DNA of 60,952 nucleotides from positions 1 through 60,952 of the forward strand of contig JAGVWX010000008.1 in NCBI GenBank assembly GCA_018304105.1. The letters are read 5' to 3'. The notes beneath the pieces are model-generated. The model ran no database searches, was not told where the DNA came from, and worked only from the letters and a program-made list of their open reading frames with translations. Both the position numbers and the translations under genes were made by a program. This document shows, piece by piece, positions 1 to 60,952 of the stretch. Positions within the stretch are counted from its first letter, which is position 1. Every line of letters begins with the position of its first letter. The DNA is from Candidatus Pacearchaeota archaeon. Lineage in GTDB: Archaea; Nanobdellota; Nanobdellia; Pacearchaeales; GW2011-AR1.

Positions 1-182
1 TTTACAAAAAAGACATTTCAAGTTCACTTTCATTTACCTCCTTTTTGTTAGAAAACATACTAACTATATAAAAGTGACGTTTAGTATACTATGTCCTATG
101 GTGCAATTCTGTCAAAAAGTTAAACTTTAAGTTAGTCTGTCGCAAAAAATCTGTTCACAAGATGACAAGGCAGGAGTTAGTG

Positions 183-275
183 TGATATTTTAGGCGGGCG
201 GGTGTAGCGTGGCAACGAGCGAATGGAATGAGTGAAGTTGCAAATAAATCAAGACTCGCTTGCGAGTCCTATTTT
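183..275 (+). repeat. structured G-rich intergenic element, type A
   Basis: GGCGGGCGGG followed by hairpin GACTCGC-TT-GCGAGTC (253-268) and CTATTTT. Confidence 0.7.
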
Positions 276-294
276 GGGTAGATAAATGGAACAA

Positions 295-663
295 TCACAC
301 GCTCTTTTCAACCAACTCTTGCAAACTTCCGAATCTTCTTATCTCTCCTCGTTTATCTCCTTCGGCTAAATGCTCGTACAGTTTTTGCGCGTCCTCTCCC
401 TCAAAAACCTTCCTGTCTGGCGTATCCGAACCCACAATTTGAAAAAATGAAACTTCATAAACTGCAACTTTGACTCCGCTTTCCAAAGTAGGCCTGGAGC
501 TTACATTAAACCTAAAACCACGCAACGCGGCATTGTAAGAACTTCCGTCTCCAACTTTTCCCCATCGTTCATAACCCAACCCCATCAATTCAGTAATAAC
601 TTTTGTTCTGTCAGCATTCTTGACAAGAGATCCTTCTCTTCCTTCTTCAGATTCTTCAGGCAT
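295..663 (-). CDS. hypothetical protein, 122 aa
   Basis: Intact ORF with plausible composition; no recognised family. Confidence 0.5.
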   Translation of the reverse strand: MPEESEEGREGSLVKNADRTKVITELMGLGYERWGKVGDGSSYNAALRGFRFNVSSRPTLESGVKVAVYEVSFFQIVGSDTPDRKVFEGEDAQKLYEHLAEGDKRGEIRRFGSLQELVEKSV

Positions 664-749
664 GACTTCGGCAAGATTGAAAACTATTTAGTTTTAATTG
701 CACAACCAAAGACATAAATCCTTTTATAGCTAAAATTACAGTTGTCTTA

Positions 750-1073
750 ATGACTGCAAAAATTGTCGGTTATTATGCTTCTGGGAGTGAAGTAAAAGAA
801 GAAAGAGATAGGTGCCATTTTCCCTTGAATTTTCAAGGCATAAGTCGAGCCTTAGAAGTTCTCGCAAAGAATCACAGAACAAAATCTTTTCAATATGACG
901 GAAACTCTTGTTATCTAATTGATGGCGTTCTTGTTGGATTTCATGTTACAGGAGAACAGCAGCAATCTTCGTTAGTCTTTATATCGGAAAAGGAAAACGC
1001 AGGAAGACTAAATAGAATAATTGAGGAAGACCTGGGATTGCCCCGCCCAAATCAATTATTCTATCTGTCTTAG
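750..1073 (+). CDS. hypothetical protein, 107 aa
   Basis: Intact ORF between annotated neighbours; no recognised family. Confidence 0.5.
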   Translation: MTAKIVGYYASGSEVKEERDRCHFPLNFQGISRALEVLAKNHRTKSFQYDGNSCYLIDGVLVGFHVTGEQQQSSLVFISEKENAGRLNRIIEEDLGLPRPNQLFYLS

Positions 1074-1107
1074 ATAAGTTTTAATTCCTTGTGTTTATTA
1101 CATTGTT

Positions 1108-4100
1108 ATGAAAGAAATTTCCCTAACTCCTCGAGACTATCAGCAAAAGATTTTCGAAACGGCAAAGGACAACAACACTTTAGTTGTCCTTCCAACAGGT
1201 CTAGGCAAAACCCTCATCGCATTAATGCTTTCAGTTGAGCGGCAAAAAAAATTCCCTGGAAAAAAAGCGCTCATGCTCGCCCCCACAAGACCGTTGGTAG
1301 AACAGCATTTCAAAAGCTACCAGAAAAACCTTCCAGAATTATTCGCAGACCTCCAGTTGTTCACCGGAGAAATCCCCGCAAAACAGCGTCAAAAAACTTT
1401 CCAGACCGCAGACATAATTTTCTCAACTCCTCAATGCGTGGATGGAGAAACGATAATTTTTACAGAAGAAGGTCCGATAAAGATTTCAGAATTTTTCAAA
1501 AATTTTGAATTCAAGGAAGGAAAATACAAAAACGGAACTGGAAAATTTGCTGACATCAAAAGCAAAGTCTTAGGATATGATGGGAAAAAGATAAGTTTCG
1601 TAAATGCCTCAAAAGCATGGAAATCTTCTAAAAAAGGTTTAATAGAAATAAAAACAGAACTTGGAAATACTCTCCTATGCACGAAAGATCATCCTCTTTT
1701 AACAATAAATTCGGTCGGTGAAATAAATTGGAAAGAAGCTACTCGATTAAACGTGGGAGATTATGTCGCATCTATAAAAGAGATAAATCTCGAAGAAAAG
1801 AGTTTTGACATTCTAAAATTAATGTCCAACAGTGATTCATTAAAATTATCTGAAAAGCTCAAAATAAAACAAATGGTTGAACAATTAAAAAAGAATAAAA
1901 TTAAGACCTCTAAGTATTCAAGATATCTTCATAACGCCATGCCCTTAAAACTTTTTCTTGAATTAGCGGAGAAAGCAGGTTTGAGTTACAAGTCGTTGTT
2001 AGTTACAGACAACTATGGAAAAAGCAGTCCTGTTAAAATTCCAGAACAATTGAGTTTCAAATTAGCATACATTCTTGGCGCGATGCTTGGTGACGGGCAC
2101 TTGGGAGACCGGTTTCTCCACGGGGGCGAAGTTGTCTTCTCAGACTTAGATAGAGAATCTGTTAGTAATGAATTTCAAAACGCTGTAAAAGATGTATTTG
2201 GAGTCGAGATGAAAAAAGAAAAACGTAAAGGTCTCATTGCTTACAATTCAGCATTTACAACAGTATTATCGCTTTTCGGGATTCCTAAAGGAAGAAAAGC
2301 TAAAATCATCCAAATCCCAAGATTTTTATTTTTTGCAGACAAAGATTCGGTAAAGGGATTTATCAAAGGAATATTTGACACCGATGGAAGTGCCTCCGGT
2401 TACAACGTTTCTGTCTCCAGCATAAGTAAAAAGTTTATAGAAGAATTAAAATGGCTATTTTTAATGATAGGAATACATGGAAATATTGAAAAAAGAAAGA
2501 ACAATGGAACGATTCAAGGAAGAAAAGTCAAGGGTTCTGAAATATTCGCGTTTAGATTCTCGGGAAGGCATAACCTTCTAAAATTTCTAGAAATTTCTCC
2601 AGATATAAACAAATGTAAAAAACTAATCGAAACACTTAAAGCTGCTAAAAGGCCTGAAACTCGCTCAAAAGAAATATTGCCTGTTCCGGATTTAATGAAA
2701 AAAATAAAAAAAGATAATATCAATAAAGCAGAATATTACAAATTCTCTTGCCTTTCTTTAGATAATCTAAGAAAATTATCTGTGAATTTGGATGGAAAAG
2801 ACTCTCTAAAACTTAAAGAGCTCCTTGGCCTGCCAATAAGGTGGGTAAAGATAAAAGATAAGAAAACGAATCATAAAATAAAAGAGATGTACGATCTAAC
2901 TATAGAAAAACACCATAACTTTATTGCAAACTGTTTAATCAGCCACAATTGCATCGCCAATGACCTAAAAGCCGGATTGTACACTCTCCAAGACGTTTCA
3001 CTCTTGATAATCGATGAAGCCCATCGCTGCCTGAAAAATTACGATTACACAAAAGTCGTTGAATTCTACAAGCACCAAACTCCTCTCGAACTTCAAAGAA
3101 TCCTAGGCCTTACCGCTTCTCCAGGAAGTGAAACAGAAAACGTAAAAGAAATCTGCAAGCACCTCGCCGTTGACGAAATAGAAATCCGCTCAAGAGATTC
3201 TCCAGATGTAAAACCTTACCTCCAGGAGTTAGAATTCGAAAAGGTAGTCGTCCCTTTTCCCCCGGAATTCCTTGAAATAAAACTCCTCCTTAAAAAAATT
3301 CATGATTCAAAAACCGACGAACTGCGTCGTAGAAACTTGCTTTTCGGCCCTGCAAACAAATTCGCTCTGCTTAAATTGCAAGGCAAACTCGGCGCAATAT
3401 ACACCAGTTCGAGAGACTTCAACGCAATGATTGGAATGTCTCTTACAGCAACCGCAATAAAGCTCTCCCATGCTCTCGAGTTGTTAGAAACACAAACCCT
3501 TTCTGGAGTAAACGAATATTTCAATAATTTAATCGAGCAGGCAAACCAGAAAAAATCAAAAGCCGTCCAAACCCTCGTCAAGTCTCCGGAATTCACTCTC
3601 GCCAGAACTTTCCTTCAGAATCTCATCACTAAAAAAGTCGAGCACCCGAAGATTGAAGAAACCGCAGTCATCGTTGAAAACCAATTCAAAGAGAAAGAAA
3701 ATTCCAAGATAATTATTTTCACTCAGTTCCGTGAAACCGGAGTCACACTTACTCGCAGGCTCAACGAAATTTCAGGCATTCGCGCAAAATCATTCTTCGG
3801 TCAGGCAAAAAAATCAGGAACAGGTCTCTCGCAGAAAGAACAGAAAGCAATAATCGAACAGCTCAACTCCGGAGAAATCAATGTTCTCGTCGCAACTTCA
3901 ATAGGCGAAGAAGGCCTCGACATAGCCGAAGTCTCAACAGTAATTTTCTACGAGCCAATACCAAGCGCGATTAGAAAAATCCAAAGAACTGGCAGAACCG
4001 CAAGGCTCAAGCCAGGCAAACTCATAATCCTCGTCACAAAAGATACTCGCGACGTCATCAACCATTACGCCTCAACCGCAAGAGAAAAAAAGATGTACAA

Positions 4101-4170
4101 AACGATAGAAGGTGTCAGGGCCGACATAAAGGAAAGTAATAAAATAAAAACATTAGATGATTTCAAGTAG
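1108..4170 (+). CDS. hef: Hef-type SF2 helicase (FANCM/MPH1-like) interrupted by an intein
   Basis: VLPTGLGKTLIALML (motif I), LIIDEAHRC (motif II), LGLTASPG, ATSIGEEGLDIAEVSTVIFYEPIPSAIRKIQRTGRTAR (motifs V-VI). Confidence 0.9.
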   Translation: MKEISLTPRDYQQKIFETAKDNNTLVVLPTGLGKTLIALMLSVERQKKFPGKKALMLAPTRPLVEQHFKSYQKNLPELFADLQLFTGEIPAKQRQKTFQTADIIFSTPQCVDGETIIFTEEGPIKISEFFKNFEFKEGKYKNGTGKFADIKSKVLGYDGKKISFVNASKAWKSSKKGLIEIKTELGNTLLCTKDHPLLTINSVGEINWKEATRLNVGDYVASIKEINLEEKSFDILKLMSNSDSLKLSEKLKIKQMVEQLKKNKIKTSKYSRYLHNAMPLKLFLELAEKAGLSYKSLLVTDNYGKSSPVKIPEQLSFKLAYILGAMLGDGHLGDRFLHGGEVVFSDLDRESVSNEFQNAVKDVFGVEMKKEKRKGLIAYNSAFTTVLSLFGIPKGRKAKIIQIPRFLFFADKDSVKGFIKGIFDTDGSASGYNVSVSSISKKFIEELKWLFLMIGIHGNIEKRKNNGTIQGRKVKGSEIFAFRFSGRHNLLKFLEISPDINKCKKLIETLKAAKRPETRSKEILPVPDLMKKIKKDNINKAEYYKFSCLSLDNLRKLSVNLDGKDSLKLKELLGLPIRWVKIKDKKTNHKIKEMYDLTIEKHHNFIANCLISHNCIANDLKAGLYTLQDVSLLIIDEAHRCLKNYDYTKVVEFYKHQTPLELQRILGLTASPGSETENVKEICKHLAVDEIEIRSRDSPDVKPYLQELEFEKVVVPFPPEFLEIKLLLKKIHDSKTDELRRRNLLFGPANKFALLKLQGKLGAIYTSSRDFNAMIGMSLTATAIKLSHALELLETQTLSGVNEYFNNLIEQANQKKSKAVQTLVKSPEFTLARTFLQNLITKKVEHPKIEETAVIVENQFKEKENSKIIIFTQFRETGVTLTRRLNEISGIRAKSFFGQAKKSGTGLSQKEQKAIIEQLNSGEINVLVATSIGEEGLDIAEVSTVIFYEPIPSAIRKIQRTGRTARLKPGKLIILVTKDTRDVINHYASTAREKKMYKTIEGVRADIKESNKIKTLDDFK
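1435..2949 (+). other. In-frame intein (505 aa) with LAGLIDADG homing endonuclease domain
   Basis: Starts CVDGETIIFTEEGPIKISEF; block B-like CTKDHPLLTI; LAYILGAMLGDGH and KGFIKGIFDTDGS endonuclease motifs; ends HHNFIANCLISHN followed by C+1; removing it joins IIFSTPQ to CIANDLKAG. Confidence 0.93.
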
Positions 4171-4347
4171 CTACCTGTCAAAAACAGCGATTATACTCAC
4201 AATTACGGCGATTAAAATAGACAGTGCGCTTATAAAAAGACCTGAATAAGTAAGAGCATTAATTCTTATTAATTCAAGTACAAAATAGATAAACACAAGA
4301 AAGTTTATTATCTGAGGAAGAATATTTAACTGATTTGAGATTTTCAT
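4171..4347 (-). CDS. small membrane protein
   Basis: Two hydrophobic segments; ATG start at 4347, the longer ORF uses a TTG. Confidence 0.5.
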   Translation of the reverse strand: MKISNQLNILPQIINFLVFIYFVLELIRINALTYSGLFISALSILIAVIVSIIAVFDR

Positions 4348-4348
4348 T

Positions 4349-4462
4349 TTATGCAATTAATGTACGTATTATTTGAAAGACAAGCAATGCAACGGCTATC
4401 AATCCTAAAACCCATGCCAAAATCTGCAGCCATGATATTTTTTCTTTTCTTTCCACCTTCAT
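4349..4462 (-). CDS. single-TM microprotein, 37 aa
   Basis: MKVERKEKISWLQILAWVLGLIAVALLVFQIIRTLIA; abuts the next minus-strand ORF. Confidence 0.45.
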   Translation of the reverse strand: MKVERKEKISWLQILAWVLGLIAVALLVFQIIRTLIA

Positions 4463-4504
4463 TATAAGCAACAACATTATATAAGTTTAATTCTTATTTT
4501 CAAG

Positions 4505-5161
4505 ATGAAACCCTTCTACAACATCTTCTCATCAAAAAAAGTTCCAGAAACAAAAGTTAAAATTCTCATTGACAATAGGGAGAAAAATTCTCTAGTTCCA
4601 TCTTTTCTGGAAGAACGTGGTTTCCAAGTCGAATTCAAACAGCTTCCCGTCGCAGATTACATCGTAAAAGAAATAGCTATAGAAAGAAAAACCGTTTCAG
4701 ACTTAAAGTCTTCAATAATAAGCAAAAGAATAATCTCACAACTTCTTGAACTCAAGCAATATCCAAAACACCTTCTTCTTGTCGAGGGAATTCTTGATGA
4801 AGATTTGTACAATTCAGGAATCCATGAAAACGCCCTTAGGGGTTTCCTCTTGTCTGTCGCATTAGAATTCCAAACTCCGCTCATCTTCACTCACAATGAA
4901 GAAGACACCGCAAAATACATTTACGTCCTTGCAAAAAAAGAAAAACCCTCAGAATTTTCATTAAGAGCCTCAAAGATTCTTCTCTCAAAAGAAGAGCAAA
5001 TACAATTCATCCTCGAAGGCTTCCCTAACATCGGTCCGGCAAAAGCATCTGCGTTAATAAAAAAATTCAAGACCCTCAACAATATCTTTCAAGCAAGCGA
5101 AGAGGAGCTTGAAGAAATTTTAGGCAAAAGAGCAAAAGAATTTAGAGAGCTTCTTGACTAA
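4505..5161 (+). CDS. XPF/ERCC4-type nuclease with C-terminal HhH domain (stand-alone Hef nuclease half)
   Basis: ILIDNREKNSLVPSFLEERG, VADYIVKEIAIERKTVSDLKSSI (ERKxxxD core), HhH EGFPNIGPAKASALIKKF. Confidence 0.9.
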   Translation: MKPFYNIFSSKKVPETKVKILIDNREKNSLVPSFLEERGFQVEFKQLPVADYIVKEIAIERKTVSDLKSSIISKRIISQLLELKQYPKHLLLVEGILDEDLYNSGIHENALRGFLLSVALEFQTPLIFTHNEEDTAKYIYVLAKKEKPSEFSLRASKILLSKEEQIQFILEGFPNIGPAKASALIKKFKTLNNIFQASEEELEEILGKRAKEFRELLD

Positions 5162-5190
5162 ACATTTCGTCTAAACCTACCAAGAGATTA

Positions 5191-5328
5191 GAATTGTTTG
5201 CGATAAATAATTTGACTTGTCGATACATTAATTACAAGTCAAAACTATCTGGGCAGGATGAGCGAGCGATTACGCGACGAGTATTTAGTTAGCATACTTC
5301 GCGCGTGGTCGCGAGTAGCAAACAATTC
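5191..5328 (+). repeat. structured G-rich intergenic element, type B
   Basis: Stem GAATTGTTTGC (5191-5201)/GCAAACAATTC (5318-5328); inner hairpin TTTGACTTGT/ACAAGTCAAA; ACTATCTGGGC. Confidence 0.8.
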
Positions 5329-5360
5329 ACAAAAGAGATTTTCAGCAAAACCTGCAAGTA

Positions 5361-5990
5361 TCAACTTGAACTAAACTCTTCAACAACAGTATAATTCGGT
5401 CCCATCGGATTCAATTCCGACTTCATCAACCTAAATTCCTTGACTTCCCATTTCAGCTCCTTCACTCCCAAATTCCTAACATATTCAACAAACTCTCTCG
5501 GAACCTTAACATATTTCACTCTCGCGATACTCAAATGGCTCATAAATCTTTTTTCTTTTCCAAACCCGCACTTCAACATCGCTTCATCAACCGCTTCCTG
5601 CAATTCAAAAATTCCCTTCCCTCCGACTTTAATCCAAACTATCGAAGGATTCCCCCTATGGCTAAAAGTCCCCGCTTCCGCGAGCCGAGCTTCAAACTTT
5701 TCAAATTTAATTTTCTTTAACTCTTTCCTTATTGACTTCAACTTCTCTTCATCAATTTCTCCAAAAAACTTCAAAGTCAAATGCAAGTTCTCTGGTTCAG
5801 TCATCTTCCCAGTAAACTGCCTCTTTCCCAAAACTTCCTGCACTCTCGCAATTTCCTTGACAACTTCGTCAGGAAAATCAATTGCAATAAACGCCCGAAT
5901 TAACTTATTTTCCATATCTTCCATAAAATTCATCATTAAACTCGGTTTAATAACCTTCCTTTTGTTCAAACCCATTAAATCTAATTTCAA
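5361..5990 (-). CDS. thpR: RNA 2',3'-cyclic phosphodiesterase (2H/LigT family); likely true start MENKLIRAF at 5915
   Basis: HLTLKFFGEI and HLSIARVK, the two HxT/S motifs of the 2H superfamily. Confidence 0.9.
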   Translation of the reverse strand: MKLDLMGLNKRKVIKPSLMMNFMEDMENKLIRAFIAIDFPDEVVKEIARVQEVLGKRQFTGKMTEPENLHLTLKFFGEIDEEKLKSIRKELKKIKFEKFEARLAEAGTFSHRGNPSIVWIKVGGKGIFELQEAVDEAMLKCGFGKEKRFMSHLSIARVKYVKVPREFVEYVRNLGVKELKWEVKEFRLMKSELNPMGPNYTVVEEFSSS

Positions 5991-6004
5991 ATTGATCTTC
6001 TAAG

Positions 6005-6080
6005 CCTGTTCACAAGACGGTAAATTGGGCGGCGGTTTATTAATTAGTGAACGAAGTGAACCTGCAAATTGAAGCTATTT
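6005..6080 (+). repeat. short type A-like element
   Basis: CTGTTCACAAGACGG, GGGCGGCGG, GTGAACGAAGTGAAC. Confidence 0.45.
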
Positions 6081-7286
6081 CGGCACAATCGCCGCCGTTG
6101 AATATTTCTTTATCGCATTAGTAGCCGTCCTTTTCACATCTTCCAATTTAACATTCATCACCTTGTTCTCGTAATCATAATAATCTTCTGCCTTGCCTAT
6201 AAGTTCGTGATACATCAGCTCATTCATCACGTCACTGCTTTCCTCGCTCGAAACTTTTCTCAATCCTATTAGCATCTCCTTCGCTTCTTCCAAATCCTTC
6301 TCGTTCATCTTCTCAACGTCCTTAAATCCCTGCACAATCAGCCCATGAACTTCCTTAACTGCTTTCTTAGTCGTCCCAACATAAACTGAATAATATGAAT
6401 AATTTTTTTCAGTCGCTAGTGAGCTCCGAACTGTATAAGCCAATCCTCGCTTCTCCCTTATTTCCAAAAACAACTTAGAGGACATTCCTCTTGCAAGATA
6501 TGCATCCAAAACCGCCAAGTCATAATATTCTTTATCCGTGAACAAAGGCGCGTGAAAAGCAAGGACAAAGTGTGCCTGGTCAATTCCCGCCCTCTTCTCT
6601 ACGCTATTCTTGTTCCATTTTTCAATTTTCGGCAATTCTAAATTTCTGCTCTTCGAAATGAACTTTTTTTCGAGATATTCGCAGACTTTATCAAAGTCAA
6701 CATCTCCGACAATCGTAACTATGTAATTTTCTCCTGTATAAACATTCTTAAAATAATCCGCAACAAAATCTCTTTTCAATTCGTTCAAAGTCTTCACGCT
6801 TCCTGCAATTCCTTCTCCAAATGGCTTTCCGTAAAGATTCGACTCAATCTGGTCCATTACGTGTTTCTGCGGCATGTCATGATACATCTTAATTTCCTCG
6901 ATAACGACTTTCTTCTCTTTCTCAAATTTCTTCTCCTCAAAAATCGGATTGTTCATAATATCTGTTATGATATCCAAACCAGCAAATACATGCTCGCTCG
7001 GCAGCTTGAACCAAAACGACGTCACGTCCTGCGCAGTAAACGCGTTCAAAATTCCACCTTTTTTCTCAATTTCCCTCGAAATATCCTCATGCGTCCTTGT
7101 CTTCGTCCCTGTAAAAACCAAATGCTCAATGAAATGTGCAATTCCTTTAATCTTTGAATTTTCATAAACTGCCCCAAATGGATTTGTAATTGACAGCGAT
7201 ACAAGCGGCAGCTCTCTCTTTTCATACACAACTCTCAATCCATTCTTTAGCTTTTTCCTAAAAAATCTTGATTCCATCCGCGCCAA
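6075..7286 (-). CDS. M16 family zinc peptidase
   Basis: GIAHFIEHLVFTGT (HxxEH) plus GGILNAFTAQDVTSFW. Confidence 0.92.
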   Translation of the reverse strand: MARMESRFFRKKLKNGLRVVYEKRELPLVSLSITNPFGAVYENSKIKGIAHFIEHLVFTGTKTRTHEDISREIEKKGGILNAFTAQDVTSFWFKLPSEHVFAGLDIITDIMNNPIFEEKKFEKEKKVVIEEIKMYHDMPQKHVMDQIESNLYGKPFGEGIAGSVKTLNELKRDFVADYFKNVYTGENYIVTIVGDVDFDKVCEYLEKKFISKSRNLELPKIEKWNKNSVEKRAGIDQAHFVLAFHAPLFTDKEYYDLAVLDAYLARGMSSKLFLEIREKRGLAYTVRSSLATEKNYSYYSVYVGTTKKAVKEVHGLIVQGFKDVEKMNEKDLEEAKEMLIGLRKVSSEESSDVMNELMYHELIGKAEDYYDYENKVMNVKLEDVKRTATNAIKKYSTAAIVPK

Positions 7287-7331
7287 AAGAAGCTCAAGTT
7301 CATAAACATTATGGAAATAAAGTTAACCTTA

Positions 7332-8078
7332 TTAATTCCCGGTTTCTTTTATCGTTCTGATTAGATATTTATTTAACTCATCTTCATTTTTGAATTTCAC
7401 ATCGGATTTATCAAATGGCTGGCTTAGGATTTTATCAATAAACTTGGTAATTTTTTCATCCGCCATTATCTCTGCTTTTTCTGTAGTGTTTTTCTTAAAT
7501 ACACACTTCTCAAAAAATCTTCTTGCATATTCTGGCAGATATTGAATAACCTCCTTATATGGCAATGGCGGAAGTTTGTTCTCCATTGTTATATATTCCG
7601 CGCAGGCTATCCCGCGCAAAACATAAAGATACTTCTTGCATGAACTGCCCAACCCAATGCCCATATACTTATGATAGTTTTGCTTGGCCATTCGGATATA
7701 ATGTTGTCTAAGGAATTCTAAAGAACAGCCCTCATCAAAATATTCCTTAAATTTTTTCCTTACCAAAGATTCTTTGTAAATAATGGGGCTTCTCAACCAT
7801 TCGGCTATTTGCGGATTAGACTTAATGCTCAGCTCAGCAAATTTCTTTATATCCCAGCTTTCTAAATCAAAATTATCCTTCATAATATTAATCTGCTGCG
7901 GCGGAGCGTTCAATCCTAAATAACAATCTAGCTTTCCAACATGCATGCATCGAATGTCATAATCCGAATCCTCAGAAGCAAATCCCCATGCTCGCGAACC
8001 GGATTCTATTGCCCAGATTACTTTTACATTGTGTTTATCTTCTGTCTCTTTGATAACGTTTAGTATTTCTTCCTTCAT
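7332..8078 (-). CDS. predicted nucleotidyltransferase (RlaP-like)
   Basis: IESGSRAWGFASEDSDYDIRCMHV, GSxxxG...D-Y-D nucleotidyltransferase signature. Confidence 0.8.
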   Translation of the reverse strand: MKEEILNVIKETEDKHNVKVIWAIESGSRAWGFASEDSDYDIRCMHVGKLDCYLGLNAPPQQINIMKDNFDLESWDIKKFAELSIKSNPQIAEWLRSPIIYKESLVRKKFKEYFDEGCSLEFLRQHYIRMAKQNYHKYMGIGLGSSCKKYLYVLRGIACAEYITMENKLPPLPYKEVIQYLPEYARRFFEKCVFKKNTTEKAEIMADEKITKFIDKILSQPFDKSDVKFKNEDELNKYLIRTIKETGN

Positions 8079-8126
8079 AAAAATATTAAGGGTCTGCTCT
8101 TTTAATGCTTTTCTTACATAATTGCC

Positions 8127-8933
8127 TTACTTAAGTGATCCATTAATTGGATGTACAAAATTTCCTTTTTCATCTTTTGCAAACTTTCCATCGAGCAAAT
8201 GATCGCATTTGAAATTCGTATGGCAGTATACCTTAAAGCCCTGCTTCTTCGCTTCCCTAATAAAACAAATATCATCGCTAAACTGTTTGTCCGTTGCTTC
8301 TGGCAGTCCGTAGCGAATGTTCCAAAAAATTTTCTTGGAAATCAGCATGCATCCAGCCGAAGGATGAACAACTTCCAAAAGCGAATTGCTTTCAATCTCT
8401 TTCTGAGTCAGGTGCCTATTCAAATCCTCATGCGATTTCACGCTTTCAGGAAACTTAACTTGCTTCTTTATAATCTCAAATTCTTCCTCGGTTATTCCCC
8501 TCCAAGCCACAGAAAGAATTTTCATTTCCCCGGAAGAATTAAAATAATTGAAATACAATCCCGAAACAATATCCTTGCTGCATTTCACTAATTCTTCAAT
8601 TATATTTTTTGGGCAAACAACATCCGCGTCGAGAGCAAAAACATAATCATAGCCTTTCTCAACAGCATAATCTAAAATCTTGTTCCTCGAACTAATCAGT
8701 CTTTCCACAGGTTTTTCCGCCAGGGTTTCATCCCAAACAACAATAAAATCTTTTTCTTTTTTTAACTCTTCAAAAAAATCTTTTCCTCGAGAGTTATCAA
8801 CAAGCAAAACATCCGCATTCGGGTAAGTCAAATTCCTGACTCCTTCGATAAATTCATTCAAACAATACTTCATGCCTTCAAAAGTTGGCACTCCAATCAA
8901 AACCCTCGGCCACATTTGCATTCTTAACGACAA
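8127..8933 (-). CDS. glycosyltransferase, GT-A/family 2-like
   Basis: VLIGVPTFEGMKYCLNEFI, DVLLVDNSRGKDF, GYDYVFALDADVVCP (DxD-like). Confidence 0.75.
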   Translation of the reverse strand: MSLRMQMWPRVLIGVPTFEGMKYCLNEFIEGVRNLTYPNADVLLVDNSRGKDFFEELKKEKDFIVVWDETLAEKPVERLISSRNKILDYAVEKGYDYVFALDADVVCPKNIIEELVKCSKDIVSGLYFNYFNSSGEMKILSVAWRGITEEEFEIIKKQVKFPESVKSHEDLNRHLTQKEIESNSLLEVVHPSAGCMLISKKIFWNIRYGLPEATDKQFSDDICFIREAKKQGFKVYCHTNFKCDHLLDGKFAKDEKGNFVHPINGSLK

Positions 8934-8950
8934 TAAAACTAGTTAATAAA

Positions 8951-8960
8951 AGTTTATATA
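8951..8960 (+). promoter_or_regulatory. archaeal TATA-like box
   Basis: AGTTTATATA ends 22 nt before ATG at 8982. Confidence 0.5.
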
Positions 8961-8981
8961 ATTAAAAGCCCATTAGTGCCT

Positions 8982-9089
8982 ATGCCAAAACAAAAAGAAA
9001 ATATCCTGGTTGCAGATTTAGCTCGGGTAATTGGATTCGCAGCCTTGGGCGTTATTATTTATGGAATAATCAAGGCATTGCTAATGTAA
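8982..9089 (+). CDS. single-TM microprotein, 35 aa
   Basis: MPKQKENILVADLARVIGFAALGVIIYGIIKALLM; TATA-like AGTTTATATA 22-31 nt upstream. Confidence 0.45.
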   Translation: MPKQKENILVADLARVIGFAALGVIIYGIIKALLM

Positions 9090-9311
9090 GATGAAAACAA
9101 GCGATAAATTGCAGATATTTTCCCAGCCCCTAAACTTCGCAATATTTCTTTATTTCTCGATTACGTTAATTAAAATAAATTAACTCTTTTCTTCTAAAAA
9201 TTTACAATCATAAACTATCTGTTCGCATCTAAACCTGGCTTACTTCCGGTATCTTCGCCATATTGATTTATTCTTATTTCCAGCAAATTTAAGCTATTTT
9301 GAAAGAATCTC

Positions 9312-9439
9312 TGTTGAAAAAACCTAATTATTGGTTTACCATATTGGTTAGGGGCGAGGAGGGGTTTGGGAATGGGTAGACTTTTCACCGAAGGTGAAAT
9401 CCTTGTGGGAATCTCAAACCAACTAAAAGAGTTTCAACA
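9312..9439 (+). repeat. structured G-rich intergenic element, type C
   Basis: Outer stem TGTTGAAA/TTTCAACA; TTGGTTT/AAACCAA; hairpin TTTCACC-GAA-GGTGAAA (9383-9399); ATCCTTGTGGGAATC. Confidence 0.75.
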
Positions 9440-9477
9440 AGCTACCTGAAAGAAAACAATTTATACTTCCGTTTTCT

Positions 9478-10392
9478 TTGATTGGTATGCCAATCAACGC
9501 CCATCCCGATTACCTCAACGCAGAAAAAAAATATCTCGACGCCCAAACCTTAGAAGATAAAATATTTTACCTTGAGGAAATGATAAGCAAAGCTCCAAAA
9601 CATAAGGGCGCTGAAAATCTTCTCAAAGAATTAAGAACTCGTCTGAAAAAATTCAAAGAAAAATCTGAAAAAAGTTCCAAGAAATCAAAAGGAAAAAAAG
9701 GAATTAAAAAAGAAGGATTCCAATTCGTCCTAATCGGCTTTCCAAACTCGGGTAAATCATCTCTCCTCGCAAAATTAACAAATGCCCGCCCTCTAATTGC
9801 CGAACACGCATTTTCAACATTCCAGCCCGAACTCGGCACCTTCGAATTCCAAGGCCTGAAAGCACAAATAATTGACCAGCCCTCTCTGGGAAACGAAAAC
9901 TTTGACATCGGATTGGTAAATAACGCAGATTGCCTTATTTATGTGATTGAAAACTTCGACGAAATAGATAAAATTTCATCGCTGGTTCCAAGGGCAAGAG
10001 GCGAAAAAATTATCGCCTTCAACAAATCAGATATTCTTAATGAAAACGAAAAAAGAAAAGTTCTGGCAACAATAAAATCAAAACGCCTTAACGGTGTTCT
10101 TGTCTCGGCAATAACTGGAGAGAATCTTCTCGAATTAAAACAAAAGCTTTTCAATAAAACGGGCCTAATCCGAATTTACATGAAAGAGCCCGGTAAACCC
10201 GCATCCCCTGTTCCGATGGTTATGCCTCCTGAATCAACCGTCAAAGACGTCGCAGAACGCATTCTCAAAGGCTTCGCAAACAAAGTCAAAGAAACCAAGA
10301 TAACCGGCCCTTCGTCGAAGTTTCCTAATCAGAAAGTTGGCCTCTCGCACAAGCTCAAGGATTTAGACGTTATTGAGTTTCATACGCGATAA
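9478..10392 (+). CDS. DRG/OBG-type GTPase with TGS domain
   Basis: GFPNSGKSSLLAKLTNA (G1), IIDQPSLG (degenerate G3), NKSD (G4), C-terminal TGS-like domain. Confidence 0.88.
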   Translation: MIGMPINAHPDYLNAEKKYLDAQTLEDKIFYLEEMISKAPKHKGAENLLKELRTRLKKFKEKSEKSSKKSKGKKGIKKEGFQFVLIGFPNSGKSSLLAKLTNARPLIAEHAFSTFQPELGTFEFQGLKAQIIDQPSLGNENFDIGLVNNADCLIYVIENFDEIDKISSLVPRARGEKIIAFNKSDILNENEKRKVLATIKSKRLNGVLVSAITGENLLELKQKLFNKTGLIRIYMKEPGKPASPVPMVMPPESTVKDVAERILKGFANKVKETKITGPSSKFPNQKVGLSHKLKDLDVIEFHTR

Positions 10393-10429
10393 ACTAAAAG
10401 ATATTTTTGAACGTAACAATTGACTTAAA

Positions 10430-10729
10430 TTGAGCATGTCTTTTGTAAAAATGGAAATTAACAAAAAACTGATTTTTTTCATTACTTCAGGAATATTTTC
10501 ATTATTGCTAATAAATTTGGGGGTGGCGATAATAAAAAAAGAATTATATATTTCGCTTATCACAATACTTATAGGAGTTACATTGCTATTCCTAACCTAT
10601 TACTTATTTCAAATAAAAATTAACGAAGAAAGAATAAAAGAATTAAGAGAATGGACTGAATCTAAAGAGGAATTATTAAATACGCTAAAGGATATTGTAA
10701 TATTGAAAAAAGTCAGCAAAATAAAATGA
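10430..10729 (+). CDS. small membrane protein with coiled tail
   Basis: Two hydrophobic segments; ATGA overlap with next ORF. Confidence 0.5.
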   Translation: MSMSFVKMEINKKLIFFITSGIFSLLLINLGVAIIKKELYISLITILIGVTLLFLTYYLFQIKINEERIKELREWTESKEELLNTLKDIVILKKVSKIK

Positions 10730-10836
10730 ACAAAAAAGGAAAATTTACATCTGCAGATATGCTCGAGATAATCAAAATAATAGTCATTTTGATAATCGGA
10801 TACATAATAGTTAAAGCTTTACTCGGAATTTCCTAA
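10726..10836 (+). CDS. single-TM microprotein, 36 aa, pilin-like N-terminus
   Basis: MNKKGKFTSADMLEIIKIIVILIIGYIIVKALLGIS; ATGA-coupled to upstream ORF. Confidence 0.45.
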   Translation: MNKKGKFTSADMLEIIKIIVILIIGYIIVKALLGIS

Positions 10837-11478
10837 TTAAATCCAAATCGCATACAACGTAAATATCAACGTCGTTATCGCAAGGACATAATACAAAACT
10901 TTATTCCCGAAATAAATCTGTGTTCCATCTAAATCGCTAAACGGAATCATATTCCAAAAAGCGTAATACGCCGCGAGTTTCGCCAGGACCTCAAAATTCC
11001 CGATGTATCCAACAAGCGAAATCACGAGCAGAACAACAATCGCCGAAGCTCCAATCAAGGCGTTATGCCAGTCAGTCATCTCTGTGTAAGAGTAGTAGCC
11101 AAATCTCTTCGCTGCTCTGTGTTTTAATGCTCTAGTTTCATAAGTCAAAAAAGTTAAGACCATTATCGGAAAACTCGCAAGCAGCCCGAGTATAGCAAAA
11201 AACCCCGGGACAATAATTCCAAAAGGATACTCTTTTTTGAAATGCTGTCCTGGATAAATTCCAAATCTATAGAAGTGCCAAACCCTATGCTTCACGCTCG
11301 CATCAAGCGAATAAGCAAAAGCCTTTCTCAACAGCAACGGCAAAACCACCACAACCATGGACGCAACAAAAATCTGCGTCATGAAAAGCAATTCGCCAGT
11401 AACAATCGAAGGCAATCCGGCTACAATAAACATCAGCAAAACCGCAATAAATATGCTCGCCCATTCTCGTTCAGCCAT
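10837..11478 (-). CDS. multi-TM protein resembling site-2 protease (M50) fold without an HExxH
   Basis: FWNMIPFSDLDGTQIYFG resembles the S2P NxxP...LDG motif; no HExxH in the ORF. Confidence 0.6.
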   Translation of the reverse strand: MAEREWASIFIAVLLMFIVAGLPSIVTGELLFMTQIFVASMVVVVLPLLLRKAFAYSLDASVKHRVWHFYRFGIYPGQHFKKEYPFGIIVPGFFAILGLLASFPIMVLTFLTYETRALKHRAAKRFGYYSYTEMTDWHNALIGASAIVVLLVISLVGYIGNFEVLAKLAAYYAFWNMIPFSDLDGTQIYFGNKVLYYVLAITTLIFTLYAIWI

Positions 11479-11622
11479 TTGAATTAATCTCCGATGGGAT
11501 TCGAATGAATGAACATCTCTGATCTTCGGCCATCAAAAACCAAATTGTGCAAAGTTTATATGTTTATCTAATATATCTCGAACAAACATAAACTATAAAT
11601 ACTCAAACTAACAATTTTCAGC

Positions 11623-11922
11623 ATGCTACGAGTAAAAAAGGTCAGCGAAATTGTTGGAAAGAACGTATTCACATCCGACGGTGACTTCTTCGGCCAAATT
11701 GAAGACGTAAACCTTTCAGATAACAAGATTGACGGCTGGAAAATAAAAGTCGGTTCTTCGTTCTTAGCGTCATTCGGCGGCGCCAGGGGAGTCGTAATTC
11801 CTCACCAGTTCGTAAGGGCAATAGGCGACGTAGTCATAATCAACAAAGCGTCCTTGCCTTCAAGGCCTGAAATGGAAATGCCGGCCATGCAGCCTTCCGC
11901 AGAAACCGGTGAAGCTTACTAA
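11623..11922 (+). CDS. PRC-barrel domain protein
   Basis: KVSEIVGKNVFTSDGDFFGQIEDVNLSDNKIDGWKIKVG. Confidence 0.85.
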   Translation: MLRVKKVSEIVGKNVFTSDGDFFGQIEDVNLSDNKIDGWKIKVGSSFLASFGGARGVVIPHQFVRAIGDVVIINKASLPSRPEMEMPAMQPSAETGEAY

Positions 11923-12019
11923 TTTCTAAATTATTTACCAAATTTGAAATGTTATTAGATTATTCTTAATACAGATTCTTGAACCTAAGTCGACGTAAGG
12001 ATGGTAGTTTATTATTTTT

Positions 12020-12187
12020 CTGGCAGCGACGAAATGCGAACGCAGTGAGCTAGAGAATTAAGACTTGCGTCAAGAACTCCGAGCCAAAATTGCAAGTCCT
12101 ATTGGGCGGGAAAGGCTGAGCAGAAACAACAAGCGTAAGCGAAGTTGCAAATTATCAAGACGCCGCCACAAAAACTGGCGTCCTATT
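12020..12187 (+). repeat. structured element, type A, two tandem copies
   Basis: GCGAACGCAGTGAGC; hairpins GACTTGC...GCAAGTC (12062-12098) and GACGCC...GGCGTC (12159-12182), each followed by CTATT. Confidence 0.7.
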
Positions 12188-12227
12188 TCATAGCAATCTT
12201 TAAATAATATCTTTCTTACTATAAAAC

Positions 12228-12740
12228 ATGGCAGATGCATTCACATATGGTGGACAAACAATCCTATCTCATCCGATTTTCGTTGAGACAATTCTCCCGT
12301 TCTTGCTTATATTCACAATAGTTTTCGCAATCCTCCAGAAATCAAAGGTCCTCGGAGACGGCAAGCGCCAGCTTGATGCAATCACCGCTCTTGCCATCGC
12401 GCTCATCGTTATTTCTTTCGCTCAGGCAGTCGGCATAATCCTGCAGATGATTCCTTTCCTTGCAGTCAGCCTTGTCGTATTGTTAGTCCTCTTCATCCTT
12501 CTCGGCATGTTCTGGAAAGACAGCATACCAAAAGGTTATGAATATTTCCTCGCATCAGTTATCACCGTTGCCGTTGCAGTCGCAATCATGTATTTCACAG
12601 GCGCCTGGGAATGGCTGCTTGACATCCTTTACGGCAGAACCGGCAACGCAGAACTCATCTCGAACACAATATTCATAGTTATAATCGTCGCAGCAGTTAT
12701 CGTCGTCGTCTGGAAAGGCAAGTCCGAAAGCAAGAGTTGA
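12228..12740 (+). CDS. multi-TM protein, paralogue of 16092..16628
   Basis: FVETILPFLLIFTIVFAILQKSKVLGDGKRQLDAITALAIALI aligns with the 16092 ORF. Confidence 0.65.
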   Translation: MADAFTYGGQTILSHPIFVETILPFLLIFTIVFAILQKSKVLGDGKRQLDAITALAIALIVISFAQAVGIILQMIPFLAVSLVVLLVLFILLGMFWKDSIPKGYEYFLASVITVAVAVAIMYFTGAWEWLLDILYGRTGNAELISNTIFIVIIVAAVIVVVWKGKSESKS

Positions 12741-12869
12741 GTTTTCAATAAATTGAAATCGGCCAGTTATAGCACGCCCCTTTTTACCATCCCTAAAAAT
12801 CCCCACAGAATATTACTCCATTAACAAACACTGATAATTGAAGCTAGTTTTATCATCTCTCAAAAACTA

Positions 12870-14072
12870 TCAAGCCAGTTCGCAAATCTTCTCAACTTCT
12901 TTCGCAAAAACCCTTACTTCTTCTTCAGTATTATAAAAATAAAATGAAGCTCTAACCGCGCCGTCCAAATGGTGCGCGTTAAACCACGAGTGAACGCAAA
13001 ACGTCCCGCTCCTCAATGCAATTCCCTTCGAAGCATCAAGCATTTTCGCAACATCATGGCTCTTCATTCCCTTGACATTAAAGGTAAAAATCCCTCCTCG
13101 TTTTTTCCAATCCTTCGGCCCAAGTATCTCAATCTTTTCATTCCCAGACAATAACTCAGTCGCAAGTTTGTTCAGTTTCTCTTCCTGCTTTTCAATTTCC
13201 CTAAATCCAATTCTTTTAAGATACCTGCACGCTTCTCCAAGCCCGATTATTCCGGCATAATTCTGCAAACCCGCCTCAAACTTCTTCGGCAACAGCTCTT
13301 CATCGTATCCTTCATAAGTCGAATCCAAAACTGTTTGCCCTCCAACAATAAACTGATTCATATTATTCAGCAAATCCTTCTTCCCGTACAATACTCCAGT
13401 TCCCGTCGGCCCTAATGCCTTGTGTCCAGAAAAAACAAAGAAATCAACATCCAGCTTTCTAACATCAACTTCTTTATGAGGCACGCTCTGCGCCCCGTCA
13501 ACTAAAACGCTCACTCCGTTTAAATGCGCAACCTTAACGATTTCTCCAATCGGACTCTCAACTCCGTCAAGATTCGAGACATGCACGATAGCAACAAGTC
13601 TCGTCTTTTTCGAAAAGCATTCCTTGAAATTTTTCAAGTTAAACGTTCCGTCCTCATTTCCCTTGCAAATTTTTACAACCACGCCTTGCGATTTCAGCTT
13701 CAGCCACGGAATCAAATTTGAATTATGTTCTTTATCAGAAACAATTATCTCATCTCCAGCTTTCCATTCAATTGCATTCGCCACAAGATTAATTCCTTCC
13801 GTCGCGTTCCTCGTGAAAATAATCCCTTCTGCGCTTCCCGCATTAAGCAGATTCTGCACTTCCATCCTCGCAGCATCAACCTCTTCATCAACTTTCTTCG
13901 ATAGCTTATGAGCGCTCCTTCCAGCACACGCGCTGTACTTGTAATAATATTCGTTCATCTTCTCAACCACTTGCTTCGGTTTCAAGCTCATGCACGCGTT
14001 ATCAAAATAAATCACTCCGCTAGACAAAACAGGAAAATCCTTTCTTATCTTATCAACGTTAAGTCCAAACAT
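12870..14072 (-). CDS. cysteine desulfurase (class V aminotransferase, SufS-like)
   Basis: TRNATEGINLVANAI, VDGAQSVPH, FVFSGHKALGPTGTGVLYG (PLP Lys), RSGTFCVHSWF (catalytic Cys region). Confidence 0.9.
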   Translation of the reverse strand: MFGLNVDKIRKDFPVLSSGVIYFDNACMSLKPKQVVEKMNEYYYKYSACAGRSAHKLSKKVDEEVDAARMEVQNLLNAGSAEGIIFTRNATEGINLVANAIEWKAGDEIIVSDKEHNSNLIPWLKLKSQGVVVKICKGNEDGTFNLKNFKECFSKKTRLVAIVHVSNLDGVESPIGEIVKVAHLNGVSVLVDGAQSVPHKEVDVRKLDVDFFVFSGHKALGPTGTGVLYGKKDLLNNMNQFIVGGQTVLDSTYEGYDEELLPKKFEAGLQNYAGIIGLGEACRYLKRIGFREIEKQEEKLNKLATELLSGNEKIEILGPKDWKKRGGIFTFNVKGMKSHDVAKMLDASKGIALRSGTFCVHSWFNAHHLDGAVRASFYFYNTEEEVRVFAKEVEKICELA

Positions 14073-14227
14073 CTTTTATGAAAAAATAAAGAAGTTAAAT
14101 ATCTATCTGTTAGCAAATAAACTTAGCTGAACAGCTTAACATACGATAAAAAGTACGATAAAAAATAATAAATGCCCATTAACAAGACGGTTCAGGGTTG
14201 GTGATTAGATAATTTGCGAGTGAATAA

Positions 14228-14372
14228 ATTTTTTGACGTTAGGCACTGTTCGAAACCATATTGTCTTTATCGAACAGTGCATTGGGTGAGCGCACTACGC
14301 GACGAGTATTTCAATAACACATTTCGCGCGTAGTCGCGAATGGGTGGGTGGGTAAAAACAACGCCAAAAAAT
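14228..14372 (+). repeat. structured G-rich intergenic element, type B-prime
   Basis: Stem ATTTTTTGACGTT/AACGCCAAAAAAT (one G-T pair); hairpin GCACTGTTCGA/TCGAACAGTGC; TGGGTGGGTGGGT. Confidence 0.78.
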
Positions 14373-14468
14373 ATAAATTAGCAAGCTGGAAATAAACCTA
14401 TCGCCCTTATTGTTCACAAAACCCAAAAGCTTTAAAGAATAAACTCATCAAATTATCAAAGAGGTTAA

Positions 14469-14582
14469 ATGGCCAGAAACGGGCAGATTACATTCTTGCA
14501 AATCCTTCGTTGGTTATTGCTAGCCCTTGCTATTCTGTTCTTCATATGGTTGGCCAAAAATCTAGGATGGCTGAAACTTTAA
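14469..14582 (+). CDS. single-TM microprotein, 37 aa
   Basis: MARNGQITFLQILRWLLLALAILFFIWLAKNLGWLKL; overlaps next start. Confidence 0.45.
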   Translation: MARNGQITFLQILRWLLLALAILFFIWLAKNLGWLKL

Positions 14583-14857
14583 AAGAAACCATCTCAATAA
14601 TCCTCAAAATAATTTTTATTCTAATAATAATTTACGTAGCGTTTCAGGTATTGAAAGCAATTCTCGGCGGAACATGGGCGACTGAAAACATAATAATCGC
14701 AGGCATGGGAATTATTCTAGCAGGAATGTTTGTCATCGTCGGCTTTTTAATAAATCAAGGAAAAGTCTTAGGAATGCTGGAAGAGCGGACAAAAAACATC
14801 GGAAACAGCCTTTCAAATCTAGGAAGCGATTTTAAGAGACATCTTTCTGATAAATAA
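14567..14857 (+). CDS. small membrane protein
   Basis: MAETLKETISIILKIIFILIIIYVAFQVLKAILGG...; start placed at 14567 within ORF 14510..14857. Confidence 0.55.
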   Translation: MAETLKETISIILKIIFILIIIYVAFQVLKAILGGTWATENIIIAGMGIILAGMFVIVGFLINQGKVLGMLEERTKNIGNSLSNLGSDFKRHLSDK

Positions 14858-15787
14858 TTATTGAACCTTCTTCAACTCCCCATTAATAACCGTCTTAAAC
14901 GTCTTAAACGGCTTAGGTCCCACTATCGTCTGCTCGTTCACGAAAAAAGTCGGCGTCCCTTGAACTCCTGCAGCAATAGCCATTTGCTTATCTTTTTCTA
15001 TTTCGTCATTATATGTTCTGTTCTGCATGCAAATACCAAATTGACCAACATTCAAATCCAGTTCAGAAGCAATATTTCCAAATGTCTCGTTTGTAAAGTT
15101 CAGGTTTTGCGCGAACAATTTATTATGATACTCTTCATATTTCCCTTGCTCTTCCGCGCATTTTATTGCCATCGAAGATTCATAACTGTATTCATGTCCT
15201 GGAATAGGATAGTCCACAAATTGCAGATTGACTTTTCCATCATAATAATCCAAAACTTCCCTCACAGTTTCCTCGGCTTTATTCGTATAAGGGCAGACAT
15301 AACATCCAAATTCTATCATCGTCAAACCCGCGTCTTTGTTTCCAATAATCGGCCTGTTCATATCGGGCTTCGGATAAATTATATTTTCATTTCCTGTGAC
15401 TGCTCCAGGAATTCCGCATGTCGCGCTGTTCTGTCCAGTTGGGTCGAGAATGCAGAACTCATCCGAGCTAGGCCCGTTGCAATTCCCGTATTCGATATAA
15501 TTGTAAACCCCGACCGCGCTTGCATAAGTGCTCCAAGCAAACAAGATCAGAAGTATCAAAGAAATTATCTTATAATGTTTGTAAAATACCTTTGCAGTTG
15601 CAGGGGAAAACTTCAGCAACTTTCCCGTTATCTGGCTTTTTATCCTGTCGTCAAGCCCGCTTTTGCACTTCTGGAAAGTAGCAGTTTTAAACAAGCATTC
15701 AAGTGACTCAATCGTCAGCTTTCTATACTTCGCACTAAAAATTCCGAGCACTGCAAAAATCGGCAAAGCTATCCAGCACAAAACCAT
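14858..15787 (-). CDS. membrane-anchored DsbA-like thiol-disulfide oxidoreductase
   Basis: MIEFGCYVCPYTNKAEETV (CxxC) and AAGVQGTPTFFVNEQTIVG (cis-Pro loop); N-terminal TM. Confidence 0.85.
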   Translation of the reverse strand: MVLCWIALPIFAVLGIFSAKYRKLTIESLECLFKTATFQKCKSGLDDRIKSQITGKLLKFSPATAKVFYKHYKIISLILLILFAWSTYASAVGVYNYIEYGNCNGPSSDEFCILDPTGQNSATCGIPGAVTGNENIIYPKPDMNRPIIGNKDAGLTMIEFGCYVCPYTNKAEETVREVLDYYDGKVNLQFVDYPIPGHEYSYESSMAIKCAEEQGKYEEYHNKLFAQNLNFTNETFGNIASELDLNVGQFGICMQNRTYNDEIEKDKQMAIAAGVQGTPTFFVNEQTIVGPKPFKTFKTVINGELKKVQ

Positions 15788-15908
15788 CCTCCCTTAAAAA
15801 TTTCCCACTATAAAAATCTGACTATAACTTCAAATTTTACAAATCAAAAATAATCCAAAAGGTAAAGAGTCACACGCTTGCACGAATCAAGAAGATATTG
15901 ATATAATA

Positions 15909-16022
15909 ATTTCCGGGCGGCGGGATAGAAGCGAACGCAGTGAGCCAGCAAATTTGACTTGCTGGCTGCCTCAATGCGCAAGCATTGACCTCGTCTCTTG
16001 CAAAGCAAGACAAGTCCTATTT
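15909..16022 (+). repeat. structured element, type A, carrying a 31-bp submodule
   Basis: GGGCGGCGGG, GCGAACGCAGTGAGC, GACTTG...CAAGTCCTATTTT; submodule 15965-15995. Confidence 0.7.
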
Positions 16023-16091
16023 TAAACAAAAGATAAATCCTTACTAATAGTGCAACGAAACATATTTAAACAATATTCCAATTAGTTAACC

Positions 16092-16628
16092 ATGGCATTC
16101 GGTAGCATTGCAGACATTTTATTCCAATGGGAAAGCATAGGTTTCTTTGACTTTGTGCTTCCATTCTTATTAATATTCTCAATAGTTTTCGGCGTCCTTT
16201 CTTACATTGGAGTCTTCGGAAAAAACAAAGGAATCAATGCAGTCATCGCAGTAATCCTCGGCTTGCTATCAATCCGCGCTGGTTTTTTCCAGGCGTTCTT
16301 GGCTGAAATTGCTCCAAGACTTGGCGTAGGCATTACAGTTCTTTTAGTTATCCTAATCCTCGTGGGACTTTTCGTCCAGGACCAATCAAAGAAAGTAATC
16401 GGGTGGGTTCTCTTAGGCATCGCTGCAGTCATCTTCATAATTATCCTAGGCCAAATGTATACTATATTCGGCGAGTTCGGAAACGGCTTGGGATTCGACA
16501 ATCCAGATACAATTGGTTGGATAATAATGCTCGGGCTCCTCATAACTCTGATAGTTGTAGTGGCCGTAGGAAACGCAGACAAAACTTCCAAGCATACTGG
16601 CGACTTCGTAAAAATGTATAAAGAGTAA
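16092..16628 (+). CDS. multi-TM protein, paralogue of 12228..12740
   Basis: FFDFVLPFLLIFSIVFGVLSYIGVFGKNKGINAVIAVILGLLSI. Confidence 0.65.
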   Translation: MAFGSIADILFQWESIGFFDFVLPFLLIFSIVFGVLSYIGVFGKNKGINAVIAVILGLLSIRAGFFQAFLAEIAPRLGVGITVLLVILILVGLFVQDQSKKVIGWVLLGIAAVIFIIILGQMYTIFGEFGNGLGFDNPDTIGWIIMLGLLITLIVVVAVGNADKTSKHTGDFVKMYKE

Positions 16629-16725
16629 TCTGCTTCGATAAGCCCATTCTAATCATCCTGTCAAGTGCTATGTTTCTGTAGACTCCCTTGGAATATTCTA
16701 AATTTCAGGATTCATTATCTTATTT

Positions 16726-16853
16726 TAGGCGAGCGGCTGCCTCAATGCGTAAGCATTGACCTCGTCTCTTGCTGCCTCAATGCGTAAGCATTGACCTCGT
16801 CAATTGAGCCAAATTATCAAGACTTGCACCTCTCAAAATTGCAAGTCCAATTA
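16726..16853 (+). repeat. type A element with tandem 31-bp direct repeat
   Basis: GCTGCCTCAATGCGTAAGCATTGACCTCGTC at 16736-16766 and 16771-16801; GACTTGC...GCAAGTCCAATT. Confidence 0.75.
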
Positions 16854-16870
16854 AAATATGAAAAATAAGA

Positions 16871-17773
16871 TTATTTTTTATTCCCTTTCTTCTTAGTTTT
16901 ATGAATCGCAACAAAAGATTTCTGGGTTTCTTCTAGTTCGTTCTTGACATCCTGAATGTCAGTCATGTACTCCCCAACTTTCTTGAGTATTGAAACCTGC
17001 ATTTGGTCAACTATTTTTTCCATTCTCTTAAGCCTGTCATTCAAATTTGTCATATTCGCTTCTACAATAGTTCTCATGTCAATAATTTTCTCAATTTTAT
17101 CATGCAAAGATGAAAGCCTTTCATTTACAACTTGCTCTGAAATTTCTGTTATCATATCTGAACTCATTGCTTCCTGATAAGGCTGATACGCTGGATAAGC
17201 TTCCGCACCATAAGGCTCCTGAACTGCACCTTGCCCGCCCCCCCCAACTTGCGCGTATTCCCCGCTTTCAGCTCCTTGAGATAACATTGAAGGTTGCATT
17301 CCCGCATATTCTCCCGTTTCTGGCGTCACTCCTTCCCCATAGGCTCCGTAAGGATCTCCTGCCTGCGCAGAATACGCCCCATAAGATTCTTGGCCTGGGC
17401 TTGGCGGACTCCCAAAACCCGCATAAGAATCATTCTGCGTTTGCGGATTCTGACCTTGCTGGTTCTGCGTTTGTGACTGCGTGCCAAACTGGCCTACATA
17501 ATCTCCAAACGGCGAAGGCGCCTGTTGTTCTCCAGGAAATTGGTTAGGGGGCATCGGATTGGTCTGGTCAAAACTAGTATTCATCGAAGGACCTTGTCCC
17601 AAAAGATTTTGCTCAGCGCTTCCTGCCCCCGCAACTGCCTGCTTAATTTGACTCTGCGAAATCACATTCGCAACTTCCTGCTCAGGCATGCCTCTTGCTC
17701 TAAGCTGACTAGCAATCTGGTCCTGGTTCATTCCTTGAGATTGCATTCTTACAACCTCATCCATCACCGTCAT
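16871..17773 (-). CDS. Q/G/Y/P-rich low-complexity protein with C-terminal coiled coil
   Basis: Helical N-terminus, long Q/G/P linker, coiled coil ISEQVVNERLSSLHDKIEKIIDMRTIVEANMTNLNDRLKRMEKIVDQMQ. Confidence 0.6.
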   Translation of the reverse strand: MTVMDEVVRMQSQGMNQDQIASQLRARGMPEQEVANVISQSQIKQAVAGAGSAEQNLLGQGPSMNTSFDQTNPMPPNQFPGEQQAPSPFGDYVGQFGTQSQTQNQQGQNPQTQNDSYAGFGSPPSPGQESYGAYSAQAGDPYGAYGEGVTPETGEYAGMQPSMLSQGAESGEYAQVGGGGQGAVQEPYGAEAYPAYQPYQEAMSSDMITEISEQVVNERLSSLHDKIEKIIDMRTIVEANMTNLNDRLKRMEKIVDQMQVSILKKVGEYMTDIQDVKNELEETQKSFVAIHKTKKKGNKK

Positions 17774-17811
17774 CGTTTCGTCCCCCTAATTTTTTACTAT
17801 TTGCTCTAATC

Positions 17812-17998
17812 ATGTTGAAAAAGTCTAAGTTGCAGGTTTTACTATTTTGAATTGGGGCAAGATAGTAGTGTGGGAAGGGCGAGCATGGTACACGAGAGCA
17901 ATGTATAGAAAATTCGAGAGTGCCTGCGAGTAGGGCTTTTGACCGAAGGTCAAATCCTTGTGGGAATCCTAAAACCTGCCAAAGGATATTTTCAACAT
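17812..17998 (+). repeat. structured G-rich intergenic element, type C
   Basis: Stems ATGTTGAAAA/TTTTCAACAT and GCAGGTTTTA/TAAAACCTGC; hairpin TTTGACC-GAA-GGTCAAA (17938-17954). Confidence 0.82.
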
Positions 17999-18028
17999 AA
18001 CCAGCCATTATACTAATTTTAAAAAATT

Positions 18029-18349
18029 TCATCTCCTTACTCCCCTGAACATATCAAACTGTCTCTGCAAAATCATGAGCTCTTCTTTCCTCGCCGCCCC
18101 GTCGATAACTTCGCTTATTCTCAAAAGCAGTTCTTTAAGCCTGAAATCATCCAATTTAATCTTCTCCAGCGTCTGTTTCATGTCCTGCATTTCCTCAAAA
18201 TTCTTGTCCCTTTCCTTCACAAAACTCTCGCTTATCAAAATCATCCTGTCCTTCAGCAGCCTCTGCTTTTCTTCCAAATCCCGGATACGTGTATTCAGGT
18301 CGCTAAAAAACCTGTCACCATAGTCTTGCTGCCCAAATTCTTCAACCAT
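18029..18349 (-). CDS. coiled-coil protein (start MVEEFGQQ)
   Basis: Heptad-like helix RIRDLEEKQRLLKDRMILISESFVKERDKNFEEMQDMKQTLEKI; adjacent to the other coiled-coil ORF. Confidence 0.6.
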   Translation of the reverse strand: MVEEFGQQDYGDRFFSDLNTRIRDLEEKQRLLKDRMILISESFVKERDKNFEEMQDMKQTLEKIKLDDFRLKELLLRISEVIDGAARKEELMILQRQFDMFRGVRR

Positions 18350-18488
18350 CTTTTCCTCGATAATAAAAAACAATCGGGTTTTTAAATAGTTTGGCTTTTC
18401 ACACCTGTTGAAAGTTAATTCACCTCAGTCTAAACAACCTTACTAAATATTTAAAAAATAAAACAAAAATAGAAGACTCACAACCCAT

Positions 18489-18606
18489 CGGCACAAGATG
18501 ACGGTTTATTATTTTTAGTAGCGGGGCGAAACAGGAGCGAGCGAATTAAAGGAACGAAGTTGTCAATAGATTTGACTTGCAGCCTCAAGCATGGCAAGTC
18601 CTATTG
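18489..18606 (+). repeat. structured element, type A
   Basis: GCGGGGCG; GACTTGC (18574-18580)/GCAAGTC (18594-18600); CTATT. Confidence 0.65.
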
Positions 18607-18674
18607 AACTAAACGCAAAACTCAAACTAACAGAAAGCAGCACAATTTATAAAATCAGCAACCTTTAGTTCTTA

Positions 18675-19247
18675 ATGAAAGGAGAAAAAAGACTTAATGA
18701 AATTAAAAAAATATTAACTGGGGTTTTAGAAGAAACTGCTCCGGAAGAAGCAAGAAATTATGAAATTAGATACGAACCAATAACACACTATGACCACGGA
18801 ACAGGCAGTGGTAATTATCCCATTAGTCCAAGAGATTCTCCAGCATATGGACTTCGTTTAGTTTCAAAAGATAATCCCTCCAAATCTGTTGAAATTCTAG
18901 AAGTATTCTGGCCGGATATAAAAAAGAAAATGGCTCCATGGGAACCAAATAACTACCGTCAGGGATTTAAAGGCCGAATTAAAGAAGGCGTAGAAAAATT
19001 AAAAGAAAATGAGCCGGAAAGTGGAAGAAAAGACAAACCAAGCAAATTAGAACTTCTTGGCATACTATCTATTGTGAGTATTATTCTCGGCATGATTTTT
19101 GTATCTGGCAGGCTTACAGGATTTGTTATCGCCGACTTAAACCAAACTCTTACAAACTGGATAGGTAGCAGTCTCTTCTTGGTGGGTGTCGTAGGAAGTC
19201 TACTAATGCTGAAAAGCAGAAAGAATAATTCCGCCCCCAATAAATAA
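18675..19247 (+). CDS. hypothetical protein with two C-terminal TM segments
   Basis: Intact ORF; ...GRLTGFVIADLNQTLTNWIGSSLFLVGVVGSLLML. Confidence 0.55.
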   Translation: MKGEKRLNEIKKILTGVLEETAPEEARNYEIRYEPITHYDHGTGSGNYPISPRDSPAYGLRLVSKDNPSKSVEILEVFWPDIKKKMAPWEPNNYRQGFKGRIKEGVEKLKENEPESGRKDKPSKLELLGILSIVSIILGMIFVSGRLTGFVIADLNQTLTNWIGSSLFLVGVVGSLLMLKSRKNNSAPNK

Positions 19248-19283
19248 AACCAAGAACCCTTCAGTCAACGATTGATAGTTTGA

Positions 19284-19353
19284 TAATTTTGGCGACGGCG
19301 AGTAGAGCGAACGCAGTGAGCTAAATAATCAAGACTCGCTTGCGAGTCCAATT
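19284..19353 (+). repeat. structured element, type A
   Basis: GCGAACGCAGTGAGC; hairpin GACTCGC-TT-GCGAGTC (19333-19348) identical to 253-268. Confidence 0.72.
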
Positions 19354-19414
19354 GAACAAAAGCCCAAAACCCAAATCTATTTAATTTCCCCAATCTAACA
19401 AATAACACATTGTA

Positions 19415-19564
19415 GCGCTCGCCTATTGCCAATAAGCACTAAACCCAACGCCAGCGCATTTTGCGATAAATGATCGCGAGCTCAAAGAACGCAATGTCGA
19501 AAACTGCTCGCGACAATCTGGGCGGAGGGTGGGTGCAAAATGCGCGCAAAAAAACCGCGAGCGC
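19415..19564 (+). repeat. structured G-rich element, type B, nested
   Basis: GCGCTCGC/GCGAGCGC; GCGCATTTTGC (19454-19464)/GCAAAATGCGC (19535-19545); TCGCGAGC/GCTCGCGA; CTGGGCGGAGGGTGGGT. Confidence 0.82.
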
Positions 19565-19582
19565 AAACAAAACACAAATAAC

Positions 19583-21856
19583 ATGGTATTCAAAAAGGGG
19601 TCGCCGGTTTACGCAACAGAAGTGCAGCGCGAGCAAGGCGAAGACGTTCTTTACATCAACGCAATCGGCGCTCCATTTGTTCCTTCCATAGCCGAAAGTC
19701 CCGACGTCATGGCAAGAGCAATCGACCTACTCGCAGATAACCCGAACGTCTCAAGAATTGTCTTCGTCCAGCAGAGAAATTACCATTATCCTAACAAGCA
19801 AGTTCTCCTTCTCGCGGAAATCGCCCGCCTTTACAACTTTTTAACAAAACAAGAAGAAATTCTTTCTCCAAAAAAAATCTCTATCTACGGCAACACGCCC
19901 GAAGTTTACGAAGACATCCAATATCTCCTCAGCTTAATGAAACAGCATCCAATCGGTTGTTACCTTGAAATTAAAACCCGAGTAAAGGAATTAAGAAGCC
20001 AGCTCGATGATGGCCAGGTCACAAATCGCTCAAATCTCCTCAACTACCTTCGTCTGCTTGAAAAGATGTTCGACCTTCTCAACAACACAACAATGATAAA
20101 GCAGTCAAGAGAAATGATTACCGAATCTTCTTTTGGAAAAAGAGAAATTTACAAATCAATTTTCCGCCCCGAAGTCCTTCCAAACTTTACATTTACAAGA
20201 TTAGCCGCTCAAATTCCTGAAGACGCAGAACTCATAGACCAATACGAAATAAAAAAAGACGGCGAAGAAGCGACTGTAACAATCCTTCGAAGAGAAAACG
20301 ACTCAAAATACCTATATCATATAATGCCCCCAGAATACGCTCTTCCTGAAGAATATCACATTCTCCTTAACCTCGGCAGAAACGTCCTGTCTGAGCACAG
20401 GCCAAAATCCGAAGAGTTCACTGACCCGGAAAGAACAAGAAAAGTTTTCATGAACATCGCAAAAGATTTGTTATCAGAGCTGTCAAAATCCCAAAACATT
20501 CCACTCACTCACAAAGATTTAGTTTCCCTTTCTAAAATTCTTGTCAGGCACACCATCGGCTTCGGCCTTATCGAAGTTCTTCTCTCTGACGAAAAACTTC
20601 AAGATATAGTTTTGAACGCCCCAATCACTCAAAACCCCATTTTCGTCCGTCACGAGCAATACGATGAATGCGTAACAAATATCGTCCCGAGTTTCGAAGA
20701 CTCAAATTCTTGGGCTGCAAAATTACGTTTGCAGTCAGGCCGCCCGCTTGATGAAGCAAACCCTGTATTAGATACCGAAATGACTCTTGAAACTTCCAGA
20801 GCAAGAGTCGCAGCAACAACCCAGCCGCTTTCTCCAAAAGGCCTCGCTTATGCATTCAGGCGTCATCGTGACCAGCCCTGGACTCTCCCACTTTTCATAG
20901 ATAACAAAATGATTAATTCGTTTACTGCCGGCCTTCTTAGTTTCTTCATCGACGGTTCAAGAACATTGCTCGTCGCAGGTACAAGGTCGTCGGGTAAAAC
21001 ATCATTGCTCGGAAGTTTGATGCTTGAGATAATGCCAAAGTGCAGAGTAATCGTGATTGAAGACACATTAGAACTTCCCGTAGAAGCTCTTAGAAAAATC
21101 GGTTATGATATTTTAAGCTTGAAAGTCCGTTCGGCATTAACATCCGGCACAACTGAAATCGAAGCTTCAGAAGGAATAAGAACTTCATTAAGATTGGGCG
21201 ACTCGGCTTTGATTATCGGGGAAGTTCGTTCTGAGGAAACCCGCGCGTTATATGAAGCAATGCGTGTCGGCGCTTTGGCAAACGTCGTCGCTGGAACAAT
21301 CCACGGCGACTCCCCTTACGGCGTCTTTGACAGAGTAGTCAACGACCTGAACGTCCCACCGACAAGCTTCAAAGCAACCGACCTGATTATCATAACCTCT
21401 CCGATAAAAACTCCAGACGGTCTCCATTCAGTAAAAAGAGTCTCGCAAATAACCGAAGTCAGAAAGCACTGGTCACAAGACCCTCTAGTCGAAAAAGGTT
21501 TCGTTGACTTGGTGAGATACAACGTCGAGAAAGACGAGTTAGAGCCCACTCCAGAATTAATAAATGGCGACTCGGAGATAATAAAAAGTATCGCTGGGAG
21601 CGTCAAAGGCTGGGCAGGCGACTGGGAAGCCGTTTACGACAATATTCTCTTGCGCGGAAAAGTAAAACAGGAAATTGTAAATGCCTCAAAGAAGCTCAAC
21701 CGCCCAGAGCTCATGGAAGGCCCTTTCAATTCTTTAGCCAACGGTGCATTTCACAGAATTTCCGATGAAGTCAGGCAAGCCCGCGGCAAGCCAGGCTCAG
21801 ATGAAGTTTTCGGCAAATTTCAGGACTGGTTGTATAAGACTGTTGATAAGATTTGA
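19583..21856 (+). CDS. type II/IV secretion ATPase (archaeal pilus/VirB11-TadA type)
   Basis: Walker A GTRSSGKTSLLG, Walker B SALIIGEVRSEETRALYEAMRVG, His box GTIHGDSPYGVFDRVV; start set at MVFKKGSPVY (19583). Confidence 0.9.
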   Translation: MVFKKGSPVYATEVQREQGEDVLYINAIGAPFVPSIAESPDVMARAIDLLADNPNVSRIVFVQQRNYHYPNKQVLLLAEIARLYNFLTKQEEILSPKKISIYGNTPEVYEDIQYLLSLMKQHPIGCYLEIKTRVKELRSQLDDGQVTNRSNLLNYLRLLEKMFDLLNNTTMIKQSREMITESSFGKREIYKSIFRPEVLPNFTFTRLAAQIPEDAELIDQYEIKKDGEEATVTILRRENDSKYLYHIMPPEYALPEEYHILLNLGRNVLSEHRPKSEEFTDPERTRKVFMNIAKDLLSELSKSQNIPLTHKDLVSLSKILVRHTIGFGLIEVLLSDEKLQDIVLNAPITQNPIFVRHEQYDECVTNIVPSFEDSNSWAAKLRLQSGRPLDEANPVLDTEMTLETSRARVAATTQPLSPKGLAYAFRRHRDQPWTLPLFIDNKMINSFTAGLLSFFIDGSRTLLVAGTRSSGKTSLLGSLMLEIMPKCRVIVIEDTLELPVEALRKIGYDILSLKVRSALTSGTTEIEASEGIRTSLRLGDSALIIGEVRSEETRALYEAMRVGALANVVAGTIHGDSPYGVFDRVVNDLNVPPTSFKATDLIIITSPIKTPDGLHSVKRVSQITEVRKHWSQDPLVEKGFVDLVRYNVEKDELEPTPELINGDSEIIKSIAGSVKGWAGDWEAVYDNILLRGKVKQEIVNASKKLNRPELMEGPFNSLANGAFHRISDEVRQARGKPGSDEVFGKFQDWLYKTVDKI
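21836..21854 (+). repeat. left copy of 19-bp direct repeat AAGACTGTTGATAAGATTT flanking the TA cassette
   Basis: Exact match to 22447-22465. Confidence 0.9.
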
Positions 21857-21865
21857 TTTATTCAT

Positions 21866-22141
21866 TCACTTCTTCCCATAAATCTTATCATGATGCTCAA
21901 AGTCATCAAACAAAATCGTATTCTCTTTTTTATCATATTGAAACACTAAGACAAAATGCCCGACGTGAACTCTCTTTGAGTCCTTGAGGTTATATCGCAG
22001 ATTTTTATAATGCTCAATATCGTACGAATTAATTATCTCGTCAATTTTCTTAAGAACCTGCTCGTACATTTCCTTATCTTTTTTCAACAGTTTCTCCAAT
22101 ATTCTGTCTAAATTTTTACTTATTCTATAAAAATAAGGCAT
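21866..22141 (-). CDS. RelE/ParE-superfamily toxin
   Basis: ILEKLLKKDKEMYEQVLKKIDEI...LRYNLKDSKRVHVGHFVLVFQYDKKENTILFDDFEHHDKIY. Confidence 0.8.
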   Translation of the reverse strand: MPYFYRISKNLDRILEKLLKKDKEMYEQVLKKIDEIINSYDIEHYKNLRYNLKDSKRVHVGHFVLVFQYDKKENTILFDDFEHHDKIYGKK

Positions 22142-22142
22142 C

Positions 22143-22388
22143 TTACCTCTTTTCTATCTTCTTCCGCAATTGCGCGATAGAGCTAAACTTCTCGCCATAT
22201 CCTTCTTTTCGTATCCGCTCCAATTTTTCCAGATATTCCGGCCTCAACTCCGGCTCCAGAAAACTGTCTTCGTATATCTTTGCAAGAGTTGAAATCGCCT
22301 GAGACCTATTCTTCAGTCCGTATTTGGCTTTCACTATGTTAAGAATTCTATCTTCATTCTCCCCAAGATCAATAATGCTTTGAACCAT
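22143..22388 (-). CDS. cognate antitoxin, DUF2683-like
   Basis: VQSIIDLGENEDRILNIVKAKYGLKNRSQAISTLAKIYEDSFLEPELRPEYLEKL; immediately upstream of the RelE-like ORF. Confidence 0.75.
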   Translation of the reverse strand: MVQSIIDLGENEDRILNIVKAKYGLKNRSQAISTLAKIYEDSFLEPELRPEYLEKLERIRKEGYGEKFSSIAQLRKKIEKR

Positions 22389-22446
22389 TTTATTATAATT
22401 TATAATGAATTATAAGGTTTTTATATTTTTCTAATTCTAGCTTTAC

Positions 22447-22465
22447 AAGACTGTTGATAAGATTT
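22447..22465 (+). repeat. right copy of 19-bp direct repeat flanking the TA cassette
   Basis: Exact match to 21836-21854. Confidence 0.9.
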
Positions 22466-22934
22466 AGTTATTCCCACAACGCCCCGTATCAGACGCATTA
22501 TAACCTATCTGAGAAAACAAATCACAAGCAGAGTCATCCTTAGTAACATCAATATAATTAACAAGACAGCTCCATACGACATTCCCATTTGACTCAGGAT
22601 AAAATTCAGAAAGTGTTAAGCACAAAGTGGGGTCTTTCATTTCAATCGCTTTATTCTTAATATTGTGCAGCTTCAAACCGCTGGCTGTTGAACCCAGTAA
22701 ACATCGTTCTCTATAACTATCAATCCATATATAGTTTGGACCAAGTATACTCCCGTGTTCATTAGTTTCCATCCTATAAAAAGGAATCTTATAACAAAGA
22801 GAAGGATCTTCTGTTTCCATCGCCTTGGCTATCAAATCTTCATAACTAGCTCCAGTAAAAATAAATAATATTAACCCACAAGTCAGAATAAAAATTCCTA
22901 AAACAATTAACAAAACCACCCAGACCTTTCCCAT
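22464..22934 (-). CDS. TM-anchored protein with Cys repeats
   Basis: AMETEDPSLCYKI / AIEMKDPTLCLTL internal repeat. Confidence 0.5.
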   Translation of the reverse strand: MGKVWVVLLIVLGIFILTCGLILFIFTGASYEDLIAKAMETEDPSLCYKIPFYRMETNEHGSILGPNYIWIDSYRERCLLGSTASGLKLHNIKNKAIEMKDPTLCLTLSEFYPESNGNVVWSCLVNYIDVTKDDSACDLFSQIGYNASDTGRCGNN

Positions 22935-23032
22935 ATAAACAAAAAAACATTTATCTATTTATATTTAACTTAACAACTAACTAATCTCCATCACCGTCAA
23001 AACTAAATACATGCTCTTCCTAAATAAATCAG

Positions 23033-24121
23033 ATGATGCCAATAAAAGTTGCAATAATTGGTTTAGGAAACTGTGCTTCTTCTTTGATTCAGGGAATTTA
23101 CTATTACAAAAACAAACCTTCTGAAGAAATCATCGGACTAATGCATCAAGACCTTGGCGGTTACCTTCCAAGAGATATTCAAATCGTGGCAGCATTCGAC
23201 ATAGACCAAAGAAAAGTCGGCAAGGACGTCTCAGAGGCAATCTTCTCAAAACCAAACTGCACAAAAATCTTCCAGAAAGAAATTCCAAATCTTGGCGTTA
23301 CAGTCAAAATGGGAAGAATTTTAGATTCTTTCTCTCCACATTTAGAAGAATATCCCGAAGACGAGCGTTTCGTTCCATCTTTCATTCCAGAATCAACAGA
23401 AGAAGAAATCGTAGAAGAGCTAAAAAACTCAAGAGCAGAAATCCTTGTAAACTATCTTCCAGTAGGAAGCGAACAAGCCGTAAAGTTCTACGCCGAATGC
23501 GCTCTCGAAGCAAATTGCGCTTTAGTAAACTGCATGCCTGTCTTCATTGCATCATCTCTCGAATGGTCCGACCGCTTTAAACAAAAAAATCTCCCAATAA
23601 TAGGCGACGACATCAAATCACAATTAGGCGCAACAATAGTCCATCGCGTCCTCTCAAACCTTTTCATGAAAAGAGGAATAAAACTCGAAAGAACATATCA
23701 GTTAAACACCGGCGGCAACACCGACTTTCTTAACATGCTCAACCGCACAAGATTAAAGTCAAAAAAAATCTCAAAAACCGAAGCCGTCAAGTCAGTCTCC
23801 GCTCCGATAGAAAACAAAAACATACACATCGGCCCTTCCGATTACGTCCCCTGGCAGAAAGACAACAAGATTTGTTTCATAAGAATGGAAGGAAAGCAAT
23901 TCGGAAATATTCCAATGGAATTAGACCTTAAGCTTTCGGTCGAAGACTCTCCAAATTCCGCAGGCATTGTCATTGACGCAATCCGCTGCTGCAAGCTCGC
24001 TCTCGACCGCTCTCAAGGAGGTGTCCTGGAAGCCCCGTCAGCATATTTCATGAAGCATCCACCAAAGCAAATTCCAGATGATATCGCCCATGAGTTGGTT
24101 GAAAATTTCATTAAAGGATAA
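23033..24121 (+). CDS. ino1: myo-inositol-1-phosphate synthase
   Basis: VAIIGLGNCASSLIQGIYYYKN, YLPVGSEQAVKFYAECAL, GDDIKSQLGATIVHR, LNTGGNTDFLNM. Confidence 0.92.
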   Translation: MMPIKVAIIGLGNCASSLIQGIYYYKNKPSEEIIGLMHQDLGGYLPRDIQIVAAFDIDQRKVGKDVSEAIFSKPNCTKIFQKEIPNLGVTVKMGRILDSFSPHLEEYPEDERFVPSFIPESTEEEIVEELKNSRAEILVNYLPVGSEQAVKFYAECALEANCALVNCMPVFIASSLEWSDRFKQKNLPIIGDDIKSQLGATIVHRVLSNLFMKRGIKLERTYQLNTGGNTDFLNMLNRTRLKSKKISKTEAVKSVSAPIENKNIHIGPSDYVPWQKDNKICFIRMEGKQFGNIPMELDLKLSVEDSPNSAGIVIDAIRCCKLALDRSQGGVLEAPSAYFMKHPPKQIPDDIAHELVENFIKG

Positions 24122-24157
24122 GAAAAGATTTTTAAAAGATGCAGTCGTTCATATCCG

Positions 24158-24982
24158 ATGGGAGATAAAGTCACAATTTCTTGGATTATATTTATTCTTG
24201 TAGCCCTCGTTTGTGTGTTTTCTCTTCCTAAAATCGACCACGCACTATTTCCTTCATCCACAGGTCCTGGAGCAATTACTGTTTTCGGCATCGGAATTCT
24301 CTTCACCCTGCTCACTCTGCTTCTTTTCTATTCTTTCTACAAAGAGAAATCATTAACTTCGGGTTTTCTAATTTCAGCAGTATGCTACTCCGCATTAATT
24401 ATTCTGGTGAAGTTTGCTTTTGGCCCATTATCGCTCTATGAAGCCAACCAAACTCGAAGCTTTGATATAATGACTGTCAATCCAATTGCAATGTTCTTCG
24501 CTGCAGTCGGAATTTTCTTGTTATACTTTTTAGTTTTCTACATTATTTATCGGATTTTCAAAAAACGAGCAGAGAAAGCAATAGGTACTGAAAGCAAACC
24601 TAATGAAAATAAGAAACCACGCAACTTTCTAAAGGTCTTTGGATTTGTACTTTTGATTGGAGTTCTAATTGCACTTGGAGGAATTCCCATCCTGATGCTG
24701 CTTCTCTTTTCTCCCTTAGGAGCGAGCATAGCATATCTTACTTACATCTTTTCTACAGTAATCGGAATCTTCATGGCTCTCGCTCTCGTCGGGGCAATAC
24801 TTTTTGTCTGCGTTGCATTCAACGAAGTAAAAGAGCAAGCGATTAAAATGAGAGACGTTGGTTTGATAACTTCCTTCTTCTGGATTGGTGCCGCTATACT
24901 TTTTGCATACTCTGCTCTCTGGTTTGTTTATATCTTGATTGTGATTGCTGTGTGGCCACTTAAGACATTTGCACCAAAATGA
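24158..24982 (+). CDS. multi-TM membrane protein
   Basis: Multiple hydrophobic segments; end overlaps the UbiA start. Confidence 0.55.
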   Translation: MGDKVTISWIIFILVALVCVFSLPKIDHALFPSSTGPGAITVFGIGILFTLLTLLLFYSFYKEKSLTSGFLISAVCYSALIILVKFAFGPLSLYEANQTRSFDIMTVNPIAMFFAAVGIFLLYFLVFYIIYRIFKKRAEKAIGTESKPNENKKPRNFLKVFGFVLLIGVLIALGGIPILMLLLFSPLGASIAYLTYIFSTVIGIFMALALVGAILFVCVAFNEVKEQAIKMRDVGLITSFFWIGAAILFAYSALWFVYILIVIAVWPLKTFAPK

Positions 24983-25971
24983 AAATTTCAAAATTGTTCT
25001 ATCTTTTCTTACAGATGCTTAGATATAGGGTTGCAGTTCTTCTATTGATGTTTTTATTCGTGGGCGTTGGTGTCCACCAAAAAATTACTGTCTTTAATTA
25101 CAATTACATTCTTGCCGGTCTTGCTCTCTTATTCAGTTATGTTTCGGCAACAACTATCAACGACATCGTAGACAAGAAAATTGACAAAATAAATCATCCT
25201 CACGGATTAGGCCGGCCGTTGGTAAGCGGAGAAGCTAACGAAAAAGAGCTCTACGTTCTAAACATCATTACAAGCATTCTCGCTTTAGTCATTGTGATTC
25301 CAATTGGATGGAATGCCGTCGCCATTATGTCTATCTCTCTGTTAATTAGCTACATATATTCAATAGAGCCGATAAAGATTTCCTACCGAACTCATTTCGC
25401 ACATATCTTCCTTTCCATCGCTTACGTCCTTGTGCCATACTGCCTTGGAGTTTTCACGGCAAGCAAAAACTTTATCCAGGGAGATTTTATCTTTATGTCT
25501 GCTTTTACAATTTTATTTTTCGGCAGGATTATTCTGAAAGACTTTAGAGACAGAAGAGGAGACTCAAAATACGGTAAGCCCACTTTTCTCTTGAAATACG
25601 GAAAAAACGCCACTTGTTTGATAAGCGTAATTTCCGTCGCTGTTGGTAACTTTATCTTGATGTTCTATGCTTTCGATTTCGGCCCTCTGCTCCTCGGCAT
25701 CTTGCAAGTTTACTTTTTGTGCATTTACTTCATGGCTTACCTGCTCTGGAAAGCCCCGACCCCGGAAAAAGAGCAGGAATCGATTGGCATTGGAGCAAAA
25801 ATGGGCAACGGACTAATTTTAACTATTCTCGGACTTTTAGTCTTGCAAGAATACGGAGCTCCGAAAGCCCACAGCATTTTCTTTGCATCAATAGTAACTC
25901 TTATGTTTTTGGTAAGTTTTACTTTGCTTCTCAAAAATCCAAAACTCGCCAATGTTGGATATAGAGGTTAA
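24979..25971 (+). CDS. UbiA family prenyltransferase
   Basis: NDIVDKKIDKINHPHGLGRPLVSGE (NDxxD-like motif), second Asp-rich motif DFRDRRGDSKYGKPT. Confidence 0.85.
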   Translation: MKISKLFYLFLQMLRYRVAVLLLMFLFVGVGVHQKITVFNYNYILAGLALLFSYVSATTINDIVDKKIDKINHPHGLGRPLVSGEANEKELYVLNIITSILALVIVIPIGWNAVAIMSISLLISYIYSIEPIKISYRTHFAHIFLSIAYVLVPYCLGVFTASKNFIQGDFIFMSAFTILFFGRIILKDFRDRRGDSKYGKPTFLLKYGKNATCLISVISVAVGNFILMFYAFDFGPLLLGILQVYFLCIYFMAYLLWKAPTPEKEQESIGIGAKMGNGLILTILGLLVLQEYGAPKAHSIFFASIVTLMFLVSFTLLLKNPKLANVGYRG

Positions 25972-25992
25972 GAGTTTATCAACAAAAACTAA

Positions 25993-26273
25993 CTAATCTC
26001 CTTCCGCCCCAACCATCTTACTCATTAATTCAGCAATCCCCGCTTCATTTTCCCTTTCTCTTCTTTTCCTTTCAACACACTCGGGAGCCATCGCTTCAAG
26101 TTGCTCTCTCGTAAAACCATATTCTTTTACAACATAATCAAAATGACTAGCAACATAATCTACACCATAAGTTCCTAAAGTTCTTCAACTTCCACAAGTC
26201 TCCTGACATCTCGACCAATATTACTCGGCGTTGCACCCTTCATCAATTCATCCAAATCAATGTTGACATTCAT
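25993..26273 (-). pseudogene. frameshifted small ORF; adding one T restores a ~94 aa protein
   Basis: Frame 1 MNVNIDLDELMKGATPSNIGRDVRRLVEVEEL*; next frame GTYGVDYVASHFDYVVKEYGFTREQLEAMAPECVERKRRERENEAGIAELMSKMVGAEGD*; junction at AAA 26177-26179. Confidence 0.6.
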
Positions 26274-26325
26274 CTTCTTATCTAACCGTTTAAGTTTATA
26301 ATAATTTGTATACCATAAATTAATC

Positions 26326-28548
26326 TTATCCACCCACAACCCCACCAAGTGCAAATCCCGCCAAAACACTAAGCACCATCGTGGATAAAAACGCCGTAAT
26401 CAGATACAGAATTACTCCCGTCCTCAAATTCTTAGCCATCTCGTTCTTCTCCCTAAGCTTGTCCCTTCCAGAATCTACAGTAACCAGTGCTCCAGTCAGG
26501 ATAAAAACAATTTCAATAATGTACAATCCGATGCTCAACTGAATGAAGAACGGAGGTATCATATTCGGCAAACTGAAGATGGTAGTTATTCCTTGAAATC
26601 CGGTCGCTCCAAGAGCATCCGCGCCAGTATCGACCTGCAGACTTCCAAGTTTGTTCAAAATCGCAGTAATCATTCCTGCAAGCCCAACAACAATTCCCGC
26701 AAGCAATGGTGCCAAAAACGTCATGTTCGACTTCATGTCCGAAACAATTTCCGCAAGCAAATCTTTCAGCCTTTCATTAATTTTCTCAATGTTTTTGATA
26801 TACTGTGAGATCGACATCAGAGACTGCGCCGCAATCTTCAGCCCTTTCTTCGAAGATTCCACAAGAATCCTTATGGAAGTCGCAATAAGCGCAGATGGAA
26901 AATAAATTATCGCTCCTTTTCTCGAATCAAAAACCGCATTCTCAACAGTCATCCCCCCTTGCTGTACATTCTGGCTTACATAAGAAAAGAACTCCGCGCT
27001 CTTCTGCCCCTGCGTCGAAGCCGCAACTCTCCCGAAAGCAAGCTCTGCAGGCATCCCATCCCCAAGCCTGTTCCCGAGTTGAAAAAGCGAATTCGCAAAT
27101 TCCTTCTCCAACTGCTTCGTGTCATTCCTCGCCACAATCAGCTTCTTCGTCTTTTCCGAATAAACAAAATAAAACATCATCGCAATTCCGAATGGAATAA
27201 ACATACTCAACAAAATCGCCAGCGGACCAAACGGCCCGGTCGTCACTCCATCTTCCGTCTTAAAATCAAACACCTTGTCCTGCGCTCCAAGAAAAGGCAA
27301 TCCAAGTTCAGCAAATGTATAATCACTCTTCAAGCCCAAATTATCCGTTATAAAACCAACTTGCATGATGAAAGGCAGAAATCCTAAGATGAAAAACGGA
27401 AGCACTATCAAAATTCCCATAACCCACGGCTTTTTTGAAGCGTATGTTCCATAATCTGGATTCAGCTCGAGCATTGAAGCTTCTCCATAACCCCCGGGCC
27501 TTTTTAACAAAACATTTGAAACCATATAAAAAACAAAAAACGGAATTATCACATTAAACAAAATAAAAATATGCGGCCATCTTATCAGCCCTTGCAATAA
27601 AGTCGACGCAAGTGGCAGAAGTGCAAGCCCAAGAGTCGGCAAAATAATTCCAAGCATATATAGATTCGTCAATGGGCTTCTTATTTCCCTTGAATACTTC
27701 AGCATGCCTTCATAAACTCCGTCAAGAATCACCTGCAGCGCTCTCTCCAAAATCTCAACTCTCCTCCCTTCCGCCGGCTCAAACAAACTGCTCTCAATCA
27801 GATGAAACGCCTCGACAAACTCCGGAGAGTAATCATTCCAACTAACGAGATAGTTTTCTAAAGACTGTTTTACCGTAGAAAATTTCCCGATTTCAACGTC
27901 ATAAAAAACTTTCTTAAAATCTAAAGCAAGCGGCCCCTCAAGATGTTGTGACGCAAACTGTATCGCCCTTTCAAGATTTGAAGTATGTTTCATATAAACC
28001 ACAACATAAAGTATCGCTGGCACCATTTGGGAAGACGCTTGCAATCTCCACGCGTTCGCCAACCTTTGCGGCATAGTCGAAGTATAATAAAACACGAACA
28101 AGCTGGCTATCGTTCCAAGAAAGAAAAACAGTGCAGCATCAGCAAACGCAGGCGAAGCCATAAATGCGTCAAGCCCCTCAGGAAAAGCAATTAGAACATA
28201 AGCGGCGACTGCCAAAAGTGCTCCAAAAAAAACAAGCAGCATTGACACCAAAGAAAGTGTCATCGCCTGGCTCGGCGTAACATCCAGATGCGCATCATCA
28301 AGATATTTCTGGACTTTCGCCCTGTCTTTCTCAGCAAGTTTTATGCTGATTATATTTCCTATTGACTGCGCCCATTTTTCATATGAACTCAACTCCGGTT
28401 TCATTTCTCTAAGAAATTCATCATATTCCCCGGAATGTCTCGTGCTCTGTCCATTTTCATCAGGACCATCTTCGACTTGCAGTTGCGACTCAAGCTTCTG
28501 GCTATATTTCTTCATGATGTCGTCCGCAGAAGGTCTTCCAGTTACCAT
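26326..28548 (-). CDS. type II secretion system F-like membrane protein (TadC/FlaJ-type), two T2SF regions
   Basis: Two cytoplasmic helical regions (KHTSNLERAIQFASQHLEGPLALDFKKVFYDVEIGK and QLGNRLGDGMPAELAFGRVAAS) separated by TM blocks. Confidence 0.85.
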   Translation of the reverse strand: MVTGRPSADDIMKKYSQKLESQLQVEDGPDENGQSTRHSGEYDEFLREMKPELSSYEKWAQSIGNIISIKLAEKDRAKVQKYLDDAHLDVTPSQAMTLSLVSMLLVFFGALLAVAAYVLIAFPEGLDAFMASPAFADAALFFFLGTIASLFVFYYTSTMPQRLANAWRLQASSQMVPAILYVVVYMKHTSNLERAIQFASQHLEGPLALDFKKVFYDVEIGKFSTVKQSLENYLVSWNDYSPEFVEAFHLIESSLFEPAEGRRVEILERALQVILDGVYEGMLKYSREIRSPLTNLYMLGIILPTLGLALLPLASTLLQGLIRWPHIFILFNVIIPFFVFYMVSNVLLKRPGGYGEASMLELNPDYGTYASKKPWVMGILIVLPFFILGFLPFIMQVGFITDNLGLKSDYTFAELGLPFLGAQDKVFDFKTEDGVTTGPFGPLAILLSMFIPFGIAMMFYFVYSEKTKKLIVARNDTKQLEKEFANSLFQLGNRLGDGMPAELAFGRVAASTQGQKSAEFFSYVSQNVQQGGMTVENAVFDSRKGAIIYFPSALIATSIRILVESSKKGLKIAAQSLMSISQYIKNIEKINERLKDLLAEIVSDMKSNMTFLAPLLAGIVVGLAGMITAILNKLGSLQVDTGADALGATGFQGITTIFSLPNMIPPFFIQLSIGLYIIEIVFILTGALVTVDSGRDKLREKNEMAKNLRTGVILYLITAFLSTMVLSVLAGFALGGVVGG

Positions 28549-28565
28549 TTTCCTCTTTTACAATT

Positions 28566-28662
28566 GCTTTTTGGCGCGGAGCAAACGAGCGCACGTAGTA
28601 AGCGAGTTTGCTATAATTAAGATGCAGTCTTTCGCAACTGCATCCAATTCCCGCCAAAAAGC
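28566..28662 (+). repeat. structured element, type A variant
   Basis: GCTTTTTGGCG/CGCCAAAAAGC; GATGCAGT/ACTGCATC followed by CAATT. Confidence 0.7.
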
Positions 28663-28720
28663 GTTATATTTATCCAATAAAATAGAAAATCTAAGTTATA
28701 AATTATATGGTCTATAAAGC

Positions 28721-28876
28721 TTTGTTGAAAAAGCCAATTATTGGTTTATTAATTTGGTTTTGGAGAAATCAGAATTGTTTGCAACAAATAATTCGACTTA
28801 CGAGAATTATTAACTGCAAGTCGAAACTATCTGGGCGGGAGGGTGGGCACAAACAATTCAAGAGATTTTCAACAAA
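28721..28876 (+). repeat. structured G-rich element, type B, nested
   Basis: TTTGTTGAAAA/TTTTCAACAAA; GAATTGTTTG/CAAACAATTC; TTCGACTT/AAGTCGAA; CTGGGCGGGAGGGTGGG. Confidence 0.82.
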
Positions 28877-28951
28877 ACTCTATCACTAATAGATATTATA
28901 ATAATTAATTCGCAAATTGAAGCTATTTTATAATCCAATATCTTATAGACA

Positions 28952-29140
28952 TTACTTCATCACAAGCTTTGCCAATACTGCGACAACAACTCCAACTCCC
29001 GCAATCAAAAGCCCCATCGAAGTAATTGACAAATTCTTAAGATAGGTGCTCATGCTCAAAATCACTCCAACAATTATCAAGATTACTCCGAACCACATCA
29101 GCACTTCTCCCGGCCCGCTCTTCTTTTTCTTATCCACCAT
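28952..29140 (-). CDS. small two-TM membrane protein
   Basis: VLMWFGVILIIVGVILSM...MGLLIAGVGVVVAVLAKLV. Confidence 0.55.
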   Translation of the reverse strand: MVDKKKKSGPGEVLMWFGVILIIVGVILSMSTYLKNLSITSMGLLIAGVGVVVAVLAKLVMK

Positions 29141-29278
29141 GTTGAAATTACAAAACGTGCACTTTTATATCTTTTCACAATTCAGCTTTTGAAAAAATCA
29201 GATATCCAAAAAATAACCACTGTTCACAAGTCAGCTTTAATAATCTACATATGCTATAAAAAAATAGATACCTCAACC

Positions 29279-29393
29279 TAACGGTCGGTGGAGTTGGTAA
29301 AATATTTTTGGGCGGGGGTGGGACGTAAAGCGAGCGCAGTGAGCCAATAATCAAGACTTGCGCTTCTCAAAACTGCAAGTCCAATTCATTAAG
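29279..29393 (+). repeat. structured element, type A
   Basis: GGGCGGGGGTGGG; GCGAGCGCAGTGAGC; GACTTGC/GCAAGTC then CAATT. Confidence 0.7.
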
Positions 29394-29436
29394 TAAAAAA
29401 CACTAAATTTAATAACATCTTTCATTTATCAAGAAC

Positions 29437-29592
29437 ATGCAGAAAAAAAGAGGCATTGCAATAGATATGCTAATTTACTGGATAATTGCAGCTGCAGTTG
29501 TTGTATTCGTGATAATTTCATACATTTGGTACTCGGGAAGCCTCGGCAATATGGGTAGTTATCTCAAAGACTGGTTAAGGTTCGGCAAATGA
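29437..29592 (+). CDS. pilin-like microprotein, 51 aa
   Basis: MQKKRGIAIDMLIYWIIAAAVVVFVIISYIW; ATGA overlap with next gene. Confidence 0.6.
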   Translation: MQKKRGIAIDMLIYWIIAAAVVVFVIISYIWYSGSLGNMGSYLKDWLRFGK

Positions 29593-30959
29593 TTCACAAA
29601 AAAGCATCTTCACTTACAATAACCGTCCTCGTAACTGGAGTGATTGCTATCTTTGTAGCCCTAATAGTCATTTCAGGAGTAGCCGACCCAATTATCAACA
29701 GAATGCGCGGCATCCTTCCCCTTTACAACAATTCAAAACCCCCCGCCCAGCTCCCCGGCGAAATAAGATACAACATTCAAACAGGCCAAGTGCAATATAT
29801 AGACCAAACAGGATGGAAATGGTTCCCGGATGATTGGAATAAAGACGTTGAATTCGGAGACAAGATAACCGACGCAAAAACAATAACCTCGGATTTTGAA
29901 ACATATTACTACGACTCATCCGACCGAGGTCCGGCAGAATTCCAATTCAAGGCACGCCGAGATGTTCCTGGGGGAATCTTCATAGAAAAAGACGGAAAAG
30001 GAATTTATGTGCGGACATTACGAAGACCAACACAAGGACTACCCAAAGTTATGGGGGGGGCAGTAGTAATGGGCGCAATCTTTGACAAAGAACCTGACAA
30101 TAAATTTAATCTGCTCGAAGAAAGATACTATATCATAGACGCAATGAATTATTTTTACAGACAGTCTTCTTCAACAACTGCAGAAGGAAATGCAGACTAC
30201 TTAATAACTTCGACAAGAAACAATCGTGAAGGAATGTCTATATATGATGCCTTCTATCCAACAAGAGATAAAATATTAATCTCGGACTCATTGAGGCTTT
30301 CTCAGGATTTTTATGGTGAATTACAGAAACATCTTCTCAATTTGCACGAAGGCCAAGTGGACCCAAAATTCAGGAAATTAGATATCGACCAGCAAGGATA
30401 TCTAAAAAAACCTTTAAAACAAGCATTACTAGATGCGGGAGTTTTTCACGAATTAGATATGAACGGAACAGACGGTACAACATATTACTTCAAACAAATA
30501 AAGTTCGCAGATGAAACAGATTCCTCTTGGAATCCTGCGGTTTGGACTAAGGATGAAGATGGGGTGGCCGTATACCAAGCAAGTCTTGGTGGCTATGGTG
30601 GGGGGCTTATACCAATCAACGTTTACGCAATTGTAAGCGGACACAATGGACGAGCCATATCAGGTATGCTCTTTTGGGGAGCTTCAGGAAATATGAATGT
30701 GATAGAAACAGACAGCAACGAAAATCCCGTTTCTTCACAGCCATCTCCGGGAGGCGAGCAAGAAATCTTCAACGCGGCAATAAAATGGCGGGACTTAATT
30801 TTCCAGCAGCCAATGAAAGTAGACCTTTTCAACAAAAAAGACAATCCTGATGCGGGAACAACTTGCTGGTTATACCGCGTAGAAAAAACCACTCTCGAAG
30901 GAAATCCTTACTTATTCATAAACTTAAGAAGCCCAGTAGAAAAATGTAAAACCCTATAA
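29589..30959 (+). CDS. large pilin-like protein, 456 aa
   Basis: N-terminal MIHKKASSLTITVLVTGVIAIFVALIVISG, then a large soluble domain. Confidence 0.65.
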   Translation: MIHKKASSLTITVLVTGVIAIFVALIVISGVADPIINRMRGILPLYNNSKPPAQLPGEIRYNIQTGQVQYIDQTGWKWFPDDWNKDVEFGDKITDAKTITSDFETYYYDSSDRGPAEFQFKARRDVPGGIFIEKDGKGIYVRTLRRPTQGLPKVMGGAVVMGAIFDKEPDNKFNLLEERYYIIDAMNYFYRQSSSTTAEGNADYLITSTRNNREGMSIYDAFYPTRDKILISDSLRLSQDFYGELQKHLLNLHEGQVDPKFRKLDIDQQGYLKKPLKQALLDAGVFHELDMNGTDGTTYYFKQIKFADETDSSWNPAVWTKDEDGVAVYQASLGGYGGGLIPINVYAIVSGHNGRAISGMLFWGASGNMNVIETDSNENPVSSQPSPGGEQEIFNAAIKWRDLIFQQPMKVDLFNKKDNPDAGTTCWLYRVEKTTLEGNPYLFINLRSPVEKCKTL

Positions 30960-30960
30960 A

Positions 30961-31089
30961 ATGTCAAACAAAAAAAACAAAAAAGCTCAGTTCGGCCACG
31001 GTTTCAGCATAATCCTCTGGATAATTTTCTTAGCAATAGTCATCGTCGGCTTATATTTCTGGCTCTCTTCTATCACTGGCACCAATTAA
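30961..31089 (+). CDS. pilin-like microprotein, 42 aa
   Basis: MSNKKNKKAQFGHGFSIILWIIFLAIVIVGLYFWLSSITGTN. Confidence 0.6.
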   Translation: MSNKKNKKAQFGHGFSIILWIIFLAIVIVGLYFWLSSITGTN

Positions 31090-31142
31090 ACAAAAAACCT
31101 TCGAGTAGTAATTGTTATAAATCTCATTTTCTTTCTCTTGAA

Positions 31143-32150
31143 ATGCAAAAAAGGGGAGAACTGACATCCGGACAAATAGCAACACTCATTTTGGCTATAG
31201 CCGGCTTCATAATCGCAGTGATTTTCCTTCTTGTTATTTTAGACACCAAAACTTTATCCGAAAGAGAAACTTGTCATCTTTCTGTTCTAACGAGAGCAAC
31301 AACTCCGGACGCGCTGCAAAGGCTCGTCCCTTTAAAATGCAAGACACAAAAAATCTGCCTCACGACAAGTTCTGACAATTGCGAAGACCAATTCGCCGGA
31401 GAAAAAAATGTCCAGTCAATAAAAGTACAAACCCACGAAGATATAGAAAGAGAGGTCGCTTACAACATGTACGATTGCTGGACAATGATGGGCGAAGGCA
31501 AACTAGATGTCTTTGGCGACAGAAATGGAGCAATTCTTAAAAATCTTGATTGGAGTCAAGTTGTCAATGAAAAAGCCAGCACGTGTATGATTTGTTCTCG
31601 TCTCGTCCTTTCAAAAGACATTCTTGCAAACACACAACTCCTGAACAGCATAGACGTCAACAGTTACATGGAAACTCATCAAGTTCCCGGCTCAGAGCTG
31701 ACATACTTGCAGGCATTTACTGATGCCCAAGTCAGGTCCTATCCTCAAAAATTCAGGGAGAATTTCATTGCAGATAAAGATGTCATCCCGACAAACGAAA
31801 TCGCAATAGTTTTTATGCAAATACTGACTTCCGCTACGCCAGTAGAAGAAGGTACCAGTGCAGCACTAACTGGAGCAGGATTCGTTTTTGCAGCAACCAC
31901 CGTTGTAGGGCCACTGGGAAGAATGCTCGGATGGAAGCTGACTGCTTTAGTAGCCGCTGGAACTGCAGCCACCGCAGGAACAATTGCAGCAGTACAAACT
32001 TGGAATAGCAGGCAGGTCTCGGCAGGATACTGCGGTCCATTCACTTCAGAGTCCGAAGCAAGGAAAGGTTGCTCAATCGTCACCCCGTTCAATTACAAAA
32101 AAGTAAGCGATATAAACAATTTCTGCGCTAAAATAGAAGGCCAGCTATAA
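31143..32150 (+). CDS. pilin-like secreted protein, Cys-rich
   Basis: MQKRGELTSGQIATLILAIAGFIIAVIFLLVIL then a multi-Cys domain. Confidence 0.65.
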   Translation: MQKRGELTSGQIATLILAIAGFIIAVIFLLVILDTKTLSERETCHLSVLTRATTPDALQRLVPLKCKTQKICLTTSSDNCEDQFAGEKNVQSIKVQTHEDIEREVAYNMYDCWTMMGEGKLDVFGDRNGAILKNLDWSQVVNEKASTCMICSRLVLSKDILANTQLLNSIDVNSYMETHQVPGSELTYLQAFTDAQVRSYPQKFRENFIADKDVIPTNEIAIVFMQILTSATPVEEGTSAALTGAGFVFAATTVVGPLGRMLGWKLTALVAAGTAATAGTIAAVQTWNSRQVSAGYCGPFTSESEARKGCSIVTPFNYKKVSDINNFCAKIEGQL

Positions 32151-32686
32151 TGATAAAAAACAAAAAAGGTGAAGAGGAAGAAGGCTTGATTGGCAACACT
32201 CTTGGAACAATTCTTGGCATAACTGCAAGCGTCATAATAATTGTTTTCATCTACATTGCCATTTCTAGAGTCTGGTCAGACCAGGCATTTGAATCCGCCC
32301 AGCAAATCGCAGACACTTTGAAAGCAAGAATAGAAGCGCTCAAGCCCGGCCAGGAAACAACCATAACAATACAAGGCTCAGAAAACCTAAATGGCTGGAC
32401 AATAAATACTTGGGATAAAAACGACGATAACCGTCCAGACACAACCGAATGCTTCGCCTCAAACTGCCTTTGCATCTGCGAAGGCGAAGGCAAAGACAGT
32501 TGCAAAAAGAAAGGAATTTGCAGAAAGCTGGAAATAGAAGGAATCCCTCATTCTAATTATCTTCCCGCAATATACATCCAGCAAAATCTTCTAGCGTTAA
32601 GAACAAAGTTATGCAATGATAAGACTCTTTTAATCCAAGACCAAGAAAACGGTCCATATTGGATACTTGGAGATTGTGGGCAATGA
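32150..32686 (+). CDS. pilin-like protein
   Basis: MIKNKKGEEEEGLIGNTLGTILGITASVIIIVFIYIAI; Cys-rich middle. Confidence 0.62.
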   Translation: MIKNKKGEEEEGLIGNTLGTILGITASVIIIVFIYIAISRVWSDQAFESAQQIADTLKARIEALKPGQETTITIQGSENLNGWTINTWDKNDDNRPDTTECFASNCLCICEGEGKDSCKKKGICRKLEIEGIPHSNYLPAIYIQQNLLALRTKLCNDKTLLIQDQENGPYWILGDCGQ

Positions 32687-33105
32687 CCAACAAAAAAGCA
32701 GTTCTCACAGCTAATCTTATTTACATTTTGCTAGTGGTTGCCTTCGTTGTCGTGATGTTCCTTTTCATTCAAGCCCAGATGAGCGGAGCATCAACTTGGT
32801 CAGATTATTACGCGAAACAAATTGTTCAAGTTATCAATTACGCAGAGTCCGGCCAGAAAATTACTCTTGATGTGCAAAGAGCCACCGAAATCGCAGCAGG
32901 CAATGAAATTTCTCGCTTCCAGGAAATGTTCGAGTTCGACAACGTCAACAGCCAGGTCTGCGTCAAACTTTCATTAGGAGTAAAAACCTGCTACTATTAC
33001 TTCAACAACGTCGATATAATAGATCCAGAGATGGTCTTAGGAAGACCAATAAATCTTCTCGAATTCAATGTAAAAGAAAAAGCAATCAGGAGTTCAAATG
33101 AATAA
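32683..33105 (+). CDS. pilin-like protein
   Basis: MTNKKAVLTANLIYILLVVAFVVVMFLFIQ; ATGA overlap with upstream stop; start set at 32683. Confidence 0.65.
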   Translation: MTNKKAVLTANLIYILLVVAFVVVMFLFIQAQMSGASTWSDYYAKQIVQVINYAESGQKITLDVQRATEIAAGNEISRFQEMFEFDNVNSQVCVKLSLGVKTCYYYFNNVDIIDPEMVLGRPINLLEFNVKEKAIRSSNE

Positions 33106-33550
33106 AAAAGCGGCGCTCGGCGCACAAACAATGATTTTCGTTTTCATAATTATATTAGTTATTATAGGCGCCGGAATAGTTATAGGGGTCGGCATATTTT
33201 TCGCAGGCGAGTACGACTTCAGAGAAGCTGACGCCATCACGCTAAAAAATCAAATTGCCTATTGCATAACAAACAGCAACATAAATCTCGAATCCAAAGA
33301 ATCTTTCGGAGCAGAGTTCTACAAAACCTGCAGAATAAACAAACAAGCGATTGACACATCTTTTTTAATTTATATCGAAGTAGATGAAAAACCATTTCTG
33401 CAGGCTGGTTCGTTAGACCGAACCCAATGCGCATTGTCTGAAAAAAACAATGCATATCCAAAATGCATCTCTGAAACTTTCGACAAAGGCGGCAAAAAAA
33501 TATTCGTTCAAGCAGGCTCAAACCAAAATAGCAGGAAAATAAGAATATGA
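33098..33550 (+). CDS. pilin-like protein
   Basis: MNKKAALGAQTMIFVFIIILVIIGAGIVIGVGIFF. Confidence 0.65.
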   Translation: MNKKAALGAQTMIFVFIIILVIIGAGIVIGVGIFFAGEYDFREADAITLKNQIAYCITNSNINLESKESFGAEFYKTCRINKQAIDTSFLIYIEVDEKPFLQAGSLDRTQCALSEKNNAYPKCISETFDKGGKKIFVQAGSNQNSRKIRI

Positions 33551-34204
33551 ACAAAAAAGGCGTAGTCATCGGCACAGCAATTTCAACTAACTATCATAGC
33601 AGTAACTTTCATAATGGTTCTCTTCGTCGCAGCATCCCTCGCAATTGCCGCATTAAAAAAACCGCAAATCGAACAATCAATTTCAACTGTTTCCGCAAGC
33701 AACTTTCTTTTTAGAACAACAAGCCTTACAGATTTAGACAACCCCGACAGGAAGCTTACCGTTTTGGAGGCAAAGGCCGACGGCGCTCTCGCAACCGCAG
33801 AATATGATCAGCTTTTGCGCGAAATCGAAACTGCATCTAATGGCCCGGAAAGAGACAGTAAAATAGATGAGAAGAATAGAATAGCAAACAGAATGTCTCA
33901 AGTAAAGGAGGCCATAAAACAATTCATGACTGAAAAAAGCGCCCCCGATACCTGCTTCATACTGTTTCAAGGTCCCGGAAAACCAGTACAAGGCAATGTA
34001 GACCTTGCTCCAAACGGAAAAGACATCTTCTTCCAAAAAGACGGGGCGACAGCCAGAGTAAATAATAATTGGATGGAGCTAAGAGAATACTACAGCCACA
34101 ATCTACTCGTCAAAATCCCAGAATTTACTTCCACCAACTATGGAGAATCGAAAACATTCGATATATTAATTTACTACGGACCATGCAAACATTTCACAAA
34201 CTAA
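33547..34204 (+). pseudogene. pilin-like gene with a one-base frameshift in its TM segment
   Basis: MNKKGVVIGTAIS in one frame, LTIIAVTFIMVLFVAASLAIAALKKPQ in another; removing one T at 33581-33583 joins them. Confidence 0.65.
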
Positions 34205-34710
34205 ACAAAAAAGCGCAGATAGCGACTTCAATGCTCGTGCTCATAGCTTTGATTTTCTCAGTCGCAGCGCTCTTCGCAATGGTAAGTTTCAATGGCAACC
34301 TTCAATTCAGCTCAGTCGGATTATACGGAATGATAAATGATGCAAACACCATGAATAACTATTTCATACAGCAATCACAGATTTTCGGAAAATCTCTCGT
34401 TATTGAATGCAAGGACTGCTCAAATGAACAAATTTTGGAAAAAGGAAAAACATTCGACGCCCAGCGCAAAATTAGATTCACCAATGAAGGCGACTTCTTC
34501 GCAAAACTCAGAAACGGCGAATTCAAATTTGAAAAGCAAGCAGACAATTCTTACACATTAAAAATAGAAAACATCCATGTTCAATTCGAAAGTGGCTATA
34601 ACAAAATAGAAAGAAATTTTGACATTTGTCAGACATTCAATTCAAACGGAGATTTCATCGGCGACTGCAAAGTAGATATCCCGGTTCCAGCCATTGAACA
34701 AACTAATTAA
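34183..34710 (+). CDS. pilin-like protein
   Basis: MQTFHKLNKKAQIATSMLVLIALIFSVAALFAMVSF; start set at 34183. Confidence 0.7.
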   Translation: MQTFHKLNKKAQIATSMLVLIALIFSVAALFAMVSFNGNLQFSSVGLYGMINDANTMNNYFIQQSQIFGKSLVIECKDCSNEQILEKGKTFDAQRKIRFTNEGDFFAKLRNGEFKFEKQADNSYTLKIENIHVQFESGYNKIERNFDICQTFNSNGDFIGDCKVDIPVPAIEQTN

Positions 34711-34734
34711 TTCTGTTAAAAATACAATTAATTT

Positions 34735-34832
34735 CCTGTTCACAAGTCGGTCTGGCTGCCTCATGAGTGAAAGAATGACTTTGTAAGTGTGGTGGTGAGA
34801 TAATTTAAGCGAGCGCAGCGAGCCAAATAATC
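34735..34832 (+). repeat. truncated type A element
   Basis: CTGTTCACAAGTCGG, GCTGCCTCA, GCGAGCGCAGCGAGCCAAATAATCAA; no terminal hairpin. Confidence 0.5.
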
Positions 34833-34852
34833 AAAAAACATTTATCTAAGAC

Positions 34853-35413
34853 ATGAAAAAGTTGGTGACAAAGTTAAACAAGAAAGGCCAAGACCTTTCA
34901 ATCGGCACATTAATTCTAATCGTTCTTGGAATTGTCGTTCTCGTCATACTCATTCTCGGCTTCACAATGGGCTGGGAAAATCTCTGGAACAAGATTAACG
35001 TTTTCGGCGGCGGCACATCTTCAATCAGCGATGTGACTATAGCCTGTCGACTTGCCCTTCCTACATCTGACACATACACATTATGTCAAAGAACTTGGGA
35101 AATAAAGGAAGGAAATAATCCGAAAGAACCAGTTGGCTGCAGAGACCCAAGAGTATTACAAAGTCTTGGAAAAGCCACAACCGATAATTTGGGCTGTACC
35201 AAGAGTTGTGTTCCAAAAGATGCTGCTTTCTGCACAAGTATTACAGCCCCTACTACAACAACATGCACGGGTGCATGCAACACTTTAGAAACTCCGACAA
35301 CGACAGGTGCAAAAATAACATCCTGCATTCAATCACCGAGTGCTAGAACAACATGTTCTGCAAAGGCATTAGAGTCAGAATGTAATGCTCTTGTTGGTTG
35401 CGTCTGGCAATAA
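34853..35413 (+). CDS. pilin-like protein with Cys-rich tail
   Basis: KLNKKGQDLSIGTLILIVLGIVVLVILILGFTMG (KKGQ class III signal). Confidence 0.72.
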   Translation: MKKLVTKLNKKGQDLSIGTLILIVLGIVVLVILILGFTMGWENLWNKINVFGGGTSSISDVTIACRLALPTSDTYTLCQRTWEIKEGNNPKEPVGCRDPRVLQSLGKATTDNLGCTKSCVPKDAAFCTSITAPTTTTCTGACNTLETPTTTGAKITSCIQSPSARTTCSAKALESECNALVGCVWQ

Positions 35414-35425
35414 TAATTCTCCCCA

Positions 35426-35740
35426 ATGAACAAAAAAGCATTCGAAATGGCGATTTCAACGTTGATTATAATTATTCTGGGAATTCTTGTTTTGATTGCA
35501 ATAATTTACGCAGTAACCGGCGGCTTCAAGCAATTCCAGCAGACAACTGACCCATTTACAGACACAGCAACTTCCGCCGCAGTCACTCAGGCCTGCCAAA
35601 GCGCATGCGAACAGCAATCAAAGATTATTTACTGCTGCTCAGAATATGAAATAGACAACGTAAAAATTAAGTGCAACGACCCAAGGCTTAATCTGCAAGG
35701 CTGCGCACTCGCCTGTACAGACTTTGAATGCGGTGAATAA
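35426..35740 (+). CDS. pilin-like protein with Cys-rich tail
   Basis: MNKKAFEMAISTLIIIILGILVLIAIIYAVTGGFKQF. Confidence 0.7.
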   Translation: MNKKAFEMAISTLIIIILGILVLIAIIYAVTGGFKQFQQTTDPFTDTATSAAVTQACQSACEQQSKIIYCCSEYEIDNVKIKCNDPRLNLQGCALACTDFECGE

Positions 35741-35968
35741 AATACAGATTTCCTGCCATTTTGCCAAACAGCCTCGCTCCGCTCGGCTGTAATTTAGCAG
35801 TCTTCAAAAGCTCGAAGCTCGCTTTTTCCGACACAATATAAAAAATAAATAACTTTTCCAATTTTCCCATTCAAACAAATTCGTTTCATTATTTGTTAAT
35901 TTCAGAAAATTTAAGCTATTTTATTAGTAAAACAAAAACCTTAAATTCTCTTTCATTCTATAAATAAA

Positions 35969-36103
35969 ATGCCGAGCCAAGATTATTCTGGAAAAAGAAA
36001 AACAAAAAACGATAAGCGGGCCAAATCCAGATATAACAAGTTCAAGGTAGGCGGCTCACAGCGCTCAGCGAATATAAAATTAACTAACGAAAAATCAAAA
36101 TAA
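35969..36103 (+). CDS. small basic protein, 44 aa
   Basis: MPSQDYSGKRKTKNDKRAKSRYNKFKVGGSQRSANIKLTNEKSK. Confidence 0.45.
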   Translation: MPSQDYSGKRKTKNDKRAKSRYNKFKVGGSQRSANIKLTNEKSK

Positions 36104-36137
36104 CAATCTTAATAAAACTCATTTTCCTAAACAAGAA

Positions 36138-36983
36138 ATGCAAGAATACTACTTTTTATTCGCTCTCGCCCTAGTTTACACGCTCTTCGCAACAATTCAA
36201 GATTTAAAATACCGTGAAGTCGCAAACTGGCTTAGCTTCTCTTTCATCGCATTCGCTCTTGCTTACCGTGCTTTCTTCTCTATCGCAACAGACAACCTGA
36301 GCTTTTTCCTTTTCGGCCTCTTCGGCTTTCTTATAATGTTCGCCTTAGGCAACGCATTCTATTACATGAAAGCATTCGCTGGCGGCGACGCAAAGCTCCT
36401 CATGGGCTTCGGCATAATTCTCCCGTATCAAACCTATCTCCAGCTCCTATTTCTTCCTTTGCTCCTTGTCTTAACACTCTTCCTCTCAGGCGCAGTTTAC
36501 AGCCTCTTTTACAGCATTTTCATCGTATTAAAAAATAAAAAACAATTCACAAGAGAATTCAATAAGCTCTCAAGAAACTGGAAGTTCACATTGACTATTT
36601 CAACAATCCTCGTTCCAGTGTTTGTGCTTCTTGGATTCTATCAATACCTCTTTTTTCCTCTCGCCATTCTCGCACTTCTCCATTTGACTTTCATTTACAC
36701 AAAGTCGTTAGAAAAATGCATGCTCATCCTCACTCCTCCTGAATCTCTTACGGAAGGCGACTGGCTAGAAAAAGAAATAAAACTTAACTCCAAAATAACT
36801 ATCCAAAAATCTGTCCACGGCCTTTCATTTCAGGACATTCAGCTCCTAAGAAAATATCACAAAAGCGCTTTAATCAAGCAAGGCATTCCTTTTGTGCCAG
36901 CTTTCCTTATTACGTTGATAATCACGGCACTCTTCTTTTCAGCTTTATTACCTCTTCCTTCTCTGTTTTCTTTTTTACCTTAA
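36138..36983 (+). CDS. A24-type prepilin peptidase
   Basis: TIQDLKYREVANWLSF (first Asp) and FAGGDAKLLMGFG (GxGD-like second Asp) in a TM context. Confidence 0.85.
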   Translation: MQEYYFLFALALVYTLFATIQDLKYREVANWLSFSFIAFALAYRAFFSIATDNLSFFLFGLFGFLIMFALGNAFYYMKAFAGGDAKLLMGFGIILPYQTYLQLLFLPLLLVLTLFLSGAVYSLFYSIFIVLKNKKQFTREFNKLSRNWKFTLTISTILVPVFVLLGFYQYLFFPLAILALLHLTFIYTKSLEKCMLILTPPESLTEGDWLEKEIKLNSKITIQKSVHGLSFQDIQLLRKYHKSALIKQGIPFVPAFLITLIITALFFSALLPLPSLFSFLP

Positions 36984-37566
36984 TCACTTCTTTCTTCGGT
37001 GTTTTAACGACTCTCAAAGATTTATGAACTTCATTCAGCTCTTCCTCGCTTGCCTCATAAGCAACCGAATTCACGTCAACTCTTTTGTCATAAACTGGAA
37101 TAACGTTCACAATAACTTCATCAAACGCCCTCGAAGTTTGAATCTCCGTCGCGCTTGCTTTCAGTTTTGAAACCATCTTCGAAGCAATTTTCTTTGCCAA
37201 ACTCATCGCCCCCGAAGGAATTTCTTTTGAATCTCTTGCAAGAGTCCTTGGAATAATTATTACATGTCCTTTACTAACTGGTCTTATCGAAACAACCGCA
37301 ATTGCTTCTTTGTTCTCATCAACTTTCTTGCTCGGAACATCTCCAGAAACTATCATCCTAAAAACGCTTCTTTGCTCCCTCGCCCCACCGCTCCCCGCCT
37401 GTCCAGTAGGCTGGCGTTGCTGCTCAACCATCGAAGAAATCGTCTCATCGCTCATTCCGCTAAGCTGCTGCCGAGCCGCTTCTTTCTGCGCCCCATCGGA
37501 CATTTTCTCAACCTGCTCATTCAATTGCTTCTTCGCCAAATTAATATCTTCTTTAGACAACATCAA
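36922..37566 (-). CDS. HIT-like domain protein with degenerate His triad
   Basis: AVVSIRPVSKGHVIIIPR resembles the HIT strand; triad position reads VIVNVIPVYD rather than HxHxH. Confidence 0.65.
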   Translation of the reverse strand: MMLSKEDINLAKKQLNEQVEKMSDGAQKEAARQQLSGMSDETISSMVEQQRQPTGQAGSGGAREQRSVFRMIVSGDVPSKKVDENKEAIAVVSIRPVSKGHVIIIPRTLARDSKEIPSGAMSLAKKIASKMVSKLKASATEIQTSRAFDEVIVNVIPVYDKRVDVNSVAYEASEEELNEVHKSLRVVKTPKKEVIKVKKKTEKEEVIKLKRRVP

Positions 37567-37653
37567 TAAAGATAAGAAATAACGTTTATATAATTATTCA
37601 AGAAGGCCTGCATTTTTCAAAAACCTTTTAATCCTGAGAAGTTTAAATAAAAT

Positions 37654-38037
37654 ATGAAAGAAAAATACTACAAGCAGCTTTTTCTCATAGGGGCGCTATA
37701 CGATATCATTCTAGGATTTGGATTTTTATTATTTTACAAGGCCATTTACGATGTTCTTGGGATGACTCTTCCCCAAAACCCTGCCTATTTGTCTATGTGC
37801 GCCATGCTGATTGGCCTTTACGGAATCCTATTATTCATGATTTCTCAAGACCCAAAAAACAACAGAAAAATGATAATTTACTCGTCGTTGATTAAGTTCG
37901 GGTTCGCTACAGTAGTTTTCTACTATTGGTTCTTCTTCGGCCCTCGATACGTTGACGTTCCGTTTAGATTTTTCGGCGCGATAGACCTCGTCTTCGGCTT
38001 GCTCTTCCTAGAGTCCTTGAAGTTTGCTAAGAAATAA
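37654..38037 (+). CDS. multi-TM membrane protein
   Basis: Intact ORF with four hydrophobic segments. Confidence 0.55.
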   Translation: MKEKYYKQLFLIGALYDIILGFGFLLFYKAIYDVLGMTLPQNPAYLSMCAMLIGLYGILLFMISQDPKNNRKMIIYSSLIKFGFATVVFYYWFFFGPRYVDVPFRFFGAIDLVFGLLFLESLKFAKK

Positions 38038-38088
38038 TCAAATGCTTAATTTAGATAAGTATAAAATCTTTTAAAATCTTTTTCTATA

Positions 38089-38454
38089 ATGGAAAAGAAG
38101 ATTTTACGTTTTCTTAGACCAAATAAGATGAGTATCCTCGCTACTATTATCTCGGCAATATTTCTGATTTCTCTTAACATATATATAACTTTAGAGTATC
38201 AAAAAGTTAACAAAACAGTATATGAAGCAGAAATTTCTGTCGTTTATCCATCAATCAACTATCTTCACTTCAATAGTTCAGAAGAAAAACAGAATTACAT
38301 CAACGAACTCGGGCTTACATTAAACGAAGACTATTACAAAACAACCTTTATTGGTTCGTTAAAGCAAGTGTTATCAAAGACCTACCCTTATTCAATTATT
38401 CCTATTGCCTTGATATACCTTGCCTTTTCTTATCGTTATAATAAAAAAGATTAA
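38089..38454 (+). CDS. membrane protein, two TM segments
   Basis: Intact ORF with N- and C-terminal hydrophobic segments. Confidence 0.55.
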   Translation: MEKKILRFLRPNKMSILATIISAIFLISLNIYITLEYQKVNKTVYEAEISVVYPSINYLHFNSSEEKQNYINELGLTLNEDYYKTTFIGSLKQVLSKTYPYSIIPIALIYLAFSYRYNKKD

Positions 38455-38460
38455 AAGAAA

Positions 38461-38736
38461 TTACCCGAAAGCCCTTCTGTAATCTTCAGTCTCAACCGAA
38501 CTCACCCCGTCCACTCCCGCAAGTTTATCCTCGAAAATTGAAGTGTCTTTTTCTTCATGCCATGCAAATTTCACAAAGATTGCCTTCAGCCCAAAAGCCA
38601 TCGGTCTTTCTTCAAAAGAAATATTCATCGCGCCATCTTCTTCCAGCCTTTCCTTCGCTGACTTCTTAATCGCTTCCAAATCTGAATCCAGCGATTCCGG
38701 CATCAACCTAACAATTACTGCAACTATTCCTGCCAT
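38461..38736 (-). CDS. ef1b: archaeal elongation factor 1-beta
   Basis: VIVRLMPESLDSDLEAIKK...FGLKAIFVKFAWHEEK...GVDGVSSVETEDYRRAFG. Confidence 0.88.
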   Translation of the reverse strand: MAGIVAVIVRLMPESLDSDLEAIKKSAKERLEEDGAMNISFEERPMAFGLKAIFVKFAWHEEKDTSIFEDKLAGVDGVSSVETEDYRRAFG

Positions 38737-38915
38737 ATTATTTAGACACAGCTTTCTAAACAGTGTCCAATTCCAAAATAAGAAAGATGGTTTATAAAAT
38801 TACGCATTAAGGTTATTTTAAAGTCAAATCAACTGGCCCCGCCGCAGCAAGCTGCGGGGTAAACCCCAGGAAGGAATTTAATTTACGTGAAGTTAAACTC
38901 CGCAAAATCGGGCAG

Positions 38916-41693
38916 TTACGCGCTCCCCGAACCTAATTTTTCCAAGTGTTCAGCAACTTTTTCGTCAATAATCATAATTCTTCTTATTGATTTTACGTGC
39001 TTGTGCCTAAGAAGAACATTCTTCTGTTTAATCTTCCTTGCAATGTTTTTATCAAGTTTGATTAACCAGCCATAAATCTTTGGCTTTTTATCTTCTAGAT
39101 ATACCCCTTTTATGTTGCCGATGTAATTACCATTTTCCGCATAAACCTTTTTCCCCATAATGCTCGTTAATCTCGTCATATCCTTTGGCTTTCTGTTCTT
39201 AAATATCCAAGATAAAAGACTGATCAATGCAATTAATAATAAAATTCCGCAGCCTGCAAAAAAATAAGTCTTATTACTGCTGACAAATTGTACTGCAGAC
39301 AAAGATCCTTTTCTCATATTGGAAAATAAGTTTTTAATTGATTCAGAAACTTTGATTCCTGCAGGGGACGTTTCTTTTATATCTCCGGCATCTTTTGTTT
39401 CATTTTCATCCAATTCATTTATTTGCATTCCCGTCGAAGGGGCAATTATTTCAATTTTTCTATATGACTCTGCTGAATAATTCTCATACCCCACTTCTGT
39501 ATAGAAATCATAAATTCCTGGTTCGAGAGTATTTGGCATAAATAGTTTAACCGTTTGTGTCTTCTCCTCAAGTATACCTAAATAAATTGTATCTTTTCCC
39601 AAGTCTAATCTCTTCCTCTCGTTTTGAATCCAAAAGGTAACTATAACATCCCCCTTTATTTCAGCCATGCCCCTTATGTAATAAGTTAAATTGAAGAACT
39701 CTCTCGACTTGATAGGAGAAACTATATCTACTATTTTAACATCAAATAATTTTACGCATTTATTAGAATAACAGGAATAATCTGTTTTGCAATCTGCATC
39801 CCTTTCACATTCGTGAGTTATTATTGTTCTTCCTCTTCCACCAGAGAAGGTTTGTGTTGCTAGTTGCTCTCCGCAATCTAATATATTTCTAAATTCTAAA
39901 TAAGTATTATTATTTCCAGAATTCCATAAGTCTGATAGAAGATTTGTAATTGCATAACAAGTTCCATAGTTTTCATCATATTCTGTTTTGTTTCTTGTTT
40001 GGTTCATAGTCTCGTCTGCTAAACAAGATATATTTGTCCAATCTGTCCAACTGCTGTTTACGATACTATAAGAACAATAATTGCAAGAAACCGTTTGATT
40101 TTCAAACCAGGTTACATTGATAAATAAATCCGAAATTAAACCAGTAACAGCGTAACAGGTTGAATAATTGTTATCATACTCTGTCCAGTTTCTTGTTTGA
40201 GTTTTATTATCAAATATACTGCAGGAGGTTATATCGTACCAGTCTGATTTTGTAGTATTTACATTATTAAATGAGCAATAATTGCAACTTATATTTTGAT
40301 ATTCATAAATAGTTTGATTAGCAATTTCTCCGCAATTATTTGTATCATATTGAGTTAAGTTTCTAATCTGGGTTTGATTATCATAAATGTCGCAAATTCC
40401 AAAATTTATCCAATCACTCCAACTTGTGTTTACCAGATTAGTTATACAAGAATTTACAGTATAGCTTCTTGTTCCAGAGGAGTTATAATTATGACCTGTT
40501 CCGTTTCCCCAGCTTCCCCAATAATATGAATATGTTCCATTTGTCAATGAAACAGAAACGTTATAGACATTAGATGTCAAATTTTGAGCGGTGTAATTTG
40601 TATTATTTATCTGCAAAAGTACTGTTCCGTTCGTATTCTCAACTGTCACATTAAACAACGCAATTCCATTCCCAATTAAAGTTGCATTATCATCCCAATA
40701 ATCTGAGAAGATAGGATAAATTGTGTCTGCAGCTGGAGGAACATAACTTGTATTGACAATCACGCTTCTCTGCTCAGTTTGATTCTTATTTCCAGCTATA
40801 TCGATGGCATAACCTGTGAACGTGTGAGTTCCATTTGTTAAGCTTGTGAAATTATTATAATACTGATTTACACTTGCATTGTACAATGCCAGAATCTCCG
40901 AGGAAGAAAGAGTCCTGTTAAATACCATCATTTCGTCGATTGTGCCATTGAAATAACCGCTGAATCCAACACCTATATGCATTCCCTGAAGGGCACATGT
41001 CGCAGTAATTGCAGAATCAACTTCTTGAGTTCCGTTAATATATATTTTGTTGCTTGTCCCATTCCTCACCCATGCAACATGATACCAGATACCTGGCGTA
41101 ATTGAAGTTGTTGTGGAGCCTGAATAAGCAGCATTGCATGGCAGTACCCTTATTTTATTAGTCGAAATCTGCATAAGTCTTTGAGGAGAGGCGTCCACAA
41201 GGCTATTACCGTCTTCAAATATTCCGCGATTAGCTGTACTATCTGACTTTATCCATAAAGAAAAAGTTTCATTTTTAGGTGATGCGCCTGTCAAACCAGC
41301 AGTATTCACATTAACATAACCATTAGTAACATTAAACTGGAATGCACTTCCAAACCTGCCGCCAGAATTTAGCGTAGCATTTCCAATAGCAGTGCCATTC
41401 ATTCCGTATGTGGAAAGATCATAGAACATCGCCCCCAGTGTCCCAGCACTCTGATTTGTGTCATCCCCCCTAATCCACAACACAAGAGATTTGTCGAAAT
41501 CAACAAACGCATAATGCTCTGAAGAATCATTCGTTGAAACATTTACATAAATTGAATCTCCAGATTGTGAACTTCCATTACTCGGCGTCGGATTTGTAAA
41601 GTCAATATCGGGCAAAGTTGTGTCTGATGCAGAAACCAATACGAGAATAAAGAATATTAAATATATTGCAACCAATAAATACTTCTTACTCAT
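38916..41693 (-). CDS. surface protein: signal peptide, LamG-like domain, Ig-like module, three TSP1-like repeats, TM, PRC-barrel tail
   Basis: LamG-like WYHVAWVRNGTSNKIYINGT...GYFNGTIDEMMVFNRTLSSSEI; W..W..C repeats; TM YFFAGCGILLLIALISLLSWIFK; PRC MGKKVYAENGNYIGNIKGVYLEDKKPKIYGWLIKL. Confidence 0.8.
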   Translation of the reverse strand: MSKKYLLVAIYLIFFILVLVSASDTTLPDIDFTNPTPSNGSSQSGDSIYVNVSTNDSSEHYAFVDFDKSLVLWIRGDDTNQSAGTLGAMFYDLSTYGMNGTAIGNATLNSGGRFGSAFQFNVTNGYVNVNTAGLTGASPKNETFSLWIKSDSTANRGIFEDGNSLVDASPQRLMQISTNKIRVLPCNAAYSGSTTTSITPGIWYHVAWVRNGTSNKIYINGTQEVDSAITATCALQGMHIGVGFSGYFNGTIDEMMVFNRTLSSSEILALYNASVNQYYNNFTSLTNGTHTFTGYAIDIAGNKNQTEQRSVIVNTSYVPPAADTIYPIFSDYWDDNATLIGNGIALFNVTVENTNGTVLLQINNTNYTAQNLTSNVYNVSVSLTNGTYSYYWGSWGNGTGHNYNSSGTRSYTVNSCITNLVNTSWSDWINFGICDIYDNQTQIRNLTQYDTNNCGEIANQTIYEYQNISCNYCSFNNVNTTKSDWYDITSCSIFDNKTQTRNWTEYDNNYSTCYAVTGLISDLFINVTWFENQTVSCNYCSYSIVNSSWTDWTNISCLADETMNQTRNKTEYDENYGTCYAITNLLSDLWNSGNNNTYLEFRNILDCGEQLATQTFSGGRGRTIITHECERDADCKTDYSCYSNKCVKLFDVKIVDIVSPIKSREFFNLTYYIRGMAEIKGDVIVTFWIQNERKRLDLGKDTIYLGILEEKTQTVKLFMPNTLEPGIYDFYTEVGYENYSAESYRKIEIIAPSTGMQINELDENETKDAGDIKETSPAGIKVSESIKNLFSNMRKGSLSAVQFVSSNKTYFFAGCGILLLIALISLLSWIFKNRKPKDMTRLTSIMGKKVYAENGNYIGNIKGVYLEDKKPKIYGWLIKLDKNIARKIKQKNVLLRHKHVKSIRRIMIIDEKVAEHLEKLGSGSA

Positions 41694-41973
41694 TTTTGCC
41701 ACCAATAATAAATTTAATTTTTTTGCCAATACTCTCTTTTGGTAGAATAATATGTGCGCCCGTTCCAAAACAGGTAATTTGCCTCTCTAAAATTTCGCTG
41801 TTAAAAAAATCAATTTTAAGTTCTTTTTTATTAATAATTTTAGAATCACCAATAACAATCTTTGCTTTTTTCCCTATAAGAGTTTTAGAAACAAAAACAT
41901 GAGCCCCATTACCAAATTTAGAAGGAATTTTTTCAAAAATATTTAAATTGCCAAAATCTGCCCTTATGTTCAT
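41686..41973 (-). CDS. DUF2080-like protein with two tandem copies
   Basis: KFGNGAHVFVSKTLIGKKAKIVIGD and CFGTGAHIILPKESIGKKIKFIIGG. Confidence 0.65.
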   Translation of the reverse strand: MNIRADFGNLNIFEKIPSKFGNGAHVFVSKTLIGKKAKIVIGDSKIINKKELKIDFFNSEILERQITCFGTGAHIILPKESIGKKIKFIIGGKNE

Positions 41974-42058
41974 ATATACCTAGTATATATGATCCTTATA
42001 AAGATTATGATTAAGTATTCTCGTTATCAGAATTAACAAAACCACCACCCCATAAATG

Positions 42059-42067
42059 TTTATAAAA
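42059..42067 (+). promoter_or_regulatory. archaeal TATA-like box for the RPA-like gene
   Basis: TTTATAAAA 21-29 nt upstream of ATG 42088. Confidence 0.5.
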
Positions 42068-42087
42068 CCTAGTTCTTTTTACAAAAA

Positions 42088-43026
42088 ATGGATAACTATC
42101 AAAAGCTTATTGAAAGAATTGCCAAGTCTTCCAACCTTGATATAAGCGAAATCGAGAGGCGGGTCGAGGCAAAAAAAGCAAAGCTCTCCGGACTAATTTC
42201 CAAAGAAGGTGCCGCGCAAATAGTTGCCGCAGAACTCGGAATAAACTTCGACCATGAAAAACTCAAAATCTCAGAAATCCTTGACGGAATGAAAAGGGCA
42301 AATATCGTTGGAAAAATAATCAGAACCTTTCCTGTAAGAGAATTCAACAAAAACGGCAGGGAAGGAAAAGTAGCCTCATTCATCCTCGCAGACGAGACCG
42401 CGAACATCCGCGTCGCCTTGTGGGACACAAACCATATTTCGTTGATTGAAAGCGGAAAAATCGGAATAAATTCCATCGTCGAAATCTCGGGCGGAAACAT
42501 AAGAAACAACGAATTGCATCTTTCTTCTTTCGCAGAATTAAAACTCAGCAACGAAAAAATAGAAAATGTTAATGAACAGCAAATGACCAGCGAAAAATCA
42601 CTCAAAGACGCCCAGCCCGGGCAAAACATTCGAACTCGCGCAATAATCGTCCACGCGTTCGAACCAAGATATTTCGAAGTCAATCCTGAGACTGGCAAGA
42701 AATTTACCGAAGCGGACAAAAACAATGGATTGCAGCCCAAAAAACGCGCACTCCTGAACATTACTTTAGACGACGGTACCGAGTCCATGCGTTCCGTGCT
42801 TTTCGGAGAGCAAATAAACAAACTCGGCATCGCAGATGAAGAAATCTTCTCTCTCGAAGAATACGCCAAAGCAAAAGAAAGAATATTGGGCGAAGAAAAA
42901 TATTTTATCGGCCAAATCCGCACAAACGCCTTCTCAAACTCCCCCGAACTCACAATCAACGGCGTCGAAGAAGTCAATCCCGATGAACTAATCAAAGAAC
43001 TTGAAGCAAAACAACTAACTCCGTAA
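42088..43026 (+). CDS. replication protein A-like OB-fold protein
   Basis: VGKIIRTFPVREFNKNGREGKVASFILADETANIRVALWD. Confidence 0.85.
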   Translation: MDNYQKLIERIAKSSNLDISEIERRVEAKKAKLSGLISKEGAAQIVAAELGINFDHEKLKISEILDGMKRANIVGKIIRTFPVREFNKNGREGKVASFILADETANIRVALWDTNHISLIESGKIGINSIVEISGGNIRNNELHLSSFAELKLSNEKIENVNEQQMTSEKSLKDAQPGQNIRTRAIIVHAFEPRYFEVNPETGKKFTEADKNNGLQPKKRALLNITLDDGTESMRSVLFGEQINKLGIADEEIFSLEEYAKAKERILGEEKYFIGQIRTNAFSNSPELTINGVEEVNPDELIKELEAKQLTP

Positions 43027-43081
43027 AAACATCGTTCTCACAACATATAATCTTTTAAACATCCCCCAACATTTAATAGTA

Positions 43082-43222
43082 TGCGGCGCTTGACCAATGC
43101 TAGTAAAATCATAATTTGGCGTTAGACGATATTGCCAGAACATTACTTATGCAATATCGTATGGGGGGGCGGGATATAAAAACGCCAAATTATAAGAAAG
43201 CAAGCTGTCCAATTACGCCGCA
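43082..43222 (+). repeat. structured G-rich element, type B-prime
   Basis: TGCGGCG/CGCCGCA; ATAATTTGGCGTT (43111-43123)/AACGCCAAATTAT (43181-43193); ACGATATTGC/GCAATATCGT; ATGGGGGGGCGGG. Confidence 0.85.
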
Positions 43223-43241
43223 AAGAGTAAATTAATATACC

Positions 43242-44246
43242 ATGGCAAAAAAAGAAACTGAAGAAGAAGAAAAATCTGATGATGTTGAAGCTGAAGCAGC
43301 AGAAAAGAAATTAACAGACGTTCCAGGCATCGGCCCTGGAATAGCTTCAAAGCTTGAAGCGGCCGGCGTTTATGACTTAATGGGTCTCGCAGTCATGTCT
43401 CCTCCAGCATTATCTGAAATGGCTGGCGTAGGCGAAGCAGTGGCAAGAAAAGCAATCCAAGCAGCTCGTTCAATGATGAATCTCGGTTTTATGTCTGGCG
43501 ATGAATTCGCCAAAAAAAGAGAGAACGTCGTGTTCATAACAACAGGCTCACAATCTCTTAATTCTTTACTCGGCGGCAAAGGCGTAGAAACCGGCTCAAT
43601 TACCGAAGCATACGGCGCCTTCGGCTCAGGAAAAACCCAGCTTGCACTCACTCTCGCAGTAAACACTCAGCTCCCAAAAGACCAAGGCGGAATCGAAGGC
43701 AAATCGGTTTACATCGACACCGAATCAACATTCCGCCCGGAAAGAATCAGGCAAATCGCAGAAGCCATCGGCGCCAATCCTGAAAAAGTCCTGAAAAACA
43801 TTCTTGTTGCAAGAGCATTCAATTCAGACCATCAAATTCTTCTTCTTGACAAAATCAACGAAATGATAAAAGATGGCGAGCCAATCAAATTAGTTATCGT
43901 AGACTCACTCACCGCCCATTTCAGAGCAGAATTCGCAGGTCGCGGACAGCTCGCAGACAGACAGCAAAAATTAAACCGATACTTGCACAGCCTGCAAAAA
44001 CTCGCAGACCAGCACAATCTCGCAGTCTTCGTCACAAATCAGGTAATGGCAAACCCCGCAGTAATGTTCGGCGACCCAACAACAGCAATAGGCGGTCACA
44101 TCCTCGGCCACGCTTCAACTTACCGGCTCTACCTAAGGCGGGGAAAAGGCGGCTCCCGCGTCGCCAAGCTCATTGACTCTCCAAACCTCCCAGAAAACGA
44201 ATGCCAGTTCTTCCTCACAACCGCGGGAATAAGGGACGAAAGTTGA
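43242..44246 (+). CDS. radA: DNA repair and recombination protein RadA
   Basis: N-terminal Hh[18 protein letters not shown]; Walker [46 protein letters not shown]. Confidence 0.95.
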
Positions 44247-44309
44247 ACGCCCCAACACTAAGCAATCTCTGGATTAACCTCAAAGTAAGTTAACGCTGTT
44301 TATCACAAG

Positions 44310-44318
44310 TTTATATAA
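44310..44318 (+). promoter_or_regulatory. archaeal TATA-like box for the PAS gene
   Basis: TTTATATAA 20-28 nt upstream of ATG 44338. Confidence 0.5.
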
Positions 44319-44337
44319 TTCGGAGTTATAGAAATGC

Positions 44338-44730
44338 ATGGATGACCACACAAAAATTCTGGAAGAATTAGAAGCGCGAATCAAACCCCTTCTTGATAAC
44401 AGCCCAGACGGAATTTATTTCTGGCTTGATGAAACCAATATGATTTGTAACGAAAAGCTTGCGTCAATATTCGGCTACACAATAAAAGAGATTCTGTCAA
44501 AAACTCCTTTCCTAGAAAATTTAATTGCCGAAGACTACCGAGAAGTATTCTCGCTGAATTATCATCATCATGTCGCAAACTTATCTTTTCCCGTGACATT
44601 TAGATTCAACGGAATAAACAAATCAGGCAAAGAATTTCCGGCAGAAACCGACATGATTCCGTTTTCCTGGAAAAACCATGCAATAGCGTTTCACTTCGTA
44701 AGAAAAATCAGCGCGGCGCAGCAAACGTAG
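44338..44730 (+). CDS. PAS domain protein
   Basis: LLDNSPDGIYFWLDETNMICNEKLASIFGYTIKEI...FRFNGINKSGKEFPAETDMI. Confidence 0.75.
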   Translation: MDDHTKILEELEARIKPLLDNSPDGIYFWLDETNMICNEKLASIFGYTIKEILSKTPFLENLIAEDYREVFSLNYHHHVANLSFPVTFRFNGINKSGKEFPAETDMIPFSWKNHAIAFHFVRKISAAQQT

Positions 44731-44819
44731 TTTGCTATTATCAGGACGCAAACAGAAACTCCGTGTCGAAAATCGCGCCTAATTGCGCTGCGCGACATCT
44801 ATAGTTTATATACTAAAAA

Positions 44820-47800
44820 TTAAAGAATAACTTGTCCTGTAATCTCTCCTTTGCTCTCCCAGACCCCTTCTTCTGCTCCCTTATCCTCTTCTGTATTCTC
44901 CCCTTCTGCAGCATTGCCTTCACCACTGCTTTCACCGCCAGGCCCGTCCTCTTTTCCCATCATTGAAAAGAACTTCTTAAACAATTTTTTCATATCTCCT
45001 TCTGATTCAGCAGGGGTGAATGTTGCAGAATTCATTATGCTTCTCACCTTGAAATACATTTTTGCTCCATTAACCATGTTTTTTACTCCCTGGATTGGCT
45101 GCATTTTTTTGTCCCATGGGGGGCTTTCTGTTTGTTCTCCCCTCATTTCTTTTTCCTGCGCATATATTAATTCATAAATTTTTTCAAAATCAATTTCTGC
45201 AGTCACATCTTTTTCGCCAACTTCTTCAGGAAGCATTGGTGTCATTTTTATTATATCATTTTCATTAACTTGTGCATAAAGATTAAACACAACTTCATTA
45301 GTTGCTAAATCCTTAAACTGAACAACGGCATCCAGGCTCCCCCCATATTTTTCTGCCATTGTTCTTATCATTTTCATGAACTTTTCATCCTGCTTAATCA
45401 TCCCCTTTTCTTCCGCTGTCATACCTTCTTCATTTTTTCTGTTCATTTTATCTTCAGGAGAGCCAGGGAACTCATGATTTTTCATTGCTTTTTTCATTTC
45501 AGATTCTATGAATTCTTTGGAAGGAAAAATCCAGGTTTTCATATAAGGAGAAATAATAGTTACCTCTTCGTCCATTCCGGGAATTTTAACTGTTTTTGCC
45601 TCTTCCCAATATTCTAATTTCCCATATTCTGTTTCATATTTTATATTAATTAGATTGTAATTCATAACATCTTTTATGTCAGTTTTATCCATGCACTTCA
45701 TTCTAAATGCCATTTCTCTTTGATTGTCTACATTTTTCCAATAAAGTTCAAAAATTCCAGAAGCGGCTTGCTCCCAGTTTTCAGCTGAATTGGCAAGATA
45801 CTCTTCAAAAAACCATTTCGCAAACTCTTGATTAAATCCTTTTTCAAATTCCTCTCTTTGTTTTATTAAATTTTGCAATTCAAATTTGCACCAGTCAGCA
45901 TTTCCCCCGGAATAATATTTATTTTTTAAAGGCTGTAATCTCTCAAATGGATCTCCCCATCCCCCAAACCAAATAAATCCATTTGTTTTTCCCTTTTCAG
46001 TTCTGCAGTTTCCTCCTGCTTCAAATCCCCCTAATTGTTCCTTAAATTCTTCCTTATTTTCAAATTCTTTCCACCATTCTCCTTCACCCTTTGTGCATTT
46101 TTCAATACACGTCTCATCAGGTTTGCAGCTCCCCTCGCATTTTTTGCTCTCTTCATCTACATTGCATTCCATTTCATTTCCACAACTTTCCCTAATGCAT
46201 TTTTCAATACATGGTCTTGCACAATCTTTGCTGCATCTTTGTTTTTGCTCTTGCTCCATTTTTTTATTTTCTTCATTTCTTCTTTCATCATCGCCATTAT
46301 CCTCATATCGCCTATTTTCTTCTTCATTCATTTGGGGCTGTTGTCCATCTTGCGGAGGCTGTTGATTTTCTTGAGGCTGTTGTCCATCTTGCGGAGGCTG
46401 TTGATTTTCCTGGTCTGATTCAGTTCCTGTTGTTTCTTGTCCTGTGTCTGCAGAACTGTCTGATTGTGAATCTGATGTTCCACTATCGCCAGTATCTCCC
46501 CCTTCAACATCAAATCCGGTTAGACCAACAACAAAACCAGTAACCTTTCCTGCAACCCCCTTAACAGAGTTAATAACATTTCCCGTTATTGACTCTGGTT
46601 GTTCTTCGGTTTGTTCCGTTATTTCTGATTCAGAATTCTCATTTGCGGTTTCAGTTTCTTGTTGAGGACTTTCTTGTATTTGTGCAGCTTCTTCAGAACT
46701 TGTTTGTTCTTTTTCTTCTTCAACCACGTTTGTTTCTGGCTCTTCTATAACGTTATCCTCTTCTTCAGTTTCTTCAACTTCTATTCTCTCGGGAAGTGCA
46801 ACACACTGTCCATTACTACAGACATCATTTTCTCCCCCACAATCCGATAAACTAGTGCATTGATTCCCAACTACATCCCCAATAACAATTTCTTCCTCAA
46901 CTTCTTCTTCAACAGTTCCGGGGCAAGCAAGCCCAGTATCTGTCCATAATCCATTTGAACACATACTAGAAATAATATTTTCTCCAGATCCACAATTCAT
47001 AGTTTTTTGTGTTCCGTCATCACATTCTTGCTCAGAACACTCGCTTAATTCTTTAACCTGGCACTTTCCTTCAGCACACTCCCCATTACCGCATAAAAAC
47101 TTACAATCTTCATTTACAACACAAGTTTGTTCTTCTATGCAGACTGGTTCTAATGAGCAGTTATTCTCGTCTTTTCCTTTGAAAATAACTTTTCCAGAAC
47201 ATTCAATTGGAGCATACTGGGGGCATAATGCACAGTCCTCCGCGCAGTTTTCAATTGTTTCATTTCCCTCGCAAACATGATTGCCGCATACAACCTCTTT
47301 TATCTCAATTATCACTTCTTTCGCCTTGCATTCTTTTGCAATACAATAAAAATCAACTTCTTCTTGTGTTCCATTTTCTCCTGCAATTGTGCCAACTCCT
47401 TTCCCGCAGATTTTCCCGCCGCACTGATCATCATCACAATCTATCTGCTCATTTTTATTATCGTCAAAATTATTATTGCATATTTCTTCTCCTTTTTCTC
47501 TGAACAGTTCTATTAATCTTTTCTTGAATTCTATCTGTGCAAAAGAATACTCTTTTTTGTCATAACCAGAAAATAAAGTCACATAAAATTGCTTTCTTTC
47601 CTCATAATTCTGTTTTCTTAATGCCTTTTCTTGCTTCCTTCTTTCCTGGTCTTGTTTTATCCAAAAATAAGGATCGTTATTTTCTTTTGGCTGTTTATTA
47701 TCATTATTATTTTCATTTATTGCATTTCCAGTAATAAAATTTCCAGTTATTGTGTTTTCAACTATATTATTGGAATCAGAATTTGAGCCTCCCTCCGTAT

Positions 47801-48992
47801 TTTCAACTACGACACTGTCCTGATTGTCCTCTTTAGAAATTTTATCTTCAACTACGGTCCTGCCTTGAATATCATTCTTTTGTTCAATCTCTTTCCACAC
47901 TTCATTTGCTTTTTGATTCCATGCTTCATTAATTGCCTGGATTTTCATATTTATTGTATTTAACTCCCCCCAATTTTGCTGTTCAGCAGCCCCCTTATAA
48001 TCATCCAACAAACTTATGATTTCTGATTTATAATATTCAACATCTTTATTTCTATACTGATCAGGAGAAATCATTTCCCCGCCCTCATCCATTTTGGGCA
48101 TAGGCCCTCGCGTATTTAACCATAAATTAAGGTTTATCCAGTTCCACTCACAATCATCACACATTTCTAATCTTGCAATTGCCTCAAATTTTTCTCCTTC
48201 ATAAAAACTGATTTCCTGAACAAGCATGTTCTGATTAGGCATTTGGCTTTCGCTTCCAAAAATACCTGACATTAAATCCTCACACTTGCCCTGGTTCTGC
48301 CTGAAATAACTCTCAAATGTTTTTTCTGCGTTTACACTTTCTTTTGCTAAAATCTCCGCATTTGATTGAGAAGGATCTGAATTAAACTTTTCAGCTAAAC
48401 TCTTAATTTCATTTATCTTCCCGCTAATATCTAATTGTTCTTCTGGTTTTTTGAATTCTATCCAAAAATTTAATCTGTAAATCAAATCTCCTTCTTTAAT
48501 AGGGCCCTCATTAGACTCTCTTTCTATTTGTTCATCTTTATTATCGCCTTCGTTATCAAACTGCTTTTTTGTGAAGATTGAAGGAAAAGCATCCAAGCTA
48601 ATTTGTATTTTCTTTCCATCAAACACAATCTTTTTCCATGCAGGAACAGAAGAATCTAATTTTTTATCATGCTCCTCTCCTTCTACCCAAACCCATTTTG
48701 TTTCTTCCGTAGGTTCTCCTAAAATCTCTCGAATTTTTTCCTGTTTTAAAACCCCACCCATTTGCTGATTAGTCGCTCCTAAAATTTCATTTAAATTTTG
48801 CCTTGATTTAGAGATATAAACTAAAAGATTTACATAGTCTATATTTCCTGTTTCATATTCTTCTGCATAATGTGTAATGCTTTTTATTTCAGAATCAGCA
48901 GAATTTGAAACTGCAAGAACACCACCTATTGAGAACAAGAACAGCACTATTAAAATTACAAACGACACCGTCCCCTTTTCCATAAAAAACAA
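44820..48992 (-). CDS. giant secreted Cys-rich protein (1390 aa) with low-complexity repeats
   Basis: Signal peptide TVSFVILIVLFLFSIGGVLA; Cys-rich modules; QENQQPPQDGQQPQENQQPPQDGQQPQ repeat; recurrent ITGNVI/ITGQVIL motif. Confidence 0.75.
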   Translation of the reverse strand: MFFMEKGTVSFVILIVLFLFSIGGVLAVSNSADSEIKSITHYAEEYETGNIDYVNLLVYISKSRQNLNEILGATNQQMGGVLKQEKIREILGEPTEETKWVWVEGEEHDKKLDSSVPAWKKIVFDGKKIQISLDAFPSIFTKKQFDNEGDNKDEQIERESNEGPIKEGDLIYRLNFWIEFKKPEEQLDISGKINEIKSLAEKFNSDPSQSNAEILAKESVNAEKTFESYFRQNQGKCEDLMSGIFGSESQMPNQNMLVQEISFYEGEKFEAIARLEMCDDCEWNWINLNLWLNTRGPMPKMDEGGEMISPDQYRNKDVEYYKSEIISLLDDYKGAAEQQNWGELNTINMKIQAINEAWNQKANEVWKEIEQKNDIQGRTVVEDKISKEDNQDSVVVENTEGGSNSDSNNIVENTITGNFITGNAINENNNDNKQPKENNDPYFWIKQDQERRKQEKALRKQNYEERKQFYVTLFSGYDKKEYSFAQIEFKKRLIELFREKGEEICNNNFDDNKNEQIDCDDDQCGGKICGKGVGTIAGENGTQEEVDFYCIAKECKAKEVIIEIKEVVCGNHVCEGNETIENCAEDCALCPQYAPIECSGKVIFKGKDENNCSLEPVCIEEQTCVVNEDCKFLCGNGECAEGKCQVKELSECSEQECDDGTQKTMNCGSGENIISSMCSNGLWTDTGLACPGTVEEEVEEEIVIGDVVGNQCTSLSDCGGENDVCSNGQCVALPERIEVEETEEEDNVIEEPETNVVEEEKEQTSSEEAAQIQESPQQETETANENSESEITEQTEEQPESITGNVINSVKGVAGKVTGFVVGLTGFDVEGGDTGDSGTSDSQSDSSADTGQETTGTESDQENQQPPQDGQQPQENQQPPQDGQQPQMNEEENRRYEDNGDDERRNEENKKMEQEQKQRCSKDCARPCIEKCIRESCGNEMECNVDEESKKCEGSCKPDETCIEKCTKGEGEWWKEFENKEEFKEQLGGFEAGGNCRTEKGKTNGFIWFGGWGDPFERLQPLKNKYYSGGNADWCKFELQNLIKQREEFEKGFNQEFAKWFFEEYLANSAENWEQAASGIFELYWKNVDNQREMAFRMKCMDKTDIKDVMNYNLINIKYETEYGKLEYWEEAKTVKIPGMDEEVTIISPYMKTWIFPSKEFIESEMKKAMKNHEFPGSPEDKMNRKNEEGMTAEEKGMIKQDEKFMKMIRTMAEKYGGSLDAVVQFKDLATNEVVFNLYAQVNENDIIKMTPMLPEEVGEKDVTAEIDFEKIYELIYAQEKEMRGEQTESPPWDKKMQPIQGVKNMVNGAKMYFKVRSIMNSATFTPAESEGDMKKLFKKFFSMMGKEDGPGGESSGEGNAAEGENTEEDKGAEEGVWESKGEITGQVIL

Positions 48993-49035
48993 AAGGAGAT
49001 ATATTATAAAAAGCTATCGCAATTATAGTTGTTCC

Positions 49036-49100
49036 AGTTAAGTACTCTCCGAATATCGGCTTCGATAATGTTTTGAGATTATTAACATTAAGTTACGTGC
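49036..49100 (+). repeat. type D intergenic repeat
   Basis: AGTTAAGTACTCTCCGAATATCGGCTTCGATAATGTTTTGAGATTATTAAC aligns with 59851 copy. Confidence 0.65.
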
Positions 49101-49221
49101 CCGGAGAGATGTTTGGTCTTAGGTTAATGTTCTTTCGTCAAAATTAAAAATCTGCCAACGATAAAATTTTCTGCTAAAGGGCCTGAGTTTAAGTAAGGTT
49201 AAACTCTGCAAAAATAGTCGG

Positions 49222-50916
49222 TTAAGTGCTCATCAGGCCAAACTTTTCCAAATGTTCAGCAGCTTTTTCTTCGATAATGATTATTTCGCTAACCCCTTTT
49301 ACATGTTTATAATCAATTATTACTCCCTTTGCCTTAAGTTTATGTTTTTTATCTACCTTAATTTTCAGGCTTTCAATTCTGTTTTCTCCTAAAATAACAT
49401 CATCTATTTTTCCGATATAATATCCGCTTTCTGTATAAACTTTCTTATTCATTAAACCCTTGACGCTATTTTTTGGATGTTTTTTATAATTATCGGTCAT
49501 TCTAAACAAAAATCCGATAATCCTCTTTCTTAATACAATCAATAGGGCGAGAACAAAAAATATTAGTAAAAGTAATAAGATTATCTTCCAATTATAAGAA
49601 GATAGATTACCTATGGTTTTTCCGGCTATGTTTGTTTTTGGGATTATTGCCAAAAGTACAAAAATTAACAAAACTACGAGACCATAAGTGAAGGCCTTTC
49701 TCTTTCTTCTTGCTTGTTCGTTAAATCTTTTTAGAAGTTTATTAAATCGAATTAACAGGTATACAACAAAAAAGGCAATAGCTGAGGTAATGATCGCAAT
49801 ACCAAGCAAGATAAGCCTATTAGTTTTCTGAATTTTTAAAGAAGATTCTTCTATTTTTATTTCTTGGTCTTTGATTTTGAATTTTTGTTCTGCAAAAGCT
49901 CTTTGTTCATATCCATAAAAGATGTCTACTCTCAAGGCATACTCTCCATCTACTAATCCAATCTCTTCTATCTCTTTTTGGTAGGATAAATTCCCCTGCA
50001 CTGCTTTTGTTTCTATCTGGCTGAATATCTCTTCATTATCTTTATTAATGATTGTATATTTTACATAGACGTCAATCTTTTCTGCTCCTCTTTTTTCTAC
50101 TAATTCTACGCTAAATTTTAAAGTATTATTTTCAGTTAAGTTAATTTTCTTTAAATTTAAGGCTATATCAAATAAAGCCTTTGAACAGGGCATTTCTTCT
50201 ACTGGCTTGCTTTCTGTTCCGTTGCACGTTCCTGTGTTTCTGCACTCCCTTGTTTGGTTTCCGTCCGCACATAAGCCCCAAGGAGTGCAATCCCAAAAAT
50301 ATACGCATTGTTCTATTATTGTGGTTGTTCCGCCACCGCCCCCGCTTCCACCGCCCCCCGACGGTTGCTGAACTGGGGGGGTGACTGGAGAGCTTGTCAG
50401 TTCAAAATAATCCACAGCACTTGCGATTGCTCCAGAAGAACTATTTGCATAAAATGTGACGTTGTATCTTCCAACAATTGAAGGAGGATTATAAACTACG
50501 AATTGACCATTCACAAGATCTTTTGTCTGCTCCTGCGAGTTAGGAGCAACTATTCTCGCCCAAACAGACTGGACATTTAATGCTGAAATGGACAAACTTA
50601 TTGACGAGCCAACAACGGCAGAGCTTGGAGAGATTGAATAAGAAGTTATGCTTGCTGATCTATAATAAATGGTATCGTCAAAAAACCCGATATTGGCGGT
50701 ATAAGTTCCGCTTTCAGCGTTTCGTGTTGTCCCTTTTGCTTCTGATAAAAAAGTTGAGTTGTAATTAATTGATGATGGTTTTCCCGTCGCTATTCCTGTT
50801 CCAAACATGCTGACTGAATAATTTGAAGAGTTTGCCGTTAGCGCTAATGCTGGCTGAACTAGGAAAATCAAATTGATAAGGCAAGTAATTATCATTAAGA
50901 AATTTATTGTTTTCAT
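49222..50916 (-). CDS. surface protein with TSP1-like module, TM and PRC-barrel tail
   Basis: CVYFWDCTPWGLCADGNQTRECRNTGTCNGTESKPVEEMPC; TM IILLLLLIFFVLALLIVL; PRC LMNKKVYTESGYYIGKIDDVILGENRIESLKIKV. Confidence 0.8.
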   Translation of the reverse strand: MKTINFLMIITCLINLIFLVQPALALTANSSNYSVSMFGTGIATGKPSSINYNSTFLSEAKGTTRNAESGTYTANIGFFDDTIYYRSASITSYSISPSSAVVGSSISLSISALNVQSVWARIVAPNSQEQTKDLVNGQFVVYNPPSIVGRYNVTFYANSSSGAIASAVDYFELTSSPVTPPVQQPSGGGGSGGGGGTTTIIEQCVYFWDCTPWGLCADGNQTRECRNTGTCNGTESKPVEEMPCSKALFDIALNLKKINLTENNTLKFSVELVEKRGAEKIDVYVKYTIINKDNEEIFSQIETKAVQGNLSYQKEIEEIGLVDGEYALRVDIFYGYEQRAFAEQKFKIKDQEIKIEESSLKIQKTNRLILLGIAIITSAIAFFVVYLLIRFNKLLKRFNEQARRKRKAFTYGLVVLLIFVLLAIIPKTNIAGKTIGNLSSYNWKIILLLLLIFFVLALLIVLRKRIIGFLFRMTDNYKKHPKNSVKGLMNKKVYTESGYYIGKIDDVILGENRIESLKIKVDKKHKLKAKGVIIDYKHVKGVSEIIIIEEKAAEHLEKFGLMST

Positions 50917-50917
50917 T

Positions 50918-53900
50918 TTATCCCACCATGACAACGGCATTTGAGCCAATGTTTAAAATTTGATTTGTCACAGGATATTCTAAATTTTTAGTATTTATTG
51001 TTGCATTAAAAGTTGTTGTTCCCGTTCCGGTAAAAGTTATATTTCCCGTTCCTAAATTACAAGTAGTTGTTACATTGCAATAATCCCCCATATTTATTTC
51101 CCAGTTGTTTCCGCTTCCCGCGCAAGTGCAGGTATCTGTTGCTGATTCTCCGATACTATAATTCCCCCAACTTGAAGCATTGAACACAACTGTTCCCGCA
51201 TTCAATGAAGTAAAGTTGTAACAACTTGAGCCGCAGGCGGCTCCGTCTTTCAAGATTTGAGGATTGCTAAATGCCGTTGACAAACTATACAAAGTAATGT
51301 TCGCGCTCTTGTTGAATCCAATTGGAGCCGTGTTGTTGTTTACGAATGCGGAGTTGTTAAGTATTTGTATATCTCTTGTGAGGTTTGTTCCTGAACCGTT
51401 GACAGTTTGAAGGAAGCGGATTTCACCGAACACAGAGTCCTTAACAATTAGTGTAGAACCAACTCCTAGAACTGAATAATTAGCAATTTTTTGGTCAGTT
51501 AAATAAGTGCCATTTTTCCATTCGGAAGTTATATTAAGATGAATAGCTCCGTTGTCTATTAGGGTGTTGTTTCTAAATGTTACTTGGGAACCACCAACTA
51601 ACTGCAAAGCTATTCCGCTGGAGTTTATCGTGTTGTTTTCAATATAATGATTATCACCTGCAACTTCAATACCATTATGGTCTTTTCTTCCTGTTAAAGT
51701 AATCGAGTTATTTATCACAGTGATATTACCTGAACTAGCAGCTAATGCGATTCCATCTACCGAAGCCGTTGTTCTGCTGCCGAAGAAAGTATTATGGGAA
51801 ATAATTGTAAAGTTTTGAAAAATATTCACAAGAGCATAAGGTAAATTTGTCCCTTGAATATAATTGTAGCTAATAGTGTTTGCTAAACTTGGAGAGTTGA
51901 CTAAACCATTATCATTCATATCAATGCCTTCTCCAGTGGCTCCGCTAAAGTATATGGAATTGTTTGTTATTTCATTTTTGAATGAGTCTATCATAACAAT
52001 TACATACGCAGTATCTCCAGTTGTATTAACTGTATTGCCTTCTATTAAAGTATTATTTGTGTAGAGAAGATAGATTCCATAATTAGTCCCGCCGGTGGTC
52101 TTTATGCTATTATTCTTTATAACGCTTCCATTAACTCTGGTAAAATAAATACCGCTAGCAGCTTCCTCCCAGCCCACAGCATCTGTTCCAATTATTACAA
52201 TATTTTTAACAGTTAAATTTTGCCTTCCGACTGCGGTTATCGCAGGTCCTCCTACGGTGTCATTAGTAAAATAAGTCAGGTTGTATCCATTTCCATTTAA
52301 ATCTACATTATCTGCGCTTATCGTTATGCATGTTCCGGTTGAATTTAGTGATTGATTCAATGTATAAACTCCGGGAGAGGTTATGTTTCTGCAGGCAGAG
52401 ATGATTATTGAATTCACCGTATAACTTCTCGTCGCTGAAACATTGTAAAGATGAGATGTCCCGTTTCCCCAGCTTCCCCAATAATATGAATAAGTTCCAT
52501 TCGATAATAAAACAGAAACATTATACACGCTCGCAGTCACATTCGTCGCGGTATAATTCGTATTGTTAATCTCCAAGAAAACAGTTCCGTTTGTGTCTTG
52601 CACAGTTACATTAAACGATGCGCCATTTCCAACTAATGTTGCATTGTTATCCCAGTAAGAAGAGAATGTTGGATAGATTATGTCTGTAGCATCAACATGA
52701 ACAAACCATGTTTCAGAGCTTGAAGTGTAATTTTGAGAATTTGGATAAATACAGGTAATGTTTTCTACTTGAACTGTATTGAAAGTCGTTGTGTTTCCTC
52801 TTGGGGAAGTTCCATTATTAATTAAACTTCCTTCCCTGTACAATAGTAAATTTGCTCCTGAATCTCCTGTTAATGTTGAACAATTTAAATCAATTGCAGT
52901 TCCTGCGATGATTGTTGCATTGCTCTCGGAATTATTTAATGTTAAATTAACGCTGGAAGAGATTTGGCTAACGGTAACTGTGAAATTACTCATGGATGAA
53001 TTTGCGGTATAATTAGTTCCTCCAGTTGTAAGAAGAGTGTAGTTATAAGTTCCTGCACCCAAGGTAATATTTGTTCCAGCTTCACTTGTAACGTCAACAT
53101 TATTTCTGTAAATACTATATGTCACGTCGCCGTCTCCGGCATTAGCATCCACATAACTTACATTAGTCGCGGTAAGATAGGTTACGGTTAAAGAAGTGGT
53201 GTTTGTTAAATTTCCTTGCGGGACTGCTTTATTAATCACTATATCTTTTGTTATTGAGTTAGCTGAATAATTTGCATTTCCTGCTGTTGAATAATTGAAG
53301 GTAACTGTCCCTACTCCGTAAACTATATTTGATTTGTCTAAAGAACAAGTTAATTCTGAAGGGCATCCGCTTCCTGCAACATTAGTTGCAGTTCCGTAAG
53401 TTATAGGAGTGGTTCCGGATATTCCTAAAACATAAGTTGTATTTTGATTTACTGTTAAAGTTTTGGCATCCATTGAAGAGTTTGCAGTATAATTAGCTCC
53501 GCCTGTTGTGTTTAAAACATAGCTGTAAGTTCCTGCTCCGAGAGTTACATTTTCACCACCATTTTTATAGACATTATCTCTGGAAACATTGTATGCAACA
53601 TCGCCATCTCCAGAATTGCTCTCGCTATAAGATATGTTTGTTTGAGTTGGATAGGTTACTGTCCAGGAAGTGGTGTTTGTTAAATTTCCTTGAGGAGCAG
53701 TTTTATTAATTGTTACATTATAATAAGAATAGTCCACATTGGAGTAGTTTTGATTTCCCGATATATTTGCCCTGAAGATATAACTTCCTGCAGACAAAGT
53801 TACATTTAATCCGTTGCTTGCCGAATAATCAACGTTGTCTTTATCCAATCCGACTGTTCCTGCACTTGTGTTTGCTGATATGTTTACTTGCTGAGGGTAA

Positions 53901-55516
53901 ATCAAGCTTAAATTAGAAGTCCCGCCGTTTGCTAAGAAAGTTAAAGTTGGAGTTGCTTTTGTCACATTTGCATAGAGCGTTTGTGAAACATTTGAAAAAT
54001 TCTGGCCGCCAGTTATATTAAAATCAAATCTATAATATGCTACTCCGAGAGTAAGATTCGCTCCTTTTACTGTTTCTATTCCATCTCTTGTAATATTTAA
54101 AGTTCCGCCAGTTGTTGAACCTGATGCGTTTACCTGCTGAGGAAAAGTTACCGTAAGATTATTATCTATGTCATTCAAAGCTTTTGTCAGCGTTGGAGTT
54201 GCTTGAGCAACTGTGTAAGACATTGTTGAAGTTGAATTAAAGTTTTTATCGGTTCCACTTCCATACCCCCACCAATAATAAGAATATGTTCCTGCTGCTA
54301 AATTGCTCACGCTCGCATTAAAAACACTTGATAGATTGCTTGCAGTGTAATTTATTCCATTAAAACTCAAACCGACGGTTCCATTTGTATCTGCAACAGT
54401 TGAGTTAAATTGATAATCTGCTCCTGAAACATATGCGGTGTTATTTCCGGGAGTTGAAGTATAAGCACTAAAAGTCGGATAGGTTGTATCTGATGTTGTT
54501 TCTGTTGCATTAAAATGAGTATTGAAAACAGATGAATTGAAATGCAATCTTAAGTCAGGAGTTTTGGCATCATTTACATCAGATACTAACATTACTCCCA
54601 GATAATCACCTGTTTGTAATGTTGCAGAACCCACTGATGTACAGGAAATAGTCTTAAATTCTGCTGCAGTGACAAAGTTGCAATCAATGTTTTGGCCAGT
54701 TATAGAACAAATAGTTGCATCTTGGGTTGCACAATTTGATGATGTTCCGCAGTCATAAACTACAAAATTATCCACTTGAACTCTTGAACCTCCTTGAGAC
54801 TCTGTTGCATTGCACCAGAAACCAATTACAAAAGTGTGTATGCCAAAAGTTGTAGTTTCAGTATACTGCTTTACCCAGGTGTAAGACTGTCCACCTGCTG
54901 TTGTTTCCCATATGGCTCTTGCATTTCCCTGGCTTGCGTCTAAACCCCCAACTCCTCCTGCTCCTGTAACACTTCCGCCAGTTAAAAAATACTGTTTATC
55001 TGTGGGGTCAACAATATGCTCAATTTCAATTGTTCCTCCAACAACTCTCAAATCAAAAACATCTTGGGATTCTGAAATTAAATTTGTTAAATAAACTTTA
55101 TTATATCCATTTGAGTTTATTGGTTCAAATTCCACTATTTTTTCTGTTCCATCTTTTTCATAAACTTCTATTCTTGGGTTTCCAGAAATTGTTCTTGGAA
55201 AAATAGTAATATCATTCCTATTTGTAAGGTTTTTTTCAAATTTAATTCTAACATAATGAGTATCAGGAATTGTTTCACTCCAAATTCCATCTAATTCTTT
55301 TACTTCATTATAAACATTAGAAATAACAACTCTATCAGAATTAAGATGATTTGCACTTGTTATTTCAATAATTCCAAGAAAAGTTAATGAGTTATACCAG
55401 AGATTTTTAAGTGGAGAAGCTTGAACTAAGGGAGTTGTGAATATTAATAAAAATAATACAAATAATACAAAGAATAATGTGCTAACAAAAAATATCTTTT
55501 TTTTTAAGCAGAACAT
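50918..55516 (-). CDS. giant surface adhesin with Ig-like/MBG-like repeats and parallel beta-helix (NosD-like) region
   Basis: Signal sequence at MFCLKKKIFF; repeated xxYSANSxxxxxVTVNK-type strands; NLTVKNIVI...GIYFTRVNGSVIKNNSIKTTGGTNYGIYLLYTNNTLIEGNTV. Confidence 0.78.
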   Translation of the reverse strand: MFCLKKKIFFVSTLFFVLFVLFLLIFTTPLVQASPLKNLWYNSLTFLGIIEITSANHLNSDRVVISNVYNEVKELDGIWSETIPDTHYVRIKFEKNLTNRNDITIFPRTISGNPRIEVYEKDGTEKIVEFEPINSNGYNKVYLTNLISESQDVFDLRVVGGTIEIEHIVDPTDKQYFLTGGSVTGAGGVGGLDASQGNARAIWETTAGGQSYTWVKQYTETTTFGIHTFVIGFWCNATESQGGSRVQVDNFVVYDCGTSSNCATQDATICSITGQNIDCNFVTAAEFKTISCTSVGSATLQTGDYLGVMLVSDVNDAKTPDLRLHFNSSVFNTHFNATETTSDTTYPTFSAYTSTPGNNTAYVSGADYQFNSTVADTNGTVGLSFNGINYTASNLSSVFNASVSNLAAGTYSYYWWGYGSGTDKNFNSTSTMSYTVAQATPTLTKALNDIDNNLTVTFPQQVNASGSTTGGTLNITRDGIETVKGANLTLGVAYYRFDFNITGGQNFSNVSQTLYANVTKATPTLTFLANGGTSNLSLIYPQQVNISANTSAGTVGLDKDNVDYSASNGLNVTLSAGSYIFRANISGNQNYSNVDYSYYNVTINKTAPQGNLTNTTSWTVTYPTQTNISYSESNSGDGDVAYNVSRDNVYKNGGENVTLGAGTYSYVLNTTGGANYTANSSMDAKTLTVNQNTTYVLGISGTTPITYGTATNVAGSGCPSELTCSLDKSNIVYGVGTVTFNYSTAGNANYSANSITKDIVINKAVPQGNLTNTTSLTVTYLTATNVSYVDANAGDGDVTYSIYRNNVDVTSEAGTNITLGAGTYNYTLLTTGGTNYTANSSMSNFTVTVSQISSSVNLTLNNSESNATIIAGTAIDLNCSTLTGDSGANLLLYREGSLINNGTSPRGNTTTFNTVQVENITCIYPNSQNYTSSSETWFVHVDATDIIYPTFSSYWDNNATLVGNGASFNVTVQDTNGTVFLEINNTNYTATNVTASVYNVSVLLSNGTYSYYWGSWGNGTSHLYNVSATRSYTVNSIIISACRNITSPGVYTLNQSLNSTGTCITISADNVDLNGNGYNLTYFTNDTVGGPAITAVGRQNLTVKNIVIIGTDAVGWEEAASGIYFTRVNGSVIKNNSIKTTGGTNYGIYLLYTNNTLIEGNTVNTTGDTAYVIVMIDSFKNEITNNSIYFSGATGEGIDMNDNGLVNSPSLANTISYNYIQGTNLPYALVNIFQNFTIISHNTFFGSRTTASVDGIALAASSGNITVINNSITLTGRKDHNGIEVAGDNHYIENNTINSSGIALQLVGGSQVTFRNNTLIDNGAIHLNITSEWKNGTYLTDQKIANYSVLGVGSTLIVKDSVFGEIRFLQTVNGSGTNLTRDIQILNNSAFVNNNTAPIGFNKSANITLYSLSTAFSNPQILKDGAACGSSCYNFTSLNAGTVVFNASSWGNYSIGESATDTCTCAGSGNNWEINMGDYCNVTTTCNLGTGNITFTGTGTTTFNATINTKNLEYPVTNQILNIGSNAVVMVG

Positions 55517-57942
55517 ATCTTGCCTCCACTTGCAAAAACAATACAATCAACAGTGGTTACATTTTTAACGCTCATGTTCAAGTTTCCAGTCATTGTGTCG
55601 CCTGTTTTGTTAACCCAGAGTGGCGAAGTTATATTCAAAGCATTGTGCAAATGCAAATCTGCTGTTCCAACTTTTGTGTCAGTGTAAGTATTTGCTGGAG
55701 CTGTTTGATTGTAAGCCCAGGTTGCATATGTGGAATTGTATGTTGAATCAAATAATGTATGCGCATATGATTCGTTCCAGGAAGCATTTCCTACATTAGC
55801 AGCGTAAGTGGCATTGTAAGTAGATAAATAACTTTCATTGTTGATTAATCCTGCATATGTTGAATTATAAGTTGAATTAAATCCTAATCTAACTCCTTCA
55901 GAAGATATTGTATTATTTAATCTTGTCTCATTAAAAGAAAGTGTTGTTCCATCAAAACCTAGCCAATTATTTAATACAGTCCAATTGAATAATCCCTTAA
56001 ACCATCCACCAACGCCCATAGATATATTCTGCCCAGCATCCCAAGTTTCACTCGTATTTGTTAGGGCTATGTTTGTATAATCCATACTTCCTGCTGGAGT
56101 CGTACAGATGAATGTCCCATTTGCTAATGTTCCATTTACAACTTGTCCTGCCGGGCAATTTTGATTTAAGATATTTGCATAAGTAGAGTTGTAAGTTGAG
56201 CCTGAATATGTTTGATTGTATGCCCAAGTTGCATAAGTAGAGTTGTAAGTTGAATCAAATAATGTATGCGCATATGTTTCGTTCCATGATGCATTTCCTA
56301 TATTAGCAGCGTAAGTTGCATTGTATGTGCTTCCGCTGTAAGTCTGATTATAAGCCCAAGTTGCATAAGTAGAGTTGTAAGTTGAATCAAATAATGTATG
56401 CGCATATGTTTCGTTCCATGATGCATTTCCTATATTAGCAGCGTATGTTGCATTGTATGTGCTTCCGCTGTAAGTCTGATTATAAGCCCAAGTTGCATAA
56501 GTAGAGTTGTAAGTTGAGCCGGAATAAGTCTGATTGTATGCCCAAGTTGCATAAGTAGAGTTGTAAGTTGAATCAAACAATGTATGCGCATATGATTCGT
56601 TCCATGATGCATTTCCTATATTAGCAGCATAAGTTGCATTGTATGTACTTCCGCTGTAAGTCTGATTGTATGCCCAAGTTGCATAAGTAGAGTTGTAAGT
56701 TGAATCAAACAATGTGTGTGCATATGTTTCGTTCCATGATGCATTTCCTATATTAGCAGCATAAGTTGCGTTGTAAGTTGAACTCCAAGATGCATTATTA
56801 TTTGATATTTGAGTATCAGTATAAGCGTTTGCTGGTGTCGTTTGATTATAATTCCAAGTCTTTGAAGAATATAGTGTATCTGTAAGAGATTGGTTGAAAG
56901 TATTGTTAGCAACGCTTGCTGCATAAGTTGCGTTGTAAGTTGAACTCCAAGAAGCATTGTTTGCAGTTACAACTGTGTCTGTGTAAGTTTGAGCTGGAGC
57001 TGTCTGATTATAATTCCAAGTCTTTGACGAATACAAACTATCAGCTAATGATTGATTCCAACTAGAATTTCCTCCTGAAATTCCGTCAATTCTCGAAGAT
57101 AAACTTGTGTTTACATTGCTTATCAAAGGGGTTTCATTGTATGCGGCGGCTCTTGAGTCAATGGTGTTATTTAACTTTGTTTCATTAACGCTTAATACGC
57201 CAGAATTGTTATATAGATAATTAGAAGTTGTTATATTCCAAATAGTATCATTAGTAGAACTCGTTGAAATCCCCGTAAGCAGGCTTCCATCCCCCTTGAA
57301 ATATTGAGCAGTCACGTTCCCGCTAACATTAATATTTCCAGAAGCATCTACATCTTGAACAAACAGCTTTGTTATTCTTGATGATAAACTTCCAAGCCAA
57401 CCAAAAAATCCAGTTTGGGTAGTGGTTATATTGCCGGTGAATATCTCTGACTGATTCTTTAAAGCATAGTTTGTTAAATTTACAGAGCCAGAATCGTCCG
57501 TTTCACATAAAACACTTCCATTTTCATAGATTAGTCTTATTGAGCTTCCTTCTGAGCATGAATTTATTAGAGAGAAATTGATAAATGAAATATTATTTAT
57601 CTTTCCAATAGAAGACTGGAGTTCTAATCTTTCATTCCCGTCAAAATCTAAATCTTCCCCGTTAATCTGATAATCTTTCCAATAACTTTTCCCATATTCT
57701 AAATTTGGATTTATCATAACATTCCATGAACCATTTACTATAGCATTACTGGAATTTTGTTCGAAAATTAAATTTCCGCCAGTTGAACTATCGTATATAC
57801 TAATTGTTAGATTGGCCAATGCTGTTAAGTTTCCTGTTGCAATTTCTAGAACATTCGTTCCTTGATCTGAAATCAAAAAAGCAGATACAATATTTGGAAG
57901 TATCCCAAATATAAGAACGAACAATAATATTTTATTTTTCAT
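55504..57942 (-). CDS. fibre-like surface protein with tandem sequon-rich repeats and tail-fibre-like C-terminus
   Basis: Repeats YNSTYATWAYNQTYSGSTYNATYAANIGNASWNETYAHTLFDST; C-terminal NKTGDTMTGNLNMSVKNVTTVDCIVFASGGKICSA. Confidence 0.78.
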   Translation of the reverse strand: MKNKILLFVLIFGILPNIVSAFLISDQGTNVLEIATGNLTALANLTISIYDSSTGGNLIFEQNSSNAIVNGSWNVMINPNLEYGKSYWKDYQINGEDLDFDGNERLELQSSIGKINNISFINFSLINSCSEGSSIRLIYENGSVLCETDDSGSVNLTNYALKNQSEIFTGNITTTQTGFFGWLGSLSSRITKLFVQDVDASGNINVSGNVTAQYFKGDGSLLTGISTSSTNDTIWNITTSNYLYNNSGVLSVNETKLNNTIDSRAAAYNETPLISNVNTSLSSRIDGISGGNSSWNQSLADSLYSSKTWNYNQTAPAQTYTDTVVTANNASWSSTYNATYAASVANNTFNQSLTDTLYSSKTWNYNQTTPANAYTDTQISNNNASWSSTYNATYAANIGNASWNETYAHTLFDSTYNSTYATWAYNQTYSGSTYNATYAANIGNASWNESYAHTLFDSTYNSTYATWAYNQTYSGSTYNSTYATWAYNQTYSGSTYNATYAANIGNASWNETYAHTLFDSTYNSTYATWAYNQTYSGSTYNATYAANIGNASWNETYAHTLFDSTYNSTYATWAYNQTYSGSTYNSTYANILNQNCPAGQVVNGTLANGTFICTTPAGSMDYTNIALTNTSETWDAGQNISMGVGGWFKGLFNWTVLNNWLGFDGTTLSFNETRLNNTISSEGVRLGFNSTYNSTYAGLINNESYLSTYNATYAANVGNASWNESYAHTLFDSTYNSTYATWAYNQTAPANTYTDTKVGTADLHLHNALNITSPLWVNKTGDTMTGNLNMSVKNVTTVDCIVFASGGKICSA
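55740..56780 (-). repeat. in-frame tandem repeats, ~132 bp unit (44 aa) with 54 bp subunit (18 aa)
   Basis: TGAATCAAA starts at 56251, 56383, 56569 and 56701 (spacings 132, 186, 132). Confidence 0.85.
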
Positions 57943-58087
57943 TATCGTCTCCTTCTTTTTTTAATAATTCGATTAGTGCCTTATTTAAAGAAATAGAACG
58001 AGGAACTGTGTCCTTCCATTTATTCCAAATTTCTTCTGGAATTTCTAACAGAAACTTCTTTGATTTCCCCTCTTTTTTACTTGCCAT
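57932..58087 (-). CDS. small ribbon-helix-helix-like protein, 51 aa
   Basis: MASKKEGKSKKFLLEIPEEIWNKWKDTVPRSISLNKALIELLKKEGDDNEK; overlaps the start of the fibre gene. Confidence 0.55.
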   Translation of the reverse strand: MASKKEGKSKKFLLEIPEEIWNKWKDTVPRSISLNKALIELLKKEGDDNEK

Positions 58088-58259
58088 TTCACTTAGTGAT
58101 AATTATCTTTGATTAGTATAGCTATTTTTAGTTAATATAGCTATCTTTAATTAATATAAATAATCTTTACTTAGTATTTAAAGCCTACGATTAAAAATAA
58201 TTAGAATCTGGTTAAGTGCTCTCCGAACCTGACAATAACTTTTTAAATATGCTAATCTG

Positions 58260-59771
58260 ATGTATATTATGAAAAAGTTAATATTTCCTGTTTTTCTATT
58301 TTTAGGAATAACCATGCTTCTTAGTGTTGTTTCTGCAGAAATATTTCATATTGATGATAGATTTAAAGTTGGTTGGACAGATGGCACAGATAATTATGAA
58401 GCCGAATATAAAGTTTGGAAAATTGAAGAACAAAGTGGTCAAAACATAACAATACTTGTTCATGCTTCTACTGGGAGTATAGCAATTCATAGTTTAAATG
58501 GACTTACGACTTCTCTTGGAGCAAGTTCAAAACTTATAATTAATCAAATATATGTTTCTGGAGATGATAGATGGATTTCTATAAGTCTTCAAAATGCTCA
58601 GTTTAAAGAATCTACAACAGCACCTACATCTCCAAGTTCTGGTGGGGGTGGAGGCGGTGGCACAACAAACAATACTGGCGGAGGCGGACAAGGTGGAGGT
58701 TGTTATGATACTGATGGTGGAAAGGATTATTATGAGAAAGGTATCGCTGCAGGAGTATATGATAGTTGCATATCAAAATACCAACTTTCAGAAAGATACT
58801 GCACAAATAGCCAAGGAGCAGATTATATTGTAGATTGCCCTATTGGTTATCTTTGTAGTGAGGGGGCTTGCGTTCAGAGTGATAATGATGATAGACAAGA
58901 AAATACTACTTCAACAACAACTTATTTTAAAAATTGTAATTATGTTTGGGATTCTTCTCCTTATGTTGGACAAACAATAAAGATAACTGCTAGTGTGAAA
59001 GATTCTTCTGGTTCTGTTGATAGTGATTCTGTTGAAGTTAATGTTCTTGGAAGTGTCCTTGGTGGAAGTGGTGGAGCTTATCCAATGGATGGTAAAACTT
59101 TAGATATTCAAATTATAGAACCAGGAGCAGGAGATGTTGCAGGAGCTGTTCAAATTAAAATCAATTCAAAAGGTCCTAAGGAATTAGGAGAGATGTCTTT
59201 AGGATTATCTGGAAGTAATTGGGGGGCAGGATTTCCAATATCTAATAGAAATTGTGTAGCTGGTGGCTCTGGCGGAGGAGGTTCTGGTGGCGGAACTAGC
59301 TGTGAAAAATATCATATTTGCGAGGATGGTTCAGAAGTTCAATATTGTGAAATAATCAAGCAATACGATAATAATGGAAATGTTGTAAGTGCAGGTTGTG
59401 CATGTAAGCAAAACCCTGAAGAATTATGCACATCTCCAAGTTCGGGAGGAGGCGGTGGTTCTGGTGGGCAACCAATTATAATCAATTCATCTTCGGGAGG
59501 AGGCGGTGGAGGAGGAAGTGTTGGAAGTAATGAAACTCCTATTATTTGTAATGGCTGTATTCTTGGAAATAAATGCGCTCCTGTTGGATACAGACAAGAA
59601 GGAAAATATTGCACAATTAATAGCGAATTTATCTCTCAGTTAAATGCTGATGTTGGTTGTGATAATAATTTTGAATGCTCTACAAACTTGTGTATTGATA
59701 ATAAGTGTGTAAGTAGTGGTTTATGGCAGAAGTTTATTAGATGGTTTAGTAGGATTTTTGGCGGAAATTAA
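58260..59771 (+). CDS. secreted Gly-rich, Cys-rich protein
   Basis: Signal peptide LIFPVFLFLGITMLLSVVSA; SSGGGGGGG linkers between Cys modules. Confidence 0.68.
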   Translation: MYIMKKLIFPVFLFLGITMLLSVVSAEIFHIDDRFKVGWTDGTDNYEAEYKVWKIEEQSGQNITILVHASTGSIAIHSLNGLTTSLGASSKLIINQIYVSGDDRWISISLQNAQFKESTTAPTSPSSGGGGGGGTTNNTGGGGQGGGCYDTDGGKDYYEKGIAAGVYDSCISKYQLSERYCTNSQGADYIVDCPIGYLCSEGACVQSDNDDRQENTTSTTTYFKNCNYVWDSSPYVGQTIKITASVKDSSGSVDSDSVEVNVLGSVLGGSGGAYPMDGKTLDIQIIEPGAGDVAGAVQIKINSKGPKELGEMSLGLSGSNWGAGFPISNRNCVAGGSGGGGSGGGTSCEKYHICEDGSEVQYCEIIKQYDNNGNVVSAGCACKQNPEELCTSPSSGGGGGSGGQPIIINSSSGGGGGGGSVGSNETPIICNGCILGNKCAPVGYRQEGKYCTINSEFISQLNADVGCDNNFECSTNLCIDNKCVSSGLWQKFIRWFSRIFGGN

Positions 59772-59824
59772 TTCTAGTTTTAGTTAAGTGCTCCCCAAAA
59801 ATCTCTAAAATTTTCATAAAATTA

Positions 59825-59955
59825 GTGTGTTAACGCTCCCCGAAACAGATAGTTAAGTGCTCCCCGAACCTCAGCGTCGATAAGGTTTTGGGATTGTGAA
59901 CCTAAGGTTAGATTACCCCACGATTACTTAATCCTAAGGATTAACTCCCCAACTT
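59825..59955 (+). repeat. type D intergenic repeat cluster with CCTAAGG palindromes
   Basis: TTAACGCTCCCCGAA, AGTTAAGTGCTCCCCGAACCTCAGCGTCGATAAGGTTTTGGGATTGTGAACCTAAGGTTA, TTAATCCTAAGGATTAACTCCCC. Confidence 0.7.
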
Positions 59956-59978
59956 TTTCCTCTTGATTTAGAAGCAAG

Positions 59979-60706
59979 TTATAAAATAGGCTTAGCAATA
60001 ATCATACAAACAGTTCCTTCGTTTGAGCTATGGGATTCTTTCATTGTTATGAATTTAAAATTTGTCTTATTTAGGTTTGATTTTATTTTTGTGAGAGGAT
60101 CATTAAAAACCTTATCAACTGTGTATAAGAGAACCGATTCTTCTTCCTTTTTAATAATCCTATAAGCTTCTTTTAATATTTTAATCCATTTCTTGTCTTT
60201 AGATAGGCCAGTTCTTCTAGCCATTACAATATTTTGAGAATCTGATTTTATAGGGGTTTTAGTAACAGACGAAGTCATAATTTTATATTGTTTTGATTCA
60301 ACTTTTTAGCAAATTTTCTTGCTATTTTGTTCATTCCATCTGAGATATCAATACAAGAGATTTTTCCTAAGGGAACAATTTCCTTTGCTAAAAATAGTTC
60401 ATAGACGGCCAATCCTGAGGCAAAACTAGTTATGTGTGAGTTTGGCGTTACATTTGTATATTTGGAAAAAAGTATCACTTCTGGAGATAAATCTTCATTA
60501 GCCACTACCCTGCCCCAGACTTTAGATAGTTCATTATCATAAATTTTCTTCATAACAAATTCTTCTTTGTTGGGTTTATCATAGATTTTGCCATAAGAAA
60601 CCTTAATTTTTCTTTCAATTTCAACCATTTCTTTTTTTGTTGGTTTTCTACCTACTGTTTTTAATAAGTGGTTTTTGAATCTTTGCTTTAAAAGTTTCTT
60701 GTTCAT
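59979..60706 (-). pseudogene. SAM methyltransferase-like gene split into two ORFs by a frameshift at ~60275-60280
   Basis: N part ITSFASGLAVYELFLAKEIVPLGKISCIDISDGMNKIARKFAKKL...NIKL*; C part continues SSVTKTPIKSDSQNIVMARRTGLSKDKKWIKILKEAYRIIKKEEE. Confidence 0.5.
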
Positions 60707-60739
60707 AATATTTAGACAAATTGTAAGTTTATAAAATTA

Positions 60740-60880
60740 GAGTTTAACGCTTCTCCCAGGAGTTGAACTGATTGGTAATACGCTCTGCCGGAGATCTGAA
60801 CCAAAACACTCTCCAGTTATTCGGTTTATGTAGCTAACTTAATCCTAAGGATAAACGCCCCCACGATTAATAAACATCTG
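60740..60880 (+). repeat. type D intergenic repeat cluster
   Basis: CTTAATCCTAAGGATAAACGCCCCCACGATTA matches the 59917-59950 region. Confidence 0.55.
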
Positions 60881-60952
60881 ATTTAAAGTAATTTTGCAGA
60901 CCGAAGGTTGATAGAAGTATAACAAAATAATACTAGATTCTCTACTTAAAAT

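Follow-up and report, generated by a model that had tools for sequence, protein, structure and literature searches.

The window analysed here is the whole stretch of 60,952 nucleotides (positions 1 to 60,952 of the forward strand) of contig JAGVWX010000008.1 from Candidatus Pacearchaeota archaeon (GCA_018304105.1). A first-pass annotation proposed that at least a dozen intergenic spacers in this DNA share one architecture, in which a stem encloses an inner hairpin and a G-tract. A single common architecture was not found; instead, we distinguished at least four kinds of related modules. Kind (a) is a composite bounded by terminal inverted repeats (TIRs), with Arm I and/or Arm II. Kind (b) is a nested stem of the GGCGTTAG type. 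Kind (c), which is commoner, consists of a GA-hairpin followed by a AATCAAGAC...GTCCTATT hairpin. Kind (d) is a module in which a hairpin lies between GGCTGCCTC and GACYTCGTC. Two covariance models were used, R1 for the nested stem and R2 for kind (c). R1 was searched against the whole genome, and the remaining analysis of this genome covered 773 of 1055 kb and short stretches of other contigs. The elements in the window are as follows, with E-values of the models in parentheses.

214-275, + strand: R2 element (E = 1e-8), with GGCGGGCGGG ahead of it at about 193.
5171-5352, + strand: putative composite MITE, left end lost (R1, E = 2e-17); Arm II forms a nested stem (5191-5328; arms GAATTGTTTGC at 5191-5201 and GCAAACAATTC at 5318-5328) that encloses an inner hairpin (5211-5243) and, ahead of the returning arm, a GA-flanked stem; the right TIR lies at about 5339-5352 (reverse complement GGTTTTGCTGAAAA).
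9307-9445, + strand: putative MITE of the Arm I type, ends ATCTCTGTTGAAAA and TTTCAACAAGCTA; the flanks TTGAAAGAA and CTGAAAGAA form an 8/9 direct repeat, the best over several registers.
12031-12105, + strand: R2 element (E = 1e-11).
12128-12189, + strand: R2 element in tandem to the preceding one (E = 2e-8).
14210-14385, + strand: GGCGTTAG-type nested stem, with its inner hairpin at 14243-14280 and its G-tract at 14342-14352, surrounded by what is left of a GA-hairpin element.
15926-16023, + strand: R2 element (E = 4e-4) with a GGCTGCCTC-hairpin module (15964-16001, family D9) in its hairpin loop.
16735-16854, + strand: two tandem GGCTGCCTC-hairpin modules (16735-16772 and 16770-16807, family D9), then the second hairpin of R2 (R2 at 16777-16854, E = 4e-10).
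17807-18002, + strand: putative MITE of the Arm I type, TIRs TAATCATGTTGAAAA and TTTTCAACATAACC, no clear target-site duplication (TSD); 87% identical to C14:55622-55799.
18545-18607, + strand: divergent R2 element (E = 0.04).
19302-19355, + strand: R2 element (E = 5e-12).
19454-19545, + strand: nested stem (arms GCGCATTTTGC at 19454-19464 and GCAAAATGCGC at 19535-19545) with inner hairpin and GGGCGGAGGGTGGG (R1, E = 9e-10); no TIR seen; an ATG (19584) lies 38 bp downstream.
28566-28662, + strand: R2 element (28584-28651, E = 2e-7) whose outer stem, GCTTTTTGGCG/CGCCAAAAAGC, pairs perfectly over 11 bp.
28718-28879, + strand: putative complete composite MITE (R1, E = 4e-18), Arm II at 28772-28859, left TIR AGCTTTGTTGAAAA, right TIR TTTTCAACAAAACT.
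29325-29388, + strand: R2 element (E = 3e-13), with GGGCGGGGGTGGG ahead of it at 29310.
34804-34844, + strand: R2 element without the second hairpin (R2, E = 3e-4).
43111-43193, + strand: GGCGTTAG-type nested stem with 13-bp outer arms (ATAATTTGGCGTT at 43111-43123 and AACGCCAAATTAT at 43181-43193), inner hairpin 43126-43160 and GGGGGGGCGGG.

The three stem pairs quoted in the first-pass annotation (5.2, 19.5 and 43.1 kb) are indeed perfectly paired, with 100% complementarity in each. The G-tract is a feature of some copies and is missing from others. Three close G-runs occur on the + strand at 14342, 19520, 28833, 29310 and 43163; a few G-run sites on the - strand fall inside genes. Among the copies, the single-stranded sequence TATCTGGGCGGG is conserved, and the stems covary significantly, far above shuffled and slid controls. 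In an alignment that was itself fitted to the model, 94% of paired cells were complementary (70% when shuffled, 30-46% when slid) and 217 cells were changed on both sides, as compared with 56 in controls. Hairpin and G-tract modules occur in MITEs and also without MITE ends, and they nest in one another's loops. For example, GGCGTTAG-type elements, the type found at 14210-14385, lie inside GA-hairpin loops at C13:8884 and C6:27722, and an R2 element lies within the inner loop of a nested stem at C17:52805. Module copies share common segments with differing left breakpoints.

The composite class has 14-bp TIRs (GGYTCTGTTGAAAA). TIR pairs enclose 83-364 bp without a sizeable open reading frame (the longest encodes 67 aa). 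In 12 of about 30 TIR pairs, a 9-bp TSD with a 9/9 or 8/9 match was found exactly at the predicted register, and seven MITEs have perfect 9-bp TSDs. In the sister species G008, an insertion sequence (IS) of 873 bp (locus L275) has ends matching GGYTCTGTTGAAAA pairs and encodes a 265-aa transposase of the IS5 family (NCBIfam NF033579, 147.8 bits against a cut-off of 140; also PF01609). The MITE ends match those of this IS, GTTGAAAAAGTC on the left and GTTGAAAATCT on the right. At G008:C154, a MITE and this IS, with the same TIRs and the same 9-bp duplication, are arranged in the order TGCAGAACC-MITE-TGCAGAACC-IS-TGCAGAACC. Therefore, judged from their sequences, the composite elements are probably MITEs of the IS5 family that belong to a genus of Pacearchaeota, and the suggestion of a mobile non-coding element holds for this class. 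An intact IS5 partner was not found in the 773 kb of this genome, and five intervals of G000 and G003 that are bounded by or adjacent to TIRs contained no autonomous partner; besides the intact copy in G008, fragments are present in G007. The positions of elements differ between congeners, and in about nine cases in which the spacer of a relative was compared with its orthologue in our genome, the latter has no element. In G008, a direct repeat of about 24 bp adjoins the element in locus L111, an observation that we do not generalize. The composite elements resemble known IS5-family MITEs (PMC10969869) in being short, multicopy, intergenic and free of open reading frames, with TIRs shared with IS5 and a TSD of fixed length. 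They differ in their large, nested and evolving cargo with compensatory arm changes and in their strict replication polarity; a word search of this review turned up neither orientation nor replication. Several elements in the window (the R2 elements and those at 19.5 and 43.1 kb) have neither a recognizable TIR nor a recognizable TSD, and the IS5 explanation is therefore limited to the composite class. No TIR could be recognized in the 35 R2 copies inspected with their flanks, and we do not class R2 and GGCGTTAG-type elements as MITEs.

In the window, every R1 and R2 match is on the + strand, whether the flanking genes are divergent, convergent or co-directional, in line with the first-pass annotation. 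The same polarity was found beyond the window. R1 identified 25 nested-stem sites in the whole genome (best E = 1e-19) and R2 gave 47 matches in 773 kb (best E = 1e-13). The G-rich strand is opposite to the GC-skew (putative leading) strand at all 25 R1 sites and in all 47 R2 matches, the latter modules being TIR-less. In a model-free comparison, 303 of 320 pairs of non-coding repeats obeyed this rule. The third-codon skew is independent of gene strand. Orientation thus tracks skew, not genes, genome-wide and in sister species; it is not random. These results agree with a replication-linked DNA element and argue against a gene-linked terminator or riboswitch. Neither random orientation nor absence of covariation was observed, and neither a known Rfam family nor a published MITE was found to match.

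We compared the polarity of MITEs and IS copies. When scored by end type, 27 of 30 TIR-MITEs from five genomes agree with the polarity, whereas only one of four full or partial IS copies, all on short contigs, does so (Fisher p = 0.012, with a small IS sample). With agreement in only one of four IS copies, and with R2 modules that are polar although TIR-less, it is unlikely that polarity is dictated by the ends alone. The modules, more than the transposon ends, seem to carry it. With DNA parameters, folding favours the G-rich strand over its complement at 22 of 24 R1 sites and 18 of 21 R2 sites; this advantage persists after shuffle correction at 19 of 24 and 16 of 21, respectively. The asymmetry between the strands is about 1 kcal/mol.

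We propose, as the explanation with somewhat better than even prospects, that these are IS5-family MITEs with structured cargo whose polarity arises from orientation-dependent retention at the replication fork. A DDE transposase would act on the 14-bp ends, presumably in trans, and insert MITEs with a 9-bp target duplication. The cargo between the ends consists of modules (hairpins, G-tracts and GA-flanked stems); these also stand alone, sit in one another's hairpin loops and are amplified in tandem. The polarity would be uniform because the modules are tolerated in only one orientation relative to the fork. Provided that the G-excess strand is leading, the strand that is G-rich and folds slightly better would be excluded from the lagging-strand template, on which hairpins may be deleted by slippage.

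The main rival to retention is fork-targeted insertion, in which the transposition complex would contact PCNA or another part of the archaeal replication machinery and so insert MITEs in one orientation, much as TnsE of Tn7 and several bacterial IS transposases use the beta clamp. We consider this possible but rather unlikely. According to a review (PMC5371812), clamp binding and a replication-related orientation bias are seen in multiple IS families, and all seven MITEs with perfect TSDs are oriented as the polarity rule predicts, an observation that oriented insertion accounts for just as readily as rapid purging does. The transposase has a weakly PCNA-box-like sequence, QLNFGRFL, at residue 18, a short motif that alone is not evidence. 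However, the orientation of the IS copies themselves and the equal polarity of TIR-less R2 modules are difficult to reconcile with this idea. Orientation is tied to replication direction both here and in Tn7 and clamp-interacting IS elements (PMC5371812); here, polarity tracks cargo over ends, the host is an archaeon and the PCNA contact is only putative.

We are equally doubtful of a second idea, that the modules are themselves mobile: without help from the IS5 transposase, folded single-stranded DNA would enter hairpin loops at the fork by copying or ligation, and would only hitch-hike in MITEs. The multicopy and polar R2 elements without TIRs, the nested modules in loops at C13:8884, C6:27722 and C17:52805 and the different left breakpoints would fit this idea. 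However, the analysis revealed neither an enzyme nor a junction signature for such a process, and recombination and tandem slippage between repeats can give the same mosaics. There is a modest chance that the modules are a separate kind of mobile structured DNA with replication polarity, which would spread into hairpin loops at the fork by its own process and for which IS5 MITEs would be just one vehicle.

It is improbable that the elements are polar chromosomal sites under selection for host replication pausing, termination or segregation. The strict genome-wide polarity and strong compensatory change in the arms would be expected of such sites, but their positions vary between congeners, several sister genomes have none, and about 285 kb of this genome (C22, C12 and C5) contains no confident R1 or R2 copy. 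An origin from IS200/IS605, as REP/REPIN- or PATE-like elements that a Y1 transposase mobilizes in single-stranded form, is very improbable. This genome has one intact Y1 transposase, and elements of the IS200/605 type are oriented by replication (PMC6006769, PMC5371812). Moreover, REP, BIME and REPIN elements with RAYT, and IS200/IS605-derived elements, are also intergenic palindromic mosaics (PMC3116915, PMC6006769). However, the composite class has TIRs and a 9-bp TSD and a DDE rather than Y1 enzyme, and the ends of the Y1 gene are unrelated. The distribution of Y1 genes is also uncorrelated: G003 is element-rich without Y1, and G006 has five Y1 matches and no R1 or R2 element. We therefore rejected this hypothesis. 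A structured non-coding RNA family, the least probable of these readings, would account for the covariation and conserved TATCTGGGCGGG, but was rejected because Rfam gave no match above the gathering score and in-stem G-T pairs only modestly exceed A-C (36 against 25 in R1; 25 against 14 in both models with Watson-Crick neighbours), and orientation tracks replication. Reverse transcriptase-driven copying was rejected, since the sole RVT_1 match in this genome has an in-frame stop and G006 and G009 have reverse transcriptase genes yet no R1 or R2 elements; an IS6-family origin, suggested by the look of the TIRs, was rejected because ten PF13610 loci have no matching TIR pair around the transposase; and identity with integron attC sites is unlikely given the housekeeping gene context.

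Hairpin-forming elements of mitochondria (double-hairpin or repetitive; PMC2800124) are likewise mobile, gene-less and intergenic. In those of sponges, the loops vary and the stems are conserved (PMC2800124), whereas here the stems vary with compensation and unpaired sequence is conserved. We found no literature that joins Pacearchaeota with palindromic intergenic elements, or DPANN with intergenic, transposable inverted repeats.

The replication biology of DPANN archaea is little known, and the near-perfect polarity of these elements offers a natural read-out of fork direction in this group. The many independent insertions provide a test of oriented insertion against orientation-dependent hairpin loss. 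Furthermore, MITEs can acquire nested structured cargo, the stems of which change by compensatory substitution.

The genome under study is an archaeal draft of 23 contigs (1.055 Mb), and the window comprises all of contig C8. The ERCC4-type protein of the window shares 81% identity with its counterpart in Candidatus Pacearchaeota archaeon UBA73. The first-pass annotation had described intergenic elements with a single shared architecture, in which the stem arms vary between copies and remain paired. The three stem pairs quoted in it are exact. The single architecture did not hold: once the spacers were read, they proved to contain several element types. Two covariance models were used. R1 was built from nested-stem copies in this genome and its sister genomes, and R2 from copies of the GA-hairpin type, which carry a second hairpin. 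R1 gave 25 distinct sites in the whole genome, one of which is palindromic and appears under both strands, and the search of 773 kb with R2 gave 47 matches at E values up to 0.1. Covariation in both alignments is strong. Because each alignment is fitted to its own model, the sliding and shuffling controls are important here: when the partner was slid, paired cells dropped from 94% to 30-46% (R1) and 20-33% (R2). It should be mentioned that the excess of G-T pairs over A-C mismatches is only modest, and therefore we do not take the covariation to indicate an RNA. When DNA parameters were used, the G-rich strand folded slightly better than its complement. In E. coli, template-switch homogenisation of inverted-repeat arms is commoner on the leading strand (PMC6357072), and such homogenisation could be another way in which the perfect arms are maintained.

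The annotation had further described the orientation of the elements as independent of genes and had taken this to suggest a DNA element linked to replication or segregation, or a mobile non-coding element. The GC skew of the contigs is present at third codon positions, alike in the genes of both strands. Thus, it is replication, and not the strand of the genes, that this skew reflects. In the negative-skew contigs C1, C4, C7, C8, C11, C13 and C14, every R1 site and every R2 match is on the + strand, and in the positive-skew contigs C6, C17 and C19 every one is on the - strand; in C11 the total skew is near zero and the third-codon skew is -0.25. The same rule, with the G-rich strand of the element opposite to the G-excess strand, also holds on C3, C9 and C21. 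In a model-free comparison, 303 of 320 non-coding repeat pairs, which are not independent of one another, obeyed it, and in the sister species 20 of 23 R1 loci matched the local 3-kb skew. We assume that the G-excess strand is the leading strand; the coding share (about 56% by our sum) and the tRNA genes (11 of 15 in contigs with element matches) weakly support this assumption. Replichores are defined here by skew in a draft genome, not by a mapped origin. One Cdc6 gene is present, on C19.

Some regions and elements depart from this pattern. Contigs C22, C12 and C5 (about 285 kb) have the same composition as the remaining genome, and no confident R1 or R2 copy was found in them. This region contains one degenerate R2 match (E=0.06) and, at C5:6463, one TIR-MITE with the wrong polarity. 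In G003, a genome of the same genus, one element also runs against the local skew; it occupies positions 1-204, at the extreme end of contig C12. The same G003 contig carries a CRISPR-like array (43199-44424) with the repeat GTTGCATTCCTTAATCCCTTTGTTCTGAATATGAAAC. The window itself contains the following other features:

1108-4170, LAGLIDADG-domain intein splitting a DEAD-box (Hef-like) helicase
38916-57942, very long ORFs with internal repeats (for example, 50918-55546 and 55504-57942) and repeat blocks in common, probably surface proteins
49030, 58211, 59783 and 59852, further repeated intergenic motif GTTAAGTGCTCYCCRAA, in a part of the contig where the GC skew fades or reverses

One class of elements, the composites, has 14-bp TIRs and 9-bp TSDs and carries hairpin and G-tract modules. 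A scan for the composite terminal stem GGYTCTGTTGAAAA gave convergent pairs spaced 83-364 bp apart. Just outside these pairs are 9-bp direct repeats, which are perfect on both sides in cases such as tgtataaga, ttgaggatg and agcaaattc. In the sister genome G008, a 224-bp MITE adjoins an 873-bp IS on contig C154 (locus L275), with TGCAGAACC at all three junctions, and the 265-aa ORF of this IS encodes an IS5-family transposase. Copies of the composite in G003 show 87-94% identity. About nine spacers in our genome are orthologous to element sites of the relatives, and all are empty. The assignment of the composite class to IS5-family MITEs is well supported. When TIR-MITEs were scored by end type, 27 of 30 obeyed the polarity, including all seven with perfect TSDs. 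Only four IS copies could be scored, three of them fragments in genome G007 and the other the complete IS of L275; in this small sample, one of the four agreed. On G008:C184, at about 1480-1665, an R1 element lies between the copies of a diverged direct repeat of about 24 bp from the 3' end of the neighbouring gene; our orthologous spacer is empty. The sole intact IS200-type Y1 transposase (G000:C17:109667-110023, in our genome) has its own terminal hairpin and is unrelated to the elements.

The cargo modules combine freely. The loops of GA-hairpins at C13:8884 and C6:27722 house GGCGTTAG-type elements, and R2 copies are nested within nested-stem hairpins or MITEs (C17:52805; L275). Tandem R2 repeats occupy C13:5799-5989. 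Furthermore, left breakpoints differ among module copies with common segments.

The cause of the polarity is a separate matter from the IS5-MITE identity of the composite, and on this point we infer a mechanism. Insertion targeted to the fork in one orientation might be the source: the youngest MITEs are already polar, and a precedent for oriented insertion exists (PMC5371812). Alternatively, and in our reading, modules may be kept at the fork according to their orientation. Such orientation-dependent retention would accord with the polarity of modules that have no TIRs, with the apparent lack of polarity in the IS copies and with the asymmetry of folding between the G-rich strand and its complement.
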